A stretch of 64,000 nt of DNA from Gautieria morchelliformis (taxonomy: Eukaryota; Basidiomycota; Agaricomycetes; Gomphales; Gomphaceae): assembly GCA_015179125.1 (NCBI GenBank), contig WHVA01000174.1, positions 124,001-188,000 on the forward strand. The letters are read 5' to 3'. The notes under the pieces were generated by a model. It had not been told where the DNA came from and ran no database searches. It was given only the letters and a program-made list of their open reading frames with translations. This document shows, one piece after another, positions 1-64,000 of the stretch; position 1 is the first letter of the stretch, and each line of letters opens with the position of its first letter. The position numbers were made by a program, and so were the translations under genes.

Positions 1-718
1 ATGATACAACATAGATGAAATAAACATACAATAGAATGTGAGAAGAGGGAGAACATGAAACGACGGAGAGTAAAGGTGGCGAAGGCACTTATGGACAAAA
101 CCATGTCTTGGGACCCGCATACATGCTACCCTGCACGGACTCTTGGTCTACTGGGTTGATTCCGCACGACCTATGGAAGGGATGTCCTGCGAACACACCT
201 TGACCATACGAACGCCCAATGGGTTGGATTAAGAAGACGATGGGGTTAATGATGAACCATCATGCCGGGTGAATGGTATCGATCGTATTTGATGGCGTGC
301 CTGCTGGTGAATGATGCGAGCAACGAATAGTCGTTCGGCGAAATGCAAGGAAGGGCGAACAGAGGTGACATAGGGGAGGAGAGGTTGAGGTGGAGGGCGA
401 AGCCGAGCGAACACTGAGGAGGAGTAGTGAAAGGGAAAATGGGGATACCAAGGTGCAGGAAATACACAGGTCATGACAATCCAGCTATCAGAACACCATC
501 GGAAGAGGGTCGAGCAGAGGAGGTGGTAGGCCCAGTGATGATTGCCGAGTCAGTCCCAAGACGTCGATCGTGCGTTTGACGGCGTGGCTATGCTAGTTGG
601 CGCGAACAGCGAGAATTGGTTGCCAAACATGACAATAGTGATCGGAACGAACACGAAGGTGGGGTGAGAAAATAGGGAAACTGAGCTTCTGAGTATGGGA
701 AATAAACGCGTCATGACA
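1..718 (+). repeat. Family B solo-LTR-like repeat, 5' end outside window
   Basis: Matches the copies at 2173-3188, 6903-8174, 11465-30125 and 35993-37583. It ends in the family terminus TCATGACA at 718 and is followed directly by gypsy pol sequence (the end of the protease-RT linker). An internal TCATGACA at about 471-478 shows that this copy carries two 3' modules. The start lies left of the window, so its TSD cannot be checked. No coding capacity is credible. Confidence 0.85.
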
Positions 719-1669
719 AGGTGCTGATGAGTCGATGCCCAGCCAAATGTCACATGTGTCGGTCGGAATTGCGGAGGGAGTGCCAGGAGCAGTGGAAGAC
801 CAAGCGGCTCATACAGACATGTCGTTCTGGCCCCCATTCACTACTTGCAGAAGAAGACTCGGAAGCGGAATTTGAACCAGCTCCCACTTCCAATTCTGAT
901 TCTGATTCTGATTCTGATTCTGACTCCGACATCGTCAGCCTCGGCCCAGAAGACACTCTGGCGGAGGGGGAGTGCTTGCTGTACATAAACCTTCCACTGG
1001 AAGCAGAACACATCCGCGCCACCGGAAATATTTAGCAATGCCTCGCTGAAGCCTCCAGGAAGCATGATAAAGTGGAGGTGGAGATTCCGGAGTACCTGCA
1101 GGAGTTTGAGGATGTCTTTGCCAAGGAGTCGTTTGATGCCCTGCCTCCACAGAAGCTGTGGGACCATGCCATTGAGTTGGAGCCTGGGTCAAAGCCCACC
1201 AACTGCAAGGTCTACCAGCTGTCACCCAGGGAGCAGGTAGAGCTCGATGCATTCCTTGTGGAAAACCTCCGTACAGGGAGGATCCACCCCTCCAAGTCAC
1301 CCATGGCATCTCCGGTGTTCTTCATCAAGAAGAAGGACGGCTCACTCAGACTTGTGCAGGATTACTGGGCCTTGAATGCGATCACGATCAAGAACCGGTA
1401 CCCCATTCCACTCCTTTCTGAACTGATCACACAACTCCGTGGGGCAAGGTACTTCACTAAGCTGGATGTCCGCTGGGGCTTCAATAATGTTCGGATCAGT
1501 GAGGGAGACGAGTGGAAGGCTGCATTCTGCACCAACCGAGGACTCTTTGAGCCACAGGTCATGTTCTTTGGCCTCACCAACAGTCCTGCCACGTTCCAGA
1601 CAATGATGAATGACATCTTCCGTGACATGATAGCAGAAGGGGTTGTCTGTGTCTACCTCGATGACATCC
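719..1669 (+). pseudogene. Gypsy pol fragment 1: linker and first half of reverse transcriptase
   Basis: Encodes the protease-RT linker with an acidic Asp-Ser run (about 895-930), an in-frame TAG at 1033-1035, and then RT through the VYLDDI catalytic motif just before 1669. The matching intact stretch is 17040-17990 on the minus strand. The fragment stops where the copia solo LTR was inserted and resumes at 3189. The stop codon and the insertions make it non-functional. Confidence 0.9.
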
Positions 1670-2166
1670 TGTAGAGGACAGGAATTATAGGCAGTAGGTA
1701 TGGACTTATTGCTCAAAAGAATAGACTAGAAAACAATTCACTCTCTCAGTGAATTTAGTTGTCACTATAAATATATTATACACTACCTAGAAAACAATTC
1801 ACTACAGAGGATTTCTAGGTTAATAAATCGAAAGAATGCTAGACTAATTTACTTGCCTCTCTCAGTGAATTTAGTTGTCACTGAGAGAGGGGGAAACTGT
1901 TTCACTGCGCATGTACTACTACCCGGCCCTTTAGCGCCCAAGAGCTCGCGCGTCGAAGTCATTTCAGACTCCGCTGGGTGCAGCCGCTTGTGAAAGTAGG
2001 AATAACAAAATGAAATAGAGAGATAGGGAGTGAGTGGAAAATTTCGAAAATAACCAGAGAAATGGATGCATGATACAAGAACAACATGAGAAGAAATTGA
2101 GAAAGCACACAACAAATTGGATATATTATGCTTGATTTTGGTGCAGGAGCATCAATGCACCCAACA
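1670..2166 (+). repeat. Copia solo LTR
   Basis: This 497-bp sequence resembles the LTRs of the copia element at 46224-51470, especially from the CTCTCAGTGAATTTA motifs to the terminal GCACCCAACA. It is flanked by catcc at 1665-1669 and 2167-2171, so it is a solo LTR left by LTR-LTR recombination. Its first ~60 bp diverge from the 46-kb copy, so it is an older or different subfamily. Confidence 0.85.
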
Positions 2167-2172
2167 CATCCT

Positions 2173-3188
2173 TGTCAAGATTGGTTTTCAGGCGTTAATA
2201 TCGTGTATTAGTGAACACAGCGAATGCCCGAATAACTTGTGCGAATAAGTATGCCGTTCGGTGAATAGGTGAACCAATGAATGTTCACAAGGTAAGAGGG
2301 TTTGCCTAAACGGGGCTCGCCCTATCTACAGTTGTGGCGAAATAGCCCGTGACTCTTGACGATGTAACGTGCAAGGTCTCACGGAAGGGCTGTCTAAGTC
2401 TCGACAATCCCTTCGCTGGCGAAGGTGCTCTTTCGGAGCCCTTCGCCAACAGCACAGAAAATGGTTTGAAGGCTAAGGTAACGAAGATGAAGTATGAGAA
2501 CTCACCAGTGATGCCTAAGTCCGGGAATCTCCAAGAGAAGGCTTAGGATGATGACCACGGCGAGGTCAAAGCTGCACAAGATGAACGATGTATGATAATT
2601 GAACTGGGGAATATACATGCGAATGTAAACTACTTATATCGAATGCTTGTAAGGTATCAGCGAATAGGAAAGAGGCTGTCACAAGTCAGGGTTGGATAGG
2701 GGTGCGCAGTCATGATACTAGGTAGATGGAATAAACATACAATAGATTGAGGGGAGAATGCGAACATGAAACGACAGAGAATAAAGGGAGCGAAGGCACT
2801 TATGGACAAAACCATGTCTTGGGACCCACATACATGCTACCCTGCACGGGCTCTTCGTTTACTGGGTTGATCCCGCACGGCCTATGGAAGAGACGTCCTG
2901 CGATCACACTTTGGCCATATGAACACCCAATGGGGTTGGATTTAAGAAGATGATGGGGTTAATGATGAACCATCATTCCGGGTGAATGGTATCGATCATA
3001 TTCGATGGTGTGCCTGCTGATGAAATGTGCGAGCAGTGAATAGCGGTTTGGAGAGTGGGGCGAACAGCGGGTAGAGTGGGCGTAGAGGGGAAGTGGTCGG
3101 TAGGTGCGGTGAACTCTGGCGAAGATGCTAGGGAGTGATGAGGGGAACATAGAGGTAGCGCGGTAGGAGAAATAAACCGGTCGTGACA
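2173..3188 (+). repeat. Family B solo-LTR-like repeat, 1016 bp
   Basis: Starts TGTCAAGATTGG and ends CGTGACA, with 5-bp duplications atcct at 2168-2172 and 3189-3193. It is inserted next to the copia solo LTR in the RT gene of gypsy copy A. TG...CA ends with a 5-bp TSD are typical of LTRs, but no internal coding element of this family is present in the window. This is the short form, with one 3' module. Confidence 0.9.
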
Positions 3189-4445
3189 ATCCTCATCTTC
3201 ATGAAAACAATGTCGGAACATCGGGAGGTCATGCAGAGAGTGCTGGAATGGCTCCGGGAGTATAACCTGTGTCTCAAGCCGGAAAAGTGCGAATTTGAGC
3301 AGACGCGGATAGAGTATCTTGGGGTGATCGTGTTGGAAGGAAAGGTGGAAATGGACCCAGTCAAAGTTTCTGGTGTGTCGGAATGGCCTGTGGAGCGGAA
3401 CAAGAAGGAGGTCCAGTCCTTCATTGGGTTTGTCAATTTCTACCGGCGGTTCATCAAGGACTTCTCCTGCCATGCCCATGCCCTCTTCAACCTTACCAAG
3501 AAGGATGTTGGATGGCGGTGGGGGGAGCCGGAACAGGCCTCCTTTGAGAAACTCAAGGAACTGATCACTTCTGCCCCGGTCCTAATCTTTCCTGACGACT
3601 CTCGCCCTTATCGAGTCAAGGCAGATTCTTCCGACACAGCCACCGGAGCGGTCTTGTCACAGCAGTCATCGGAAGATGGTGGGGGTGGCATCCGATTGCC
3701 TTCTTCTCTGAAAGCCTTAGTCCAGTCGAGCGGAACTATGAGATCCACGACAAGGAAATGCTGGCAATCATCTGAGCGCTGGAGGAGTGGGGACACTTGC
3801 TCGAGGGTGCTCTATGCCTGTTTGAGATCTGGACAGACCACAAGAACCTTGAGTACTTCTGCACATTGTAGAGAGAGAAGCCTCGCTGGAGTGACAAACT
3901 GCACAGAACTACTAATGCAGCTGGTAGTGAGTGGGAAAGATGAGTCTCCATTACTAATCTACACCTGTCTCGGTTCGACTTCATGCTCCATCACCGCCCC
4001 GGCTACACCATGGGCAAGCCTGATACCCTATCCCGCAGTGTGGATCATGGAAGTGGACGTGGAGACAATGCTGACATGACATTGCTCCGCCCAAGCCTCT
4101 TTGCAATCCGTGCGCTCGAAGGCGTGACCGCCGTTGGGGTGGAAGTGGAAATGCTCTGGGACATCCAGAGGCAGTACCGGAATGGAGAGAAAGAGGAATC
4201 AGTGGTGAAGGTGGTGGAGGAACTGCGGAAAGGGCATTCATGGTCAGTACAGGCAGCGGAGTGGTCAGAACGTGATGGGTTGCTCCACTTCAGGGGCAAG
4301 GTCTATGTTCTGGATGGGGCGGACCTCCACCACCGCATTGTGTCCCAACACCATGACACCTGGGTCGCAGGTCATGCTGGGAGGTGGAAGACGCTGGAGT
4401 TAGTGGCTTAGAACTACTGGTGGCCCCAGATGTCCCGCTACATTG
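3189..4445 (+). pseudogene. Gypsy pol fragment 2: RT end, RNase H, start of integrase
   Basis: Continues RT after the YLDD motif, then RNase H and the integrase zinc-binding region up to the residues WWPQMSRYI. About 115 bp around 3860-3965 is replaced by unrelated sequence compared with 15830-15890, which destroys the RNase H/integrase junction. Several frameshifts are present. It ends at the target site of the family C insertion (cattg at 4441-4445) and resumes at 6213. Confidence 0.85.
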
Positions 4446-4582
4446 TTTTGGATTAAGGTGTTAATTAGTGCCTTTCAACGAATAGAATCTATTGCTTAGT
4501 GACTGGAACCACTATGTTCGCCCCTCCTCTGTGTGCTGACTAAGCCTTTCGAGGCACGTCCAGCACTGATGAAAGAGGGTCA

Positions 4583-5273
4583 TGTTACGACCGTTCATTT
4601 CTGACTTCCGACCCTCAGTTCCGCCACACCTTCCACCCCTCCGATATTTCCGCAACACCTTCCGCCCCTCCGTTATTTCCGACATTCCGCCCCTTGTATA
4701 TTTCCCTTGTTCTTTCGACTCTATTACTCGGACCAACCGGACCCACCTCACTGTCCATCAAGACCACATATCCGGTCACCCTTGTAGTTCATTGTCAGAT
4801 ATGTTTTCCCGACCCCTTGTTCTTTGCCATTGTTCTACCTTACCCTGAACCCCCCTTGTAGTCCCATTGTTCCCAATAGTTAGTTCCCACGCATTGTCTA
4901 CTCGACTTCCGCTTCCTCCGGAATTTGCTTAGTGCGATATCATTATCTGTTGTCTCAGCTCTTTGTATAAAAGCCTGTCATGTATGTCTCTTATTCTGCA
5001 ATCAGATAATCACCTTCGATACTTGATTTCCTTCGCTCCATCTCCTGTTCTTAGCACAGTGAGTCTAGCAAGATCTCAGTCCCTCTCCGCCTTCCGTCTT
5101 CCGCCTTCCGCCTCTGTTCCGATCCAAGTTCCGACCAACCTTTGGTTCAGTATTTTCCGACTTCCGACTCAGTTCTGAAATACTTAGGACGATAGTTCAT
5201 TGGGGGTGCAACCTATAAGTTGAAGCCGCTGTCCTTTCCAGTTCCGACTTAGTGGAAATCTCGATACGTAACA
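4583..5273 (+). repeat. Solo LTR of a further retroelement family (D), 691 bp
   Basis: Bounded by TGTTACGACC and ATACGTAACA, with inverted ends TGTTACG/CGTAACA, and flanked by ggtca at 4578-4582 and 5274-5278. It interrupts the family C copy. It contains TTCCGCC/TTCCGAC-rich stretches in the presumed U3 and a clear TATA box. No full-length member occurs in the window. Confidence 0.85.
4966..4972 (+). promoter_or_regulatory. TATA box in solo LTR D
   Basis: TATAAAA in the context CTTTGTATAAAAGCC, with AT-poor pyrimidine-rich sequence downstream, as expected for the U3/R boundary of an LTR. This is inferred from sequence only. Confidence 0.5.
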
Positions 5274-6212
5274 GGTCACGTGACCGCATCGACAGAAGAA
5301 CGGTGTCGATCCAAGGGATAATCAAATCAAAAGCATTCACTTTTAAGGTAGTATAGAGTAAACAGTGATAGTAGACCCTCGACGAAGATTTGGGATAAAC
5401 TATCAAGATCTGAGCTCTGTAGCTATCAAACAAGACTACAGCAATTTCAGGAGGCAGAATAATCGATTCTGGATAATTTCGTTCATACATGTGTACTAGC
5501 TATTTATACTATGTTGATAGTAACTACTAGTGTTCAAGATATTAGACAGATGGGTCGAAAAGCTGTTTTTAGCTAAGGGGTGACTATTTTATAGTCATAA
5601 AGTCATGGGGTGATGGGGATGGTGTCAGGATTGTCTGGGCTTTGGAATAGAAATCTGTACCTAGTATACAAAGCCCCTGTCCACATGATGTTAAGATAGT
5701 AATCAGTCAGACGTGTCATGGGGTTCAAATAGAAAAATGGATCTGAGTTTACCCTGCCCAGCATATATGCTGGGCTTGGAGATGGGGCCGCTATCTCTGT
5801 GCCCTTTCTGTGGGGCAGCTGATTGAGTATGTGCACTGCAGATGACATTCTCAGGTCGCTCCACAGTACCCTATATTCCTGCGCAGTCTATTGTCCTCTG
5901 CGGCGTTTGGTGCCCGCACCCCTCAGTGCCATGGCCTGGCGCCTGTTGACGTCATGGCCAATGCCATCACTTCATAGGCGCACCGTCCCTGATCGACCGC
6001 ATGTGGTCGATGCTTGAACTTCTGTACATTACCCGATCTATGGGTAATATAGCATGTCGTAAAATTCGTGTGATCATCGTCTGCGCCGACATCTATCATA
6101 AATGTCATTTCTGTTTCTTTTTAATCTTTTTCTTTTTCTTTTCTTTCTTTATTAGTTTCTTTTATATATAAATGATTTGAAATGAAATAGTTGCCTTTAT
6201 CACAACACATTG

Positions 6213-6902
6213 GACAGTATGTGAAGACGTGCGGCCTTTGTCTCCGGACCAAAGCACAGTGACATCCACCCATCGGAGAGCTTGTTCCGCTCCCGATTCC
6301 AGAATCCCGCTGGGACACCATCAGTGTCGACTTCATCGTTGAACTCCCAGAGTCTCATGGCTACAACGTGATCATGAACGTTGTGGACTCGGTCAGCAAG
6401 GTGTCCCACTTCATTCCGATGCACACAACGATCACAGCCCTCGGAGCGGCCTGCCCATTCCTTGCGCATGTCTGGAAGTTGCATGGGCTCCCGAAGCAAG
6501 TCGTTTCCGACCGAGGTCTGCAGTTTGTCACGGAACTGACTCGGGAGCTCTACCACCTGCTCGGCATAAAGCTGGCTACCACCACAGCATACCATCCACA
6601 GGGTGACAGACAGACGGAACGGGTCAATCAGGAGCTGGAGCAGTATCTCCGCCTCTTTGTCAATGAGAGGCAGGATGACTGGGACGAGTTGCTTCCACTG
6701 GTGGAATTCCAATACAACAACCATGTACATTCCGCCACACAGCAGAATCCCTTCATGCTCAACTCCAGACGACACCCACGGATGGGCTTCGAGCCACGCC
6801 AGGCAGAGTCCTGACTCAAGACAGTCAATGAGTTCCGAGACCGCATGGACTCCACCCTTTCGGAAGCCAAGTTGGCCCTTGCGAAGGCCAAGGATGGCAT
6901 GG
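6213..6902 (+). pseudogene. Gypsy pol fragment 3: integrase catalytic core
   Basis: Encodes the end of the zinc-binding motif and the integrase core: the first Asp in SVDFI, the second in VVSDRG, and the Glu in the QTERVNQELE helix. It closely matches 14700-15340 on the minus strand. A TGA at about 6812-6814 breaks the frame after the residues RQAES. It ends at the B insertion (TSD catgg) and resumes at 8175 in the same reading. Confidence 0.88.
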
Positions 6903-8174
6903 TGTCAAGATTGGTTTTTAGGCGTTAATATCGTGTATTAGTGAACACAGCGAATGCCCGAATAACTTGTGCGAATAAGTATGCCGTTCGGCGAATAGAT
7001 TAACCGATGAATGTTCACAAGGTCAGAGGGTTGCCCGAACGGGGCTCACCCTATCTACAGTCATAGCGAAATAGCCCGTGGCACTTGACAATGTAACGTG
7101 CAAGGTCTCACGGAAGGGCTGTCTAAGTCGTGACAATCCCTTCGCTGGTGAAGGTGCTCCTTCGGAGCCCTTCGCCAACAGCACAGAAAATGGTTCGAAG
7201 GCTAAGGTAACGAAGATGAAGTATGTGAACTCGCCAGTGATGCCTAAGTCCTCTGCTGGTCGAAGATGGAAATCTCCAAGAGAAGGCTCAAGATGATGAT
7301 CACAGTGAGGTCAAGTTTGCACAAGATGGACGACGTATGATAATTGAACTGGGGAATATACATGCGAATGTAAACTACTTATATCGAATGCTCGTAAGGT
7401 ATCAGCGAATAGGAAAGAGGCCGTCATGAGTCAGGGTTGGATAGGGGTGCGCAGTCATGATACAACATAGATGGAATAAACATACAATAGAATGAGAGAA
7501 GAGGGAGAACATTAAACGATGGAGGGTGAAGGTGGCGAAGACACCTGTGTACGAAACCATGTCTTGGGGTCCGCATATACACTGCCCTGCACGGGTTCTT
7601 CATCTACTGGGTTGATCCCACACGACCCATGGGTAGGACGTCCCGCAAACGCACCCTGCTCATATGAACACCAAAAGGGGGTTGGATCGAGAAGCTGATG
7701 GGGTTACTGACGAGCCATTCTGCCAGATAGGGATGTTGATCGTGATTTGATGGTGTGCCTGTTGGCGAATGATGCGAGCAGCGAATGGTCGTTCAGCGAA
7801 ATGCGAGGAAGGGCCAACGGAGATGACATAGGGCAGGAGTGGTCGAGGTGGAGGGCGAAGCCAAGCGAACATGGAGGAGGAGTAGCGAAAGGGGAAATGA
7901 GGATAACAAGGTGCAGGAAATACACAGGTCATGACAATCCAATTACCAGAACACCACCGGAAGAGGGTCGGCAGAGGAGGTGGTAGACCCAGTGATGACT
8001 GCCGAGTCAGTCCAAAGACGTCGATCGTGCATTTGACGGCGTGGCTATGGTAATTGGCGTGAACAGTGAGAATTGGTTTCCGAACATGACAATGGCGATC
8101 GGAACGAACACAAAGGTGGAGTGAGAAAATAGGAAACTGAGCATCTGAGTATGGGAAATAAACGTGTCATGACA
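6903..8174 (+). repeat. Family B solo-LTR-like repeat, 1272 bp
   Basis: TGTCAAGATTGG...TCATGACA flanked by catgg at 6898-6902 and 8175-8179. It contains an internal TCATGACA at about 7928-7935, so this copy has one more 3' module than the 1016-bp copy at 2173. It is inserted in the integrase of gypsy copy A. Confidence 0.9.
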
Positions 8175-8997
8175 CATGGCAAGGTACTACAACCAACGCC
8201 GGGTTCCTGCCCCAGAGTACCAAGTTGGAGACAAGGTGTATCTAGATGCAAGTGACATCCGCACCACACGCCCTTCGCAGAAGCTTGCCCACCGCTACCT
8301 TGGGCCCTTCACAGTGATGCGGAGGGTTGGACGGAATGCATACCGCCTCCGACTTCCGATGTCCATGTCCTGCCTCCACCCCGTCTTCAACGTGGTGAAG
8401 TTACTACTCCCTACGCTTGAGGACTCAATTCCAGGTCGGAAGGCTCGTCCGCCACCTCCACCGGAAATTGTAGATGGGAAAGAGCACTATGTGGTGGAAT
8501 GGATCCTGGACAGTCGGTTTGTGTGAGGACGACTCCAATTCCTCGTGAAATGGGAAGGGTATGGGTATGAGGAGAATTCGTGGGTCCCGGAGCAAGATGT
8601 CTCTGCTCCGGACAAACTCTGCAAATTCTATAGGACACACCCTGGTGCCCCTCACCGAATCTGCTTGCTGGCCTTTCAATCCCTCATGTCCCGTGCTTTG
8701 AGGACGCAGCATGCTAGAGGAGGGGTGATGTCAGGGGACACCCTGTTTTCCATTTCCAGTTCTGACACCACACCCAGTTCCGACTCCATTTCCAACTCCG
8801 GTTCCGGTTCCAATTCCATCTCCGACCCCGCTTTCGGAAATGATTCCGCTTCTGGCAGAACTTCCACCAGTTCTGTTCGCTTTGCCAATTCCACTCCAAT
8901 TTCTGACTTCCGCTCTCGGAACAGTGTCAGAAGTCAAGTGACTCGCGTAGTGGGTGGCATCAAGGGTCGATCAAGGGTCAGGGGGATGCAAGATTGA
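8175..8997 (+). pseudogene. Gypsy pol fragment 4: integrase C-terminus and chromodomain
   Basis: Encodes the C-terminal integrase domain (GDKVYLDASDI, KLAHRYLGPF) and a chromodomain (aromatic residues in FLVKWEGYGYEENSW at about 8537-8585), which in the family directs integration to marked histones. A TGA at 8524-8526 interrupts the chromodomain. The open frame then runs on into the LTR (from 8729) and stops at 8995-8997, encoding a Ser/Asp-rich tail from the U3 repeats. Confidence 0.88.
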
Positions 8998-9209
8998 TGG
9001 CAGGTGCCAAGTGTTGTCCCTGGCTGCGCAGCGTAGTATAATATGGGCTCGCTGACATTGGGGGTCCTTAGACCTTTCTCTTTGGATTTCCCCTTGTCAG
9101 GTGAGAATCCCCTCTCTTGTATACTCTGTTCATTTATACATACTTTGGATTTCCCCTTGTCAGTTGTGTGGTAGTGTGATCTCCACAACCAGCTAGGGTT
9201 GCCCTTACA
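8729..9209 (+). repeat. 3' LTR of gypsy copy A (family Gyp1), 481 bp
   Basis: Begins TGTCAGGGGACACC and ends GTTGCCCTTACA, as do six other LTRs in the window. U3 carries a degenerate hexamer array based on TTCCGA. A TATAATA motif lies near 9038. R/U5 contains a directly repeated 20-mer (TTTGGATTTCCCCTTGTCAG) that brackets an intron-like segment. Confidence 0.92.
9101..9163 (+). other. Candidate 63-nt intron in the Gyp1 LTR leader
   Basis: The first copy of the repeated 20-mer ends CAG and is followed by GTGAGA. The second copy ends CAG at 9163. This gives a GT...AG segment of typical fungal intron length. The same layout occurs in every Gyp1 LTR here and, with different flanking bases, in a diverged LTR at 30894-30951. 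Splicing is inferred, not shown. Confidence 0.4.
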
Positions 9210-9410
9210 ATAATTGTTTATATATCTATATAATTACTAGCAATTTACATGTTATAAAACATGAGCTGGGTGCTGAGAAATCCTTCTGAACCACATCCAG
9301 AGCTGATCCACATCTGGTTTGGAGATAGTACTTCTACTCACATGAAGCTGCGTTAGAACTGCGAGTTTAGGGTTTTAGGGCTATGGAAAGTCATCCAGTG
9401 TAGTTACAGT
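9210..9410. other. AT-rich spacer, nothing recognised
   Basis: No open frame or terminal repeat was identified. It lies just downstream (minus sense) of a copia pol relic, so it may hold the remains of that element's 3' end and LTR, but no terminus could be placed. Confidence 0.4.
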
Positions 9411-11160
9411 GGCCTTACATAAAAGGGTCTCTTTTTCCGCTGCTGCTGCTGCCACCCGACTCTTCTCCTTCTCTGACTCCACCAGTGCCTTGAAATGGCC
9501 ACCCCCACCCCCACTGCCTAGGTGACTGTCCATTGCTTCTGCGTGGCCCATGCGATGGAGCGTCCTGACAGGATGAAGACATAGCCACTCGTTGACCAGT
9601 GGCCTTTGGTGTTCGAAGCACAGTCTGAGTCAGAGTAGCTGACGATTTCGATGGAATCGTTCTCCCATATGTTATGCTGTAGCTCTGTGTCGTGGATAGG
9701 TAGCGAAGGACATGCTGCGTGGTGAGGAGGTGTTCTGCCGTGGGGTTTGAACCAAATTGTGAGAGTCAGTTGACGGCGAAGCAGATGTTTGGTCTGGAGC
9801 TGAGCATGGCGTACATGAGCGAGCTGATGATTTGTTGATATTGGGAAATGATGGAGGAGTTGGAAATTTTTTCCATGTTCTGTGTGAGCTTTGTGCCTGG
9901 TGGAAAAGGCGTGTGTGCTGGTCTACATTGCATCATTTCATAGCGAGTCAGCATGTGGTCGATATAATGGGACTGGTTTATTGTTATCGTCCCTTTTGAG
10001 CGATCACATGTGATGTGGATGCCTAGGAAATGGTTTATCTCCCCCAGATCGGTAATTTTGTAGTGTGTGCCGATCTTCGCTTTGATGTCGCTCACGGTGG
10101 CGAGGACGCCAATTATGGCGATGTCGTCTATGTATACAAGCACGATTGTGGGGTGCTCCCCCTCGTTGTTGCGCTTGATGAATATTGACATGTCACCAAT
10201 GAGGTTCTTTTGGAATCCTAGTGTGTTGAGTGTGTCTTGTAGATGCGTGTGCCATTGCCATCCTGCCTGTTTCAGGCTGTAGATAGCTTTCGTTAATTTG
10301 CACACTTTTCCTTCCTTTCCTTGAGCTGTGAAGCCTTCTGGCTGTTCCATGTAAAGCTCTTCCTCGAGGTTGCCGTTGAGGTAGGCTGATTTGATGTCGA
10401 TCTGGTGTACTTCCAGGTCAAATCTTGCTGCGAGTGATAGCAGCAGTCTCAACACGTCCAGTCTTGCGACGGGTGCAAAGGTTTCTTCGTAATCGATACC
10501 GGCGGTCAGTAGGAACCCTCTGGCAAGGAGGCATGCTTGATATCGGGTGACATTTCCCTGTGTGTCCCGTTTTGTCAGGTAAACCCACTTGCATTTGACC
10601 ATGTGCCTGCCCTCTGGTAGGTCTACTAGCTCCCAGGTTCTGTTTTCTATCAGACACATTATTTCCTCCTTCATGGTGCGTAGCCATATCTCAGCTTCTG
10701 GGGAGGACATCGCGAGTTTGTACGATGTCGGATCCCCTGTTGGCATGATGTCGGTTGCTGCCAGGAATGCTGAGATAGCGTTTGTCCATATGGCAGGGAC
10801 CCATCGGTTTGCCCTGTCTGGGCTGGTGTTCATTGGGTCGGGGCGTAGGGACTGGCCGATGATTCACGCCGATCTGCGTGGAGGAGGTTGGGGAGGTTGT
10901 GGACGCGGTGGAGGTGGACCAGGTGGCGGTGGTTGCATTGGATTGGTTCCTACGTCCTCGTCGTCGCTTTCTGGTAGAGATAAGTCGACTAGCTCAGGTG
11001 GCGGCCTCAGCTGTTGTGAGGGGATGGTGCTTGGTTGTTCGATTTTAGCTGTTGGGGTGCGAAGAGGGTATACGTTTTCCTCAAAAATGATGTCGGTGGA
11101 TACTATTACTTGGTGTGAGGACAGTTGTTGGACAGGCAGACCGAAGGCTCTCTACAAGCA
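9411..11160 (-). pseudogene. Copia pol relic: reverse transcriptase and RNase H
   Basis: A 355-residue open frame at 9766-10833 carries copia RT motifs in order: W-V-KCKWVY, the ETFAPVAR motif, HQIDIKSAYLNG, and the catalytic YIDD in LVYIDDIAI. Upstream (10834-11130) the same frame reads a Pro-rich integrase tail with stops. Downstream (9415-9765) a frameshifted RNase H is recognisable (ASNTKGHWSTSG-like). It differs from the copia element at 46224-51470. No LTRs were found, so this is a truncated dead copy. Its right edge joins an old gypsy relic at about 11160-11170. Confidence 0.85.
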
Positions 11161-11169
11161 CCTTCATGG

Positions 11170-11464
11170 ATAATTCACACTTTTGTCATATCTTCAAATT
11201 GTAATCAGTTGTAAGTTATAGTCAGCTCCCTCATAAAGGAAGACATCATCCTTGGCTTCCCTTGGCTCCAAGATCACAACCCAGAGATTGACTGGCAATC
11301 CAGCAAGATCTGTATGAGCTGGATTGCTTGGGGTCCAGGATTCCTGAGAAGTCAATCTCAGACTCATCATCAGTGTCTTCACCTTCATTGACAACCATAG
11401 CATACAGGCCTGAGTGGCATGTCTGGACCTTCCACTTGGTCCTCTTCTGTCCCTTCTGCTCTTC
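11170..11464 (-). pseudogene. Old gypsy relic: protease/linker part (right half at 30126)
   Basis: Minus-strand sequence resembles the protease-to-linker part of gypsy pol (compare 17900-18050): remnants of the HNPEIDWQ-like and CHSGLYA segments are visible among stops. It continues at 30126 after the family B insertion (TSD tcttc at 11460-11464 and 30126-30130). It is the oldest layer here, already decayed when B and the viral block arrived. Confidence 0.65.
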
Positions 11465-11596
11465 TGTCAAGATTGGTTTTTAGGCGTTAATATCGTGTAT
11501 TAGTGAACACAGCAAATGCCTGAATGACTTGTGCGAATAAGTATGCCGTTCGGCGAATAGGTGAACCAATAAATGTTCACAAGATAAGAGGGCCGC

Positions 11597-12068
11597 TGTC
11601 AGGGGACACCCTGTTTTCCATTTCCAGTTCCAACTCCATTTCCGACTGCGCTTACGGTTCCGATTCCATCTCCGCCTCCGCTTTCGGAAATGATTCCGCT
11701 TCTGGGAGACCTTCCACCAGTTCTGTTTGCTTTGCCAGTTTCACTCCAATTTCCGACTTCTGCTCTCGGAACAGTGTCTGAAATCAAGCGACTTGTGTAA
11801 TAGGTGGCATCAAGGGTCTATCAAGGGTCAGGGAGGTCAGGGGGATGCAGGGTTGATGGCGGGTGCCAAGTGTTGTCCCTGGCTGCGCAGCATAGTATAA
11901 TACGGGCTCGCTGACATTGGGGGTCCTTAGACTTTTCTCTTTGGATTTCCCCTTGTCAGGTGAGAATCCCCTCTCTTGTATACTCTGTTCATTTATACAT
12001 ACTTTGGATTTCCCCTTGTCAGTTGTGTGGTAGTGTGATCTCCACAACCAGCCAGGGTTGCCCTTACA
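11597..12068 (+). repeat. Gyp1 solo LTR, 472 bp
   Basis: TGTCAGGGG...CCCTTACA with gccgc before (11592-11596) and gccac after (12069-12073), a 5-bp duplication with one mismatch. It is inserted in the left half of B copy 3. Confidence 0.88.
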
Positions 12069-12778
12069 GCCACCCGAGCGCAGATCGCCCTATCTACAGT
12101 CGTAGCGAAATAGCCCATGACAGTTGACGATGTAACGTGCAAGGTGTCACGGAAGGTTTGTCTAAGTAGCGACAATCCCTTCGCCGGCGAAGGTGCTCCT
12201 TTGGAGCCCTTCGCCGTCAGCACAGAAAATAGTTCAAAGGCTAAGGTAACGAAGATGAAGTATGAGAACTCACCCATGATGCCTAAGTCCTCTTCTGGTC
12301 GAAGATAGAAATCTCCAGGAGAAGGCTCAAAACGATGATCACAGGAGGTCAAGTGTGCACAAGATGGACGACGTATGATAATTGAACTGGAGAATATACA
12401 TGCAAATGTAAACTACTTATATCGAATGCTCGTAAGGCATCAGCGAATAGGAAAGAGGCCGTCGTGAGTCAGGGTTGGATAGGGGTGCGCAGTCATGATA
12501 CTAGGTAGATGGAATAAACATATAATAGAGTGAGGGAAGAGTGCGAACATGAAATGATGGAGAGTAAAGGTGGCAAAGGCACTTATGTCCAAAACCATGT
12601 CTTGGGACCTGCATGCATGCTACCCTGCACGGACTCTTCGTCTACTGGGGTGATCCCGCATGACCTATGGAAGGGACGTCCTGCGAACACACTTTGGCCA
12701 TACGAACACCCAAAGGGGTTGGATTAAGAAGATGATGGGGTTAGTGATGAACCATCATGCCGGGTAATGGTGTCGATC

Positions 12779-12907
12779 TGACGCATCCACGCACAACAGC
12801 ACAACACCGCTTTCCTTGACGTCTTCTGGAAGGCTCTCGTCCGACGGGAACCTGACAGCAGTTTTAGAACTCCTTCGAAGATTCAGATTCATGCTGAGGA
12901 TATGCAT
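12779..12907 (-). pseudogene. Possible N-terminal fragment of a viral gene
   Basis: From ATG at 12907 (minus) an open frame of 43 codons runs to the viral/host junction at 12779 and then meets a stop within B sequence. It lies 42 bp after the stop of the neighbouring minus-strand gene, like other spacers in the block. If real, the gene was cut by the integration or deletion event. Function unknown; the call rests on position and frame only. Confidence 0.35.
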
Positions 12908-12949
12908 GGACGGAGACAACAGAGATATGTTCTTGGAGTCCCTGCGAGC

Positions 12950-13561
12950 TTAAGACATGCCGAAGACGCTTAGCATACACTCGAGATGTGTTAAGGACGC
13001 ATACGTCGTGTCCAGAGGAACAGACTCGCCGATGTGATTCTGGGAAAACGTCTCCGAAGACATCTCTTCTAAAACGTTGCCCGGGAAGGGGTCTAGACCG
13101 TCGTTTCCTTGTCTTTCGCCCAGGCCTTTAATTCGGCAGAAGATGTCTCTTGTTCTGTTCCTGAGGTGTGTCCGTACCCATCTTCCAGAGTCTGTGTTCG
13201 AAAGGCTACACAGATACACGGTTCTCCAAAGGGACGCAAACGCCTGGTTGTTTATGCCCTTGATGCTTCGTTCGTCGAGTGTGTATCCGGAGGACGCCAG
13301 CATGAACACGCACATGACGACTGGCGAGACGCTGTTATCGTACTTTACGTCACCTGCGGCTGTGCTCAGCGCTGCGCTCACCTTGGAAGAAAAGAGGGCA
13401 GAGATCTCTTCCTTGTCGTCTATGTACTCCTGAAGAACACACCGGTCTATGACAAGGGTCGAACCCAGCCCACGTGAGACTGTATCCGACCTGACGTACG
13501 CAGCTGAAACGAGAAACCCTTCGGCGATGGTGTCATGTAGTGCATTTACAAGAGTGTTCAT
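12950..13561 (-). CDS. Chimeric viral ORF: helicase N-terminus fused to unknown C-terminus
   Basis: A 203-residue open frame. Residues 1-86 are the same as the first 86 residues of the SF3 helicase at 24448. The match ends exactly at the outer edge of the inverted repeat (13304 here, 24705 in the other arm). The remaining 117 residues are unrelated to the helicase and match nothing I recognise; they contain no ATPase motifs. This is expected where one copy of a gene straddles a repeat/unique boundary. It cannot be an active helicase. The upstream region (13562-13633) is the same as that of the helicase and is then cut by the gypsy insertion, so expression is uncertain. Confidence 0.6.
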   Translation of the reverse strand: MNTLVNALHDTIAEGFLVSAAYVRSDTVSRGLGSTLVIDRCVLQEYIDDKEEISALFSSKVSAALSTAAGDVKYDNSVSPVVMCVFMLASSGYTLDERSIKGINNQAFASLWRTVYLCSLSNTDSGRWVRTHLRNRTRDIFCRIKGLGERQGNDGLDPFPGNVLEEMSSETFSQNHIGESVPLDTTYASLTHLECMLSVFGMS

Positions 13562-13616
13562 GTCTCAGGTGTTCGTTTGTGGTGAGAGCCACTCGTCGGA
13601 GTCCTCCGCTCTCCCG

Positions 13617-13624
13617 TTTTAAAA
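13617..13624. terminator. Palindromic TTTTAAAA (left-arm copy)
   Basis: Mirror copy of the motif at 24385-24392. It is now separated from its upstream gene by the gypsy element inserted at 13634. See the findings for the shared 3'-end motif. Confidence 0.4.
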
Positions 13625-13633
13625 GGCTGAAAC

Positions 13634-14114
13634 TGTAAGGGCAACCCTGGCTAGTTGTGGAGATCACACTACCACACAACTGACAAGGGGAAATCCAAAG
13701 TCTGTATAAATGAACAGAGCATACAAGAGAGGGGATTCTCACCTGACAAGGGGAAATCCAAAGAGAAAAGTCTAAGGACCCCCAATGTCAGCGAGCCCGT
13801 ATTATACTACGCTGCGCAGCCAGGGACAACACTTGGCACCCGCCATCAACCCTGCACCTCCCTGACCCTTGATCGACCCTTGATGTCACCTATTACGCGA
13901 GTCGCTTGATTTCCGACACTGTTCCGAGGGTGGAACTCGGAAATTGGAGTGGAACTGGGAAGGCGAACAGAACTGGTGGAAGTTCTCCCAGAAGCGGAAT
14001 CATTTCCGAGAGCGGAGGCGGAGATGGAATCGGAATCGGAAGCGGAGTCGGAAATGGAGTCGGAACTGGGTGTGGTGTCGGAACTGGAAATGGAAAACAG
14101 GGTGTCCCCTGACA
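13634..14114 (-). repeat. 3' LTR of the full Gyp1 element, 481 bp
   Basis: Reads TGTAAGGGC...CCTGACA on the plus strand. It is 18 bp longer than the partner LTR at 19857-20319 because the TTCCGA-type array has more units. The pol reading frame runs into it and ends at 13846. Confidence 0.93.
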
Positions 14115-15947
14115 TCACCCCCTCTCTAGCGTGCTGCGTCCTCGAAGCACGGGACACGAGGGATTGAAATGCCAACGAGCGGATCCGGCGAGGGGCACCG
14201 GGATGTGTCCTATAGAACTCCCCGAGCTTGTCCGGGGCGGAAACATCTTGCTCCGGGACCCACGAATTCTCTTCGTACCCATACCCTTCCCATTTCACGA
14301 GGAATTGGAGTCGTCCTCGCACAAACCGGCTGTCCAGGATCCGTTCCACCACATAGTGCTCCTCCCCATCTACAATCTCTGGCAGAGGTGGCGGATGAGC
14401 CTTCCGACCTGGAATTGGGTCCTCAAGCATAGGGAGTAACTTCACCACGTTGAAGACGGGGTGGAGGCGGGACATGGACATCGGAAGTCGGAGGCGGTAT
14501 GCATTCCGTCCAACCCTCCGCGTCACTGTGAAGGGCCCAAGGTAGCGGTGGGCAAGCTTCTGTGAAGGGCGTGTGGTGCGGATGTCACTTGCATCTAGAT
14601 ACACCTTGTCTCCAACTTGGTACTCTGGGGCAGGAACCCGGCGTTGGTTGTAGTACCTCGCCATGTCATCCTTGGCCTTTGCAAGGGCCGACTTGGCTTC
14701 CGAAAGGGTGGAGTCCATGCGGTCTCGGAACTCATTGACCGTCTCGAGTCGGGACTCAGCCTGGCGTGGTTCGAAGCCCATCCGCGGGTGTCGTCCGGAG
14801 TCGAGCATGAAGGGAGTCTGTTGTGTGGCGGAATGGACATGGTTGTTGTATTGGAATTCCGCCAGCGGAAGTAATTCATCCCAGTCGTCCTGCCTCTCAT
14901 TGACAAAGAGGCGGAGATATTGCTCCAACTCCTGATTGACCCGTTCCGTCTGTCCGTCACCCTGCGGATGGTACGCCGTGGTGGTAGCTAGCTTTATGCC
15001 GAGCAGGCGGTAGAGCTCCCGAGTCAGTTCCGCGACAAACTGCGGACCTTGGTCGGAAACGACTTGCTTCGGGAGCCCATGCAACTTCCAGACATGGGCA
15101 AGGAACAGGCGGGCCGCTCCGAGGGCTGTGATCGTCGTGTGCGTCGGAATGAAGTGGGACACCTTGCTTACCGAATCCACGACGTTCATGATCGCGTCGT
15201 AGCCATGAGACTCTGGGAGTTCAACAATGAAGTCGACGCTGATGGTGTCCCAGCGGGATTCGGGAATCGGGAGCGGAACAAGTTCTCCGACGGGTGGATG
15301 TCGTTGCGCTTTGGTTCGGAGACAAAGGTCACATGTCTTCACGTACTGTCCAATGTAGCGGGACATCTGAGGCCACCAGTAATTCCGAGCCACTAACTCC
15401 AGCGTCTTCCACCTGCCAGCATGCCCAGCGACCCGTGTGTCATGGTGCTGGGACACGATGCGGCGGCGGAGGTCTGCCCCATCTGGAACGTAGACCTTGC
15501 CTCTGAAGTGGAGCAGCCCATCCCGTTCCGACCATTCCGCTGCCCGTACAGACCGTGAGTGCCCTTTCCGAAGTTCCTCCACCGCCTTCACCACCGACTC
15601 CTCCTTCTCTCCATTCCGATACTGTCTCCGGATGTCCCGGAGCATTTCCGCTTCCGCTCCAACTGCAGTCACTCCTTCTAGGGTGCGGATTGCAAAGAGA
15701 CTTGGGCGGAGCAGTGTCATATCCGCATTGTCTCCGCTTCCGCTTCCATGATCCGCACGGCGGGATAGGGCATCGGGCTTGCCCATGGTGCGGCCGGGGC
15801 GGTGGTGGAGCATGAAGTCAAACCGGGACAGGTGTAGGGACCACCGTGCTTGTCGTCGGTTCAACTTCTTAGACGTGCGGAAATACTCAAGGTTCTTGTG
15901 GTCTGTCCAGATCTCAAATGGGCATAGAGCACCCTCGAGGAAGTGTC
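13846..15947 (-). pseudogene. Gyp1 pol, C-terminal part: RNase H end, integrase, chromodomain
   Basis: Separated from the N-terminal part by the solo LTR at 15948-16415. It carries the RNase H end ([10 protein letters not shown]), the integrase zinc motif ending CDLCL, the catalytic triad Asp (SVDFI), Asp (VVSDQG) and Glu (QTERVNQELE), the C-terminal GDKVYLDAS domain, and a chromodomain with FLVKWEGYGYEENSW. The frame is open from the insertion to inside the 3' LTR (stop at 13846), adding a Ser/Asp-rich tail encoded by U3 repeats. Apart from the solo LTR no stop interrupts it, so the copy was probably active until that insertion. Confidence 0.92.
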
Positions 15948-16415
15948 TGTAAGGGCAACCCTGGCTAGTCGTGGAGATCACACTACCACACAACTGACAA
16001 GGGGAAATCCAAAGCATGTATAAATGAACAGAGCATACAAGAGAGGGGGTTCTCACCTGACAAGGGGAAATCCAAAGAGAAAAGTCTAAGGACCCCCAAT
16101 GTCAGCGAGCCCGTATTATACTACGCTGCGCAGCCAGGGACAACGCTTGGCACCTGCCATCAACCCTGCATCCCCCTGACCCTTGATCGACCCTTGATGC
16201 CACCTATTATGCGAGTCGCTTGATTTCCGACACTGTTCCGGGGCGGAAGTCGGAAATTGGAGTGGAACTGGCAAGGCGAACGGAACTGGTGGAAGTTCTC
16301 CCAGAAGCGGAATCGTTCCCGAAAGCGGATGCGGAGATGGAATCGGAACCGGAAGCGGAGTCGGAACTGGGTGTGGTGTCGGAACTGGAAATGGAAAACA
16401 GGGTGTCCCCTGACA
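15948..16415 (-). repeat. Gyp1 solo LTR nested in Gyp1 pol, 468 bp
   Basis: Flanked by gtgtc at 15943-15947 and 16416-16420. It splits the RNase H region of the host element after the residues EEWRH. It shares several base variants with the solo LTRs at 20392-20871 and 53640-54107 rather than with the host element's LTRs, so it comes from another subfamily copy. Confidence 0.93.
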
Positions 16416-18497
16416 GTGTCGCCACTCCTCCAGCGCTCGGATGATTGCCAGCATCTCCTTGTCATGGATCTCGTAGTTCCGCTCGACCGGACTGAGACTC
16501 TTAGAGAAGAAGGCAATCGGATGCCACCCCCCACCTTCTTCCGATGACTGTTGCGACAAGACCGCTCCGGTAGCTGCGTCGGAAGAGTCCGCCTCCACTC
16601 GGTAAGGACGAGAGTCGTCGGGAAAGATCAGGACCGGGGCGGAAGTGATCAGCTCTTTGAGTTTGTCAAAGGAGGCCCGTTCCGGCTCTCCCCACCGCCA
16701 TCCAACCTCCTTCTTGGTGAGGTCGAAGAGGGCACGGGCGTGGCAGGAGAAGTCCTTGATGAACCGCCGGTAGAAATTGACAAACCCAATGAAGGACTGG
16801 ACTTCCTTCTTGTTCCGCGGCACCGGCCAATCCGACACACCGGAAACCTTGACTGGGTCCATTTCCACCTTTCCTTCCGACACGATCACCCCAAGATACT
16901 CTATCCGCGTCCGTTCAAATTCGCACTTTTCCGGCTTGAGACACAGGTTGTACTCCCGGAGTCGTTCCAGCACTCTCCGCACGACTTCCCGATGTTCGGA
17001 CATTGTTTTTGTGAAGATGAGGATGTCATCGAGGTAGACGCAGACTACCCCTTCTGCTATCATGTCACGGAAAATGTCATTCATCATTGTCTGGAACGTG
17101 GCAGGACTGTTGGTGAGGCCAAAGAACATGACCTGTGGCTCAAAGAGTCCTCGGTTGGTGCGGAATGCGGCCTTCCACTCATCTCCCTCCCGGATCCGGA
17201 CATTATTGAAGCCCCAGCGGACATCCAGCTTGGTGAAGTACTTCGCCCCGCGGAGTTGTGTGATCAATTCGGAAATGAGCGGAATGGGGTACCGGTTCTT
17301 GATCGTGATCGCATTCAAGGCCCGGTAATCCTGCACAAGTCTGAGCGAGCCGTCCTTCTTCTTGATGAAGAACACCGGAGATGCCATGGGTGACTTGGAG
17401 GGGCGGATCCTCCCTGTACGGAGATTTTCCGCAAGGAATGCATCGAGCTCTACCTGCTCCTTGGGTGACAGCGGGTAGACCTTGCAGTTGGTGGGCTTCG
17501 ACCCAGGCTCCAACTCGATGGCATGGTCCCACAGTTTCCGCGGAGGCAGGGCATCAAACGACTCCTTGGAGAAGACGTCCTCAAACTCCCGCAGGTACTC
17601 CGGAATTTCCGCCTCCACTCTATCATACCTCTTAGAGGCTTCAGCAAGGCGTTGTGAAATATTTCCGGTGGCGCGGATGTGTTCCGCCTCCGGCGGAAGG
17701 TTTACGTACAGCAAGCGCTCCCCTTCCGTCAGAGCGTCTTCCAGGCTGAGTCGGATGACGTCGGAATCGGAGTTGGAAGGGGGATCCGGGTCAAATTCCG
17801 CTTCTGAGTCTTCTTCTGCAAGCAGTGGATGGGGGCCGGAACGACATGTCTGTATGAGCCGTTCGGTCTTCCGCTGCTCCTGGTGCTCCTTCCGCACTTC
17901 CGACCGGCACATGTGACACTTGGCTGGACATCGACTCATCAGTACCTTCCGAGGCTGCCAATTGATCTCCGGGTTGTGCTCTTGAAGCCAGGTAAACCCA
18001 AGGATGATGTCTTGCTTCCCCAGGCTGGTGACAGCGAAGGAAGTGCGTTCCGAGTGTCCATCGTAGCGGAGAATTGTGTCCACTATCTCCGTGATGGACC
18101 CTGCCTCATTGGGGCTTCCATCCACATTGAACACCGGGATTGCACGTTGCAACTTCCGCGTGGTCAGTCGGTTCCGTTCCACATAGTCCCGGTCCATAAA
18201 CTGACCAGTGGCCCCGCAATCGACAAGGGCGGGTCCGGATTTGACTTCCGCCGTATCTGTCGTCTGGATCTCTACCTTAATGACTAGTGACTTGGGGCCA
18301 GGGGTGGCAGCAACGACATAGCGCTTCGGAAGGCGTCTCTCCCAAGGGCGGATGCGGGATAGACGGGGTGTCGGATTTGGCTTTTGTGTGACTTTATCCG
18401 GTGGGTCTGTATGAAGTGAGGGGAGTCGGGGCTTTTCATTCTCTACTTCAAGACAGGCAAACCGGTTATGTACAGGCAGCAGGGGCACACATCTCAC
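16416..18497 (-). pseudogene. Gyp1 pol, N-terminal part: protease, RT, RNase H start
   Basis: The frame opens at GTG 18497, overlapping the gag stop in the -1 frame, so pol is probably made by -1 frameshifting or re-initiation. The protease active site is Asp93-Cys-Gly rather than DSG or DTG. An Asp/Ser/Glu-rich linker follows. RT shows FFIKKKDGSLR, FTKLDVRWGF, MFFGLTNSP and catalytic YLDD near residue 486, then the tether and RNase H (RVEADSSDAATGAVL). The frame is intact up to the solo LTR at 16415. Without the LTR the reading would continue at 15942. Confidence 0.93.
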
Positions 18498-19669
18498 CCG
18501 CTGCGCGTCACAAAATCCGACGCATCTTTCGCTTCCGATGCGCCATGTTCCGCATTTTCGGAAACTCCTTCCGCAGTAAGCACTCCGCTTATGTCCGCAA
18601 GTGCGAGGAACTCTGGAAGGAGCTCGAGTTTCTCCTCTGTGGTCATAAGCCGGATGTCAAATGCTTGGGGGCACTCGCGGGCATAGTGGCCTGGTTGTTG
18701 ACATCGGAAGCAGGTGATAGTTCCGCGGCCTTTTCCGCGCATGCGGTCAACATCCATCGGGGCAGGGCCACTCTTCGAGGGAGGAGGGCTATGGTTCCTA
18801 ATAGGAGCAGGCGGAGAAAGCGTCGGAAATACTTGCCGCATGGGAATGAATGCGCTTCCGGATTTTGGCACAGGTGGAGTAGGACGAGTGGAACTGCGCG
18901 TCATATTCCGGCTCGTCTCCACGAAGGCCTCATTTGCTTCCCTGTTCCGGGACACCCTCTGTGCAGCTTGGTACCACCCTTCCGGGTCATCAAAGTCCGG
19001 AGCTCCATCCCCAAGCAGCGCAACTTGGTTCTGGAGTGTCGGATCGAGTCCTCGTCGGAATTTGATGACGATCGTCTTGTCGTCATCATACTCCGCAAGG
19101 TCGATGAGCTCCTGGAAGCGATCGATATAGTCATCGATCGGATCCTTGGCCTGGTACCAGCTGGCCCCCTCGAGCTTCGTAAGGGCTGTGAGCTGCTCAT
19201 TTTTTGGGCAGAACTGGTCGGAAAATGTTTTCTCGAAGGCGTCCCAGTCTCGGAAGTAGTTCCCCTTGCCCTTTGCTTCATGTCGGATCACCTTGTTTGC
19301 AAAACGGGATGCGCGGTCCGACTTGAAAAAGGACAATGCCCAGTGAATCCGGGCCTGGTCGTTCGGAAAGAGGTCTCCGACAATTGCGAAGTAGATGCTG
19401 CATGTGTTGAAGAATGCGCGTCCCTTCTCCCGATCTCCGTCAAAGTCCGCCGGAGTTGCGGGTTTGACCTTTGCTAACTTCGCGGACTTTCTCTCCTCCG
19501 CTAGTTCCGCTTTTCCGAAATCCGGATCATCCAACATTTCATTTCCACCACCTTGTGGAATATCTAACTTAGCCAAAATCGCTTGTAAGGCTGTTTCAAT
19601 CGCGTCGGTCTTCATCCGGTTCCGTGTCAATTCCTCCTCCATATTCCGAAGACGATCGTCCGGATCCAT
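18494..19669 (-). CDS. Gyp1 gag polyprotein
   Basis: The first ATG in frame is at 19669 (MDPDDRLRN); the open frame itself continues back to the LTR edge at about 19857, so a longer non-ATG form cannot be excluded. From ATG it is 391 residues: a coiled-coil-like start (RLRNMEEELTRNRM), a retrotransposon gag domain (WALSFFKSDRA, WDAFEKTFSDQF, YIDRFQELIDLAEY), a Pro/Ser-rich linker and a CCHC zinc knuckle (CFRCQQPGHYAREC). It packages element RNA in cytoplasmic particles. The frame is undamaged. Confidence 0.9.
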   Translation of the reverse strand: MDPDDRLRNMEEELTRNRMKTDAIETALQAILAKLDIPQGGGNEMLDDPDFGKAELAEERKSAKLAKVKPATPADFDGDREKGRAFFNTCSIYFAIVGDLFPNDQARIHWALSFFKSDRASRFANKVIRHEAKGKGNYFRDWDAFEKTFSDQFCPKNEQLTALTKLEGASWYQAKDPIDDYIDRFQELIDLAEYDDDKTIVIKFRRGLDPTLQNQVALLGDGAPDFDDPEGWYQAAQRVSRNREANEAFVETSRNMTRSSTRPTPPVPKSGSAFIPMRQVFPTLSPPAPIRNHSPPPSKSGPAPMDVDRMRGKGRGTITCFRCQQPGHYARECPQAFDIRLMTTEEKLELLPEFLALADISGVLTAEGVSENAEHGASEAKDASDFVTRSG

Positions 19670-19856
19670 GTCGGAAGGAGAAATGTGGGACGGGATTTCC
19701 GGGGTTGGGAGCTCGACGTAAGAAGAAGGGCTGTCGTACGCTGTGTGTGCGGAAGAGGTTGCGATCTCCGAGTCGCTGTCTCCGATTCCGAACGCACCTA
19801 TGGCGGCTGCGACACGCAGTACGACCGCCGGTCCTCTATGGGAGAGACTTTTCTGC

Positions 19857-20319
19857 TGTAAGGGCAACCCTGGCTAGTTGTGGAGATCACACTACCACAC
19901 AACTGACAAGGGGAAATCCAAAGTCTGTATAAATGAACAGAGCATACAAGAGAGGGGATTCTCACCTGACAAGGGGAAATCCAAAGAGAAAAGTCTAAGG
20001 ACCCCCAATGTCAGCGAGCCCGTATTATACTACGCTGCGCAGCCAGGGACAACACTTGGCACCCGCCATCAACCCTGCACCTCCCTGACCCTTGATCGAC
20101 CCTTGATGTCACCTATTACGCGAGTCGCTTGATTTCCGACACTGTTCCGAGGGTGGAACTCGGAAATTGGAGTGGAACTGGGAAGGCGAACAGAACTGGT
20201 GGAAGTTCTCCCAGAAGCGGAATCATTTCCGAGAGCGGAGGCGGAGATGGAATCGGAATCGGAAGCGGAGTCGGAAATGGAGTCGGAACTGGAAATGGAA
20301 AACAGGGTGTCCCCTGACA
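19857..20319 (-). repeat. 5' LTR of the full Gyp1 element, 463 bp
   Basis: Same ends as the 3' LTR. It carries the element promoter, with TATAATA on the minus strand near 20030. The sequence after it (GCAGAAAAGTCTC, minus) would be the primer site; it does not match a tRNA end that I recognise. Confidence 0.92.
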
Positions 20320-20340
20320 GAAACAGGCTTGCATGAGTGC

Positions 20341-21767
20341 TCAGAAGCAAAGGGCCTTGATGGCGTTGACGTTCGCGGCTTTGGCGTCGTGTGTAAGGGC
20401 AACCCTGGCTAGTCGTGGAGATCACACTACCACACAACTGACAAGGGGAAATCCAAAGTATGTATAAATGAACAGAGCATACAAGAGAGGGGGTTCTCAC
20501 CTGACAAGGGGAAATCCAAAGAGAAAAGTCTAAGGACCCCCAATGTCAGCGAGCCCGTATTATACTACGCTGCGCAGCCAGGGACAACGCTTGGCACCCG
20601 CCATCAACCCTGCATCCCCCTGACCCTTGATCGACCCTTGATGCCACCTATTATGCGAGTCGCTTGATTTCCGACACTGTTCCGGGGCGGAAGTCGGAAA
20701 TTGGAGTGGAACTGGCAAGGCGAACGGAACTGGTGGAAGTTCTCCCAGAAGCGGAATCGTTCCCGAAAGCGGATGCGGAGATGGAATCGGAACCGGAAGC
20801 GGAGTCGGAAATGGAGTCGGAACTGGGTGTGGTGTCGGAACTGGAAATGGAAAACAGGGTGTCCCCTGACATCGTGTGTGTTTAGAACCCATGCTCTGTG
20901 CTGATAAAGGGTCAGCGCCTCTCCGTACATGTTTTTCCCCTGGCGGTCTCTCCCTTCGCATAGGTACGAGTCGCTCCCAACAACGACAAAAGAACGATAC
21001 GTCTTGAGGCTCTTGGTTATGGCCGCCATGTACTCGCTCCTCTGGGACGCAAGCATCTCCACGACAGCAACACACACTTCGAAGTACCACGCCGTGTTAA
21101 CGGTACCCTTGTTCAGCTTCCGTTCCTTGACACTCTGTGCTCTCATGAATCTGCACAGCTCTACCACATTCATACACGCAACCGTCTTCATGTCGGTGTC
21201 GTCGTATATGCACCATGCTATGAGATTCAGAGGTCTTATGAAAACCACACCTTTCAGCGTGAGGCTCATAAGCCACGTGAGGCTCAAGGGATCCATGTCA
21301 AGGGATGTCACCTTGTCTGCGTGGATGTGTGCCCTTGGGATCTCTCCGTTGTAAACCGGAAGCGGCTCGTCTTCGTTCGTCTTTCTGTTAGGCGTGAATA
21401 TCTGTTGCATGAAGCCCTTGAGCGGCGACACACTCAACGACGGCATGTTCTTCGGTGCAACGGTCTGAAGGCTTGGTGAAGGCGAGAACCCCCTGACCTT
21501 GTTGGTTCGTATGGCTTGCGCAAGGTTCATGGTGCCAAGGTACGCGGTGTTCGGGTCCATTATGTTGGACATCCACAACGACGCCTTGTCGGATCCGGCT
21601 TGGCTAAGCCTTTCGAAGCCAACCTCAGGGGACCTTAGGAAGCCTTCGTCTGAGCTCTTCGTCGAATCAGAGGGGCTTATTATCCTGATGCCGGGGATCT
21701 CCCTCTGGGATGCGTTGGTCACCGTTCGCATGGATCTCTCTGAAATGCTTCCAGCGTAGTTGCTCAT
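20341..21767 (-). pseudogene. Left-arm copy of the viral 313-residue gene, split by a solo LTR
   Basis: Starts at ATG 21767 and matches the intact copy at 23418-24359 residue for residue apart from one Thr/Met difference. A Gyp1 solo LTR (20392-20871, TSD tcgtg) interrupts it 17 codons before the stop (TGA at 20341-20343). Without the LTR the frame would be complete. As it stands, translation would run on into LTR sequence. Function unknown; see the intact copy. Confidence 0.9.
20392..20871 (-). repeat. Gyp1 solo LTR in a viral gene, 480 bp
   Basis: TGTAAGGGC...CCTGACA flanked by tcgtg at 20387-20391 and 20872-20876. It is one of three post-integration retroelement insertions in the viral block. 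Confidence 0.95.
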
Positions 21768-21831
21768 TATGTGTATCGCTGAACTGACAGGTGTTCGAAA
21801 GCAAGCCTGCTTGCCGTACACACCTCAAAGG
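21768..21831. promoter_or_regulatory. 64-bp divergent promoter region between viral genes
   Basis: Separates the start of the left 313-residue gene (ATG 21767, minus) from the 315-residue gene (ATG 21832, plus). It contains GACAGGTG at 21786-21793, the reverse of the CACCTG motif found near other starts in the block. The whole spacer lies inside the inverted repeat, so the right arm (23354-23417) has an identical promoter. Confidence 0.55.
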
Positions 21832-22779
21832 ATGTCTCAGCAAAACGAAGCCTTTCCCTTGTCCAAGCTCATCGGCACCAACTCGATACACAGCCTGCTG
21901 TCGAGCATGGCGTCCCAGCTGACGAGCATAGACTCTAAGCTGAACACCCTCAGCCAGGACATGGACGACATGAGGCGCGTCATGGCAAGCATAGAAGAAC
22001 GCACGCAGAACATGCAAAGTGTCTCAAGGGCATCATACGACGAGTCTGCAGACCACATTACGCCGAAAACCGCAAGCATGTCTCTGGTGTCCTCTGTCTC
22101 TTCCGTGGAGAAAAACACCGTAGGTCGAACAACGTACTCGTCGAATCCCAGCTACAAGGGGTCCAGCGCAAACACGTACGCGGCAATGGCATCTGTCGTC
22201 GTTATGCAGCTGCTGGAGTTTGTCAGTCCCAAGGTCTTCCCCAACGACGTGAATCTTATTGTGTGCAGCTTCCAAGACATGCAGACGTTGGTAAGGGCTG
22301 TCCTCCAAAGGCCGAACATGACAACGTACACGGAGGTGTTCAAAGCAACCAAAGACAAGGAATCCCTTAGGCAGCTTCAAAGCATCCTCTGCGCTGCGAA
22401 CGAGTCTCAAACGACACCGACGGCCAACGCGTTTACGTTTGTGCAGATTCAGCAGTCAGGCATGGCGAAATACCTCAAGGCAGCCCTCAACATTATGTGT
22501 ATCATACGAAGGCTCAACAGAACCCTTGAGCGCCGGATGCTGGAGACACTCAGATGCGTAGAGAACATAGGATGGCCTTTGTTCAACGAGTCTGGGGAGT
22601 TTAACAAGACCCTGGCCGTGTATACGAGCGCACAGCCTCAGGCCCAGGCCGTGGATTGGTATTACACGCAGTATCGAAGCCTCAAGGCAAACAAAAAGAC
22701 CGCTGTCGTGGAGTCTCTGCTAGACCTGAACCACGAGGTCACGTCCGAAGACTGGCTCAGGATGTCCTCTGGCAAATGA
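21832..22779 (+). CDS. Viral protein of unknown function, N-terminal coiled coil (315 aa)
   Basis: Start chosen at MSQQNEAF: upstream in-frame codons overlap the divergent promoter and the neighbouring gene. Codons 1-8 lie in the inverted repeat; the rest is single copy. Residues ~15-60 form a likely coiled coil (heptads in SMASQLTSIDSKLNTLSQDM), residues ~60-110 are Ser/Thr-rich and probably disordered, and the rest is a mixed, mainly helical domain (TYAAMASVVVMQLLEFVS, YLKAALNIMCIIRRLNRTLERRML). No transmembrane segment or enzyme motif is obvious. TTTTAAAA follows the stop by 33 bp. A structural or scaffold role is possible but unproven. Confidence 0.75.
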   Translation: MSQQNEAFPLSKLIGTNSIHSLLSSMASQLTSIDSKLNTLSQDMDDMRRVMASIEERTQNMQSVSRASYDESADHITPKTASMSLVSSVSSVEKNTVGRTTYSSNPSYKGSSANTYAAMASVVVMQLLEFVSPKVFPNDVNLIVCSFQDMQTLVRAVLQRPNMTTYTEVFKATKDKESLRQLQSILCAANESQTTPTANAFTFVQIQQSGMAKYLKAALNIMCIIRRLNRTLERRMLETLRCVENIGWPLFNESGEFNKTLAVYTSAQPQAQAVDWYYTQYRSLKANKKTAVVESLLDLNHEVTSEDWLRMSSGK

Positions 22780-22812
22780 TGCTGCCGAACACACACACAC
22801 ACATACGTGCGT

Positions 22813-22820
22813 TTTTAAAA
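22813..22820. terminator. Palindromic TTTTAAAA between convergent viral genes
   Basis: Lies 33 bp after the stop of the 315-residue gene and 45 bp after that of the possible minus-strand gene ending at 22866. Candidate bidirectional 3'-end signal. Confidence 0.45.
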
Positions 22821-22865
22821 GAGCTCTTGGAAACCGTTACACGGGTGCTCTGCTACGCATGTGCT

Positions 22866-23240
22866 TTAACGAGACTGACAAACTTGTGGTCCTGGTCCGG
22901 CGTCCAACCAACAGTCATAACCGTCACCTCGGCAAGATGCGCGTAGACGTTTCCGAACACACCCGAGAGGCGGGGGAACGGTGTCCTTTCTGTATGCCAT
23001 GACAAGGACCTCTGCAAGCTTGCTCACGTTTGCGATGCTGGCATATGTCGCCGCTGCCCTGAGAACCGCTTTGCTGGCACGTGGCATAGAAGCCGCTTCC
23101 GTTTTCGTCGGCGAGGGTGTTATCCCGAACGACTGCACATCGGCGGCTTTCGGCAAAGGGGACTCCGCTTTTGGCATGAGGGCCGTCGGTACAGAGCGTG
23201 CAGGCTCCGGAGCTGGAGACACAGACGAGGGCATGGGCAT
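22866..23240 (-). CDS. Possible viral gene, C-terminal part, at the inner repeat edge
   Basis: Open from ATG 23240 for 124 codons. The frame is also open upstream into the repeat arm, where no ATG exists, so the true start is unclear. The first half is Pro/Ser/Ala-rich and likely disordered; then a helical stretch (AAATYASIANVSKLAEVLV) resembles TYAAMASVVVMQLLEFV in the 315-residue protein on the other side of the core. Codon choice resembles that of neighbouring viral genes. An opposite-strand frame (22981-23418) is the main alternative reading. Confidence 0.4.
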   Translation of the reverse strand: MPMPSSVSPAPEPARSVPTALMPKAESPLPKAADVQSFGITPSPTKTEAASMPRASKAVLRAAATYASIANVSKLAEVLVMAYRKDTVPPPLGCVRKRLRASCRGDGYDCWLDAGPGPQVCQSR

Positions 23241-23391
23241 TATACGGAATATCTCCGTTGGCGTGGACGTGGACTCGACGACCCGGTTTGATGAGCCGCT
23301 TGTATTAAGGGCTTTGAATGCTTCGAAGGAAAGGCTTCGTTTTGCTGAGACATCCTTTGAGGTGTGTACGGCAAGCAGGCTTGCTTTCGAA

Positions 23392-23399
23392 CACCTGTC
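23392..23399 (+). promoter_or_regulatory. CACCTG motif upstream of the 313-residue gene
   Basis: CACCTGTC, 18 bp before the ATG at 23418 and preceded by CGAA. The same ten bases CGAACACCTG occur just before the helicase start. Confidence 0.4.
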
Positions 23400-23417
23400 A
23401 GTTCAGCGATACACATA

Positions 23418-24359
23418 ATGAGCAACTACGCCGGAAGCATTTCAGAGAGATCCATGCGAACGGTGACCAACGCATCCCAGAGGGAGATCCCCGGCATCAG
23501 GATAATAAGCCCCTCTGATTCGACGAAGAGCTCAGATGAAGGCTTCCTAAGGTCCCCTGAGGTTGGCTTCGAAAGGCTTAGCCAAGCCGGATCCGACAAG
23601 GCGTCGTTGTGGATGTCCAACATAACGGACCCGAACACCGCGTACCTTGGCACCATGAACCTTGCGCAAGCCATACGAACCAACAAGGTCAGGGGGTTCT
23701 CGCCTTCACCAAGCCTTCAGACCGTTGCACCGAAGAACATGCCGTCGTTGAGTGTGTCGCCGCTCAAGGGCTTCATGCAACAGATATTCACGCCTAACAG
23801 AAAGACGAACGAAGACGAGCCGCTTCCGGTTTACAACGGAGAGATCCCAAGGGCACACATCCACGCAGACAAGGTGACATCCCTTGACATGGATCCCTTG
23901 AGCCTCACGTGGCTTATGAGCCTCACGCTGAAAGGTGTGGTTTTCATAAGACCTCTGAATCTCATAGCATGGTGCATATACGACGACACCGACATGAAGA
24001 CGGTTGCGTGTATGAATGTGGTAGAGCTGTGCAGATTCATGAGAGCACAGAGTGTCAAGGAACGGAAGCTGAACAAGGGTACCGTTAACACGGCGTGGTA
24101 CTTCGAAGTGTGTGTTGCTGTCGTGGAGATGCTTGCGTCCCAGAGGAGCGAGTACATGGCGGCCATAACCAAGAGCCTCAAGACGTATCGTTCTTTTGTC
24201 GTTGTTGGGAGCGACTCGTACCTATGCGAAGGGAGAGACCGCCAGGGGAAAAACATGTACGGAGAGGCGCTGACCCTTTATCAGCACAGAGCATGGGTTC
24301 TAAACACACACGACGCCAAAGCCGCGAACGTCAACGCCATCAAGGCCCTTTGCTTCTGA
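23418..24359 (+). CDS. Viral protein of unknown function (313 aa), intact copy
   Basis: Start at MSNYAGS, the first ATG after the divergent promoter. The N-terminal ~130 residues are Ser/Pro-rich and probably flexible; the rest looks folded (LTWLMSLTLKGVVFIRPLNL, NTAWYFEVCVAVVEMLASQR). No known motif was identified. It is in tandem with the helicase gene (88-bp spacer), and TTTTAAAA lies 25 bp after the stop. It is duplicated in the inverted repeat, so the parental virus carried two copies, which often marks highly expressed or boundary genes. The other copy is broken by a solo LTR. Confidence 0.8.
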   Translation: MSNYAGSISERSMRTVTNASQREIPGIRIISPSDSTKSSDEGFLRSPEVGFERLSQAGSDKASLWMSNITDPNTAYLGTMNLAQAIRTNKVRGFSPSPSLQTVAPKNMPSLSVSPLKGFMQQIFTPNRKTNEDEPLPVYNGEIPRAHIHADKVTSLDMDPLSLTWLMSLTLKGVVFIRPLNLIAWCIYDDTDMKTVACMNVVELCRFMRAQSVKERKLNKGTVNTAWYFEVCVAVVEMLASQRSEYMAAITKSLKTYRSFVVVGSDSYLCEGRDRQGKNMYGEALTLYQHRAWVLNTHDAKAANVNAIKALCF

Positions 24360-24384
24360 GCACTCATGCAAGCCTGTTTCAGCC

Positions 24385-24392
24385 TTTTAAAA
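24385..24392. terminator. Palindromic TTTTAAAA after the 313-residue gene
   Basis: 25 bp downstream of the stop at 24359 and 55 bp before the helicase start. Candidate 3'-end signal, less likely a promoter element of the helicase. Confidence 0.45.
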
Positions 24393-24437
24393 CGGGAGAG
24401 CGGAGGACTCCGACGAGTGGCTCTCACCACAAACGAA

Positions 24438-24445
24438 CACCTGAG
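24438..24445 (+). promoter_or_regulatory. CACCTGAG motif just before the helicase start
   Basis: Only two bases separate it from the ATG at 24448. It shares CGAACACCTG with the 313-residue gene promoter. An almost identical CCTCAGGTG (reverse) precedes the gene at 29276. Confidence 0.4.
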
Positions 24446-24447
24446 AC

Positions 24448-25902
24448 ATGAACACTCTTGTAAATGCACTACATGACACCATCGCCGAAGGGTTTCTCGT
24501 TTCAGCTGCGTACGTCAGGTCGGATACAGTCTCACGTGGGCTGGGTTCGACCCTTGTCATAGACCGGTGTGTTCTTCAGGAGTACATAGACGACAAGGAA
24601 GAGATCTCTGCCCTCTTTTCTTCCAAGGTGAGCGCAGCGCTGAGCACAGCCGCAGGTGACGTAAAGTACGATAACAGCGTCTCGCCAGTCGTCATGTGCG
24701 TGTTCTCATACGAAGCACAAAACACATCCGCTGAGCAGGAAGACGCCGAGGAGACGGTGTACAGCGCAGACGGAGAGGCAAGCTTCGTTGTAATCGATGA
24801 TGACGTATGTGAGACCATAGAAGACACACAGACCCTGCGACTACAACGAAACATCGTGGCCAAAGGAGGTTTGTGTTGTGTTAAGGGCATAACCATTGTG
24901 TACGTCCCTACGGTTCGCCGATGGTTTCACATAGCAAGCGTAGCCGGCATGAAGTACATCGCCACGGTGATAGGGGCAGAGAACGCAACCATGAACTTCC
25001 AAACGGCAGCCGCGCCCTTCATGAACTACCTCATCCAGAGCTCGACCGCGTACCTGTGTGATCTGCTTCCTGCTAGCGTGTGCGTGTCCTCGGGAAGGTA
25101 TCAGCTAGAGACCACGGACAGGGGTGTCGCACGCTTCGTTGAGCAGACCGGGCTTGCACCCAAGGCTTCCTGGGGAACGAGAAGCACAGGGCTATGCCTT
25201 ATGCCGGTTTCATGCCGTATACGTCCCAAAGAGGTAAAGAGCAATGTTGCGAGTCCCGTGATGAGCTTCATCGGAAAAATGCTGGATTGCAAGGAAGACC
25301 TCCTAACGTTCATGTGGGTTTTGGGAACGGCTCTCCTGGATCCCGTCGTCCGTTCCAAGGGTGTACTCCTTTACGGACCCGGCGGCACAGGGAAGTCCAC
25401 GCTCATCAAGCTCGTTCGCCAATGCTTAGGAGAGTGTACAACGGTTATCCCTTCGAACGCTTTGGAAGGCCGCCGTCCCCTTAGCGACCACGTGAAGATC
25501 GCAGCATGCTCGAACCGGATCCTTCTGTGTCCCGAGGCCAACATCACAATGGACTTCAACATTGCAAACTTCAAGGCGCTGTGTGGCCTGGACATCGTCG
25601 CGAGCGAGTACATCCCTATGATAAGCGTGTGCTCCCTGATTCTGGCATGCAATTACCTTCCGGACCCGAAGAGACACGCGGAGTGGTACACAACAGCCTT
25701 CAGCCGCCATGCCATCGTGATACCCATGTACTTCCGGGTTGCCGAACATGTCTCCGCGTTTAGCAGCATCATGCTAGAGGAGCTGGACAAGATGACTTTT
25801 GTGACGCAGTGCATCCTTGTGGCGAACAAGTATAACCAAGCGCCGAACTGCATACGGACGCTCCTTCTCACGATCATGGGAGAGCTCTTCGCCAAGGTCT
25901 GA
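24448..25902 (+). CDS. D5-like superfamily 3 replicative helicase (484 aa)
   Basis: SF3 helicases are hexameric AAA+-type motors that unwind viral DNA at the fork. The motifs are clear: Walker A GPGGTGKST (residues 310-318), Walker B region RILLCPEANI with Glu363, a KALCGLDIVASE segment equivalent to the K-x-LTGGD-x-I-x-A-R/E stretch of D5-type helicases, motif C SLILACNYLPD with Asn402, and an arginine finger candidate Arg420 in SRHAIVIP. The ~300 residues before Walker A are not recognised. They could hold a primase-like or D5_N-like domain, though the protein is much shorter than the usual ~800-residue NCLDV primase-helicases. The frame is intact. The first 86 codons lie in the inverted repeat. 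Confidence 0.88.
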   Translation: MNTLVNALHDTIAEGFLVSAAYVRSDTVSRGLGSTLVIDRCVLQEYIDDKEEISALFSSKVSAALSTAAGDVKYDNSVSPVVMCVFSYEAQNTSAEQEDAEETVYSADGEASFVVIDDDVCETIEDTQTLRLQRNIVAKGGLCCVKGITIVYVPTVRRWFHIASVAGMKYIATVIGAENATMNFQTAAAPFMNYLIQSSTAYLCDLLPASVCVSSGRYQLETTDRGVARFVEQTGLAPKASWGTRSTGLCLMPVSCRIRPKEVKSNVASPVMSFIGKMLDCKEDLLTFMWVLGTALLDPVVRSKGVLLYGPGGTGKSTLIKLVRQCLGECTTVIPSNALEGRRPLSDHVKIAACSNRILLCPEANITMDFNIANFKALCGLDIVASEYIPMISVCSLILACNYLPDPKRHAEWYTTAFSRHAIVIPMYFRVAEHVSAFSSIMLEELDKMTFVTQCILVANKYNQAPNCIRTLLLTIMGELFAKV

Positions 25903-25945
25903 GGACCACGTTCACATAGACAAGTCTTCGGCCGCTCTCCGTGCT

Positions 25946-26911
25946 ATGTCATGCAGCACGCTCTCTTTGGCACAGATGTTAGATGGAAGAACGACGTCTC
26001 TCTTCTCAGAAGCCTCAGGGATGAAGGAGCGCCTCACGAAAGAGTTTGTACGACGACACACAGACCCTTCTGTCATGGATGGCTTCGTTGCGGAGTGCTT
26101 AAGGGGCATGCGAGACATAGGACTCCAGCAAACCTCTCAAGGGGACATAGGCGCCATGACACGGGAGGCCCGCCTCTATGCCAGCTGCTTTGGTGTCGAG
26201 GAAGAGGGCGCGCTCTTCGTGGCTACGTCAGATGGAAGAGAGCGCCTTCTGTTCTCGGTTCCGGACACCAGGGGACACCCATGCCTCCGTGCTGTTGCCC
26301 TTCTTGCCTCAGGAACTCAGCAGGAGGCCTTGGATGCGCACAAACCGAAACCGGGTGAGCTGGAGAGTTCCCTTCGCGCCGCCAAGTACAACATGGTCTC
26401 GTACATGTTCAGAGGAAAGGCCGAAGGATGTCTCTTGATGTTGACCTCAGCGCCGACGGTTAGCACTACGTGGGAGTACCAGGAGTCCGAAGCGTCTTGG
26501 TATTGCATCGTAGAGGAAAGCAGCCTTCGCTATGTCAACGTGTACTCCGTGTCCGGTACCTGCACACCTTTTATCCTAGGGGCCATGAAGCGGAAGGGCA
26601 TGGATTTCACAGCAGCTGCACACGCGTACGTTGCCATGGCCCTTCGGTATCACAACAAACAGCTTTCCGAGGCCGAGATGACGTCCATGGTTGCTATGAT
26701 GCTCTACAAATGCGAAACCTGCTCGGAGTTCCCGTTCACCAAGCAAGGCATGTTGGAACGACGCATGCGATGGTCCCCCACGCTTCACGCAAACCACTTC
26801 AGACTCCTGAGGAAAGCCCTCCCCGACGAAGACACCCAAGGGCCTCCGCATAAGGCTGAAACCCTCAACGAGCACTACACCATGTTTATGAAGGATGCCA
26901 CGTATAGCTGA
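25946..26911 (+). CDS. Viral protein of unknown function (321 aa)
   Basis: Start chosen at MSCSTLSLAQML, 43 bp after the helicase stop; earlier in-frame codons overlap the helicase gene in another frame. The protein is mixed alpha/beta with no signal peptide or membrane segment. A Cys pair in YKCETCSEF near residue 270 could bind a metal, but no full zinc motif is visible. It is probably co-transcribed with the helicase. TTTTAAAA lies 28 bp after its stop. The frame is undamaged. Confidence 0.78.
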   Translation: MSCSTLSLAQMLDGRTTSLFSEASGMKERLTKEFVRRHTDPSVMDGFVAECLRGMRDIGLQQTSQGDIGAMTREARLYASCFGVEEEGALFVATSDGRERLLFSVPDTRGHPCLRAVALLASGTQQEALDAHKPKPGELESSLRAAKYNMVSYMFRGKAEGCLLMLTSAPTVSTTWEYQESEASWYCIVEESSLRYVNVYSVSGTCTPFILGAMKRKGMDFTAAAHAYVAMALRYHNKQLSEAEMTSMVAMMLYKCETCSEFPFTKQGMLERRMRWSPTLHANHFRLLRKALPDEDTQGPPHKAETLNEHYTMFMKDATYS

Positions 26912-26939
26912 GGCCGGACGCGTGCACGAGACCCTCTTG

Positions 26940-26947
26940 TTTTAAAA
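26940..26947. terminator. Palindromic TTTTAAAA between convergent viral genes
   Basis: 28 bp after the stop of the 321-residue gene (plus) and 22 bp after the stop of the polymerase gene (minus, 26970). A symmetric motif here fits a shared 3'-end signal. Confidence 0.5.
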
Positions 26948-26969
26948 CGACGTACCTCCGCATCAGGCG

Positions 26970-28445
26970 CTACCAAAGCTTGTTCAAACCGGGTATGTAG
27001 TACCTCTCTATGAGGGAACGAACGTCTATCATGAGAGCCGGCTCTATCAAAGACGTGAACGCTTTCGTGAGGGCCTCGACGACAACATACGGCCTATAAA
27101 CGACCATGGTTTGCGTGTCCATGTGATCGCAGTCTGCTTGTATCTCCTTGGATCGTTCGTCTATGTACACGTACCTGAGAGAACCCCCTACACGCAGCTG
27201 TTTAGAGACAAGCCAGACCGGCAGCCGAAGACCCTTTCGCGGTGTACATCCCATCTGAGCAAGGTTTATGGATGTTGGGTGCATTTATGCTCCTGCACCA
27301 AAATCAAGCATAATATATTCAATTTATTGTGTGGTGTTTCAATATTTTCTCATACTGTTCTTGTACCATGCATCCATTTCTCTGCTTATTTTCGAAATTT
27401 TCCAGTCACTCTCTATCTCTCCATTTTATTCTGTTATTTCTACTTTCACAGGCAGCTGCACCCAGCGGAGTTTGAAAGGACTTCGACGCGCGAGCCCTTG
27501 GGCGCTAAAGGGCCGGGTGCAAGTATATGCCTTCTGAGACAGGATTACACTCCTCTCTCAGTGACAATAAATTCACTGAGAGAGGCGAGTAGTATTCTTC
27601 ATATTTACATAGCATGTTGACTGAAAATCATGTAGTATATTTGATTCTAGGTATTGTATTAATACATCAGTGTGACAATAAATTCACTGAGAGAGTATAT
27701 TTGATTCTAGCTTTCTAAGAACTCTACCGAACCTTCCCTGCCATAGCCCCTAGTTGCTAACAATGGATTCCACGACGACGGACGCCACCATGGCAAGGTG
27801 CTCTTCCTTGCTTTTGTATGTCCTGAGGAGAACAGGTATAAGAGTCTCGACCGACCAGCGTACCATGCCAAGCCTGTCCATGCGTCTGCTGGAGATGCCC
27901 CGACATACAAGAGAGCCATCGACAAGGATTCCACAGTACATCTTTTTCTTCATCAGCAGCAGAGACTTAAACGTTTCATTCTTGCTGGTCTCCATGCTCA
28001 TCCTCCCAAACGGCGTAAACCTTAGGACTTCCCCTAAGACGAAGAGCCCATCCGATATCCGGCTCTCCGGTGTGCATCCCTTGGCAAGCCTCCGTCCCGG
28101 TCCAACGAAGCATGAGTCCGTGTCCCCTCCGAGAACCCTTAAGCCCAAAACATGGAAGACGCATTCTGCAAACGTTATCAGCCATCTTCCGATTCCTGTT
28201 ATGGAAGAAGCACATCGAGGACTGTACAAACGAGAGCCGGAGAACCCAAGGGTCCCGTACAGACTGTTGGTAAGGATCTTCAGAGCGAGGGAGTACGTCG
28301 GGTTGGTCTTCTTCACGGCACATCGCGTGTTTATCAAAAACCGAAGGAGGTGCGCTGTGTCGACGTCATCCTTTCGCTCGAAGAGGGCCGCCTCTCTGCT
28401 GTATTGATATATCACGCATGTGTCAGTCCACGTGACGGTTTTTTT
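26970..28445 (-). pseudogene. Family B DNA polymerase, C-terminal part, split by a copia solo LTR
   Basis: The minus-strand frame is open from 28445 and shows polymerase motif B (K-x3-N-S-x-Y-G in KILTNSLYG, 28254-28280) and motif C (GGDTDS, 28113-28130; YGDTDS in most family members), followed by a thumb-like region with conserved lysines. The exonuclease domain and motif A are missing: the frame begins at a stop in a 9-T run at 28439-28447. A copia solo LTR (27273-27762) splits the gene, but the frame reads straight across its 5-bp target duplication to the stop at 26970. The KxxxNSxYG form and helicase neighbour favour a viral replicative enzyme over a linear-plasmid polymerase, but the subgroup cannot be placed by eye. 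Confidence 0.85.
27273..27762 (-). repeat. Copia solo LTR in the viral polymerase gene, 490 bp
   Basis: Reads TGTTGGGTGC...TTGCTAACA and is the reverse of the copia LTRs at 46224 and 50982. It is flanked by atgga at 27268-27272 and 27763-27767. Confidence 0.95.
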
Positions 28446-28500
28446 TTAGAAAGAACAACACACGAATGCTAATGTACATGGAGAACACCGGAGACTCCCT
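28439..28500. other. T9 run and spacer at the polymerase truncation point
   Basis: The polymerase frame is lost at a run of nine T (28439-28447), followed by 52 bp before the next viral gene's stop. Either a rearrangement fused two viral segments here, or the A-rich minus-strand sequence is a normal 3' signal of the 237-residue gene and the polymerase N-terminus was lost by deletion. Confidence 0.4.
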
Positions 28501-29214
28501 TCACGAGACCTGCAGACTGAGAGCATCGAGCCGCTGCGCCAGATCAGACGTAGTGTCGGAGGTCTTCTGTACCACGGGTGTCGGCGTGGTTTCGGGGACG
28601 TCCATGGCATGTATCTTGGGGATCGGCCCCGCCCCTTTGCGGATGATAGCGCACACCTGCAACGTAGCCGAGAACGAGCTCAGGTCGTCCTTCTTGTTTG
28701 TGGCCGCTTTGATGTTGAGGAGAACCTCGCATGACATGGGCTCTTTGCAGAAGCTGAACAGGCCTCCCACGCCGATGTTCTTGACGACGCCTTTGCTGGT
28801 GTAAGTACACCGGATTGCGCTGGCCTTTTTGACGTTCACCTGGAACCAGCAGTTTGTGTCGTCCTGGTGTCCGAAGCGAATCCCGAGGCCGAGTCCGTTT
28901 ACCATTGCATTGAAGGACGTCTTCGAAACCCCGACCGTGAACACGTACGCATCCATGCCCTCTCCGGGTTTCCCGAAGTCCGTGGAGCCGTGCGCAGAGA
29001 GGATCGCCGTGCAAAAGGCGTAGCTGGTCTTCTTCTTCGTGGCGGGGTCCGTGAGGTATATGAGCCGGTACGAGTTTGTGGAGCCGTAGTCTTGGACATG
29101 CCCAAGGGACGGGGAGAACACCGAGGGAGACGTGGCCGTTTCAGAGGAGACCCTGATGTAGCCGCCGCCCTTGGGATCGGAGATGAAAGCGGGATGAGAT
29201 AAAGCACGAGACAT
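28501..29214 (-). CDS. Viral protein of unknown function (237 aa)
   Basis: Start at MSRALSHPAF (29214); earlier in-frame codons lie in the divergent promoter. It looks like a compact beta-rich domain (residues ~15-190: SYRLIYLTDP, YVFTVGVSKTSF, CWFQVNVKKASAIRCTY, CEVLLNIKAATNKK), then a Pro/Thr linker and a short C-terminal coiled coil (LAQRLDALSLQV). The shape would suit a single-stranded DNA-binding or processivity factor beside polymerase and helicase genes, but that is a guess from composition. It is divergent from the gene at 29276. The frame is intact. Confidence 0.75.
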   Translation of the reverse strand: MSRALSHPAFISDPKGGGYIRVSSETATSPSVFSPSLGHVQDYGSTNSYRLIYLTDPATKKKTSYAFCTAILSAHGSTDFGKPGEGMDAYVFTVGVSKTSFNAMVNGLGLGIRFGHQDDTNCWFQVNVKKASAIRCTYTSKGVVKNIGVGGLFSFCKEPMSCEVLLNIKAATNKKDDLSSFSATLQVCAIIRKGAGPIPKIHAMDVPETTPTPVVQKTSDTTSDLAQRLDALSLQVS

Positions 29215-29275
29215 GACAAAGATGCACGCAGTGGCACGCGCCACACCAACACACACACACGCAGACCTCAGGTGA
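29215..29275. promoter_or_regulatory. 61-bp divergent promoter with CCTCAGGTG
   Basis: Separates ATG 29214 (minus) from ATG 29276 (plus). It contains a CA-dinucleotide run at about 29248-29260 and CTCAGGTG at 29267-29274, the reverse complement of the CACCTGAG found before the helicase. Confidence 0.5.
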
Positions 29276-29821
29276 ATGAAACCCATCAACGTGCACTATA
29301 GATCCTGGGGTGGAGACTTGAGAAAGAACGTGTCAAAGTCCTTCCGTAATCAGCCAGGCGGGAAAACGGAAGCGGATGAGCCCGTTGACATAGACCGGTA
29401 CTACACGCTCGTTCCTCCGGTGCATGCGGACTCCTTCAGGGCACATCTGACGAGTATGCTTGTTTACGCGCTGACAGGAAGCCCTTACAAAGCCGCCGGA
29501 GTATCCCGCAGGCTACACATAATGGACGTGTGGACGAGCGAGAGCTTTGTCATGACGGTCTCCGTGCTGACGCCCGTCGTCGCTTCGTGTACAATAGACT
29601 TGGAGAACGGAGCTGGTGTCACGGCTGAGGCCCTGTCTGAGTCATGCGAGTCCATGATGAACGAGTACTCGGACACCAGCTTCAAGGCGTCCTTCAAGGA
29701 GCTCAAGGCAAACCGTTTACGTGTCATAGGAAAGCTTGCCCCTGACGCATTGGATGGTTTGCTTCCAGCACGAGCAGCGAATAGCTTTCGGAGAAATGCG
29801 AGGAAGGGCGAACAGAGATGA
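29276..29821 (+). pseudogene. Viral gene of unknown function, 3' end lost at the integration edge
   Basis: About 165 residues are viral (29276-29770). The frame then continues for 16 codons in family B repeat sequence to a stop at 29819-29821. It begins MKPINVHYRSWGG; a mixed domain follows (YYTLVPPVHADSFRAHL, SFVMTVSVLTPVVASC). No motif was recognised. The chimeric end shows that the viral block was cut inside a gene, so more viral genome once lay beyond. Confidence 0.7.
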
Positions 29822-30125
29822 CATAGGGGAGAAGTGGCGAAAGGGGAAATGGGGATAACAAGATCCAGGAAATACACAAGTCATGACAGTGCGATCATAG
29901 GAACACCATCGAAAGAGGGTCGAGCAGAGGAGGTGATAGGCCCAGCGATGACTGCCAAGTCAGTCCAAGGACGTCGATCGTGTGTTGATGGCATGCTATG
30001 GTGAGTGGCATGAACAGTGAAGATCGGTTGCCGAACAGGGCAAGGGCGATCGGAGCGAACACGGAAATGGAGTGAGAAATGGGAGGATAGAATATGCAAG
30101 TATGGGAAATAAACGCGTCATGACA

Positions 30126-30470
30126 TCTTCCCACTCCTTGTCTCAACAGGTGTGGCACCAATCCAGGCAGTGGCTCATAGAGATCTTGCCAGATTGCCAG
30201 TCGTCTGCAGGTTGTGATCTCAGACCAAAGGTAAGCCAAGGATGATATCATCCTTTCCCAGGAAGGTGACTGCAAATGTGGTCCTCTTGGAATGCCCATG
30301 AAACTGAAGATCACTTGGGTCTGGGGGCTTAGCACATGGCTTGTCAGGAACCTTGCTGATACACTGTGACTCAGCTACCTTTGGCATGGGTGTAAGAATG
30401 TGTGATAGGCATATTGAACAGCTGAGTGTGGAGAGCTCTGATATACTGTTAAAAACATAAGTTGTACTTA
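30126..30470 (-). pseudogene. Old gypsy relic, second half: protease region
   Basis: Continues the relic of 11170-11464. Minus-strand sequence around 30225-30310 aligns by eye with the protease region at 17985-18070 (the GKDDIILGL-type strand and the FAVTFLGKD segment). Many substitutions and stops mark it as old. Confidence 0.65.
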
Positions 30471-31311
30471 GACTTGACCCAAGATGAGGGCTGAGCTGAG
30501 GATCGGGACAGGGGGCTTGGCTTCAACTTCATAGGTTGCACCCACTCAGTGTTCCACCCTAATTTCGGGTTCGGCTTCAGCTTCAGGCCAATGTTTGGGA
30601 ATGGGGAATCAGACAGAGGAGGCTGAGGTACAAGGATCTAAGTTAATATCAGAACTGAGTAATTAACATACATGACAGGGGGTTTATATATGAAAAGCAA
30701 GGAATGGATTACGGAAAGAGGGCATCAATGCCCAGATTGAGCAGATAAGAAAGATAAGGGGGCGATTCTCAGGAATGGATCAGGACTAACTAAGAAGGGA
30801 AGTCAGGAGTAAAAGGAAGAACTGAGGAAAATATAGGTAGCATGCTGGCAGCAGGGATTCACAGCTTTTCCTCTTTGGAGCCTCCTCTGCCAGGTGAGTC
30901 ACATGTCATGTAGATAGTCTTTTATTCATTCTTTGGATCCTCCTCTGCCAGACCAGATGATTTCCGCTGTCTCAGGAGAGTTGCCCTTACACCTTCTCAT
31001 TGACATTGTAGACATGCTCCTGCTTGACCTTGTACATCTCAAAGACCTTCTATAGCAGTCAAAATTGCCCTGCAACAGTCAAAGGGTTGAATGACTTGGC
31101 ATACTTTGGATCCAGGCCCTGAGCCTTTGCTGCAATGATGGCAGTGGCATGCCTGTGCATAAAGGGTCTGACCCAGACATTCAGAACCTTACCACTAAGA
31201 AGCTTGATGTGTTCTCAGAATATACTACAGGTCAGACTCTGCCATGGATGACTGATATTCACACCATGCAATGAGAATGTCCTCTTGGGCCTGAGACACT
31301 GAGGAGCAAGG
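30471..31311. other. Degenerate retroelement sequence with a diverged LTR end
   Basis: The LTR-like part ends GTTGCCCTTACA at about 30980-30991, like Gyp1 LTRs. It contains a duplicated CTTTGGA..CCTCCTCTGCCAG segment around a GT...AG stretch at 30894-30951. The left end of the LTR cannot be fixed. 30992-31311 shows no recognisable coding or terminal feature. Confidence 0.5.
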
Positions 31312-31525
31312 TGTAAAGATGTCGATCTTAGGACCTTGTATCACAAGGGCACTGCAGAACTTGACCAATGAGTGGTATTCTGAATGCTACGTAGTGACAG
31401 GTAAGAGTAAGATGCGATGGGAACCACTGGCCGGTTCCCACGCATAAACTATACAGTGGGTCCCTCAGGGGCCCACTGGGATTATGTAATAACTATTGTA
31501 CATGTAGGTACATAGGTTATTTACA
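31312..31525 (-). repeat. Gyp2 3' LTR, 214 bp
   Basis: TGTAAAGATG...GGTTATTTACA; nearly the same as 41780-41990. Confidence 0.9.
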
Positions 31526-31541
31526 CCCTCCCCCTCTATAG
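31526..31541 (-). other. Gyp2 polypurine tract
   Basis: On the minus strand CTATAGAGGGGGAGGG abuts the 3' LTR, the expected place of the plus-strand primer. Confidence 0.75.
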
Positions 31542-31558
31542 ACAACTATAGGGGTCAA

Positions 31559-33378
31559 CTACGACTCATAGAGGTCATCCATAATGGAGTCCTCTAGAGT
31601 GGCCGACACGATGACATCGTTGTCGTATGGGGCCGGTGGAGCGCGTGACTCCTCCGGGGGGCACCTCCGCATCATCAGTGGTGATTGGGTGAGGCTGGTT
31701 GGCCTCACCACTAGCGGTGGTATCCGCTTGGGTGATGAGGCCAGCGTCCTCGCGGAGCATGGCCTCAACGGCCGGGTCCTCAGTCTGAGGAGGGGGCCGG
31801 AAGCGCGCCAGCTCTTGGTCGAGCTGAGCATGAGTGAGGTGTCGCGGCACCGCGGCCCTCACATGGCTGGTCTCGAGGACCTTTTGTTGGCCCTCGCGGG
31901 TGGCAGCACTGAATGCCGCACCGGTGATGCTGCATTGAACATAGTGTTCAATGCGTGCCACTCGCTCGCGAGTGACCCCCACGTAGCGGGCCAACCATTT
32001 TGCGATCTCGGCGAGGGGATCTCGGGGCTGGCTTGGCCCCCCACGGGGAATGGGCCCGTGATGGAGAGCCGCAGGGTGGTGCTCTGAGGTGTCAGCACTT
32101 CCCTGGCGTCGACAAGGCTCGACCATTGGTCTGTCGAGCCGAATAGGTCGAGTAGCCTCGCCCTGAGAGGTGATGCGACCCCTTTGACCCGGGGCGCAAG
32201 GGCCTTCAACCACATCCAGACATCCATGTCATCTAGGTTGAAGGTGCCATCCGCGTTGTCACGGATGGCTGATGGGATTCCTTCAGGGTTGTGTATCCAA
32301 CCCTTTAGGATGGCCGCGATATTGTGCGGGGTACCGCCCGCTATCATGAGACAATCCCTTTTGAGATTGCGAGTGCGTTGTTCGCGCTCGATGCATTTAA
32401 ATATGCCGATCATCTCGCGCGTACGCGTGAGCTGTGGCATTTCTTTTGCCCGCGCTAGGAGTTCGACGTCGTACCATTGAGTACGACGCTGTTGGGCCTT
32501 CCCTACCGGCCGTGGTAGGAGGCCCGTCTCGGAGATCGGTGGATCTCTGAGTGGGATGAGCGTCCCCTCCCCCAGGTAGGGAGGGTGAACTGTCCCCGCC
32601 GGTGGAGGCAGGGCCACGCCAGGCCCGATGTACTGGGCCTCGACCTGTGCTATCCGCCGTTGAAGGGCGGGGTCGTTGATAGTGTGCGACGATGACGCCG
32701 CTAGGTAAGCGCTAATCGCGCTTTCCCTCGCAATGGCTAGCCCATTGACAGTGTTGGGGGTGCCACGCAATTTCTTGCACTTTTCTTTGGCTGCTCTGCC
32801 AGCCGCTGTGCCCTTTCCGGGTCGTATGTCTTCCAGACGGACGAGTCTTACTCCCATCCTTCTGGGACGCTGTATGCAGAGTTGGAAGGTGCGCTATGCC
32901 CTTCCGTCGTTGTCGTTGTCGGGGTCGGCGCCGACAATCGGGACGCTAGCCCCAATGTTGTGCGTGCCAGCAAAGGCACCGTCATGCGAGGTGATGATGG
33001 CCCGGCCACTGGGTCCGTGGCTGGGTCATGTCGCAGCCTTTTTGAGGCGGCGTGGACCAGGGTAACCTGGAGCTGGGCTGCGCTCAGCTGCTGCTCTAGT
33101 TCCTTGATCTTGGCGCGCTCAGCTTCGAGCGTGCCTTCCAACTCCTTGACCTCTTTTTTGAGGTCGTGGATGTCCCAGAGGAGCTCTTCTCGCGCGTCAC
33201 GCGCGATGCCCCTTGGGAGCCATCCCCAGGCTGCATCGACGGCGTCACCGATGTCTTCGTCACGCAATTTGACCTTGCGGGTGCCTCTCGCGGCCCTTAA
33301 GTGCGCAGCGTAGTCCGCGCATGTTGTGCAATTGTCTGGGTGGACGATGGCGATGGCGTCCTCCCATCCCACGATCAT
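31559..33378 (-). pseudogene. Gyp2 third ORF, unknown function, frameshifted
   Basis: Three overlapping frames (32848-33378, 31859-32857, 31559-32213) read as one protein of about 600 residues once shifts near 32850 and 32000-32200 are allowed for. The N-terminal part has a CTTCADYAAHLRAA segment and a strong coiled coil (LEGTLEAERAKIKELEQQL). The middle is Pro-rich then helical (MIGIFKCIEREQRTRNLKRD, DDMDVWMWLKAL). The end holds another helical region (LTHAQLDQELARF). No envelope-type signal peptide or membrane segment was seen. Its place after integrase is where env-like or accessory genes sit in some gypsy lineages. Confidence 0.6.
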
Positions 33379-33639
33379 CCAGTGCTCCTGGTCTACTGGA
33401 GCACGGAGAATATCTGCGGCCCCCTGTCTCGGGGCCGTTGCTCACGTTGTGGACACTGACGGATCAACATCCATCCTCTCCTTGGGGGCATCATCTTTGT
33501 GGGGATGATGGTGGTAGGCTTCCAAGAAGCGATGTGCCCTCGGAAAGATCCAAGGTGAAAATTTAACGGCGCTGTGGCCGGCACGTCACGTGGTCTGCAC
33601 GTGACAGATGCATCTAGCGGCGTCTGGGGAGATCGCGTG

Positions 33640-34481
33640 GCTTGCTCACCCCCCGAAGCTCTAGATAGCTATCTAGGGCTTCAAGGTCCTTGCAGGACGA
33701 CATGGGTTCCCATGTCACATCGCCTAGGGTCCAACGGACCTGGAACTCCAGGTCCGTCGAGTTTATCCATCAATGTGCGATAATCTCGTCGACTAGCCAC
33801 TCCTCGTCGTCATTCGCTCCGAAGTCATAAAATGACTTGCCCTCACGACGAGGGAACAATTCATCGTTGTTAGCCTTGTATCGCCGTACGAGGCTTGAAT
33901 GGAAAAATGCGACGGCTTTTCAGCTCGTCGGGAAGATCAAGGGTCACCGTCGAGGTGTCGTTGTGAGCCTCGACGACGCGGTATGGTCTGATGTACCGCG
34001 GGACTAGTTTTCTGGCTCTTCCTTTCGGGAGAGTTAGGTTTTGTGTCGAAAGGTAGACGCGGTCGTTGGCCGCGTACCTGTCACTCACCATACGTTTCTT
34101 GTTTGCATGAAACGTTTGCGTCACTCGATGCTCTATGATTGCATCGTGTGCCGCCATCAGGTTCCATTTTGCCTGATGTGCGAACCGGGCTACCCCCTTG
34201 AATGGGGTGTCCACGGCTATGGGGAGGTCTATCCGCGGCATATAGCCGTGGTTCAGCTCGAAAGGTGCGAACCCTGTGGTCGCGCTGACGTTGCTGTTGA
34301 GGGAGACCTCAACCATTGGGCATTTCAATGCCCAATCCTTCTGATCGTCTCTGACGACCGCACGCAATATCTGGCCGATCGAGGGGTTTGCCCGCTTGGT
34401 GGCTCCATCCGTTTGGGGATGGAAGGCAGTTGACATGAGGAGCTTAGTCCCCATGAGTCACTATAGTTCACGCCAGAAGAT
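33640..34481 (-). pseudogene. Gyp2 integrase C-terminal part and chromodomain
   Basis: The open frame 33870-34454 continues the integrase after the second catalytic Asp: FHPQTDGATKRANPSIGQ (the Glu helix of the triad appears altered; no clear Glu at the usual QTERVN place), then the C-terminal domain (ANDRVYLSTQNL, KLVPRYIRPY). After a frame break at about 33870 a chromodomain-like segment follows (EWLVDEIIAH, LEFQVRWTLGDVTWEP), with a TGA inside it at about 33776. It is separated from the upstream part by a shift near 34455-34481. Confidence 0.75.
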
Positions 34482-35992
34482 CTATGTGAACTTCGGCTCT
34501 CTGTCCGAGACGATGGAGTCGGGAACTCCATGGAGTCGAACGACCTCCTTCAGAAACAGCCAGGCTACTCCCTTGGCTGACATGCTCATCGTGGTTGGTA
34601 CGAGGTGTACGAGCGACATTAGTTGGTCGATGACTACCATCAGGTAGTCACAGTCGTTGGATTTGGGCAGGGGCCCCATGAAGTCGATGCCAATCGACTG
34701 CCACGGCCTATCCGGAATGGGTAGGCTGTGTAGTAGGCCTTTGGGCCATTGTGGTCCGGTTTTCGTCATCTGACACCTCACGCACGATGTGCAGAATGCT
34801 TCTATGTCTGGGCTCATGCCCGGCCACCAATATGATCTTCGAACATAGTTCAAAGTCTTCAGATGGCCGTAGTGGCCGACTATCTGATGTGCCCAATCGA
34901 TGATGATTTCGATCAGCTTCCTTCCCCCTTGAAGAACAGAGCGGGGGATGGCAATGACGTCTCTTTTGAGCTGGTTCTTAGTCCAGATCAGCCCTTCCTG
35001 GATCCTGAATCTCGGGTGTGCGTCCGGGTGCACCATGATCTTTGTGAACATGGCGTCCCTGTGGTACGCGTCTCGTAGGACCTTAGACAGGTCTACGCCT
35101 TTCTCGATGACCCGGTGCAGGGGCGCGCCGTCATTTCCTGCGGCGATGACTCTGACATCATCGTCGTCGTCGTCGCGTGACATGGTGACATTCGCGGGCT
35201 CTGGTGAGCCCTCATTTAATGCGGCGGATTCTGTTACTCTCGCCTCTGTCTTCTCAGTGAGGCGTTTAGAGCATCTTGTTACCGCTGCTCGCAGCTCGAT
35301 ATACTGGTCAGTGGGCAATAACTCACCGTCCGGGTCTAAATGCGCATCTGCGTTCACGAAGACGTGGTCCGGGTGATTGTCATCACTCGTGTCGTTCTCG
35401 TAGTAGCGCGACAGGCAGTCCACTACCTTGTTCTCTACACCGTCAACATGAACGGTGTTGAAATTGAACCGGGAGAGAAACTCCCACCATCTGACCTGGT
35501 GGTCAGATAGGCTCTTCTGGGTCTCAAAGTACTCGAGCCCTTTGTGGTCTGTGACGAGGGTGAACATTCGCCCCAGCAGTTTGTCCTCCCATTTCATGAG
35601 AGCCTCGAGCACCGCGATTGTCTCGTGCTCGTGAGTCCGGTAGTGTTGCTGAGCAACGCTGAACTTCTTTGACAAGAAGCCGGCAGGTCGACAGGTTTTC
35701 CAGTCAGGACCTTGGCGGTAGACTGCACCGACACCAGCTTTTGACCTGTCGGTGATCACCCAGATCGGCTCTGGGCACCTTGCGTCTACTGGACGCAGGA
35801 TCGGGGCCTTACAGGCCAACGCCTTAATTCTTTGCCAGCATTTGTCTAGTAGTGGAGTCCATTTGAATGGACGGTTATTATGCACACAGCCCGATAGTGG
35901 GGTGGTATATGCGCTAACATCTGGCATGTAGTGTGCCAGATACTGTACCAGCCCGAGGAAACGCTGGACGTCGTTGAACGTCCGTGGCCTGC
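34482..35992 (-). pseudogene. Gyp2 RNase H and integrase N-terminal part
   Basis: Carries the RT connection (RTFNDVQRFLGLVQYL), RNase H (WVITDRSKAGVGAVYRQG, TLVTDHKGLEYFE), the integrase zinc motif (HQIVGHYGHLKTL ... CTSCVRCQMTK) and the first two catalytic positions (GIDFMGPLP, SIVSDREPKF). An acidic run (about 35155-35170) lies before integrase. The upstream end is the family B insertion at 35993. The frame is otherwise open for about 500 codons. Confidence 0.85.
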
Positions 35993-37583
35993 TGTCAAGA
36001 TTGGATTTTTGGGCGTTAATATCGCATGTTAGTGGAGAATGCCTGAATAGCGTGTGTGATCTAGCGAATCTCCCAGTGAACAATACCGCAGAGGTAAGGG
36101 TTAAGAAGTAAGAGGGTTACTCGAAAGGAATTCGCCCTGATCTACAGTCATAGCGAAATAGCCCGTGGCACTTGATGATGTAATGTGCAAGGTGTCACGG
36201 AAAGGTTGTCTAAGTAGCGACAATCCTTTCGTCGGCGAAGGCACTCCTTCGGAGCCCTTCGCTGACAGCACAGAAAATAACTCGAAGGCTAAGGTAACAA
36301 AGATGAAGTATGAGAACTCACCAGTGATGCCTAAGTCCTCTTCTGGTTGAAGATAAAAATCTACAGGAGAAGGCTCAAGACGATGGTCACAGCGAGGTCA
36401 AGTTTGCACAAGATGGACGTATGATAATTAAACTGGAGAATATACATGCGAATGTAAACTACTTATACCGAATGCTCATATGGTGCTAGCGAATAGGAAA
36501 GAGGCCGTCAGGAGTCAGGGTTGGATAGGGGTGCACGGTCAGGATACATAATAGATGGAATAGACATACAATAGAATGGAAGAGGGGTGCGAACATGAAA
36601 CAATGGAGAGGAAAGAGGGCGAAGGCCCCTATATACGAAAACACGCCTTGGGACCTGCATATACACCACCCTGCACAGACTCTTCGTCTTCTGGGTTGAT
36701 CCCACAGGACCTACGGGTAAGACGCCCTGCGAATGCATTCTAGCCATAGGAACACCCAAAGGGGGTTGGGTTGAGAAGATGATGGGACCAGTGATGAACC
36801 ATCAATCCGGGTAAAGGATGTCGATCGTGTTTGATGGCGTGCCTGCTAGCGAGTGATGCGAGTAGCGAATGGTCATATGGCGAATGTGGCGAATAGCGAA
36901 TGGAGCGAGGAGTGAATGGAGCGAAGACAAGCGAACATGGAAGAGTGGTGAAGGGTAAGACAGGATAGCTGGGTACAAGAAATAAATGAGTCATGACAAC
37001 CTGCACCTCCTTGCGATTCATGATAGGACCAGTGATGAACCATCAATCCGGGTAGAGGATGTTGGTCGTGTTTGATGGCATGACTACTGGCGAATGATGC
37101 GGGTAGCGAATGGTCATTTGGCAAATGTGGCGAATAGTGAATGGAGCAAAGAGTGAATGGAGTGAAGCCGAGCGAACATGGAAGAGTGGTGAAAGGGAAA
37201 ACAGGGATAGCTTGGTACAAGAAATGAATGGGTTATGACAACTGTGTAGTGAAAACTTCAGCGAAGCTAATTCGTCCTGCCCTGCAGTGGTACGAGTCCC
37301 ATTGAGTCCAACCTGCACGGAGGCTGCAACTGACACTATCCGAATGCATCCTGAGCATGTGGGTCTGTCATGGAGTGGGATTTTAACAGATGATGGGTTC
37401 TATGATGGATGATGGCCCCAACACCTGGCATCCTGGCAGGAATGATGCGAATAGCGAATGCGAAAGCAGTATGGCGACGAATATTTTGGCAAGATATTCG
37501 CTGGTTCGGGAAGTCGTTCGCTGGTTCAGGAGGTCATTCGCTGTGTGTTGAGGGATGATTCACAGAATAAACGAATCGTGACA
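35993..37583 (+). repeat. Family B repeat, longest copy (1591 bp), three 3' modules
   Basis: TGTCAAGATTGG...ATCGTGACA flanked by cctgc at 35988-35992 and 37584-37588. The right part holds three related modules (about 36780-36998, 37021-37240 and 37391-37583), each opening near a GATGATGG/GATAGGACC stretch and closing with AATAAA...TGACA or a near match. It is inserted in Gyp2 pol between RT and the RT connection. Confidence 0.9.
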
Positions 37584-37588
37584 CCTGC

Positions 37589-38489
37589 GCCACTCGCGGA
37601 TGCGTTGCATCTTGTCCTTGTCGGCATGTACCCCTCGGCCATTGATGATATGGCCGAGACACTCCATTCGGATGGAATAGAGGTCCACCTTTTTCTTGCT
37701 CAGAAAAAGGTGATCCTTCCTCAGTCTGTCAAAGACAATGTAGAGGTGCTCTTCATGCTCTTGTATTGAGAGCGAGAATATGAAGATGTCGTCCATGTAT
37801 ACATGGACGAAGCGACCTATGCAGTTGCGGAAAATGGCTGTCATCAGCCGTTGGAATGTTGATGGGGCATTACAGTCCCCCATCTGTATCACCTGGCTCC
37901 TGAAGGTGCCAAGGATCGTGGCAAAGGCAGTCTTTGCTACGTGATCCGGATGGATCCGGATCTGCTCGTATGCTTCTGACATATTGAGTTTTGTTCAATA
38001 CCGACAGCGAGCCATGTCACTGTGGATGATATCCTGATCTGGGAAGGGCGTGATGTCCTTCACCGTGTTCTTGTTCTGCTGGCGCAGATCGAAGACGGTT
38101 CGCAATGTACTGTTCTTCTTTGGCACACACAGCATGGGCATGGCCTGCTGCGCGACTGCCAGAATCCACCACTTTGCAGTGGTGTATCGTTCTATCTTAG
38201 CCGACAGTTCCTCTCGGAAGTGTTTGGGGCATTTCGGTAGTCGATACCGCATGTGCTTGTTGGGATCGATGAGGTTGATCTCATGGTTGATCTCCCATAG
38301 TGGCGGGAGTTCTAATGGAATTCCACTGACTAAGTCAGTGATTTGTTCCATCCATTCCTCGCGGAGGCAAGGAAGGTCATCATCCGTGAGGATGATGGTG
38401 GTGGTTGGCTTAGAAGCCATTAGGCACTGTGGGCGTCTATTAGGTCCCGTGGCGTGCGGAACCGCTTTCCTCTTCCCCATCGCTTTCAC
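37589..38489 (-). pseudogene. Gyp2 reverse transcriptase
   Basis: RT motifs in order: MRYRLPKCPKHF, ILAVAQQAMPMLCVPKKNSTLRTVFDLRQQN, then after a TGA at about 37993 LNMSEAYEQIRIHP, GDCNAPSTFQRLM, and catalytic YMDD in VHVYMDDIFIFS, ending RIREWRR at the family B insertion. One stop codon and the insertion inactivate it. Confidence 0.85.
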
Positions 38490-38567
38490 CGTTAGGTGAG
38501 AGCGCCTCTGCCTATGGTTGTAGGGTGAGTTCGAGGACGAGTTGTCCTGCGACTCATCCTCCTGGCT

Positions 38568-40136
38568 TCAATGAGCCAGGTTAGGCTTCGGTGCCTGGGT
38601 GATCCTGCTCACCCGTGGCCCCTTGTCCTCGTTCGTCAATCCGTCATCGTCGAACGAGACCTTGCCCGTGGGTATCACTTCGTTCCCCTTGCGGATCGTC
38701 CCTGGGCTTGAGAAGTCCAGGGTTATGCCGAATCTCCTTAGGAACGGCGTCCCTAAGATAGCATCGTAATATTCGTCGTATATCTCACGACCAAATTTGA
38801 TGGTCGTGTGCATTCCATAGTTGATCGTGGAATGGCTGCCTATGCAGGCTAGCTGCAGCGTGATTGGCTGCTCCAGGGAGAATGTCTTCATCCCTGTAGC
38901 TTGCGTGAATTCGGGGGATAGCAGTACCCCTTCGCTGCTGCTATCTAGCAGGCAGTGGGCTTTTATGCCGTTTATTTCCCAGTACCCCGATAGGGTACGG
39001 TTCTCACTGCGCGGGCGCGTTGGCCGCGTCCTGTGTTTGCTTCGGTGGTGATACACCGGCTCGGCCACCTTGTCTGGCGTGACCGACGTGCGTGCCGCCA
39101 TGACTTTCGTGGCGGTTTCGTCCTCTGGCATGAATCTGATCATGCTGGACCTGTAGGTGGTGTCTTCCACCTCCTCGTCCCATTCATAGTATTGGGACAG
39201 CTCGGGGTCCCACTCTTCAGCGGGCGCGTCTCCGTTGTCCGGAGTGTCGTTGGGTTGGGGATTACCCTCCCCCTCTTCATCAATTTGATGGAGAGAATTT
39301 TGACCGAGATCGATCTCCGGATCTTCGGTCTCCTCTTCGTGCCTCGCGGCCGCTGTCCTGATACTGGATTTAAGCCGGGGGCATTCCGCCCTCTTGTGGC
39401 CAGGTTGGCCACATTTGAAGCACGTGGTGCTGCTTTGGCCGCTGCTGGGCCGATCGTTAGGTCGGCCTGACACCTTCGCCGGTGGGGCAGGTCGCGGGGA
39501 CGACCCTGATGCTTGAGGCTGTTTAGCTTCAGGTGGGTGTCCAGCTAGTGCTGGGTGTGGGGGCAGTATCCGTTGTCCTGTTCCGCTTCTTGAGAACAGG
39601 CTGGGCCTGGTCAGGCCCGTTTGTGTCAATGGCTTGCTCCCTGTGAGCCGGGCAGCGCTTGCCGTTGCTGCTGCGCTTTCTGCATGGCGCATCCCCATGT
39701 TGTATCGGGATGCCTCCTCAATCATCCGGGCCATCTCGAAGAGTTGCTCTATTGAGCTGCTCTCGGCATTATAGCCCTTTTTGAGGACTTCGTTGCGCAG
39801 CGTTTCGTGCAGCGCCGACACGAATCGTCTCCGGAACGTGTAATCGTCTGGCGGCTGTATCATACGTGCTGCGTATTTCGTGAGCTCGTTGAGCATTTCC
39901 TGAACGGTTTTCATGCCCTGCATGACCGCGTCGAACTTATTCGATGCATGATAGTATGTCAGTGTGTGCAGGAACCTTTTTTGAAGGCCTTGCATCACAG
40001 TTTGCGGACCTGGCGATCGAAGCGTTCTATGTTTCGAAGGAACCACTCCTGGGCTTCGCCGGTGAGGCGAGTGCCCACATAGCCGACCTGCATGTCTATG
40101 CTGGTTGGCCCTAGGAGGCAATTCATTTTCAGCCAT
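38568..40136 (-). pseudogene. Gyp2 gag C-terminal part and protease
   Basis: About 480 recognisable residues: the end of the gag domain (KRFLHTLTYYHASNKFDAVMQGMKT), a Ser/Pro-rich linker, a CCHC knuckle (CFKCGQPGHKRAEC), an acidic segment and an aspartic protease with active site L-L-D-S-S and a flap-type ILGTPFLRRFGI. DSS in place of DSG or DTG is unusual. It is linked to the upstream gag frame by a frameshift near 40000. Confidence 0.8.
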
Positions 40137-41560
40137 CGTAGGATGGCTGCCATGAAGATTTCATATGGCTCGGGGTGAGCCAATTTTACACCGGCTTTCG
40201 CTAGCACAGACTTCTCCGGGTCTGTGTCCGCGGCGCCTGCTAACGCCATGCGGATCATTCGTGTGATCCCGTCGTACGGCTCCATTGGTACGACGTCGGC
40301 CTGGTCAGGGATTCCCTGGCCTTCCGTTGGGGCCATGGATCGCTTGCATGGCTGTGACGCCGCGTGGGGCAGGCTGTTATATGCCCTGACGGGCCCCAGG
40401 CCCGGATCAGGCTCGGGATCAGGAGCATTTTGTGCTCTCGGTTCCAGGGGCGTTTTGTGCCTGGTGTCCCCGGTCAGTCCCGCGTTGCGGATCCGTAACC
40501 TGCTGTTGTAGGCAGCGCGCGCTTGCCGTGCGTCCTGTACGGCTTGCGTGAGCTGCTCATCGGGCAGCTGAGCAGTGTGGCTGTGGGCCACCGTCTCTTC
40601 GGCGTTCTTGGCTAGTAGCTCGAGTGCCCGTGTGTGGCGGCGTGCGGCTGCGGCTTCCTTACGCTGCCAGTGTGCGACTTCGAGCTCTAAGCTCTCGGTC
40701 GTCGTTTCAGAGTCAGGCTCTGAGGTGACCTGATCCCTAACGATCTGTTGGATCGTTTTACGGCTGTCCGTTGGGGCAGCCGGTTGCTCCTGAGGTTCGT
40801 TCCTGAACCTTACGTCCTGTTCGACCGGGACGGCTGGCGGCGGCATTCGCTGCTTGTCCCGCTCCTTTCGGCACGGGTCTTCCGCGTCGTCACTGCGTTC
40901 GTTGGCTGCGGACTTCCGCGAGCTCGGACGAGCTGTGTCGCGTTCCCCGCGTGGGCGGAGTGCTTGCTGGACGTCCTCCAGCGTGGCTGCGTCTTGCAGC
41001 CTGATCTCCTCCGCCTGGTGGAGTTCCTTGCCGATTGCCATTAGGGCGGCGGTGGCGTTGTCGAGCTGCGATGCCAGCTGATTGTGCTTGTGGCGCGTCA
41101 GCGTGCTTCGGTGCAGCGCAGCCTGCACCTGTTTGTTCAGGGCCTCTGCCGTCTCGTGGTCGATGGCGTGAGCCCTTGAGCTCTTGCGACTGGAGCTCGA
41201 GTATTCCAAGTCCTGACCATCGTCTGGGGCTCGTCTTTTTTGCCGTCATCCCCCTTCAGGGACGATTGTCGTCGCTCTACTTCGTGAGCGTCGGTTTGAG
41301 TTGTGGCTTTGTGCCCGCCTCGACATTGTTGCTCTACCGTCTGATGACAGCGAGACTTCTCTGCCCTTTCCTTTGTCTCTGGGCAGAGAGGAATGGGGGG
41401 GCGGTGCCGGTTCGTTGCCCGGCGTCGTCTCTTCCTCGGCCACGCTCGACGAGACGTGGTCAGAGTTTTCCTCGTCCTCTACTGGGGGGACGAGGGCGGT
41501 GAGATCTACAATCTCTCCGTCTTCTATCGTCCTGGACTCTTGGTCCAGGGTAGCATCAGC
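39995..41560 (-). pseudogene. Gyp2 gag N-terminal part
   Basis: A 404-residue stretch (39995-41209) with Ala/Gln-rich coiled-coil character, then a gag domain (PEPYEIFMAAILRWLKMNCLLG, LTGEAQEWFLRNIERF). The same frame continues upstream through a single TGA at about 41245 into a Ser/Arg-rich N-terminus (to about 41560). The frameshift at its end and the TGA show decay. Confidence 0.7.
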
Positions 41561-41779
41561 CGTCGTGTTGCTGGGCTGTGCCTGGGGCGTGGACCTCGAG
41601 CTTGTCGCTCATGTCCGTCTTCGACTGCGTGGAATCATCATGCTCGCAGCCGACAGTAGAGGGTCTACTGGAGGGTCTCAACGATGTTTAGTCGTCGAGG
41701 CAGCGATCTTTTTCAAGATTGCTTCGAATCCACTATCGGTTGGTCGTGTGGCGATCAACCGCAGGATAGTTCACAAAGG

Positions 41780-41990
41780 TGTAAAGGATGTCGATCTTAG
41801 GACCTTGTATCACAAGGGCACTACAGAACTTGACCAATGAGTGGTATTCTGAATGCTACGTAGTGACAGGTAAGAGTAAGATGCGATGGGGACCGCTGGC
41901 CGGTTCCCATAAACTATACAGTGGGTCCCTAAGGGGCCCACTGGGATTATGTAATAACTATTGTACATGTAGATACATAGGTTCTTTACA
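41780..41990 (-). repeat. Gyp2 5' LTR, 211 bp
   Basis: TGTAAAGGATG...GGTTCTTTACA. It differs from 31312-31525 by a few substitutions and small indels. No tRNA-like primer site is obvious next to it. Confidence 0.9.
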
Positions 41991-42370
41991 CTCTCCCAGC
42001 ACCCTCCAGTCTTGTGGTCTGTTTATTTCCCTTCCTGTGCCAGCCACTTCGGACATCATTCCTGTCTTATCATTCTGGCCCTGTTATCACTGGTGTGATT
42101 GCTTATGTAACTCAGGCATTTGGCGATGGGCTAGCATGCCCGCAGCTTATGGTAGTAGCCAGCTGGTGAAGGAGTTCCTTACAGTTTTCTCTTTGGATCC
42201 CCCTTCGCCAGTTTGCCGCTTGAGTGTAGAGCATCTGCCTAGATTGCCCTTATATGGACACTACCCCTTTCCACTTGCACATGCCTTGCTGACACAGCCC
42301 ACCAGTCTATTCGGGAATTCACTGTGTTTGCATATCTGGTACTTGCTGACACATGATACTAAACACCCAA
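41991..42370. other. Degenerate retroelement sequence, no gene seen
   Basis: Includes a CTTTGGATCCCCCTTCGCCAG segment (about 42191) and TTGCCCTTATA at about 42244-42254, which resemble U5 parts of the Gyp1 LTR group in plus orientation. Nothing else is recognisable. Confidence 0.45.
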
Positions 42371-42379
42371 ATCCAATCT

Positions 42380-43823
42380 AGGAACCTCACCTGACAGAGG
42401 GTAAATCCAAAGAGAAAAGTCTAAGGATCCCCTCTGCTAGCAAGCCTGTGTTAAACTACACTCGACCACAGCCAGGCTATTGCTCAGTAATCACCTGCAA
42501 CCCTGCCCTCCCCTGCCCTCCCCACCCCTGGCCTCCCTGACCCCTGACTGACCCCTGACCCCTGACTGACCCCTGGATGCCATGTACTACACAGGTTGCT
42601 TCACTTCAAAAATTGTTCCCAAAGCAGAAGTGCAAAAGCAGAGAAGCAAGTGAAGCTAGCAGTGTTGTGATAAATGCAATCATTTCATTTCAAATTGTTT
42701 ATATATAAAAAGAAACTAATAAAGAAAGAAAGAAAATCAAAAAAAAAAAATCAAAAAGAAACAGAAATTACATTTATGATAGACGTCAGCGCAGACGACG
42801 ATCACACGAATTTATGACACGCTATATTACCCATAGATCGGGTAATATACAGGAGTTCGAGCCTTGACCACGTGCGGTCGGTCAGGGACGGCGCGCCTAT
42901 CGAGTGATGGCATCGGCCATGACGTCGACAGGCGCCAGGCCATAGGCACCGAGGGGTGCGGGCACCAAACGCCGCAGAGAACAATAGACTGCGCAGGAGT
43001 ATAGGATGCTGTGGAGCGACCTGAGAATGTCACCTGCAGTATACAGACTCAATCAGCTGCCCCACAGAAAGGGCACAGAGATAGCGGCCCCATCTCCAAG
43101 CCCAGCATATATGCTGGGCAGGGTAAACTCAGATTCATTTTCCTATTTGAACCCCATGACACGTCTGACTGATTACTATCTTAACATCATGTGGACAGGG
43201 GCTTTGTATACTAGGTACAGATCTCTATTCCAAAGCCCAGACAATCCTGATACCATCCCCATCACCCCATGACTTTATGACTATAAACTAGTCACCCCTT
43301 AGTTACAAGTAGTTTTTCGACCCATCCATCCAATATCTTGAACACTAGTAGTTACTATCAACATAGTATAAATAGCTCGTACACATGTATGAACGAGATC
43401 ATCCAGAATCGATTATTCTGCCTCCTGAAATTACTGTAGTCTTGTTTGATAGCTACAGAGCTCAGATCTTGATAGTTTATTCCAAATCTTCGTCGAGGGT
43501 CTACTATCACTGTTTACTCTATACTACCTTAAAAGCGAATGCTTTTGATTTGACTATCCCTTGGATCGACACCGTTCTTCTGTCGACACGGTCACGTGAC
43601 TCTCATTCATCAGTGCTGGACGCGCCTCAAAAGGCTTAGTCAGCACATAGAAGAGGGACGAACGCAGTGGTTTCAATCACTGAGCAATAGATTCTACTTG
43701 TTAAAAGGCACTAATTGACACCTTAATCCAAAAAGCAGAAAGGCTTCTGGAAGTGAAAGTGGAGTTGGGAGTGGAGTGAGTGTAGAGTGGTGTCAGAACT
43801 GGAAAAGGGGGTGTCCCCTGACA
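42380..43823 (-). repeat. Old Gyp1-like LTR split by a family C repeat
   Basis: Minus-oriented remnants: CTGACAGAGGGTAAATCCAAAGAG, CTAAGGATCC and CCCTGACCCCTGA on the left, and GGTGTCCCCTGACA ending at 43823 on the right. The family C insertion (42663-43733) sits between the halves with its own TSD. Confidence 0.7.
42663..43733 (+). repeat. Family C repeat, clean copy, 1071 bp
   Basis: TGTTGTGATA...TTAATCCAAAA flanked by agcag at 42658-42662 and 43734-43738. It has an A-rich tract with GAAA repeats (about 42710-42770) and two short open frames (43006-43272, 43385-43639) shared with copy 1. Not classified. Confidence 0.88.
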
Positions 43824-43946
43824 TATGTGCCCCCAAATTTGCATCCATTGTATCTATGCATTCCTCAAATTTGGACCTATTGCATCTATGCACCCACCCA
43901 TTCCATCTATATTACACTGCTGTTCTGACTTACGGCTCCTAAGATT

Positions 43947-44073
43947 CCGCAGTCCACAGATAGTAGTGATTCAGATACTAGTTGTGTCAATCGATCCTCC
44001 TCGAGCGAAACACCTCAAGGAGGATCGATTGACCCAACTAAGTACCCAAATCACTACTATCTGTGGACTGTGG
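43947..44073. repeat. Long imperfect hairpin (55/56-bp arms, 16-nt loop)
   Basis: Left arm 43947-44001 and right arm 44018-44073 pair over most of their length, with a few mismatches in the middle. Arm tips read CAGTCCACAGATAGTAGTGAT and the loop side ATCGATCCTCCT. It could be a tiny foldback element or a small-RNA precursor. Confidence 0.75.
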
Positions 44074-45394
44074 AATTATTTTAGAAGTCATATGTTCCGA
44101 GGCATTTAGTAAAAGGAAAATACCCTACTAAGTATCATCACTAATAATCACAGGCATAGCTTTCAGTACTTATAAGGCCATCATGGTGTTATATGTGATA
44201 GTCAATAGTATTGAATACCTTGGGTTATTCACTAGAACAAATGGCTGCAACCCCAGTCCTATCTGCAACATTAGCACTTTGTGTGATACCCAGCTTGTTA
44301 TTTTTTTTGGGCATAAAAATGACAAGTTTACTGTACTAATCACAGTAGTCTGCAGAGTGACATCAACAAAATTACCCCCTGCAATTTTGTAATCCATATC
44401 AGGGGTGACAAAATGCTGTGTTTGCCAGGCCAGGGAAAATTCACCATGTTTTGTCAGTATGTATGAATAGCCCTTTCTACAAATTCAGTCATAATCAGTG
44501 AAATGATGTTGTGTGGGACTAATGGTAGTGTGTATTTCACCGATTTGTGTGACTATATCCATGAATGGGGCAAGGTGGGCCTGGAGTTTGGTCACAGTGG
44601 TTTGAATGTCACTGATACCCCAGGAGATCAGATTGATAGCACCCTGCAGGGCCCCCACTCTGCTACAGGTATTCATCATCAACTGCCTGTCTGGGCCATC
44701 AGCTCAGGCACCTGGGTTAACAAAGTGGGATGTATGATTGGTCAAGCCCAAAGCATGACATCAGTGCCTCCCATAACAGGCCAAAGACCAAGTTCTGGGC
44801 ACCATGAATAAACACTGAGCCAAATGGGTCCCAGCCCTGGACACATTCAGTCCAAATTGAATGAGAGTAATGATGCTCGCTATGATATAATTGTGAGTGA
44901 ATTTAAAAGGTTACTTCTGTATAACTTACTGAGGATAGTGAAGAACGATAGGACCGACCATGATGGAATAAGTAAAGGTGTACACTCCTCACCAGAAAAT
45001 TACACATGCTGCATAGTTTGATGCCAGGTATGCTTCAGGGGGTGATCAGTCTGGTGTGAGGAGATGCCCCCTTTCCTATTTTTGACTCCACTCCAAGACT
45101 CACTCTGCTCCCAGTTATGCTTCCACTTTTGGAAGCACTTTCACTAGCTCTGCTTGCTTTGCCACCTCTGCTCTGCTTCTACAGTTCCACTTTCAGAACA
45201 ATGTTGGAAGTGAAGCCGCTCATGTACTATGTGGCATCCAGGGTTAATCAGGGGTTGGAGAAGCCAGGGGAGGGCAGGGTAGCTGGTGAGTACCAAGCAA
45301 TGACCTGCAGTTGCAAGATACATTACAGGCCAATTCACGATTGTAGAGCAAGGTATTCTTGTGGATATGATCCCTGAGTGATAGAGGTGGAAAC
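44074..45394. other. Degenerate repeats with an old minus-strand ORF and LTR remnant
   Basis: 44485-44682 (minus) encodes a 65-residue frame that resembles one at 52163-52624 (both begin MMMN and contain a helical region). 45100-45340 matches 53200-53390 and resembles the middle of Gyp1 LTRs (GGCATCCAGGGTTAATCAGGGG). It looks like two old copies of one gypsy-like relic. 44100-44480 holds nothing recognisable. Confidence 0.5.
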
Positions 45395-46223
45395 TGTTGT
45401 GATATAGGCAATTATTCTATTCTAGGTCATCCATGTATACAAAGAAACTAACAAAAGAAAAAAAGAAATAAAGACTAAAAAGACAGGAACAATACTTGCG
45501 ATGGACATCGAGACAGACGACAGAAACATGACATCACGAATGGCTATCTTATCTACAGATTAGATAATATACAGGGATACGGGCATCGACCACGTGTGGC
45601 CGATCAGAGACAGCGCGCCTATCGACTGATGGCATCGGCCATGACGTCGACAGGTGCCAGGCCACAGGCACCGAGGAGGTGCGGGCACCAAACGCCGCAG
45701 AGTAATGTAGACTGCGCAGGAACATCGGACATTGCGGAATGACCCCAGAATGTCATTCCTAATACGTGTGTTCAATCAGCTGCCCCACAGAGGAGGCACA
45801 GAGACAGCGGCCCCATGACCAAGACTAGCATTTATGCTAGGCAGGGGAGATTTGACTTTTATTTTATATTGAGCTCCATGACACGACCAGCTGACAACTA
45901 TCTTGACACTATGTAGACAGGGGCTTTGTATAATAGATACAAGACTCTATTCCAAAGCTTAACAACCCTGAAACTATCCGCATCACTCCCATGACTTTAT
46001 GACTATAATTAGTCACCCCTTTAGTTACAAGTAGTTTTTTTACCCATTAACTCACTATCTCGAACACTAGTAGTCACCACTAGTATATTATAAGTAGCTA
46101 CTATGAATGTATGAATAAATCATCCAGAATCAATTATTTCACCCCTTGAAGTCACTGTAGTCTTGTTTGATAGCTACAGAACTTAGAACTCAATAGTTTA
46201 CTCCTATTCTTCGTTGAGAGTTC

Positions 46224-46712
46224 TGTTAGCAACTCAGGGGCTATGGCAGGGAAGGTTCGGTAGAGTTCTTAGAAAGCAAGAACCAAATGTACTCTCTCAG
46301 TGAATTTATTGTCACTGATATATTAATACAATACCTAGAATCAAATGTACTACATGATTTTCAGTCAACATGCTATGAAAATACAAAGAATACTACTCGC
46401 CTCTCTCAGTGAATTTATTGTCACTGAGAGAGGAGTGTAATCCTGTCTCAGAAGGCATATACTTGCACCCGGCCCTTTAGCGCCCAAGGGCTCGCGCGTC
46501 GAAGTCCTTTCAAACTCCGCTGGGTGCAGCCGCCTGTGAAAGTAGAAATAACAGAATAAAATGGAGAGATAGAGAGTGACTGGAAAATTTCGAAAATAAG
46601 CAGAGAAATGGATGCATGGTACAAGAACAGTATGAGAAAATATTGAAACACCACACAATAAATTGAATATATTATGCTTGATTTTGGTGCAGGAGCATAA
46701 ATGCACCCAACA
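46224..46712 (-). repeat. Copia 3' LTR, 489 bp
   Basis: TGTTAGCAACTC...GCACCCAACA on the plus strand; paired with 50982-51470. Solo relatives occur at 1670-2166 and 27273-27762. Confidence 0.95.
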
Positions 46713-46725
46713 CGCCCCCTCAAGC

Positions 46726-49700
46726 TTAATATATTCCGATTCTCTCGTTGAGGATTCTCACTCTAGGACTAGGAAGTCCTTTAGTGAGAAGATCGGCTAG
46801 CATGTGTTCCGTTGGTAGGTACACAAGCTTAATTTCTTCATCTTCGACTATATCTCGGATGAAATATAATCTAATGTTGAAATGCTTGGTCCTTGTGTGT
46901 TGTTGAGTGCCATAGACAATGGCAATGGCTGATTGATTGTCTGAATAAAGTTTGATGGGACAATTCAGCGGTTGGAACACTTCAGAAATAAAGTGGCGCA
47001 TCCATAAGGCTTCTTTGCTCGCATGAGTCAGGGCAACGAATTCGGCTTCAGTTGATGATAGGGCTACGATGGATTGTTTTTGACAACTCCATGATACTGT
47101 CCCTCCATCAATCTGAAAAATATAAGCCGAGTATGAGTGCCTGTGCTCTTGTGAAGCCCAATCCGCATCTGAATACCCAATGAGGCCGTCTCGATTTTTC
47201 CCAAGTGTCAATTTGTAGTCCATCGTGCCTTTCCGATATTTAAAGACACATTTGACTGCATGCCAATGTGTTGGACCTGGGTTTTCGAGGAATTGAGAAA
47301 GTAATGACACTGCGAATGCAATGTCTGGTCGAGTGGCTACAGCTGCCCACATCAATGATCCTATCGCTTGTCTGTATGGAATTATTGACATCTTCTGTTT
47401 GTCTTCATCTGTAGAAGGGCATTGGTCTCTGGATAATTTAACGGCTGGGTTGAGAGGCGTGGAAAACATTTTGGCATCATCCAGATTGAATTTTTTGATG
47501 ATTTTCTGGATGTATGCGGCTTGTGATATTGCAATCGATTTGTTATTCCAATCTCTTTCGATTTTGAGGTTCAAAAGCCAGTGAATCTCGCCTAGGTCTT
47601 TCATACTAAAAACCTGGGCAATGTCATGCTTTACCCCATCGAGGATTGGTTGACTCTCAGCTGTGATAGTGAGGTTGTCTACTGCCGTTGCAATAATTGC
47701 ATGCCCTCTCGGTCCACGTCTGCAAAATACAGCTCCATCCGAAGCTGATTTAGTGAATCCTAACTTGAGAAATTCACCACTCAGATGTTTGTACCATTCC
47801 CTTCCAGACTGTTTGAGGCCATAAAGTGCTTTCTTCAATAGGAGGACATCATCTTTGTCTCCGGTCTCATATCCATACGGCTGTCTCATGTAAATAGGTT
47901 CTGGCAGTGTAGCATTCAAATACGCACTGTCCACATCCATTTGGTGAATAGGCCAGTTGTTCCTGGCAGCAATGGCACATATAATCCGTAAGGAAGTCAT
48001 CCGAGCAACAGGTGCATAGGTTTCATTGTAGTCGACTCCAAAACTTTGTGTAAAGCCTTGGGCAACCATCCTTGATCTAGGTGTAATGGATTCACCTTCT
48101 GGATTGTGTTTCCAGAGGAATGCCCATCTATTTCCGACAATATTTGCCCCAGGAGGTGGTTTAACCACTTCCCATACACCTTTGTCGAGTAGCACCTTAT
48201 ACTCTTTATCCATTGATGCTTTCCACATAGGATCATTTAAGGCTTCATCTGCATTGCTAGGCTCAGTCTGATTCAAATCCGGCAGCACATTATCTTTGTT
48301 TTGATCGGAGGTCGAAAGTGTACTGATGGCAAGGTTATAATCATTGATGCCGTCAGTTTCAGAGAGTAAATCTTGTTCAAATAATTTGTCTTGATGGTCC
48401 TCATTGTCCTCGTAAGCTAGCGTAGTGATGTCTGCACCAGGATGTCTCTTAGCTTGAGATCTTGTTACGGGACCACTTGGGGCCGGCTGCACCTGCTGCT
48501 GACGGATCCTCTCGCTTCTCCTTGTTGGAGCAGCTTCTTTAGGTCTGACATCAACAGTCTGACTGGGTTGCAGCTCTTCAAGACGTTCCTCTGGTTCATT
48601 ATCGTCGATTTCCTCGATCTTTGCCTCCTCGCTGGCTAAGCGACTAGGCATAGGTGCTGGCGCCGAAATGGCCTGTATCACTTTTCTGGATGTAGGTAGC
48701 TGTGACTCTTCAATAGAAATGATTGGAGCTTTGCCCCCCTTCATCTCTGAGTCAAATATAACATTCCACTCGACAGCAACCTTCTGAGAGTCAGACCAGT
48801 AGATGCAGTGACCATGGCTCTGTCCAGAGATTCCTATCCATCGAGCTCTTTTGGCACGGGCTGCTAGTTTGTTTCCCTCTTTGACTTTAACATAGACTTC
48901 AATTCCCCACACATGTATGTCCTTCAGGTTCGGTTTCTCGTGATGGATCATTTCAAAAGGGGTTTTGTCTGGCAAAGCTCTTGTATGCATCCTATTCCTA
49001 AGATAGTTGGCGTGCAAAATTGCATGGCCCCATAGGGTCTTAGGAAGACTTGATTCCAATAGCATGGCATGAGCTCTTTCAACTAGAGTTCGGTTTAGAT
49101 GTTCAGCAACACCATTTGACTCTGGGGTGTCGTGCACGGTTAACCGATGCTTCATGCCTTGCTTGGCTAAATGCTGTTCGAATTCCGAGCTTGTGTATTC
49201 GCCCCCTCTGTCGGAAACAAGTGCTTTGATATGCACATTCCTCTGTCAAAGCATCAAAGCCTCGTAGAGTTTGTATTTTGAAAATGCTTCCGATTTGTTT
49301 GCCATCAAATAGATAACCAATTCCCTTGAGTAGTCGTCGATGAAGGACACATAATAGGATTTCTTGTCAATTGTGGAGTGTCTCGCTGGTCCCCAGACAT
49401 CAGAATAAATTCTGTCACCGAATTTTGATGATCGGCTTCTGGGTTCCTGAGGAAGTGATTTACGTGCAATCTTGGCTTGAATGCACGCATCGCAAACAAC
49501 CTTGTCACCTTTTGAGCTCAATTCAATGCCTAATATCATGCCACGGTTGAGCAAATGCTGTAGGGACTTTTGTGAAATGTGCCCCATTTTCTGATGTATC
49601 TCCATGGCTGATGCGCATATATGCGCTTCGGCACTTGTGTGTTGTAAGTCAAATCGATATAAGCAATTCAGCTTCGGTGCTTGCATCAATATCCTGCCTT

Positions 49701-50085
49701 TACGATTGGATATTGTGCATTTCTGATCAGCTATTTGTGTGTTATAGCCTGCATCATCGCACCGGCCGATCGAGATGAGGGTAACAGCCATTTTGGGCGC
49801 GTAGAACATATCCTTCAATGTAATGTTCACAGTCTTATCTCCAACTTTATTATATAGCACGAGTGAGCCTGAACCGAAGGCATCAAAAGTGCCTTTGTTG
49901 GCTGCACGAATTGTGCGCAGCTGTGAGAATGGACTGTAATCCCTCAATAAATTCTTGTGAGGGGTCATATGTGCAGTCGTTCCAGTGTCGAGGATAACAA
50001 CAGTGTCCAGAGATAAACTACTCAAATTAGAGCAGTTGAAGTTGGCGAAAGCGGCTGGACTGCCACTCTCATCCTCCTCAAAGAC
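46726..50085 (-). pseudogene. Copia pol: protease, integrase, RT, RNase H
   Basis: Reads through one TGA at 49246-49248; otherwise open for about 1100 codons. Protease VILDTGTTAHM; integrase zinc motif HQKMGHISQKSL ... CDACIQAK, first Asp in IYSDVWGP, second in VSDRGGEY, Glu in ESNGVAEHLNRT; RT ETYAPVARM and MDVDSAYLNA; the catalytic motif reads AVDN where family members have a D-D pair. RNase H has SSTEAEF and ADLLTKGLP. The pol frame is -1 relative to gag and overlaps its end by about 70 nt, so either a programmed shift or a one-base indel joins them. Confidence 0.9.
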
Positions 50086-50975
50086 ACTTCTTCAGCAACA
50101 TTTGCCTTGGCTTTGCCCTTCTTCTTTTTGGCTTTAGCTTTCTTCTTCTGACGTGGCCCCTGGCCTTCTTTACCACCTCCTTTAGCCCAGCAACTCTCGA
50201 TAGCATGTCCAGGCTTGTGGCAATTAGTGCATGTATGCACCTTCGGGTCTTGCCGGCCCTTCTGCCCTTTCGTAGATGAACCAATAAATGCCTGCTCTTC
50301 TTGTGAAATATTAAGGGTCTTTCTCCTGTCATATTGAGCCTTTAGTACTCTGATAATATCATCAGGCACTAAGGGCATTCCACATTCTTCGAGCGACGTG
50401 GTAAGGGCATTCATAACTGCCTCATAGGAGGGTGGAAGTGACGCAAGGATGATGTCTGTGAACTCTCCTTCAGAAATTCTGGCTCCCATCTCATTAAGAC
50501 GAGCATAGAGGTCTTGGGCATTGTCCAAGTGATCTCTCAAGTCTCCATCCTCAGGACACCTCATACTGCGAAGCTGTCTCTGTAGGTTGGTGAGGACCAT
50601 CTTGGGCTTTTTGGTCATCTCATTGACCAATGCATCCCAGACTTCTTTTGCTGTGTGCTTCTTCTGTAGCATCAGAGCTAGTGACTCTGACACTGAGACA
50701 ATTATTTGGGTTTTTGCCTGTCCTTCTCTGGCAAGATACTTCTCCAGCTTCTCCTCAGCCTTCTCTATCTGAGTTTCCTCAGCTTCTGTGAGAATATGGC
50801 CTGGGGGCATGACTGGAGGATCAGGAGGTCGAATGGCTCTCCCTTCTATATGCCTGAGTAGATTTTTGGACTCAAAATAACTTGTGAGAGTAGCTCGCCA
50901 CAGAGGCCAATTACTTCCATCTGTTGCAAGCTTCTCCACACCCAAAAGCTTCTGCGAAGTGTCTGCGGGGCCCAT
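50022..50975 (-). CDS. Copia gag (317 aa)
   Basis: Start at MGPADTSQK (50975), the first ATG after the 5' LTR; it lies inside the primer-binding site. UBN2/copia-type gag domain: LATDGSNWPLWRATLTSYF near the start, then YLAREGQAKTQIIVSV, AKEVWDALVNEM, DHLDNAQDLYARLNEMG and IILASLPPSYEAVM, a CCHC knuckle CTNCHKPGHAIESC near residue 255, and a Lys-rich tail (KKKAKAKKKKGKAKA). The frame is intact. Confidence 0.9.
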   Translation of the reverse strand: MGPADTSQKLLGVEKLATDGSNWPLWRATLTSYFESKNLLRHIEGRAIRPPDPPVMPPGHILTEAEETQIEKAEEKLEKYLAREGQAKTQIIVSVSESLALMLQKKHTAKEVWDALVNEMTKKPKMVLTNLQRQLRSMRCPEDGDLRDHLDNAQDLYARLNEMGARISEGEFTDIILASLPPSYEAVMNALTTSLEECGMPLVPDDIIRVLKAQYDRRKTLNISQEEQAFIGSSTKGQKGRQDPKVHTCTNCHKPGHAIESCWAKGGGKEGQGPRQKKKAKAKKKKGKAKANVAEEVSLRRMRVAVQPLSPTSTALI

Positions 50976-50980
50976 AACCC
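50968..50980 (-). other. Copia primer-binding site, half-tRNA-iMet type
   Basis: Minus strand GGGTTATGGGCCC, one base after the 5' LTR edge. It is complementary to the anticodon stem-loop of initiator tRNA-Met (GGGCCCAUAACCC), the internal-cut primer used by copia and Ty5. The gag ATG lies within it. Confidence 0.75.
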
Positions 50981-50981
50981 T

Positions 50982-51470
50982 TGTTAGCAACTCAGGGGCT
51001 ATGGCAGGGAAGGTTCGGTAGAGTTCTTAGAAAGCTAGAATCAAATGTACTCTCTCAGTGAATTTATTGTCACTGATATATTAATACAATACCTAGAATC
51101 AAATGTACTACATGATTTTCAGTCAACATGCTATGAAAATACAAAGAATACTACTCGCCTCTCTCAGTGAATTTATTGTCACTGAGAGAGGAGTACAATC
51201 CTGTCTCAGAAGGCATATACATGCACCCGGTCCTTTAGCGCCCAAGGGCTCGCGCGTCGAAGTCATTTCAAACTCCACTGGGTGCAGCCGCCTGTGAAAA
51301 TAGGAATAACAGAATGAAATGGAGAGATAGGGAGTGACCCGAAAATTTCGAAAATAATCAGAGAAATGAATGCATGGTACAAGAACAATGTGAGAAAGAA
51401 TTGGAACACCATACAGTAAATCAAACATATTATGCTTGATTTTGGTGCAGGAGCATAAATGCACCCAACA
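50982..51470 (-). repeat. Copia 5' LTR, 489 bp
   Basis: Paired with 46224-46712; followed by TSD agttc. Confidence 0.95.
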
Positions 51471-51710
51471 AGTTCACTATTACTGTTTACTCTAGACTAC
51501 CTCAAAAGCGAAGCCTTTTGACTTAGTTATCCTTTAGATCGAGACTGTTCTTTCATCAACACGGTCACGTGACCTCCATCCATCAGTGCCGGACACAGCT
51601 CGAGAGGCTTAGTCAGCACCCAGAAGAGGGACAGACATAGCGGTTCCAACCGCTAAGCAATAGAATCTGTTTGCTAAAGGCATTATCTAACATTTTAATC
51701 CAAAAGAAAC

Positions 51711-53639
51711 ATCTATAACTTTGATGAAAAGGGGATCCAATTAGGTGGTGGTTGGAAAGGGCTCCAGCAGCATTTTTCCAAAGGTGACCAGGATCACAGT
51801 TCTGGCTCCAATTCTGGCAACTGGAACTCCACTCCCACACCTTGCGCCTTGGGCTCATAAGCATGCCATGGCTGAGGAAAACTCTATCACGAGCTCAAAA
51901 GGCATTCACAATATATCTGAATATACAGTTCACTGAGGTACGTCTATCTAGTTGCTCAATATATATATCAGCCTCGGTTGTGTATGACCAAGGCTGTGAA
52001 AACTTCTCCCTATACTAAGTGTCTGCTCGATGGACACAACCCTGCTGCTGACTGCATTCTCTGCTTACAACTACCTTACTCCAATAAACACAGCCCTATG
52101 CTGCATGTGCACTGTCAATTATTGCAAATAATAAAAGTGGTCAGACACTCACATCTACAATGTCAAGATGTCCTCAACCAGACTGCTAGGCCCTCTTTAA
52201 AATCCCCAGTGTACACCTGGTCATTAAGAATAGTTGCCCTCAGTTGGTGATAGTCTGGGTAGTATGTTCCATCACACCCGGGGATTTGAAGTTCTGCATT
52301 CAACAGCTCAACCACCCTGTCCATAAATGCAACTATCTGATTATTGGTTGCCGTATTGAGTATTTGGTGCAGGACTGCCGTGAGGTGGCTAGTGTTGGCC
52401 TTGAGTGCAAGGGATGTAAGGTGCCTCTCGAAGGTGGGAAACTGCGTCGGCATGGGAAGGATGACATTATGTATTGCAGTGATTTGAGTAACTGGTTGGG
52501 CAAGGTGGTCCTGGAGGTGGGTGACAAGGATGTAAATCTTGGTGATGATCTGGAAGATCAGCATGAGGGCACCAGTAATATAACACTCCAGGTGGTGAAC
52601 CCTATTATGGACATTCATCATCAAGCGCTTGTCAGGGTCATCAGCTCAAGCACCCCGGTTAACAACCTGGGATATATGATTGGTCAAGTGCAAATGATGC
52701 TGTCATAGCCTCCCATAACAGCCAGAACGTGTTCCCTGGTGCCATGAATGAACGCCAAGTGAAATTGTAATGAAGCTAAGAATTGGAGCTCTAAGTCAAG
52801 GTTCAGACCGAGTAGGATGAGTCCTTAGAGTAGTTGCTCAAGGTAACCAGTCTGAAATCAACATATGATTGTTGGGGGTTCAGAGTCTCCAATTATTTAC
52901 ATGCTAGTGGTCTCATTTATATATCTCTCTCTTGTGCTATTCTTGGCTTGGTTGGGGTCTGTAAGGGTTTGGTGTTAGACCTCTTGTTTAAACACCCTTG
53001 TCTTTGACAAGGGAATTGTACAATCACCATATTGAGTCCCATGGTGCGGAAGTGGTATGGAGGTCATGGAGTTGGTCGAGTGGCATGGTTGTAACAGTAA
53101 TCCAAAGCCTTGTCCATCCCACATGCACACATCCTGATCACTGTGCCCATTAATAGTTCATCAGCAATGCTAGGGGGGTTGTTGACACTGATGAGAAGCT
53201 TTCTTTACCTCACCACCTCCGCTCTGCTTCCACACTTCCACTTACAGAACAATGTTGGAAGTGAAGCAGCTCATGTAGTATGTGGCATCCAGGATTAATC
53301 AGGGGTTGGAGAACCCAGGGGAGGGCAGGGTAGCTGGTGACTACCAAGCAATGACATGCAGTTGCAAGATATGTTACAGCTGGGCCAACTACTCCCATGG
53401 CCTGAATTATTTGCACATCAACCCCCAATGTCAGCACATATGAAAAACTAAATTAAAAAATATAAGATTTTTTGGTCACCCACATTCAGACTGTGGCCAC
53501 AGCTTGATGCTCACACTGGTGGCCTCAGATTCAGCCCATCCTGGGCCAGTGTGCATGCCCAGGCCCACTGCTGCTTGCCAATGGCCTTGTCCACAGTGGG
53601 TATAAGGGCAACCTAGGCAGATGCTCTACACACAGGCAG
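51711..53639. other. Old gypsy-like relic, no intact gene
   Basis: The 52163-52624 minus frame (153 codons) is related to that at 44485-44682 and may be a gag-like remnant: helical, with His/Thr-rich segments. 53200-53390 repeats the LTR-like segment at 45100-45340. 51711-52160 and 52780-53190 show nothing recognisable. The right end (53600-53639) is again LTR-like (AAGGGCAACCTAGGCAGATG). Confidence 0.5.
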
Positions 53640-54107
53640 TGTCAGGGGACACCCTGTTTTCCATTTCCAGTTCCGACACCACACCCAGTTCCGACTCCGC
53701 TTCCGGTTCCGATTCCATCTCCGCATCCGCTTTCGGGAACGATTCCGCTTCTGGGAGAACTTCCACCAGTTCCGTTCGCCTTGCCAGTTCCACTCCAATT
53801 TCCGACTTCCGCCCCGGAACAGTGTCGGAAATCAAGCGACTCGCATAATAGGTGGCATCAAGGGTCGATCAAGGGTCAGGGGGATGCAGGGTTGATGGCA
53901 GGTGCCAAGCGTTGTCCCTGGCTGCGCAGCGTAGTATAATACGGGCTCGCTGACATTGGGGGTCCTTAGACTTTTCTCTTTGGATTTCCCCTTGTCAGGT
54001 GAGAACCCCCTCTCTTGTATGCTCTGTTCATTTATACATACTTTGGATTTCCCCTTGTCAGTTGTGTGGTAGTGTGATCTCCACGACTAGCCAGGGTTGC
54101 CCTTACA
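53640..54107 (+). repeat. Gyp1 solo LTR, 468 bp
   Basis: TGTCAGGGG...CCCTTACA flanked by ggcag at 53635-53639 and 54108-54112. It is very close to the nested LTR at 15948-16415 read on the other strand, so the two come from one recently active subfamily. Confidence 0.95.
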
Positions 54108-54618
54108 GGCAGTGAACTGGCGAAGGGGATCCAAAGTCAGATAGAGAACTACATAATTTTGGCCTGAGCAGAAGAAAGTGAGGTCAACTGAACTGTGCTG
54201 TTGAGCTGGCTGATCAAATGATTCAGCTCTGCACCCTTGGCCTAGTTGATGGCTGATGCCATGGGAGGCATGAATGGATTGGGCAGCACGAAAAGAGGCA
54301 GGTTCTTCAAAGGATGGCAGCAGATCCCATGTGAAGCAGAGTGCCCAGAATTTTTGAGCACCTGAACTTTTTTGGGTAACCAGTCCCTCTTTTCATTCTG
54401 TGGCATTGGTGTGCAAGGTCCTGGCTCACGGGGCCAAGCTATGCATATCCCACCAAAAGGATTAGTATGACTGGTGAATATAGTTGTATTTACAGCAGGC
54501 TACGCATGTATTTTTTCAACAGGCTGCATATGTATTTACAGTGGGTGCCTGGTGGCTATCCACATAATCATCAAGGACCTGCAGAACATTCAAGTTGTAT
54601 ATAGTGCTTCTTCTTCTA
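54108..54618. other. No gene recognised; degenerate repeat sequence
   Basis: Starts with LTR-like AACTGGCGAAGGGGATCCAAAG (compare 42190) and then loses similarity. No open frame stands out. Confidence 0.4.
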
Positions 54619-54909
54619 TCTAAAAGTGAAACGCGCTCAGTGGGTTGTGGGCGTCGAGGCTGACAATTAATATTACAAATAATATTACATAATAATTAGG
54701 TCAGCGGAGCGAGCGGCGCAGCCGCGAGCCTAGGCCCAGGCCCAGCCCAGACCAACCGGTCTCTGGGGCTTGCCGGTACAGTGCTGGCTGACCTGGCAGA
54801 CGCTGCGCAGCCGGTCCCCTCTGCCCTCCTTCTACCATCATCCCATCCCATCCCATCCCTCCCACCACCTGCATCTCTTCTATTAACATCCTATCTAGGT
54901 TCTTTCTGG

Positions 54910-55771
54910 TGAGTTTGATGCTACTGAAACTGCCTTTTTATGTTGGTTATTTATAATTTCGCTTTTTTGGCCTTTTTTAGGCACTTTTCAAGTGATATTT
55001 GTCCTGTCACTGCTGCACTGAGTACCTGGGTGTTTCTGGTGAGTGTTATGCTATTGTACCTGCCTTTTCCTGATGCTTATTATGTTCTTTTTTGCTATAA
55101 TTTCGCTTTTTTGGCTTTTTTTAGGCACTGTTCAAGTGATATTTGTCCTGTCACTGCTGCACCTGCTACCTGGCTGTTTCTGGTGAGTGTTATGGTATTG
55201 TATCTGCCTTTTCTTGATGCTTATTATGTTGTTATTTGCTATAATTTCGCTTTTTTGGCTTTTTTTAGGCACTGTTCAAGTGACATTTGTCCTGTCACTG
55301 CTGCACCTGCTATCTGGCTGTTTCTGGTGAGTGTTATGCTATTGTACCTGCCTTTTCTTGATGCTTATTATCTTCTTTTTTGCTATAATTTCGCTTTTTT
55401 GGCTTTTTTTAGGCACTTTTCAAGTGTCATTCTTTCTGTCACTGCTGCACTTGCTACCTGGCTGTTTCTGGTGAGTGCTATGCTATTGTACCTGCCTTTT
55501 CTTGATGCTTATTATCTTCTTATTTGCCATAATTTCGCTTTTTTGGCTTTTTTTAGACACTTTTCAAGTGACATTCATTCTGTCACTGCTGCACTTGCTA
55601 CCTGGCTGTTTCTGGTGAGTGCTATGCTATTGTATCTGCCTTTTCTTGATGCTTATTATGTTGTTATTTCCTATAACTTTGCTTTTTTGGCATTTTGTAG
55701 GCACTTTTCAAGTGCATTTGTCCTGTCACTACTGCATACCCTACCTGGGTATTATCCCCTTTCTGGTAAGT
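54910..55771 (+). repeat. Tandem array of 144-bp units with intron-like signals
   Basis: GTGAGT occurs at 54910, 55039, 55183, 55327, 55471 and 55615, and GTAAGT at 55766. TTTTTTTAG or a close variant ends at 54980, 55124, 55268, 55412, 55556 and 55700. This gives five 86-nt GT...AG segments (plus one of 71) separated by 58-nt blocks. The unit length is a multiple of three, so one frame stays open for 279 codons with a hydrophobic 48-residue repeat, but nothing shows it is translated. Confidence 0.85.
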
Positions 55772-55891
55772 TTTTGTAACTGTATCTGCTGTTTGCAGTA
55801 TTTATATTAGGATCAGTGGCTTTGCAATCCGTCTGAGATACCGGCACAGCCTGTTTTCCCTGAGTTTGCCTTATTCTGCTTGCGATGTAAG

Positions 55892-55943
55892 TCTGATATT
55901 GATATCTGTATTCTCTCTCTACTCTTATGCCTGCATTTCTCAG
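55892..55943 (+). other. Candidate intron in the Helitron leader
   Basis: GTAAGTCTG at about 55887-55895 and TTTCTCAG before GGATCC at about 55943 bound a ~55-nt stretch of fungal intron type just before the long Rep frame. Splice use is inferred. Confidence 0.35.
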
Positions 55944-57111
55944 GGATCCATCTACCCCAGAGAGCATCCGTCGGCAGGTGCGTCAAGGTGCGAGGGAGGG
56001 GCAGGAGGTGATGACACCACCCAGTCATCGGAGAGCGCGTCGGAGAGCGCATATTGGAGCTCAGAACCAGCCACCCCCTCCACCACCGCCTTTTGCCATC
56101 CCTCACCCTCCTTCTAGAAGCAGTGCAGCCGATCCTTTTCAACAACCTGTGGCAGGGCCATCACGTCCACCAATGCCTGCGGGGCCATCACTTCCTCCTG
56201 ATCCCAGTCCTACAGAGCAGGTGGCAGCCCTTCATGCTCAGTTAGCAGTTATCACACCATGGCAGCCCCTGAGAGGACATAGGCCAGACCCTGTACAGCC
56301 AGCTCCATTGCGCCCTCCTACGCTTGCGGAGCCATCATATCCACCTGATCCCAGTCCTGGAGAGCAGGTGGCAGCCCTTCATGCACAGTTAGCAGCTATC
56401 CCACGATTACAGCCCCTCAGAAGAAATAGGCCTGACGCTGGACAGCCAGCTCCTGTAGCAGGTTCTGCAGCAATTGCTCAGTTGCGTGCTCAGGCGGCTG
56501 GAATTGGACAACCTGTAGTAGGCTCTACAGCGGTGGCAGATTTGCGTGCTCATGCTGCTGGGTTACAGCCTATCCCAGCACAGCCCTTGGGAAGACACAG
56601 GCAGGCACCTTTACAACCAGCTCCTAGACCTCCTGTAGTAGGTTCTGCAGCAATTGCTCAGTTGCGTGCTCAGGCGGCTGGAATTGGACATTTGGCAGTA
56701 GGCTCTACAGCGGTGGCAGATTTGCATGCTCACACTGCTGGTATACAGCCTATCCCAGCACAGCCCTTGGGAAGACCCAGGCAGGCACCTTTACAACCAG
56801 CTCCTAGACCTCCTGTAGTAGGTTCTGCAGCGGTTGCAGCATTGCGGGCTCAGGCTAATGCAGTAAGACCAATGCCTCCGCTACTCCCTGCACTTCTGCG
56901 GCCTCTTTAGCGACTGCCTGCACCTCCTCGGCCTCCTCAGCCACTCCCTGCACCTCCTCAGCCTCCTCAGCCACTCCCTGCACCTCCACAGCCTCTTCAG
57001 CCACTCCTTGCACCTCCTCAGCCTCCTCAGCCACTCCCTGTACCTCGGCAGCGTCCTCAGCGACCTCCTCCTCCTGTTCCACTTGGTCGCTCTAGAATAA
57101 TTGAGGCAGAT
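55927..57111 (+). pseudogene. Helitron Rep N-terminal Pro/Ala-rich region
   Basis: In the same frame as the main Rep/helicase ORF but separated by TAG at 56908-56910. It has two or three imperfect repeats of AIAQLRAQAAGIG and PLGRHRQAPLQPAPRPP, followed after the stop by a PAPPQPPQPL minisatellite (56920-57060). Likely a disordered N-terminal tail of the transposase. The stop suggests decay, or that translation begins at the ATG at 57112. Confidence 0.65.
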
Positions 57112-60100
57112 GTGCAGCATCATGATCTGGGTCCCATGGTTATTCCCTGCCCTGACTGTGGAGCATTACACTGGATGGCAGAACGCCTGCAGAGATCCTC
57201 AAATCGGCGGCCCAGATTTGGTGATTGCTGTATGGAAGGAAAGGTGCAGCTTCCAGAGCTGCCAGTGCTCCCTCAGCCATTGAGACGGCTCTTAGAGGGC
57301 CAGGACCCTGAGGCCAAACAGTTTCGCAAGAACATCAGGCAGTACAATGCTGCATTTGCATTCACTTCCTTGGGAGCCGAGTTTGATCTAGGTTTGCTTC
57401 GGGAGGGTCGTGGTCCATATGTCCTCAAGCTGCAGGGTGAACTGTATCATACTCATGGCTCTCTCATCCCTAACCCTGGGAGGCGGATACAGTATGCCCA
57501 ACTTTATATATATGATCCAGCATTGGCTTTGGCACAGAGGAACGCGCGTAACCCAGGTCTGTCTCCAACTATCATGGGAGACTTGCAGGAAATGCTCCTC
57601 CTATGCAATCCTCATGTTCCCATATATAGACAAGCGGCCGAGAGGCTCAGAGCTCAGGGACAGAATGGTAAGATCCGGGCTAGGCTCACATACAGGGAAC
57701 ACAGGGATCCTAGGAGGTATAATATCCCTACTGCGGATGAGATTGCGGTGGTTCTTCCTAGAGATGGCATCATCCCTGAACCTAGGGATATTATTGTCCA
57801 GCTCAAAGGTGGACGTTTTAAAAGGGTATCCGATATGAATCCAAACTATGCCTCTCTTCACTATGTCTTGCTCTTTCCCAGGGGAGAGTTGGGGTGGCAA
57901 CCTGGTATTCGCTATCGCCAATTACCAGACGGGCATGAGCGAAGTGGGTGTGTCACCCAAATTCAGTTCCATTCCTATCGTCTCTTCCAGAGAACAGAAG
58001 AACCTACAACACTCCTGCGCGCTGGCAAATTATTCCAGCAGTACATTGTAGACTCTTGGGCCGCTGCAGAGCAAAGCAGGCTGCGGTGGATCAGGACAAA
58101 TCAACACACTCTCCGTGCTGAGATGTATAACCAGATGATGGATGCCTTTCATCGCAATGACAATGACAGAGATCCAAACAACTTGGGCATAAGATCCATT
58201 CTGCCTGCCACATTTCAGGGGGGGACACGGGACATGCAGGAAAACCTGCAGAACTCTCTGGCCATTTCAAGGAAGCATGGTGTGGCCGATCTCTTTATTA
58301 CCATGACTGCCAATCCCAACTGGCAGGAGGTATTGGATGCATTGTTGCCTGGACAAACTCCTCAGGACAGGCCTGACCTGGTGTCGCGGGTTTTCCAGCT
58401 CAAAAAGAAATACCTCATTGACTTGATCGTCAAGGAAAAGATTTTTGGGGAAACCGTCGCTCGCGTGCACACCATTGAATTCCAGAAAAGGGGACTCCCA
58501 CACATGCATATTCTTATCTGGTTTGAAAGAGATTCCAAGATCAGACATCCACATGAGGTGGATTCAATGATTTCGGCAGAGTTCCCTGATCCAGAGACTC
58601 ATCCTGTCCTCTATCGGTTGGTCTGTGAGCTGATGACACATGGTCCCTGTGGAGAAATGAAACCAAACGCACCCTGCATGGAAAATGGCAAGTGCAAGAA
58701 AAACTTCCCAAAGCCATTCTGTGAGGAAACCAGTCTGAATGAGGATGGATATCCAAAATATCGTCGTCGCAATGATGGAAGGCTGCACAATGTCAGAGGT
58801 GACATGCTGGACAACAGATGGGTTGTGCCATACTCTGCTCTGCTCTTGCTCAAATTCTGGTGTCACATCAACCCTGAACTCACCATCAATGTGAGGTGTA
58901 TCAAGTATATCCACAAGTATCTCTACAAGGGCCATGATCGGACCACCATGGAGTTTGGTCGCGCCCAGGATGAAATTAAGCAGTACCTGGACGCTCGCTA
59001 TGTCAGTGCTCATGAGGCCTGTTGGAGGTTGCTGGAGCGGGAAATCCACACCCAGGTGCCTGCAGTCATGGCACTGCCAGTCCATGAAAAGGACCATCAC
59101 ACAATCATCTTTGATCCCAACCAGGATGTGGACAACATCCTGGAAAGGGCTGAGGCGAAAAAGACACCGCTCATGGGTTACTTTGAGGCCAATGATATCT
59201 ACCCTGAAGCACGTGATCTGCTCGATGTGGAGTTTCCTGAGCATTTTACCTGGCACTCACAGGAAAAGGTATGGACACCACGCCAAGGAGGTTATAGCAT
59301 CGGTCGCCTTCACTTTGCAAACCCTAGATCAGGAGAGAGATTTTTTGTGCGCACTCTCCTCACAGTGGTCAAGGGGGCTAGATCCTTTGAGGAGCTTAGG
59401 TCGGTGGATGGCATACAATATGCTACTTACAAGGAGGCCTGTCGTGCAAGGGGACTTCTGGATGATGATCAGGAGTTGAGGTTGTGTCTCCAGGAAGCCA
59501 GTGGCATGAAAACAGGTGCTCAGCTCAGACATCTCTTTGCCACCATCCTTGGCCATTGCAATCCAACAGGCCCCAGCAGACTATGGGATGGCTTCAGGGA
59601 GCACATATGTGATGATCTCAGACATCAGCTCCAAATCAGACATGGTATGCAGGATCCACAGGACGATCAGGTTTATGATTTTGGCCTCTTTCTCTTGGAA
59701 AAAATCCTCCAGCAGGGTGGAATGTCCTTGAGCAGCTTTGATGATATGCCTCAGGTGGCAGGCGAGTGGGAGGCCCTCATTGGAAACAGGTTCATAGCTG
59801 AGCAGAGGGACTATGACCCTGTTGAAGAGAGGGACATAGCTGATGAGGAGGTTCCCAAGCTGAATGAGGGGCAAAGGTCTGCGCATGATCAGATATTACG
59901 GTCGGCACTGACCAGAGATGCTCATGGGAAACCTGATGGACAAATGTTTTTTGTCACTGGCTCAGGTGGTGCTGGGAAATCATTCACATGGAACACTCTA
60001 ATCCACTCCTGTAGAGCGGAGAGCCTCATTGTGATTGCAGTAGCCTCATCTGCAATGGCTGCACTTATCCTCACTAAGGGTACAACCTCTCATAGCATGC

Positions 60101-60186
60101 TTGGAATTCCCATTCCTGTCCATGAGCGCTCTCTCTCCTCAATCAGAAAGAACTCTGACAAGGCGGACACTGAGGGATTTCCTTGA
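57112..60186 (+). pseudogene. Helitron Rep-helicase, truncated by internal deletion
   Basis: 1024 codons. N-terminal zinc-ribbon-like CPDCGALHW ... CCMEG; Helitron-like N domain; Rep HUH motif HMH (residues 464-466, in GLPHMHILIW) and the catalytic Tyr region KYIHKYLYKG (about 598-607), which nick and join single strands; then Pif1-type helicase with Walker A GSGGAGKS (950-957). Just after SSIRKNSDKA (about 60165) the frame jumps and stops. Comparison with family architecture shows that the segment with the Walker B DE motif is missing, so the motor is dead even without the later insertions. Confidence 0.88.
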
Positions 60187-60601
60187 CCAGCCTGACCGAC
60201 CCTTTGGTGGCATCACAGTCGCATTTGGAGGTGACTTTCAGCAGACTCTCCCAATTGTCCCTAAAGGCTCCAAGGAGGATATCGTGGGAGCTACACTTCA
60301 GAAGTCATATCTGTGGCCAAATATCAAGGTCCTCCATCTGACAGAGAACATGCGGGTGAGAAATGACCCTGACAGAGCCAGATTTGCAGAATGGCTGCAG
60401 AATGTGGGCCAGGGAAAGGATCGCCCACTGGATCATACCCTCTCACTCCCTCAACACATGGTTTGTGGCCCTGGAATTGAAGATCTGATCCAGGAAATAT
60501 ACCCTGGCATTGGCAATCCAGTCCCTGCCTGGGATGATTACTTTTTGGAGCGGGCCATCCTCTGTGCCAGAAAAACTGAGGTCACGCTTACCACCTCGTA
60601 A
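60165..60601 (+). pseudogene. Helitron helicase, middle part
   Basis: In a shifted frame: RTLRDFLDQPDRPFGG, motif III GGDFQQTLPIV, then motif IV-type LTENMRV and the start of the 2B region, ending EVTLTTS at a stop. It continues at 63067 beyond the insertions. Confidence 0.85.
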
Positions 60602-60604
60602 GGG

Positions 60605-60779
60605 TGGCCGAGGGTGACGAATGGAAAACCGCCTTCAGGACTCGCTATGGGTCTTTTGAATGGTTGGTTATGCCATTTGGTCTCACTAACAGCCCTGCTG
60701 CTTTCCAGAGATTCATGAACGGGATTTTCGCCGACCTTTTGGACGTTTGTGTGGTGGTATACTTGGATGACATTCTAAT
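60605..60779 (+). pseudogene. Gypsy RT fragment inside the Helitron
   Basis: About 58 residues of [37 protein letters not shown] and catalytic YLDD. It is distinct from Gyp1 and Gyp2 and resembles the common Tf2-like fungal lineage. No LTR is attached. The copia LTR starts immediately after it. Confidence 0.8.
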
Positions 60780-61453
60780 TGTTATGATACTCCATTTACG
60801 ACATTAATGATATCACCAAGGCTCGTACCCAAGTTACATACAGATATCCCCGAACCCCCGACTCGCATACACACGACACCGAGCCAATACACCCCCGAGC
60901 ACGCATACAAGGCACGCCGAGCGAATCGTCATCATATGGAATGCGTCGATCACATCAATCTCGATCGACAGACTGACCCGAGACACTGATCCCCGCTTAG
61001 ACATCAATTCAATTGGGATCAAGGTACATATGCATCCGATCGTCCCTGACCGGACTCGACCGCTGCTCCACAATCCCCCCCTCGCACATCACACACATGT
61101 CTCTCCACATCATCGTCTTATGTACAAATAATCCTTAGCATTCCCTTGTCATATTCATTCGATAGCTCGCCCAAGTCTATACTACACATCCCCCTATATC
61201 CCTGCATCACATGCCACACATACCACATCGACGCCGAGCCCTTCCCAGTAGTTAAGTAGTACAAACAGATGTAACAATGATACACGAATAACATTAGCTT
61301 CACCTCTCCACCGTCTCAAAGTTCCCGATCGAAGTAGTTTCTATAATACAAGCAGTCCCCTCAGCACTCAAACGTCTACTCGATTCAGCTCCACTTGAAG
61401 CTTGAATCAATTCCCAACTCCAAATACAAATCCATTTAGAATAACTCTTATCA
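60780..61453 (+). repeat. 5' LTR of the truncated copia element
   Basis: Begins TGTTATGATACTCC; the end is placed at CTTATCA because a primer-site-like sequence follows. With no partner LTR the right edge is inferred. Confidence 0.6.
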
Positions 61454-61467
61454 GATTAAGAGTCTCA
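61454..61467 (+). other. Possible half-tRNA-Lys primer-binding site
   Basis: GATTAAGAGTCTCA directly after the inferred LTR end is complementary to the anticodon stem-loop of a tRNA-Lys(CUU) (UGAGACUCUUAAUC). Internal-tRNA primers are known in copia-type elements. Confidence 0.45.
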
Positions 61468-61478
61468 CGACACTCACC

Positions 61479-62867
61479 ATGGCTCAAACAACAGCACACC
61501 CAAAACACGACATACACAAATTCCGCGACATCAAACCTAAACTGGACAAAGAGAACTGGATGTCATGGAAGAGGGAACTGTTAGCGACGATGAGGGACAG
61601 AGGGATTTTCAAAACAATCACCGGTGTGGATCCCTACCCCGTCACAGCTAACCAGCAGATCACCGTCGTCGCCGGAATTAATATGGTTGGCAGTACGGCT
61701 CTAACTCAACTTCAGGACGAGTGGGACGACAGAAATAACGCAGCTTACAGCCAGATCCTCTTATGCATTTCCCCCGAACTACAGACCGCAATCGACACGA
61801 CAGACCAATGCACAGAAGCATGGACTATACTGACCAGGAAATTCGAATCCACCGACCCTAGCAAAATCAGTATAATCAGGACAAAATACGAAAACTACCA
61901 CATGATCGAGGGGCAATCGGTCTCGGCGTACCTCACCGTGATGAAAGAATACAGGAATCAGCTTGCCAAAATGGGTGAAGTGATCGCTGATTCCACTCAC
62001 GCGGCTACCATACTCAGGAATGTCCCCGAGTCATGGAGACCTATAGCGCAGACCATAAGAATGATCACGAGGGTGCCAGACGAGATCGAGGAGAGGCTGG
62101 AAGCACATGAGGCGGATCTCAACGCGGTGGAGATGTCGACACAAGCGGCTACGGCATTCATAGCACAGGGCAGGACACAAAAACGATTCAATAACCCAAC
62201 GCCGAGAATAAACAACAACCTTACCTATCCCTACCAAAACCGTATTCCACAACAAGTTAACAACGGAACACCTACATACTCCTGCAACAACTGTGGTAAG
62301 CCGAACCACTCTGCAGCGAGGTGTTACGCACCTGGTGGGGGACTGGCGGGTCAAGAGCCGTGGAAACGATTGTACGGGGCACAGGGAGGAGGAAGCGTGC
62401 AGGGAGGAGGAGGCATGCAGGGAGGAGGAAGCGCTCAGGGAGGAAATAGCGCTCACGGAGGAGGTCTCACCGGAAGTGATCGAAATGACATCATCAGGAC
62501 AGCCCCAACCCCACAGCGTCATCAGTCGGCAAATCCCGACATAGCTCGATTCGCCAATATACCAAAGAAAAACATCGTCATGTTGGCACAAATCATTGAG
62601 AATCAATTTGATTCGAGTAACATCACATTGACAGCTAATTCGACAGCCCTATCAGCAATACAAGATAGCGTCCATATTTGGCTGATCGATTCCGGGGCTT
62701 CTAGTCACTTATGCGGAACCCTCGAGCTATTCGAAGAGATACATCCCACACCTCCCATCTCGATAGAAACATCCAGCGGGGATTCATTCAATGCGGATCA
62801 ACGTGGTACGATATCCACATCACGATACAGAACGACTCACACGCACAGTTATCCCCACTCGCATTGA
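61479..62867 (+). pseudogene. Copia gag with zinc knuckle and protease start
   Basis: 462 codons from MAQTTAHPKHD. UBN2-type gag (LDKENWMSWKRELLATMRDRG, AWTILTRKFESTD, VSAYLTVMKEYRNQLAKMGE), knuckle CNNCGKPNHSAARC, a Gly-Gln-rich repeat tract (62370-62465, GGGSVQGGGGMQGGG type), and protease WLIDSGASSHLCG near 62680. Near 62800 the frame shifts: the protease continues in another frame (to 63063: LTLKDVIYVPKLNANLLSVARM). One-base indel or relic. Confidence 0.82.
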
Positions 62868-63066
62868 CTCTAAAGGACGTCATATACGTTCCGAAACTCA
62901 ACGCAAATCTATTATCGGTTGCAAGGATGACGAATGCCAATGTGGATGTCATATTCAGTAAATCCGACACATCATTACTGCTAGGCGACGAAACGATCGC
63001 AAAAGGTACAAGAATAAACGACCTATACGCCTACATAGCACAGCCGTCTATGAAAATTCCATAGAG

Positions 63067-63645
63067 ATGGGCAGTCTTCCTCCTGCTCGCTTGGAAGTCA
63101 AGCCTGGAGTGACTCTGATGCTGTTGCGCAATTTGGATCAGAGGCAAGGACTATGCAATGGGACAAGGCTGTGGTTGGTGAGGATGAACATTAGAGTGTT
63201 GGAGGTCAGGATCATCTCAGGTCCATGTGCAGGAAATATTGCTTTCATCCCCAGGATCATCATTAAGCCATCAGAGGGAGAGTTGCCATTTGTGTGGCAA
63301 AGGAGGCAGTTTCGGGTGTGTTTGGCATTTGCAATGACTATCAACAAGTCTCAGGGACAGTCTCATCCCAGGATCATCATTAAGCCATCAGAGGGAGAGT
63401 TGCCATTTGTGCGGCAAAGGAGGCAGTTTCGGGTGTGTTTGGCATTTGCAATGACTATCAACAAGTCTCAGGGACAGTCTTTGGGTATGGTTGGGCTGGA
63501 CCTGAGATACCCAGTGTTTGGACATGGTCAGTTGTATGTTGGTGTATCAAGAGGGACCAATTGGAACAGAGTCAAGGTCTTGCTTGAGGAGGGTTTGGAC
63601 ACAACCAACATTGTATATAAAGATGTATTACTTAGAGCTCCTTGA
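63067..63645 (+). pseudogene. Helitron helicase C-terminal part with a 117-bp tandem duplication
   Basis: Pif1-type end: LMLLRNLDQRQGLCNGTRL, then motif V/VI AFAMTINKSQGQS and LYVGVSRGTNW. The stretch 63247-63363 is repeated at 63364-63480, keeping frame (39 codons) and duplicating the AFAMTINKSQGQS motif. The ORF ends normally at 63645. Confidence 0.88.
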
Positions 63646-63746
63646 TTACTTTGATTTTCCCCAATGTACTTGACCTTACTGATATGTTAGACTTACCGAT
63701 GTGTTAGACTTACTGATGCATTTGACCTTACCGAGGCGTTTGACAT

Positions 63747-63779
63747 GCACCCCCGCGCGAAGCACGGGTACCCACCTAG
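63747..63779 (+). other. Helitron 3' terminus: hairpin plus CTAG
   Basis: CCCGCGCGAAGCACGGG can fold into a short stem; it is followed by TACCCAC and CTAG, then T. This fits the Helitron hairpin-CTRR end. Confidence 0.78.
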
Positions 63780-64000
63780 TCTATAGTATAAAGTTGCTGG
63801 GAGGGTGGTTGTGGGTGTTTTACATAATAATGTTATCTAATTTGCTGAGTTTGAACGCGAGCGGCGCAGCCGCGAGTGCCGTTCCTAGCTGTGCAGCCTG
63901 CTGCTGCCTCTCTCTCTCTGTCTGCTACTGGCCTTCTCTGTGTTTGCTACCGGCTGTCTCTGCTGCCTGTCTCTGTCTGCTGCCTGTCATCCCTGCCCCT
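63780..64000 (+). mobile_element. Possible 5' end of a second, tandem Helitron
   Basis: Begins TCTATAGTATAAAG immediately after the CTAG of the first Helitron. It shares CATAATAAT-type sequence and GCGAGCGGCGCAGCCGCGAG (63855-63874) with the first Helitron's 5' region (54690-54736). It continues out of the window. Confidence 0.5.

Follow-up and report, generated by a model that had tools for sequence, protein, structure and literature searches.

According to a 2023 paper (PMC10640383), no dsDNA virus infecting fungi was known, and the hints cited there come from basal fungi and from an Ascomycota-rich habitat. In Rhizophagus irregularis the same paper describes a giant endogenous viral element, which resembles the locus reported here in having genes of a dsDNA virus built into a fungal genome, and for which likewise no homologue of the major capsid protein was found. 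But that element is 1.5 Mb long, asfarvirus-related and found in Glomeromycotina, whereas ours measures ~9.3 kb, belongs to Basidiomycota and cannot be assigned to any relative. In oceanic crustal fluids, Nucleocytoviricota have been linked to Ascomycota (PMC9894930); these too are dsDNA viruses with presumed fungal hosts, but they are free virions with giant-virus genomes and not from Basidiomycota. No report of a dsDNA virus in Basidiomycota was found in the open-access literature (subscription papers and preprints lie outside this scope). Polintons, Polinton-like viruses and fungal linear plasmids have a protein-primed polymerase; they share with the present locus that they are DNA elements and that their polymerase is of family B, but ours belongs to PF00136 by a wide margin. 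What is new here is the presence of pieces of the element on other contigs, the location of both ends in one gene, and the entry into a host repeat without target-site duplication.

The window, i.e. the whole stretch of 64,000 nucleotides that we analysed, comes from the basidiomycete Gautieria morchelliformis and carries a foreign block at 12780-29770 (Table 1). About 9,320 bp of this block are foreign, the remainder being one Ty3 element and two solo LTRs. These three host insertions interrupt the foreign DNA, each flanked by a 5-bp target-site duplication, and the LTRs of the Ty3 element show zero mismatches across their aligned length. The block edges at 12779/12780 and 29770/29771 are borne out by a single copy of a host repeat lying outside both; this repeat is present several times within the window, and at the insertion site about 33 bp of it are lost with no target-site duplication. 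The block contains an SF3-type helicase, a broken family B polymerase and seven orphan frames, as well as 1.4-kb inverted repeats (arms A and B). A sequence-only reading had proposed compact foreign genes with these two enzymes inside host retroelement DNA, and the profile matches and the confirmed edges agree with it; also, frames other than the helicase and the polymerase gave no confident Pfam match, in line with its remark that no further gene was recognisable. Two frames are corrected: the one at 20604-21767 on the minus strand is the inverted second copy of the 23418-24359 gene, its part beyond 20872 being LTR, and the plus-strand frame at 27763-28407 is the antisense of the polymerase. 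The first 87 aa of the frame at 12950-13561 are common to the helicase frame via the inverted repeat.

Table 1. Features of the foreign block and its flanks (window positions)
Feature	Position	Strand	Remark
Left host flank	12481..12779		host repeat; alignment with its other copies ends at their window positions 7741 / 284 / 2997
Last 58 codons of edge gene	12780..12950	+	left block end; first part at 29276-29770
203-aa frame	12950..13561	-	constrained, dN/dS 0.12-0.23
Arm A, outer part	13304..13633	-	matches 24376-24705, 100%
Host Ty3/chromodomain LTR element inserted in foreign DNA	13634..20319	-	target-site duplication GAAAC
Arm A, middle piece, between two LTR insertions	20320..20391	-	
Host solo LTR	20392..20871		target-site duplication TCGTG
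Arm A, inner part	20872..21857	-	99.7% identical to 23328-24313; contains second copy of 23418 gene
Orphan gene, 336 aa, coiled-coil-like N-terminus	21769..22779	+	constrained vs C948, dN/dS 0.05-0.21
Orphan frame, 139 aa, end runs into arm B	22999..23418	+	constrained vs C948, dN/dS 0.24
Inverted-repeat arm B	23328..24705	+	inverted relative to arm A
Orphan gene, 313 aa, in both arms	23418..24359	+	constrained, dN/dS 0.05-0.14
SF3-type (D5-like) helicase, 484 aa	24448..25902	+	PHROG and Pfam profiles, motifs
Orphan gene, 321 aa	25946..26911	+	open reading frame, comparison with copies
Polymerase C-terminal part	26970..27272	-	beyond solo LTR 27273-27762
Host copia solo LTR splitting polymerase	27273..27762		target-site duplication ATGGA
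Piece of family B polymerase carrying motifs B and C	27763..28445	-	N-terminal half absent
Orphan gene, 261 aa (238 aa from inner start 29214)	28501..29286	-	comparison with copies
First part of edge gene	29276..29770	+	cut by right block edge; frame continues to 29821 in host repeat
Right host flank	29771..30000		left flank's host repeat, resuming 32-34 bp further on

The SF3 part of the helicase matches PHROG primase/helicase profiles (best E 2.2e-10) and DUF5906 at E 1.3e-4, which falls short of Pfam's own cut-off; by eye it carries motifs that we take to be those of the SF3 type. Its residues 218-433 are alike at 25-27% to the D5-like SF3 primase/helicases of mycobacteriophages, but no primase domain was recognised in the window protein by Pfam and no other phage gene lies in the block. 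The polymerase frame at 27750-28445 matches PF00136 at E 8.8e-18 as against E 0.25 for PF03175. With this query, PDB chains that are presumably herpes polymerases scored ~30 bits vs 45 for the best PDB chain. Beyond the Gautieria genome just one close relative was found, a 274-aa polymerase fragment on a 971-bp ENA contig (P0003) that is 55% identical over 165 aa, motifs B and C included. A tree of 29 rows, in which the window row is 37% filled and the search was short, joins the two (SH-aLRT 99) and gives the pair no firm neighbour. IMG/VR polymerase scans returned 4 and 25 loci at 26-49%, while neither the helicase nor any of four orphan proteins scanned there had a relative. Three window proteins and a 452-aa protein on contig C1103 were searched by sequence against the PDB, where no match was better than E 0.9, and AlphaFold2 run on the 28501 gene from a single sequence gave a mean pLDDT of 35.4 and no usable fold. 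The C1103 frame contains the words KADG and DGSLV, which, we assume, recall mRNA capping enzyme motifs; Pfam and PDB gave no support, and a capping enzyme is not claimed.

Pieces of the element are present on eight other contigs, at synonymous distances from 0.07 to saturation, and more distant relatives on three more. Because almost every copy is short and shuffled, the gene order rests on few joints. Breakpoints recur at 24705 and 25899, the latter being exactly where the helicase homology to copies stops; these were rejected as cDNA splice sites since intergenic DNA is retained too. In 17 comparisons over six contigs (12 of 29 rows were left out as second arms, overlaps or very short) 513 differences fall on codon positions 1/2/3 as 100/71/342. 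One omitted row, the 28501 gene vs C371, has the opposite pattern (3/8/4), mostly before the inner start codon. The dN/dS table has 39 rows, some of them the two arms of one repeat and 3 with one stop codon each; 7 are without a ratio (saturated; one is the host gene), and 26 of the 32 values are at most 0.31. The other six are 0.36, 0.37, 0.72, 2.18, 2.18 and 4.06, the last three falling in the non-coding stretch before the start codon of 25946. Because a transition excess alone lowers dN/dS, neutral evolution was simulated (300 runs for each of three genes), giving mean values of 0.66-0.68. Constraint on codons between copies therefore marks the frames as genes and not chance. The excess at the third position together with the low dN/dS shows that the copies diverged while functional, before capture, and therefore that several related strains were captured. 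The fragment that the sequence-only reading had treated as single is real, but it is one of several such captures. Multiplication of dead copies by the host is rejected on the same codon pattern. The C152/C160 pair, which diverges with no codon constraint (14/19/16), has the appearance expected of that process, and its stretch may be of foreign or transposon origin; the genome does duplicate such DNA.

The reading had also described genes cut at the edges. A gene is indeed cut at both edges, but the two cuts leave two halves of one gene: the C371 frame L031:7420-8391 matches 12780-12950 at 96.6% over 58 aa (tblastn), and C1048 and C371 have in common an ungapped stretch of 1006 bp in which the block ends are separated by 245 bp. 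Since both ends cut one gene and lie this close elsewhere, the inserted DNA would be nearly one turn of a ~9.6-kb circle or tandem array, pointing to a circular or tandem replication form. The deletion of ~33 bp without target-site duplication suggests entry by end joining and not by transposition. The polymerase exonuclease motif and motif A are absent from the block and present in pieces on C152 and C162, and on this evidence a larger genome, as the reading had supposed, must have existed.

The block probably preserves, as a fossil copy, a dsDNA element that replicated autonomously in Gautieria or its ancestors and was most likely a virus. There is good support for the earlier claim that part of an undescribed dsDNA replicon was endogenised in a higher fungus; its word "viral" is a step further, as neither a capsid nor a packaging ATPase nor a protease was recognised in the block, nor any other virion gene among its frames by Pfam and PHROGs. 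In the host genome the double-jelly-roll major capsid protein (PF16903) had 0 matches, control genomes giving none either. The A32-type packaging ATPase (PF04665) also had 0, with controls positive in 2 of 14, a result that, the element being incomplete, does not exclude Nucleocytoviricota. Their trait of a non-protein-primed family B polymerase is seen in the block, and membership is unproven; of their D5-like primase-helicase the profiles recognise the SF3 part, with no primase domain. In the broad sense the block would count as an endogenous viral element, since its foreign replication genes are flanked on either side by host repeat and were later hit by LTR insertions that left target-site duplications. 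Neither a free nor a complete form of the element is known, and active transposons also have codon constraint between copies. The searches run gave no close match among chromosomal genes of fungi, known plasmids or bacterial contaminants. A capsid-less extrachromosomal replicon (a nuclear or cytoplasmic plasmid) captured likewise would account for the unrecognised capsid and packaging genes and for a small, circle-like unit of ~9.6 kb with inverted repeats, reminiscent of the yeast 2-micron plasmid. We nevertheless hold it unlikely and infer a virus: the polymerase is not the protein-primed PF03175 type of known fungal linear plasmids, the block ends inside one gene and not in linear ends, and the truncated polymerase makes the unit only part of a genome, so that capsid genes may lie elsewhere. 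No fungal plasmid is known to us that combines an SF3 helicase with a PF00136-type polymerase.

The remaining explanations are weaker still. Amplification in the Gautieria genome of a self-synthesising DNA transposon, whether Polinton-like or of a new kind, would fit several mutually constrained copies set among transposons. We think this very improbable, as no two loci have common termini, the block is permuted, its junction shows the 32-34 bp deletion in place of a target-site duplication, a Pfam search found no integrase or transposase among its own frames, and the polymerase is not of the Polinton type. Phage or bacterial DNA, as contamination or from the phage of an endobacterium, is harder yet to credit. 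Among the nearest IMG/VR polymerases two, L053 and L056, are on contigs with terminase or virion genes and the best helicase matches in the phage collection are mycobacteriophages, but those matches reach just about 25-31% and none of 50,697 phage records matched P0003; the foreign DNA is on several contigs and split by host LTRs, and by eye no Shine-Dalgarno-like stretch precedes eleven examined starts. Least credible of all is that transposon activity duplicated ordinary chromosomal genes of the fungus. The unconstrained C152/C160 pair would suit this, but constraint is seen between copies that are all broken, which also rejects a host gene family; the polymerase-alpha-like host gene on C524 is only 30% identical to the block polymerase, and no relative from other fungi appeared among the candidates scored, which for one search were the 8000 with most words in common, so that a distant helicase relative may be missed.

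On the preferred reading of a captured virus, the element would have carried its own SF3 helicase and PF00136-type polymerase, and its replication would have yielded molecules that were circular or joined head to tail, and also fold-back (inverted) forms, with defective ones among these products. One ~9.6-kb molecule, already without the N-terminal half of the polymerase, may have broken inside one gene and been sealed into the host repeat by end joining; host LTR elements would have jumped into the captured piece later. Related strains were probably captured several times likewise, making the genome an archive of a long association. Whether this amounts to a new high-rank dsDNA virus lineage of mushroom-forming fungi, the first in Dikarya, with circular or concatemeric, recombination-prone replication and strains archived at saturated distance, we regard as evenly balanced. 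With the genes, polymerase pieces and junctions as concrete probes, living relatives can be sought in fruiting bodies, and the successive captures would record how such DNA enters fungal chromosomes.

The helicase frame (24448-25902, +) of the block, the foreign DNA at 12780-29770 that three host LTR insertions have split, carries Walker A and the later SF3-type motifs. Phage primase-helicases matched it in profile and sequence searches, DUF5906 matched it weakly, and over its whole length it agrees without a difference with a segment of a predicted protein of the host, the false truffle Gautieria morchelliformis. The polymerase pieces (27763-28445 and 26970-27272, both -) belong to PF00136 and not to the protein-primed PF03175; a copia solo LTR interrupts the gene, the C-terminus resumes on its far side, and the N-terminal half is absent from the block. 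Reading by eye against the consensus gave an exonuclease-III-like motif plus motif A in the polymerase piece on host contig C152, and motif A in the one on C162. The remaining block frames gave no confident relative in Pfam, PHROG, PDB sequence and IMG/VR searches. The public gene models P0001 and P0004 merge adjacent foreign genes over supposed introns (the helicase with the orphan frame at 25946, and the orphan frame at 28501 with a polymerase piece). In function the element resembles a dsDNA virus replication module. Polintons were rejected on polymerase type and on the junction, and linear plasmids on polymerase type; the element is at most a candidate member of Nucleocytoviricota.

The window lies on contig C198 of the 122-Mb host assembly. 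Both flanks of the block form a single copy of one host repeat, which also occurs on C349 and at other places in the window; the 32-34 bp that bridge the junction in those other copies are missing at the block site. Each of the three LTR insertions has 5-bp target-site duplications, and the large Ty3 element inserted recently, since its LTR pair aligns over 481 columns with one gap and no mismatch. Elsewhere in the window, 144-bp and 30-bp tandem repeats (54808-57084) precede a Helitron-like frame (57136-60186). Subtracting the LTR insertions leaves about 9,320 bp of foreign DNA. On C371 the frame matching 29276-29770 is 324 codons long, and its last 58 codons match 12780-12950, at the opposite block end and on the same strand. 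Because parts of one gene thus lie at both block ends, and these ends are 245 bp apart on C1048 and C371 within one ungapped 1,006-bp stretch (90.5% identity), the molecule that inserted was almost a full turn of a circle, or a single unit of a tandem array, with a length of about 9.6 kb. This unit, in which two inverted arms of about 1.38 kb (99.7-100% identical) flank a 1,470-bp segment, is interpreted as defective rather than as the complete genome, since the polymerase is truncated.

Element pieces were found by host-genome searches on C948 (two places), C270, C1048, C371, C349, C342, C152 and C162, while C47, C1103 and C504 carry more distant relatives of the helicase or polymerase; the loci were examined as 1-29 kb stretches around the matches. 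Joining order differs at every locus, the matching segments measure roughly 30-1,230 bp, and fold-back repeats recur on C948 (100% over 1,349 bp), C270 (100% over 187 bp) and C349 (99% over 301 bp). Helicase homology stops precisely at base 25899, beyond which three loci show four distinct continuations, and at 24705 one common start runs into two different genes; comparison of the sequences at the repeated breakpoints gave no common motif. The palindromic octamer TTTTAAAA, a candidate transcription-end signal, lies about 22-34 bp past the stops of four genes, two sharing one site, and recurs in copies. The window, for which 0.33 matches would be expected in total, has five, four of them inside foreign DNA; across 209.7 kb of retrieved host loci, 9 of 10 matches are within or next to foreign pieces.

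Features of the foreign DNA in the window and in retrieved stretches of host contigs (L-numbers)
Feature	Location	Content
Base-exact repeated breakpoints	window 25899, 24705; L027:8338; L029:6701, 6202; L030:5172; L031:7073	
TTTTAAAA after foreign-gene stops	window 13617, 22813, 24385, 26940	
TTTTAAAA in copies	L030:4853; L031:6751; L033:5002/5582/6328; L038:8860; L051:1287/2601; L027:8539	
Diverged locus, C47	L034:6268-9998	helicase piece (31-37%), 325-aa frame, 585-aa frame
Diverged pieces, C1103	L036:9116-9523 (-); L037:2-1357 (-)	helicase piece (about 40%); 452-aa frame with polymerase motif C at its end

The 585-aa frame, whose GWSPNDLDI word we take to be nucleotidyltransferase-like, has 44-61% relatives on C160, C537, C891, C145 and C149, and all of these are perhaps a host family. 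The 452-aa frame is partly repeated, in a different arrangement, on C504 (L052), and the C1103 and C504 pieces are a third lineage. The C524 polymerase was judged by eye to be a host polymerase-alpha-like gene. DNA adjoining the C152 polymerase piece (L041:3467-4426) recurs on C160 (L078), C1070, C1003, C493, C593, C980, C733 and C405 and is probably part of a transposon, which may have taken foreign DNA along.

The simplest account is that the element was replicated by its own helicase and polymerase, giving circles or concatemers plus fold-back forms, and that these molecules broke and were joined into breaks in host DNA, leaving no target-site duplication; here we infer both replication form and repair pathway. 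At one internal C349 joint the two sides overlap by 6 bp, a pattern known from microhomology joining, and by eye no clear overlap was found at the other joints examined.

Window-versus-copy differences at codon positions 1/2/3 number 100/71/342 (17 of 29 rows), and dN/dS is at most 0.31 in 26 of 32 usable ratios. Neutral change simulated under a similar transition excess gave mean ratios of 0.66-0.68, with minimum values of 0.24-0.38. Most of the divergence therefore predates capture and arose in replicating, functional genomes. The C152/C160 pair (14/19/16) has drifted without codon constraint, as expected for copies arising after capture. Synonymous distances span 0.07 to saturation, which points to the capture of several strains rather than one event. 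Since one close polymerase relative exists outside the Gautieria genome (P0003, on a 971-bp ENA contig), the lineage probably extends beyond Gautieria.
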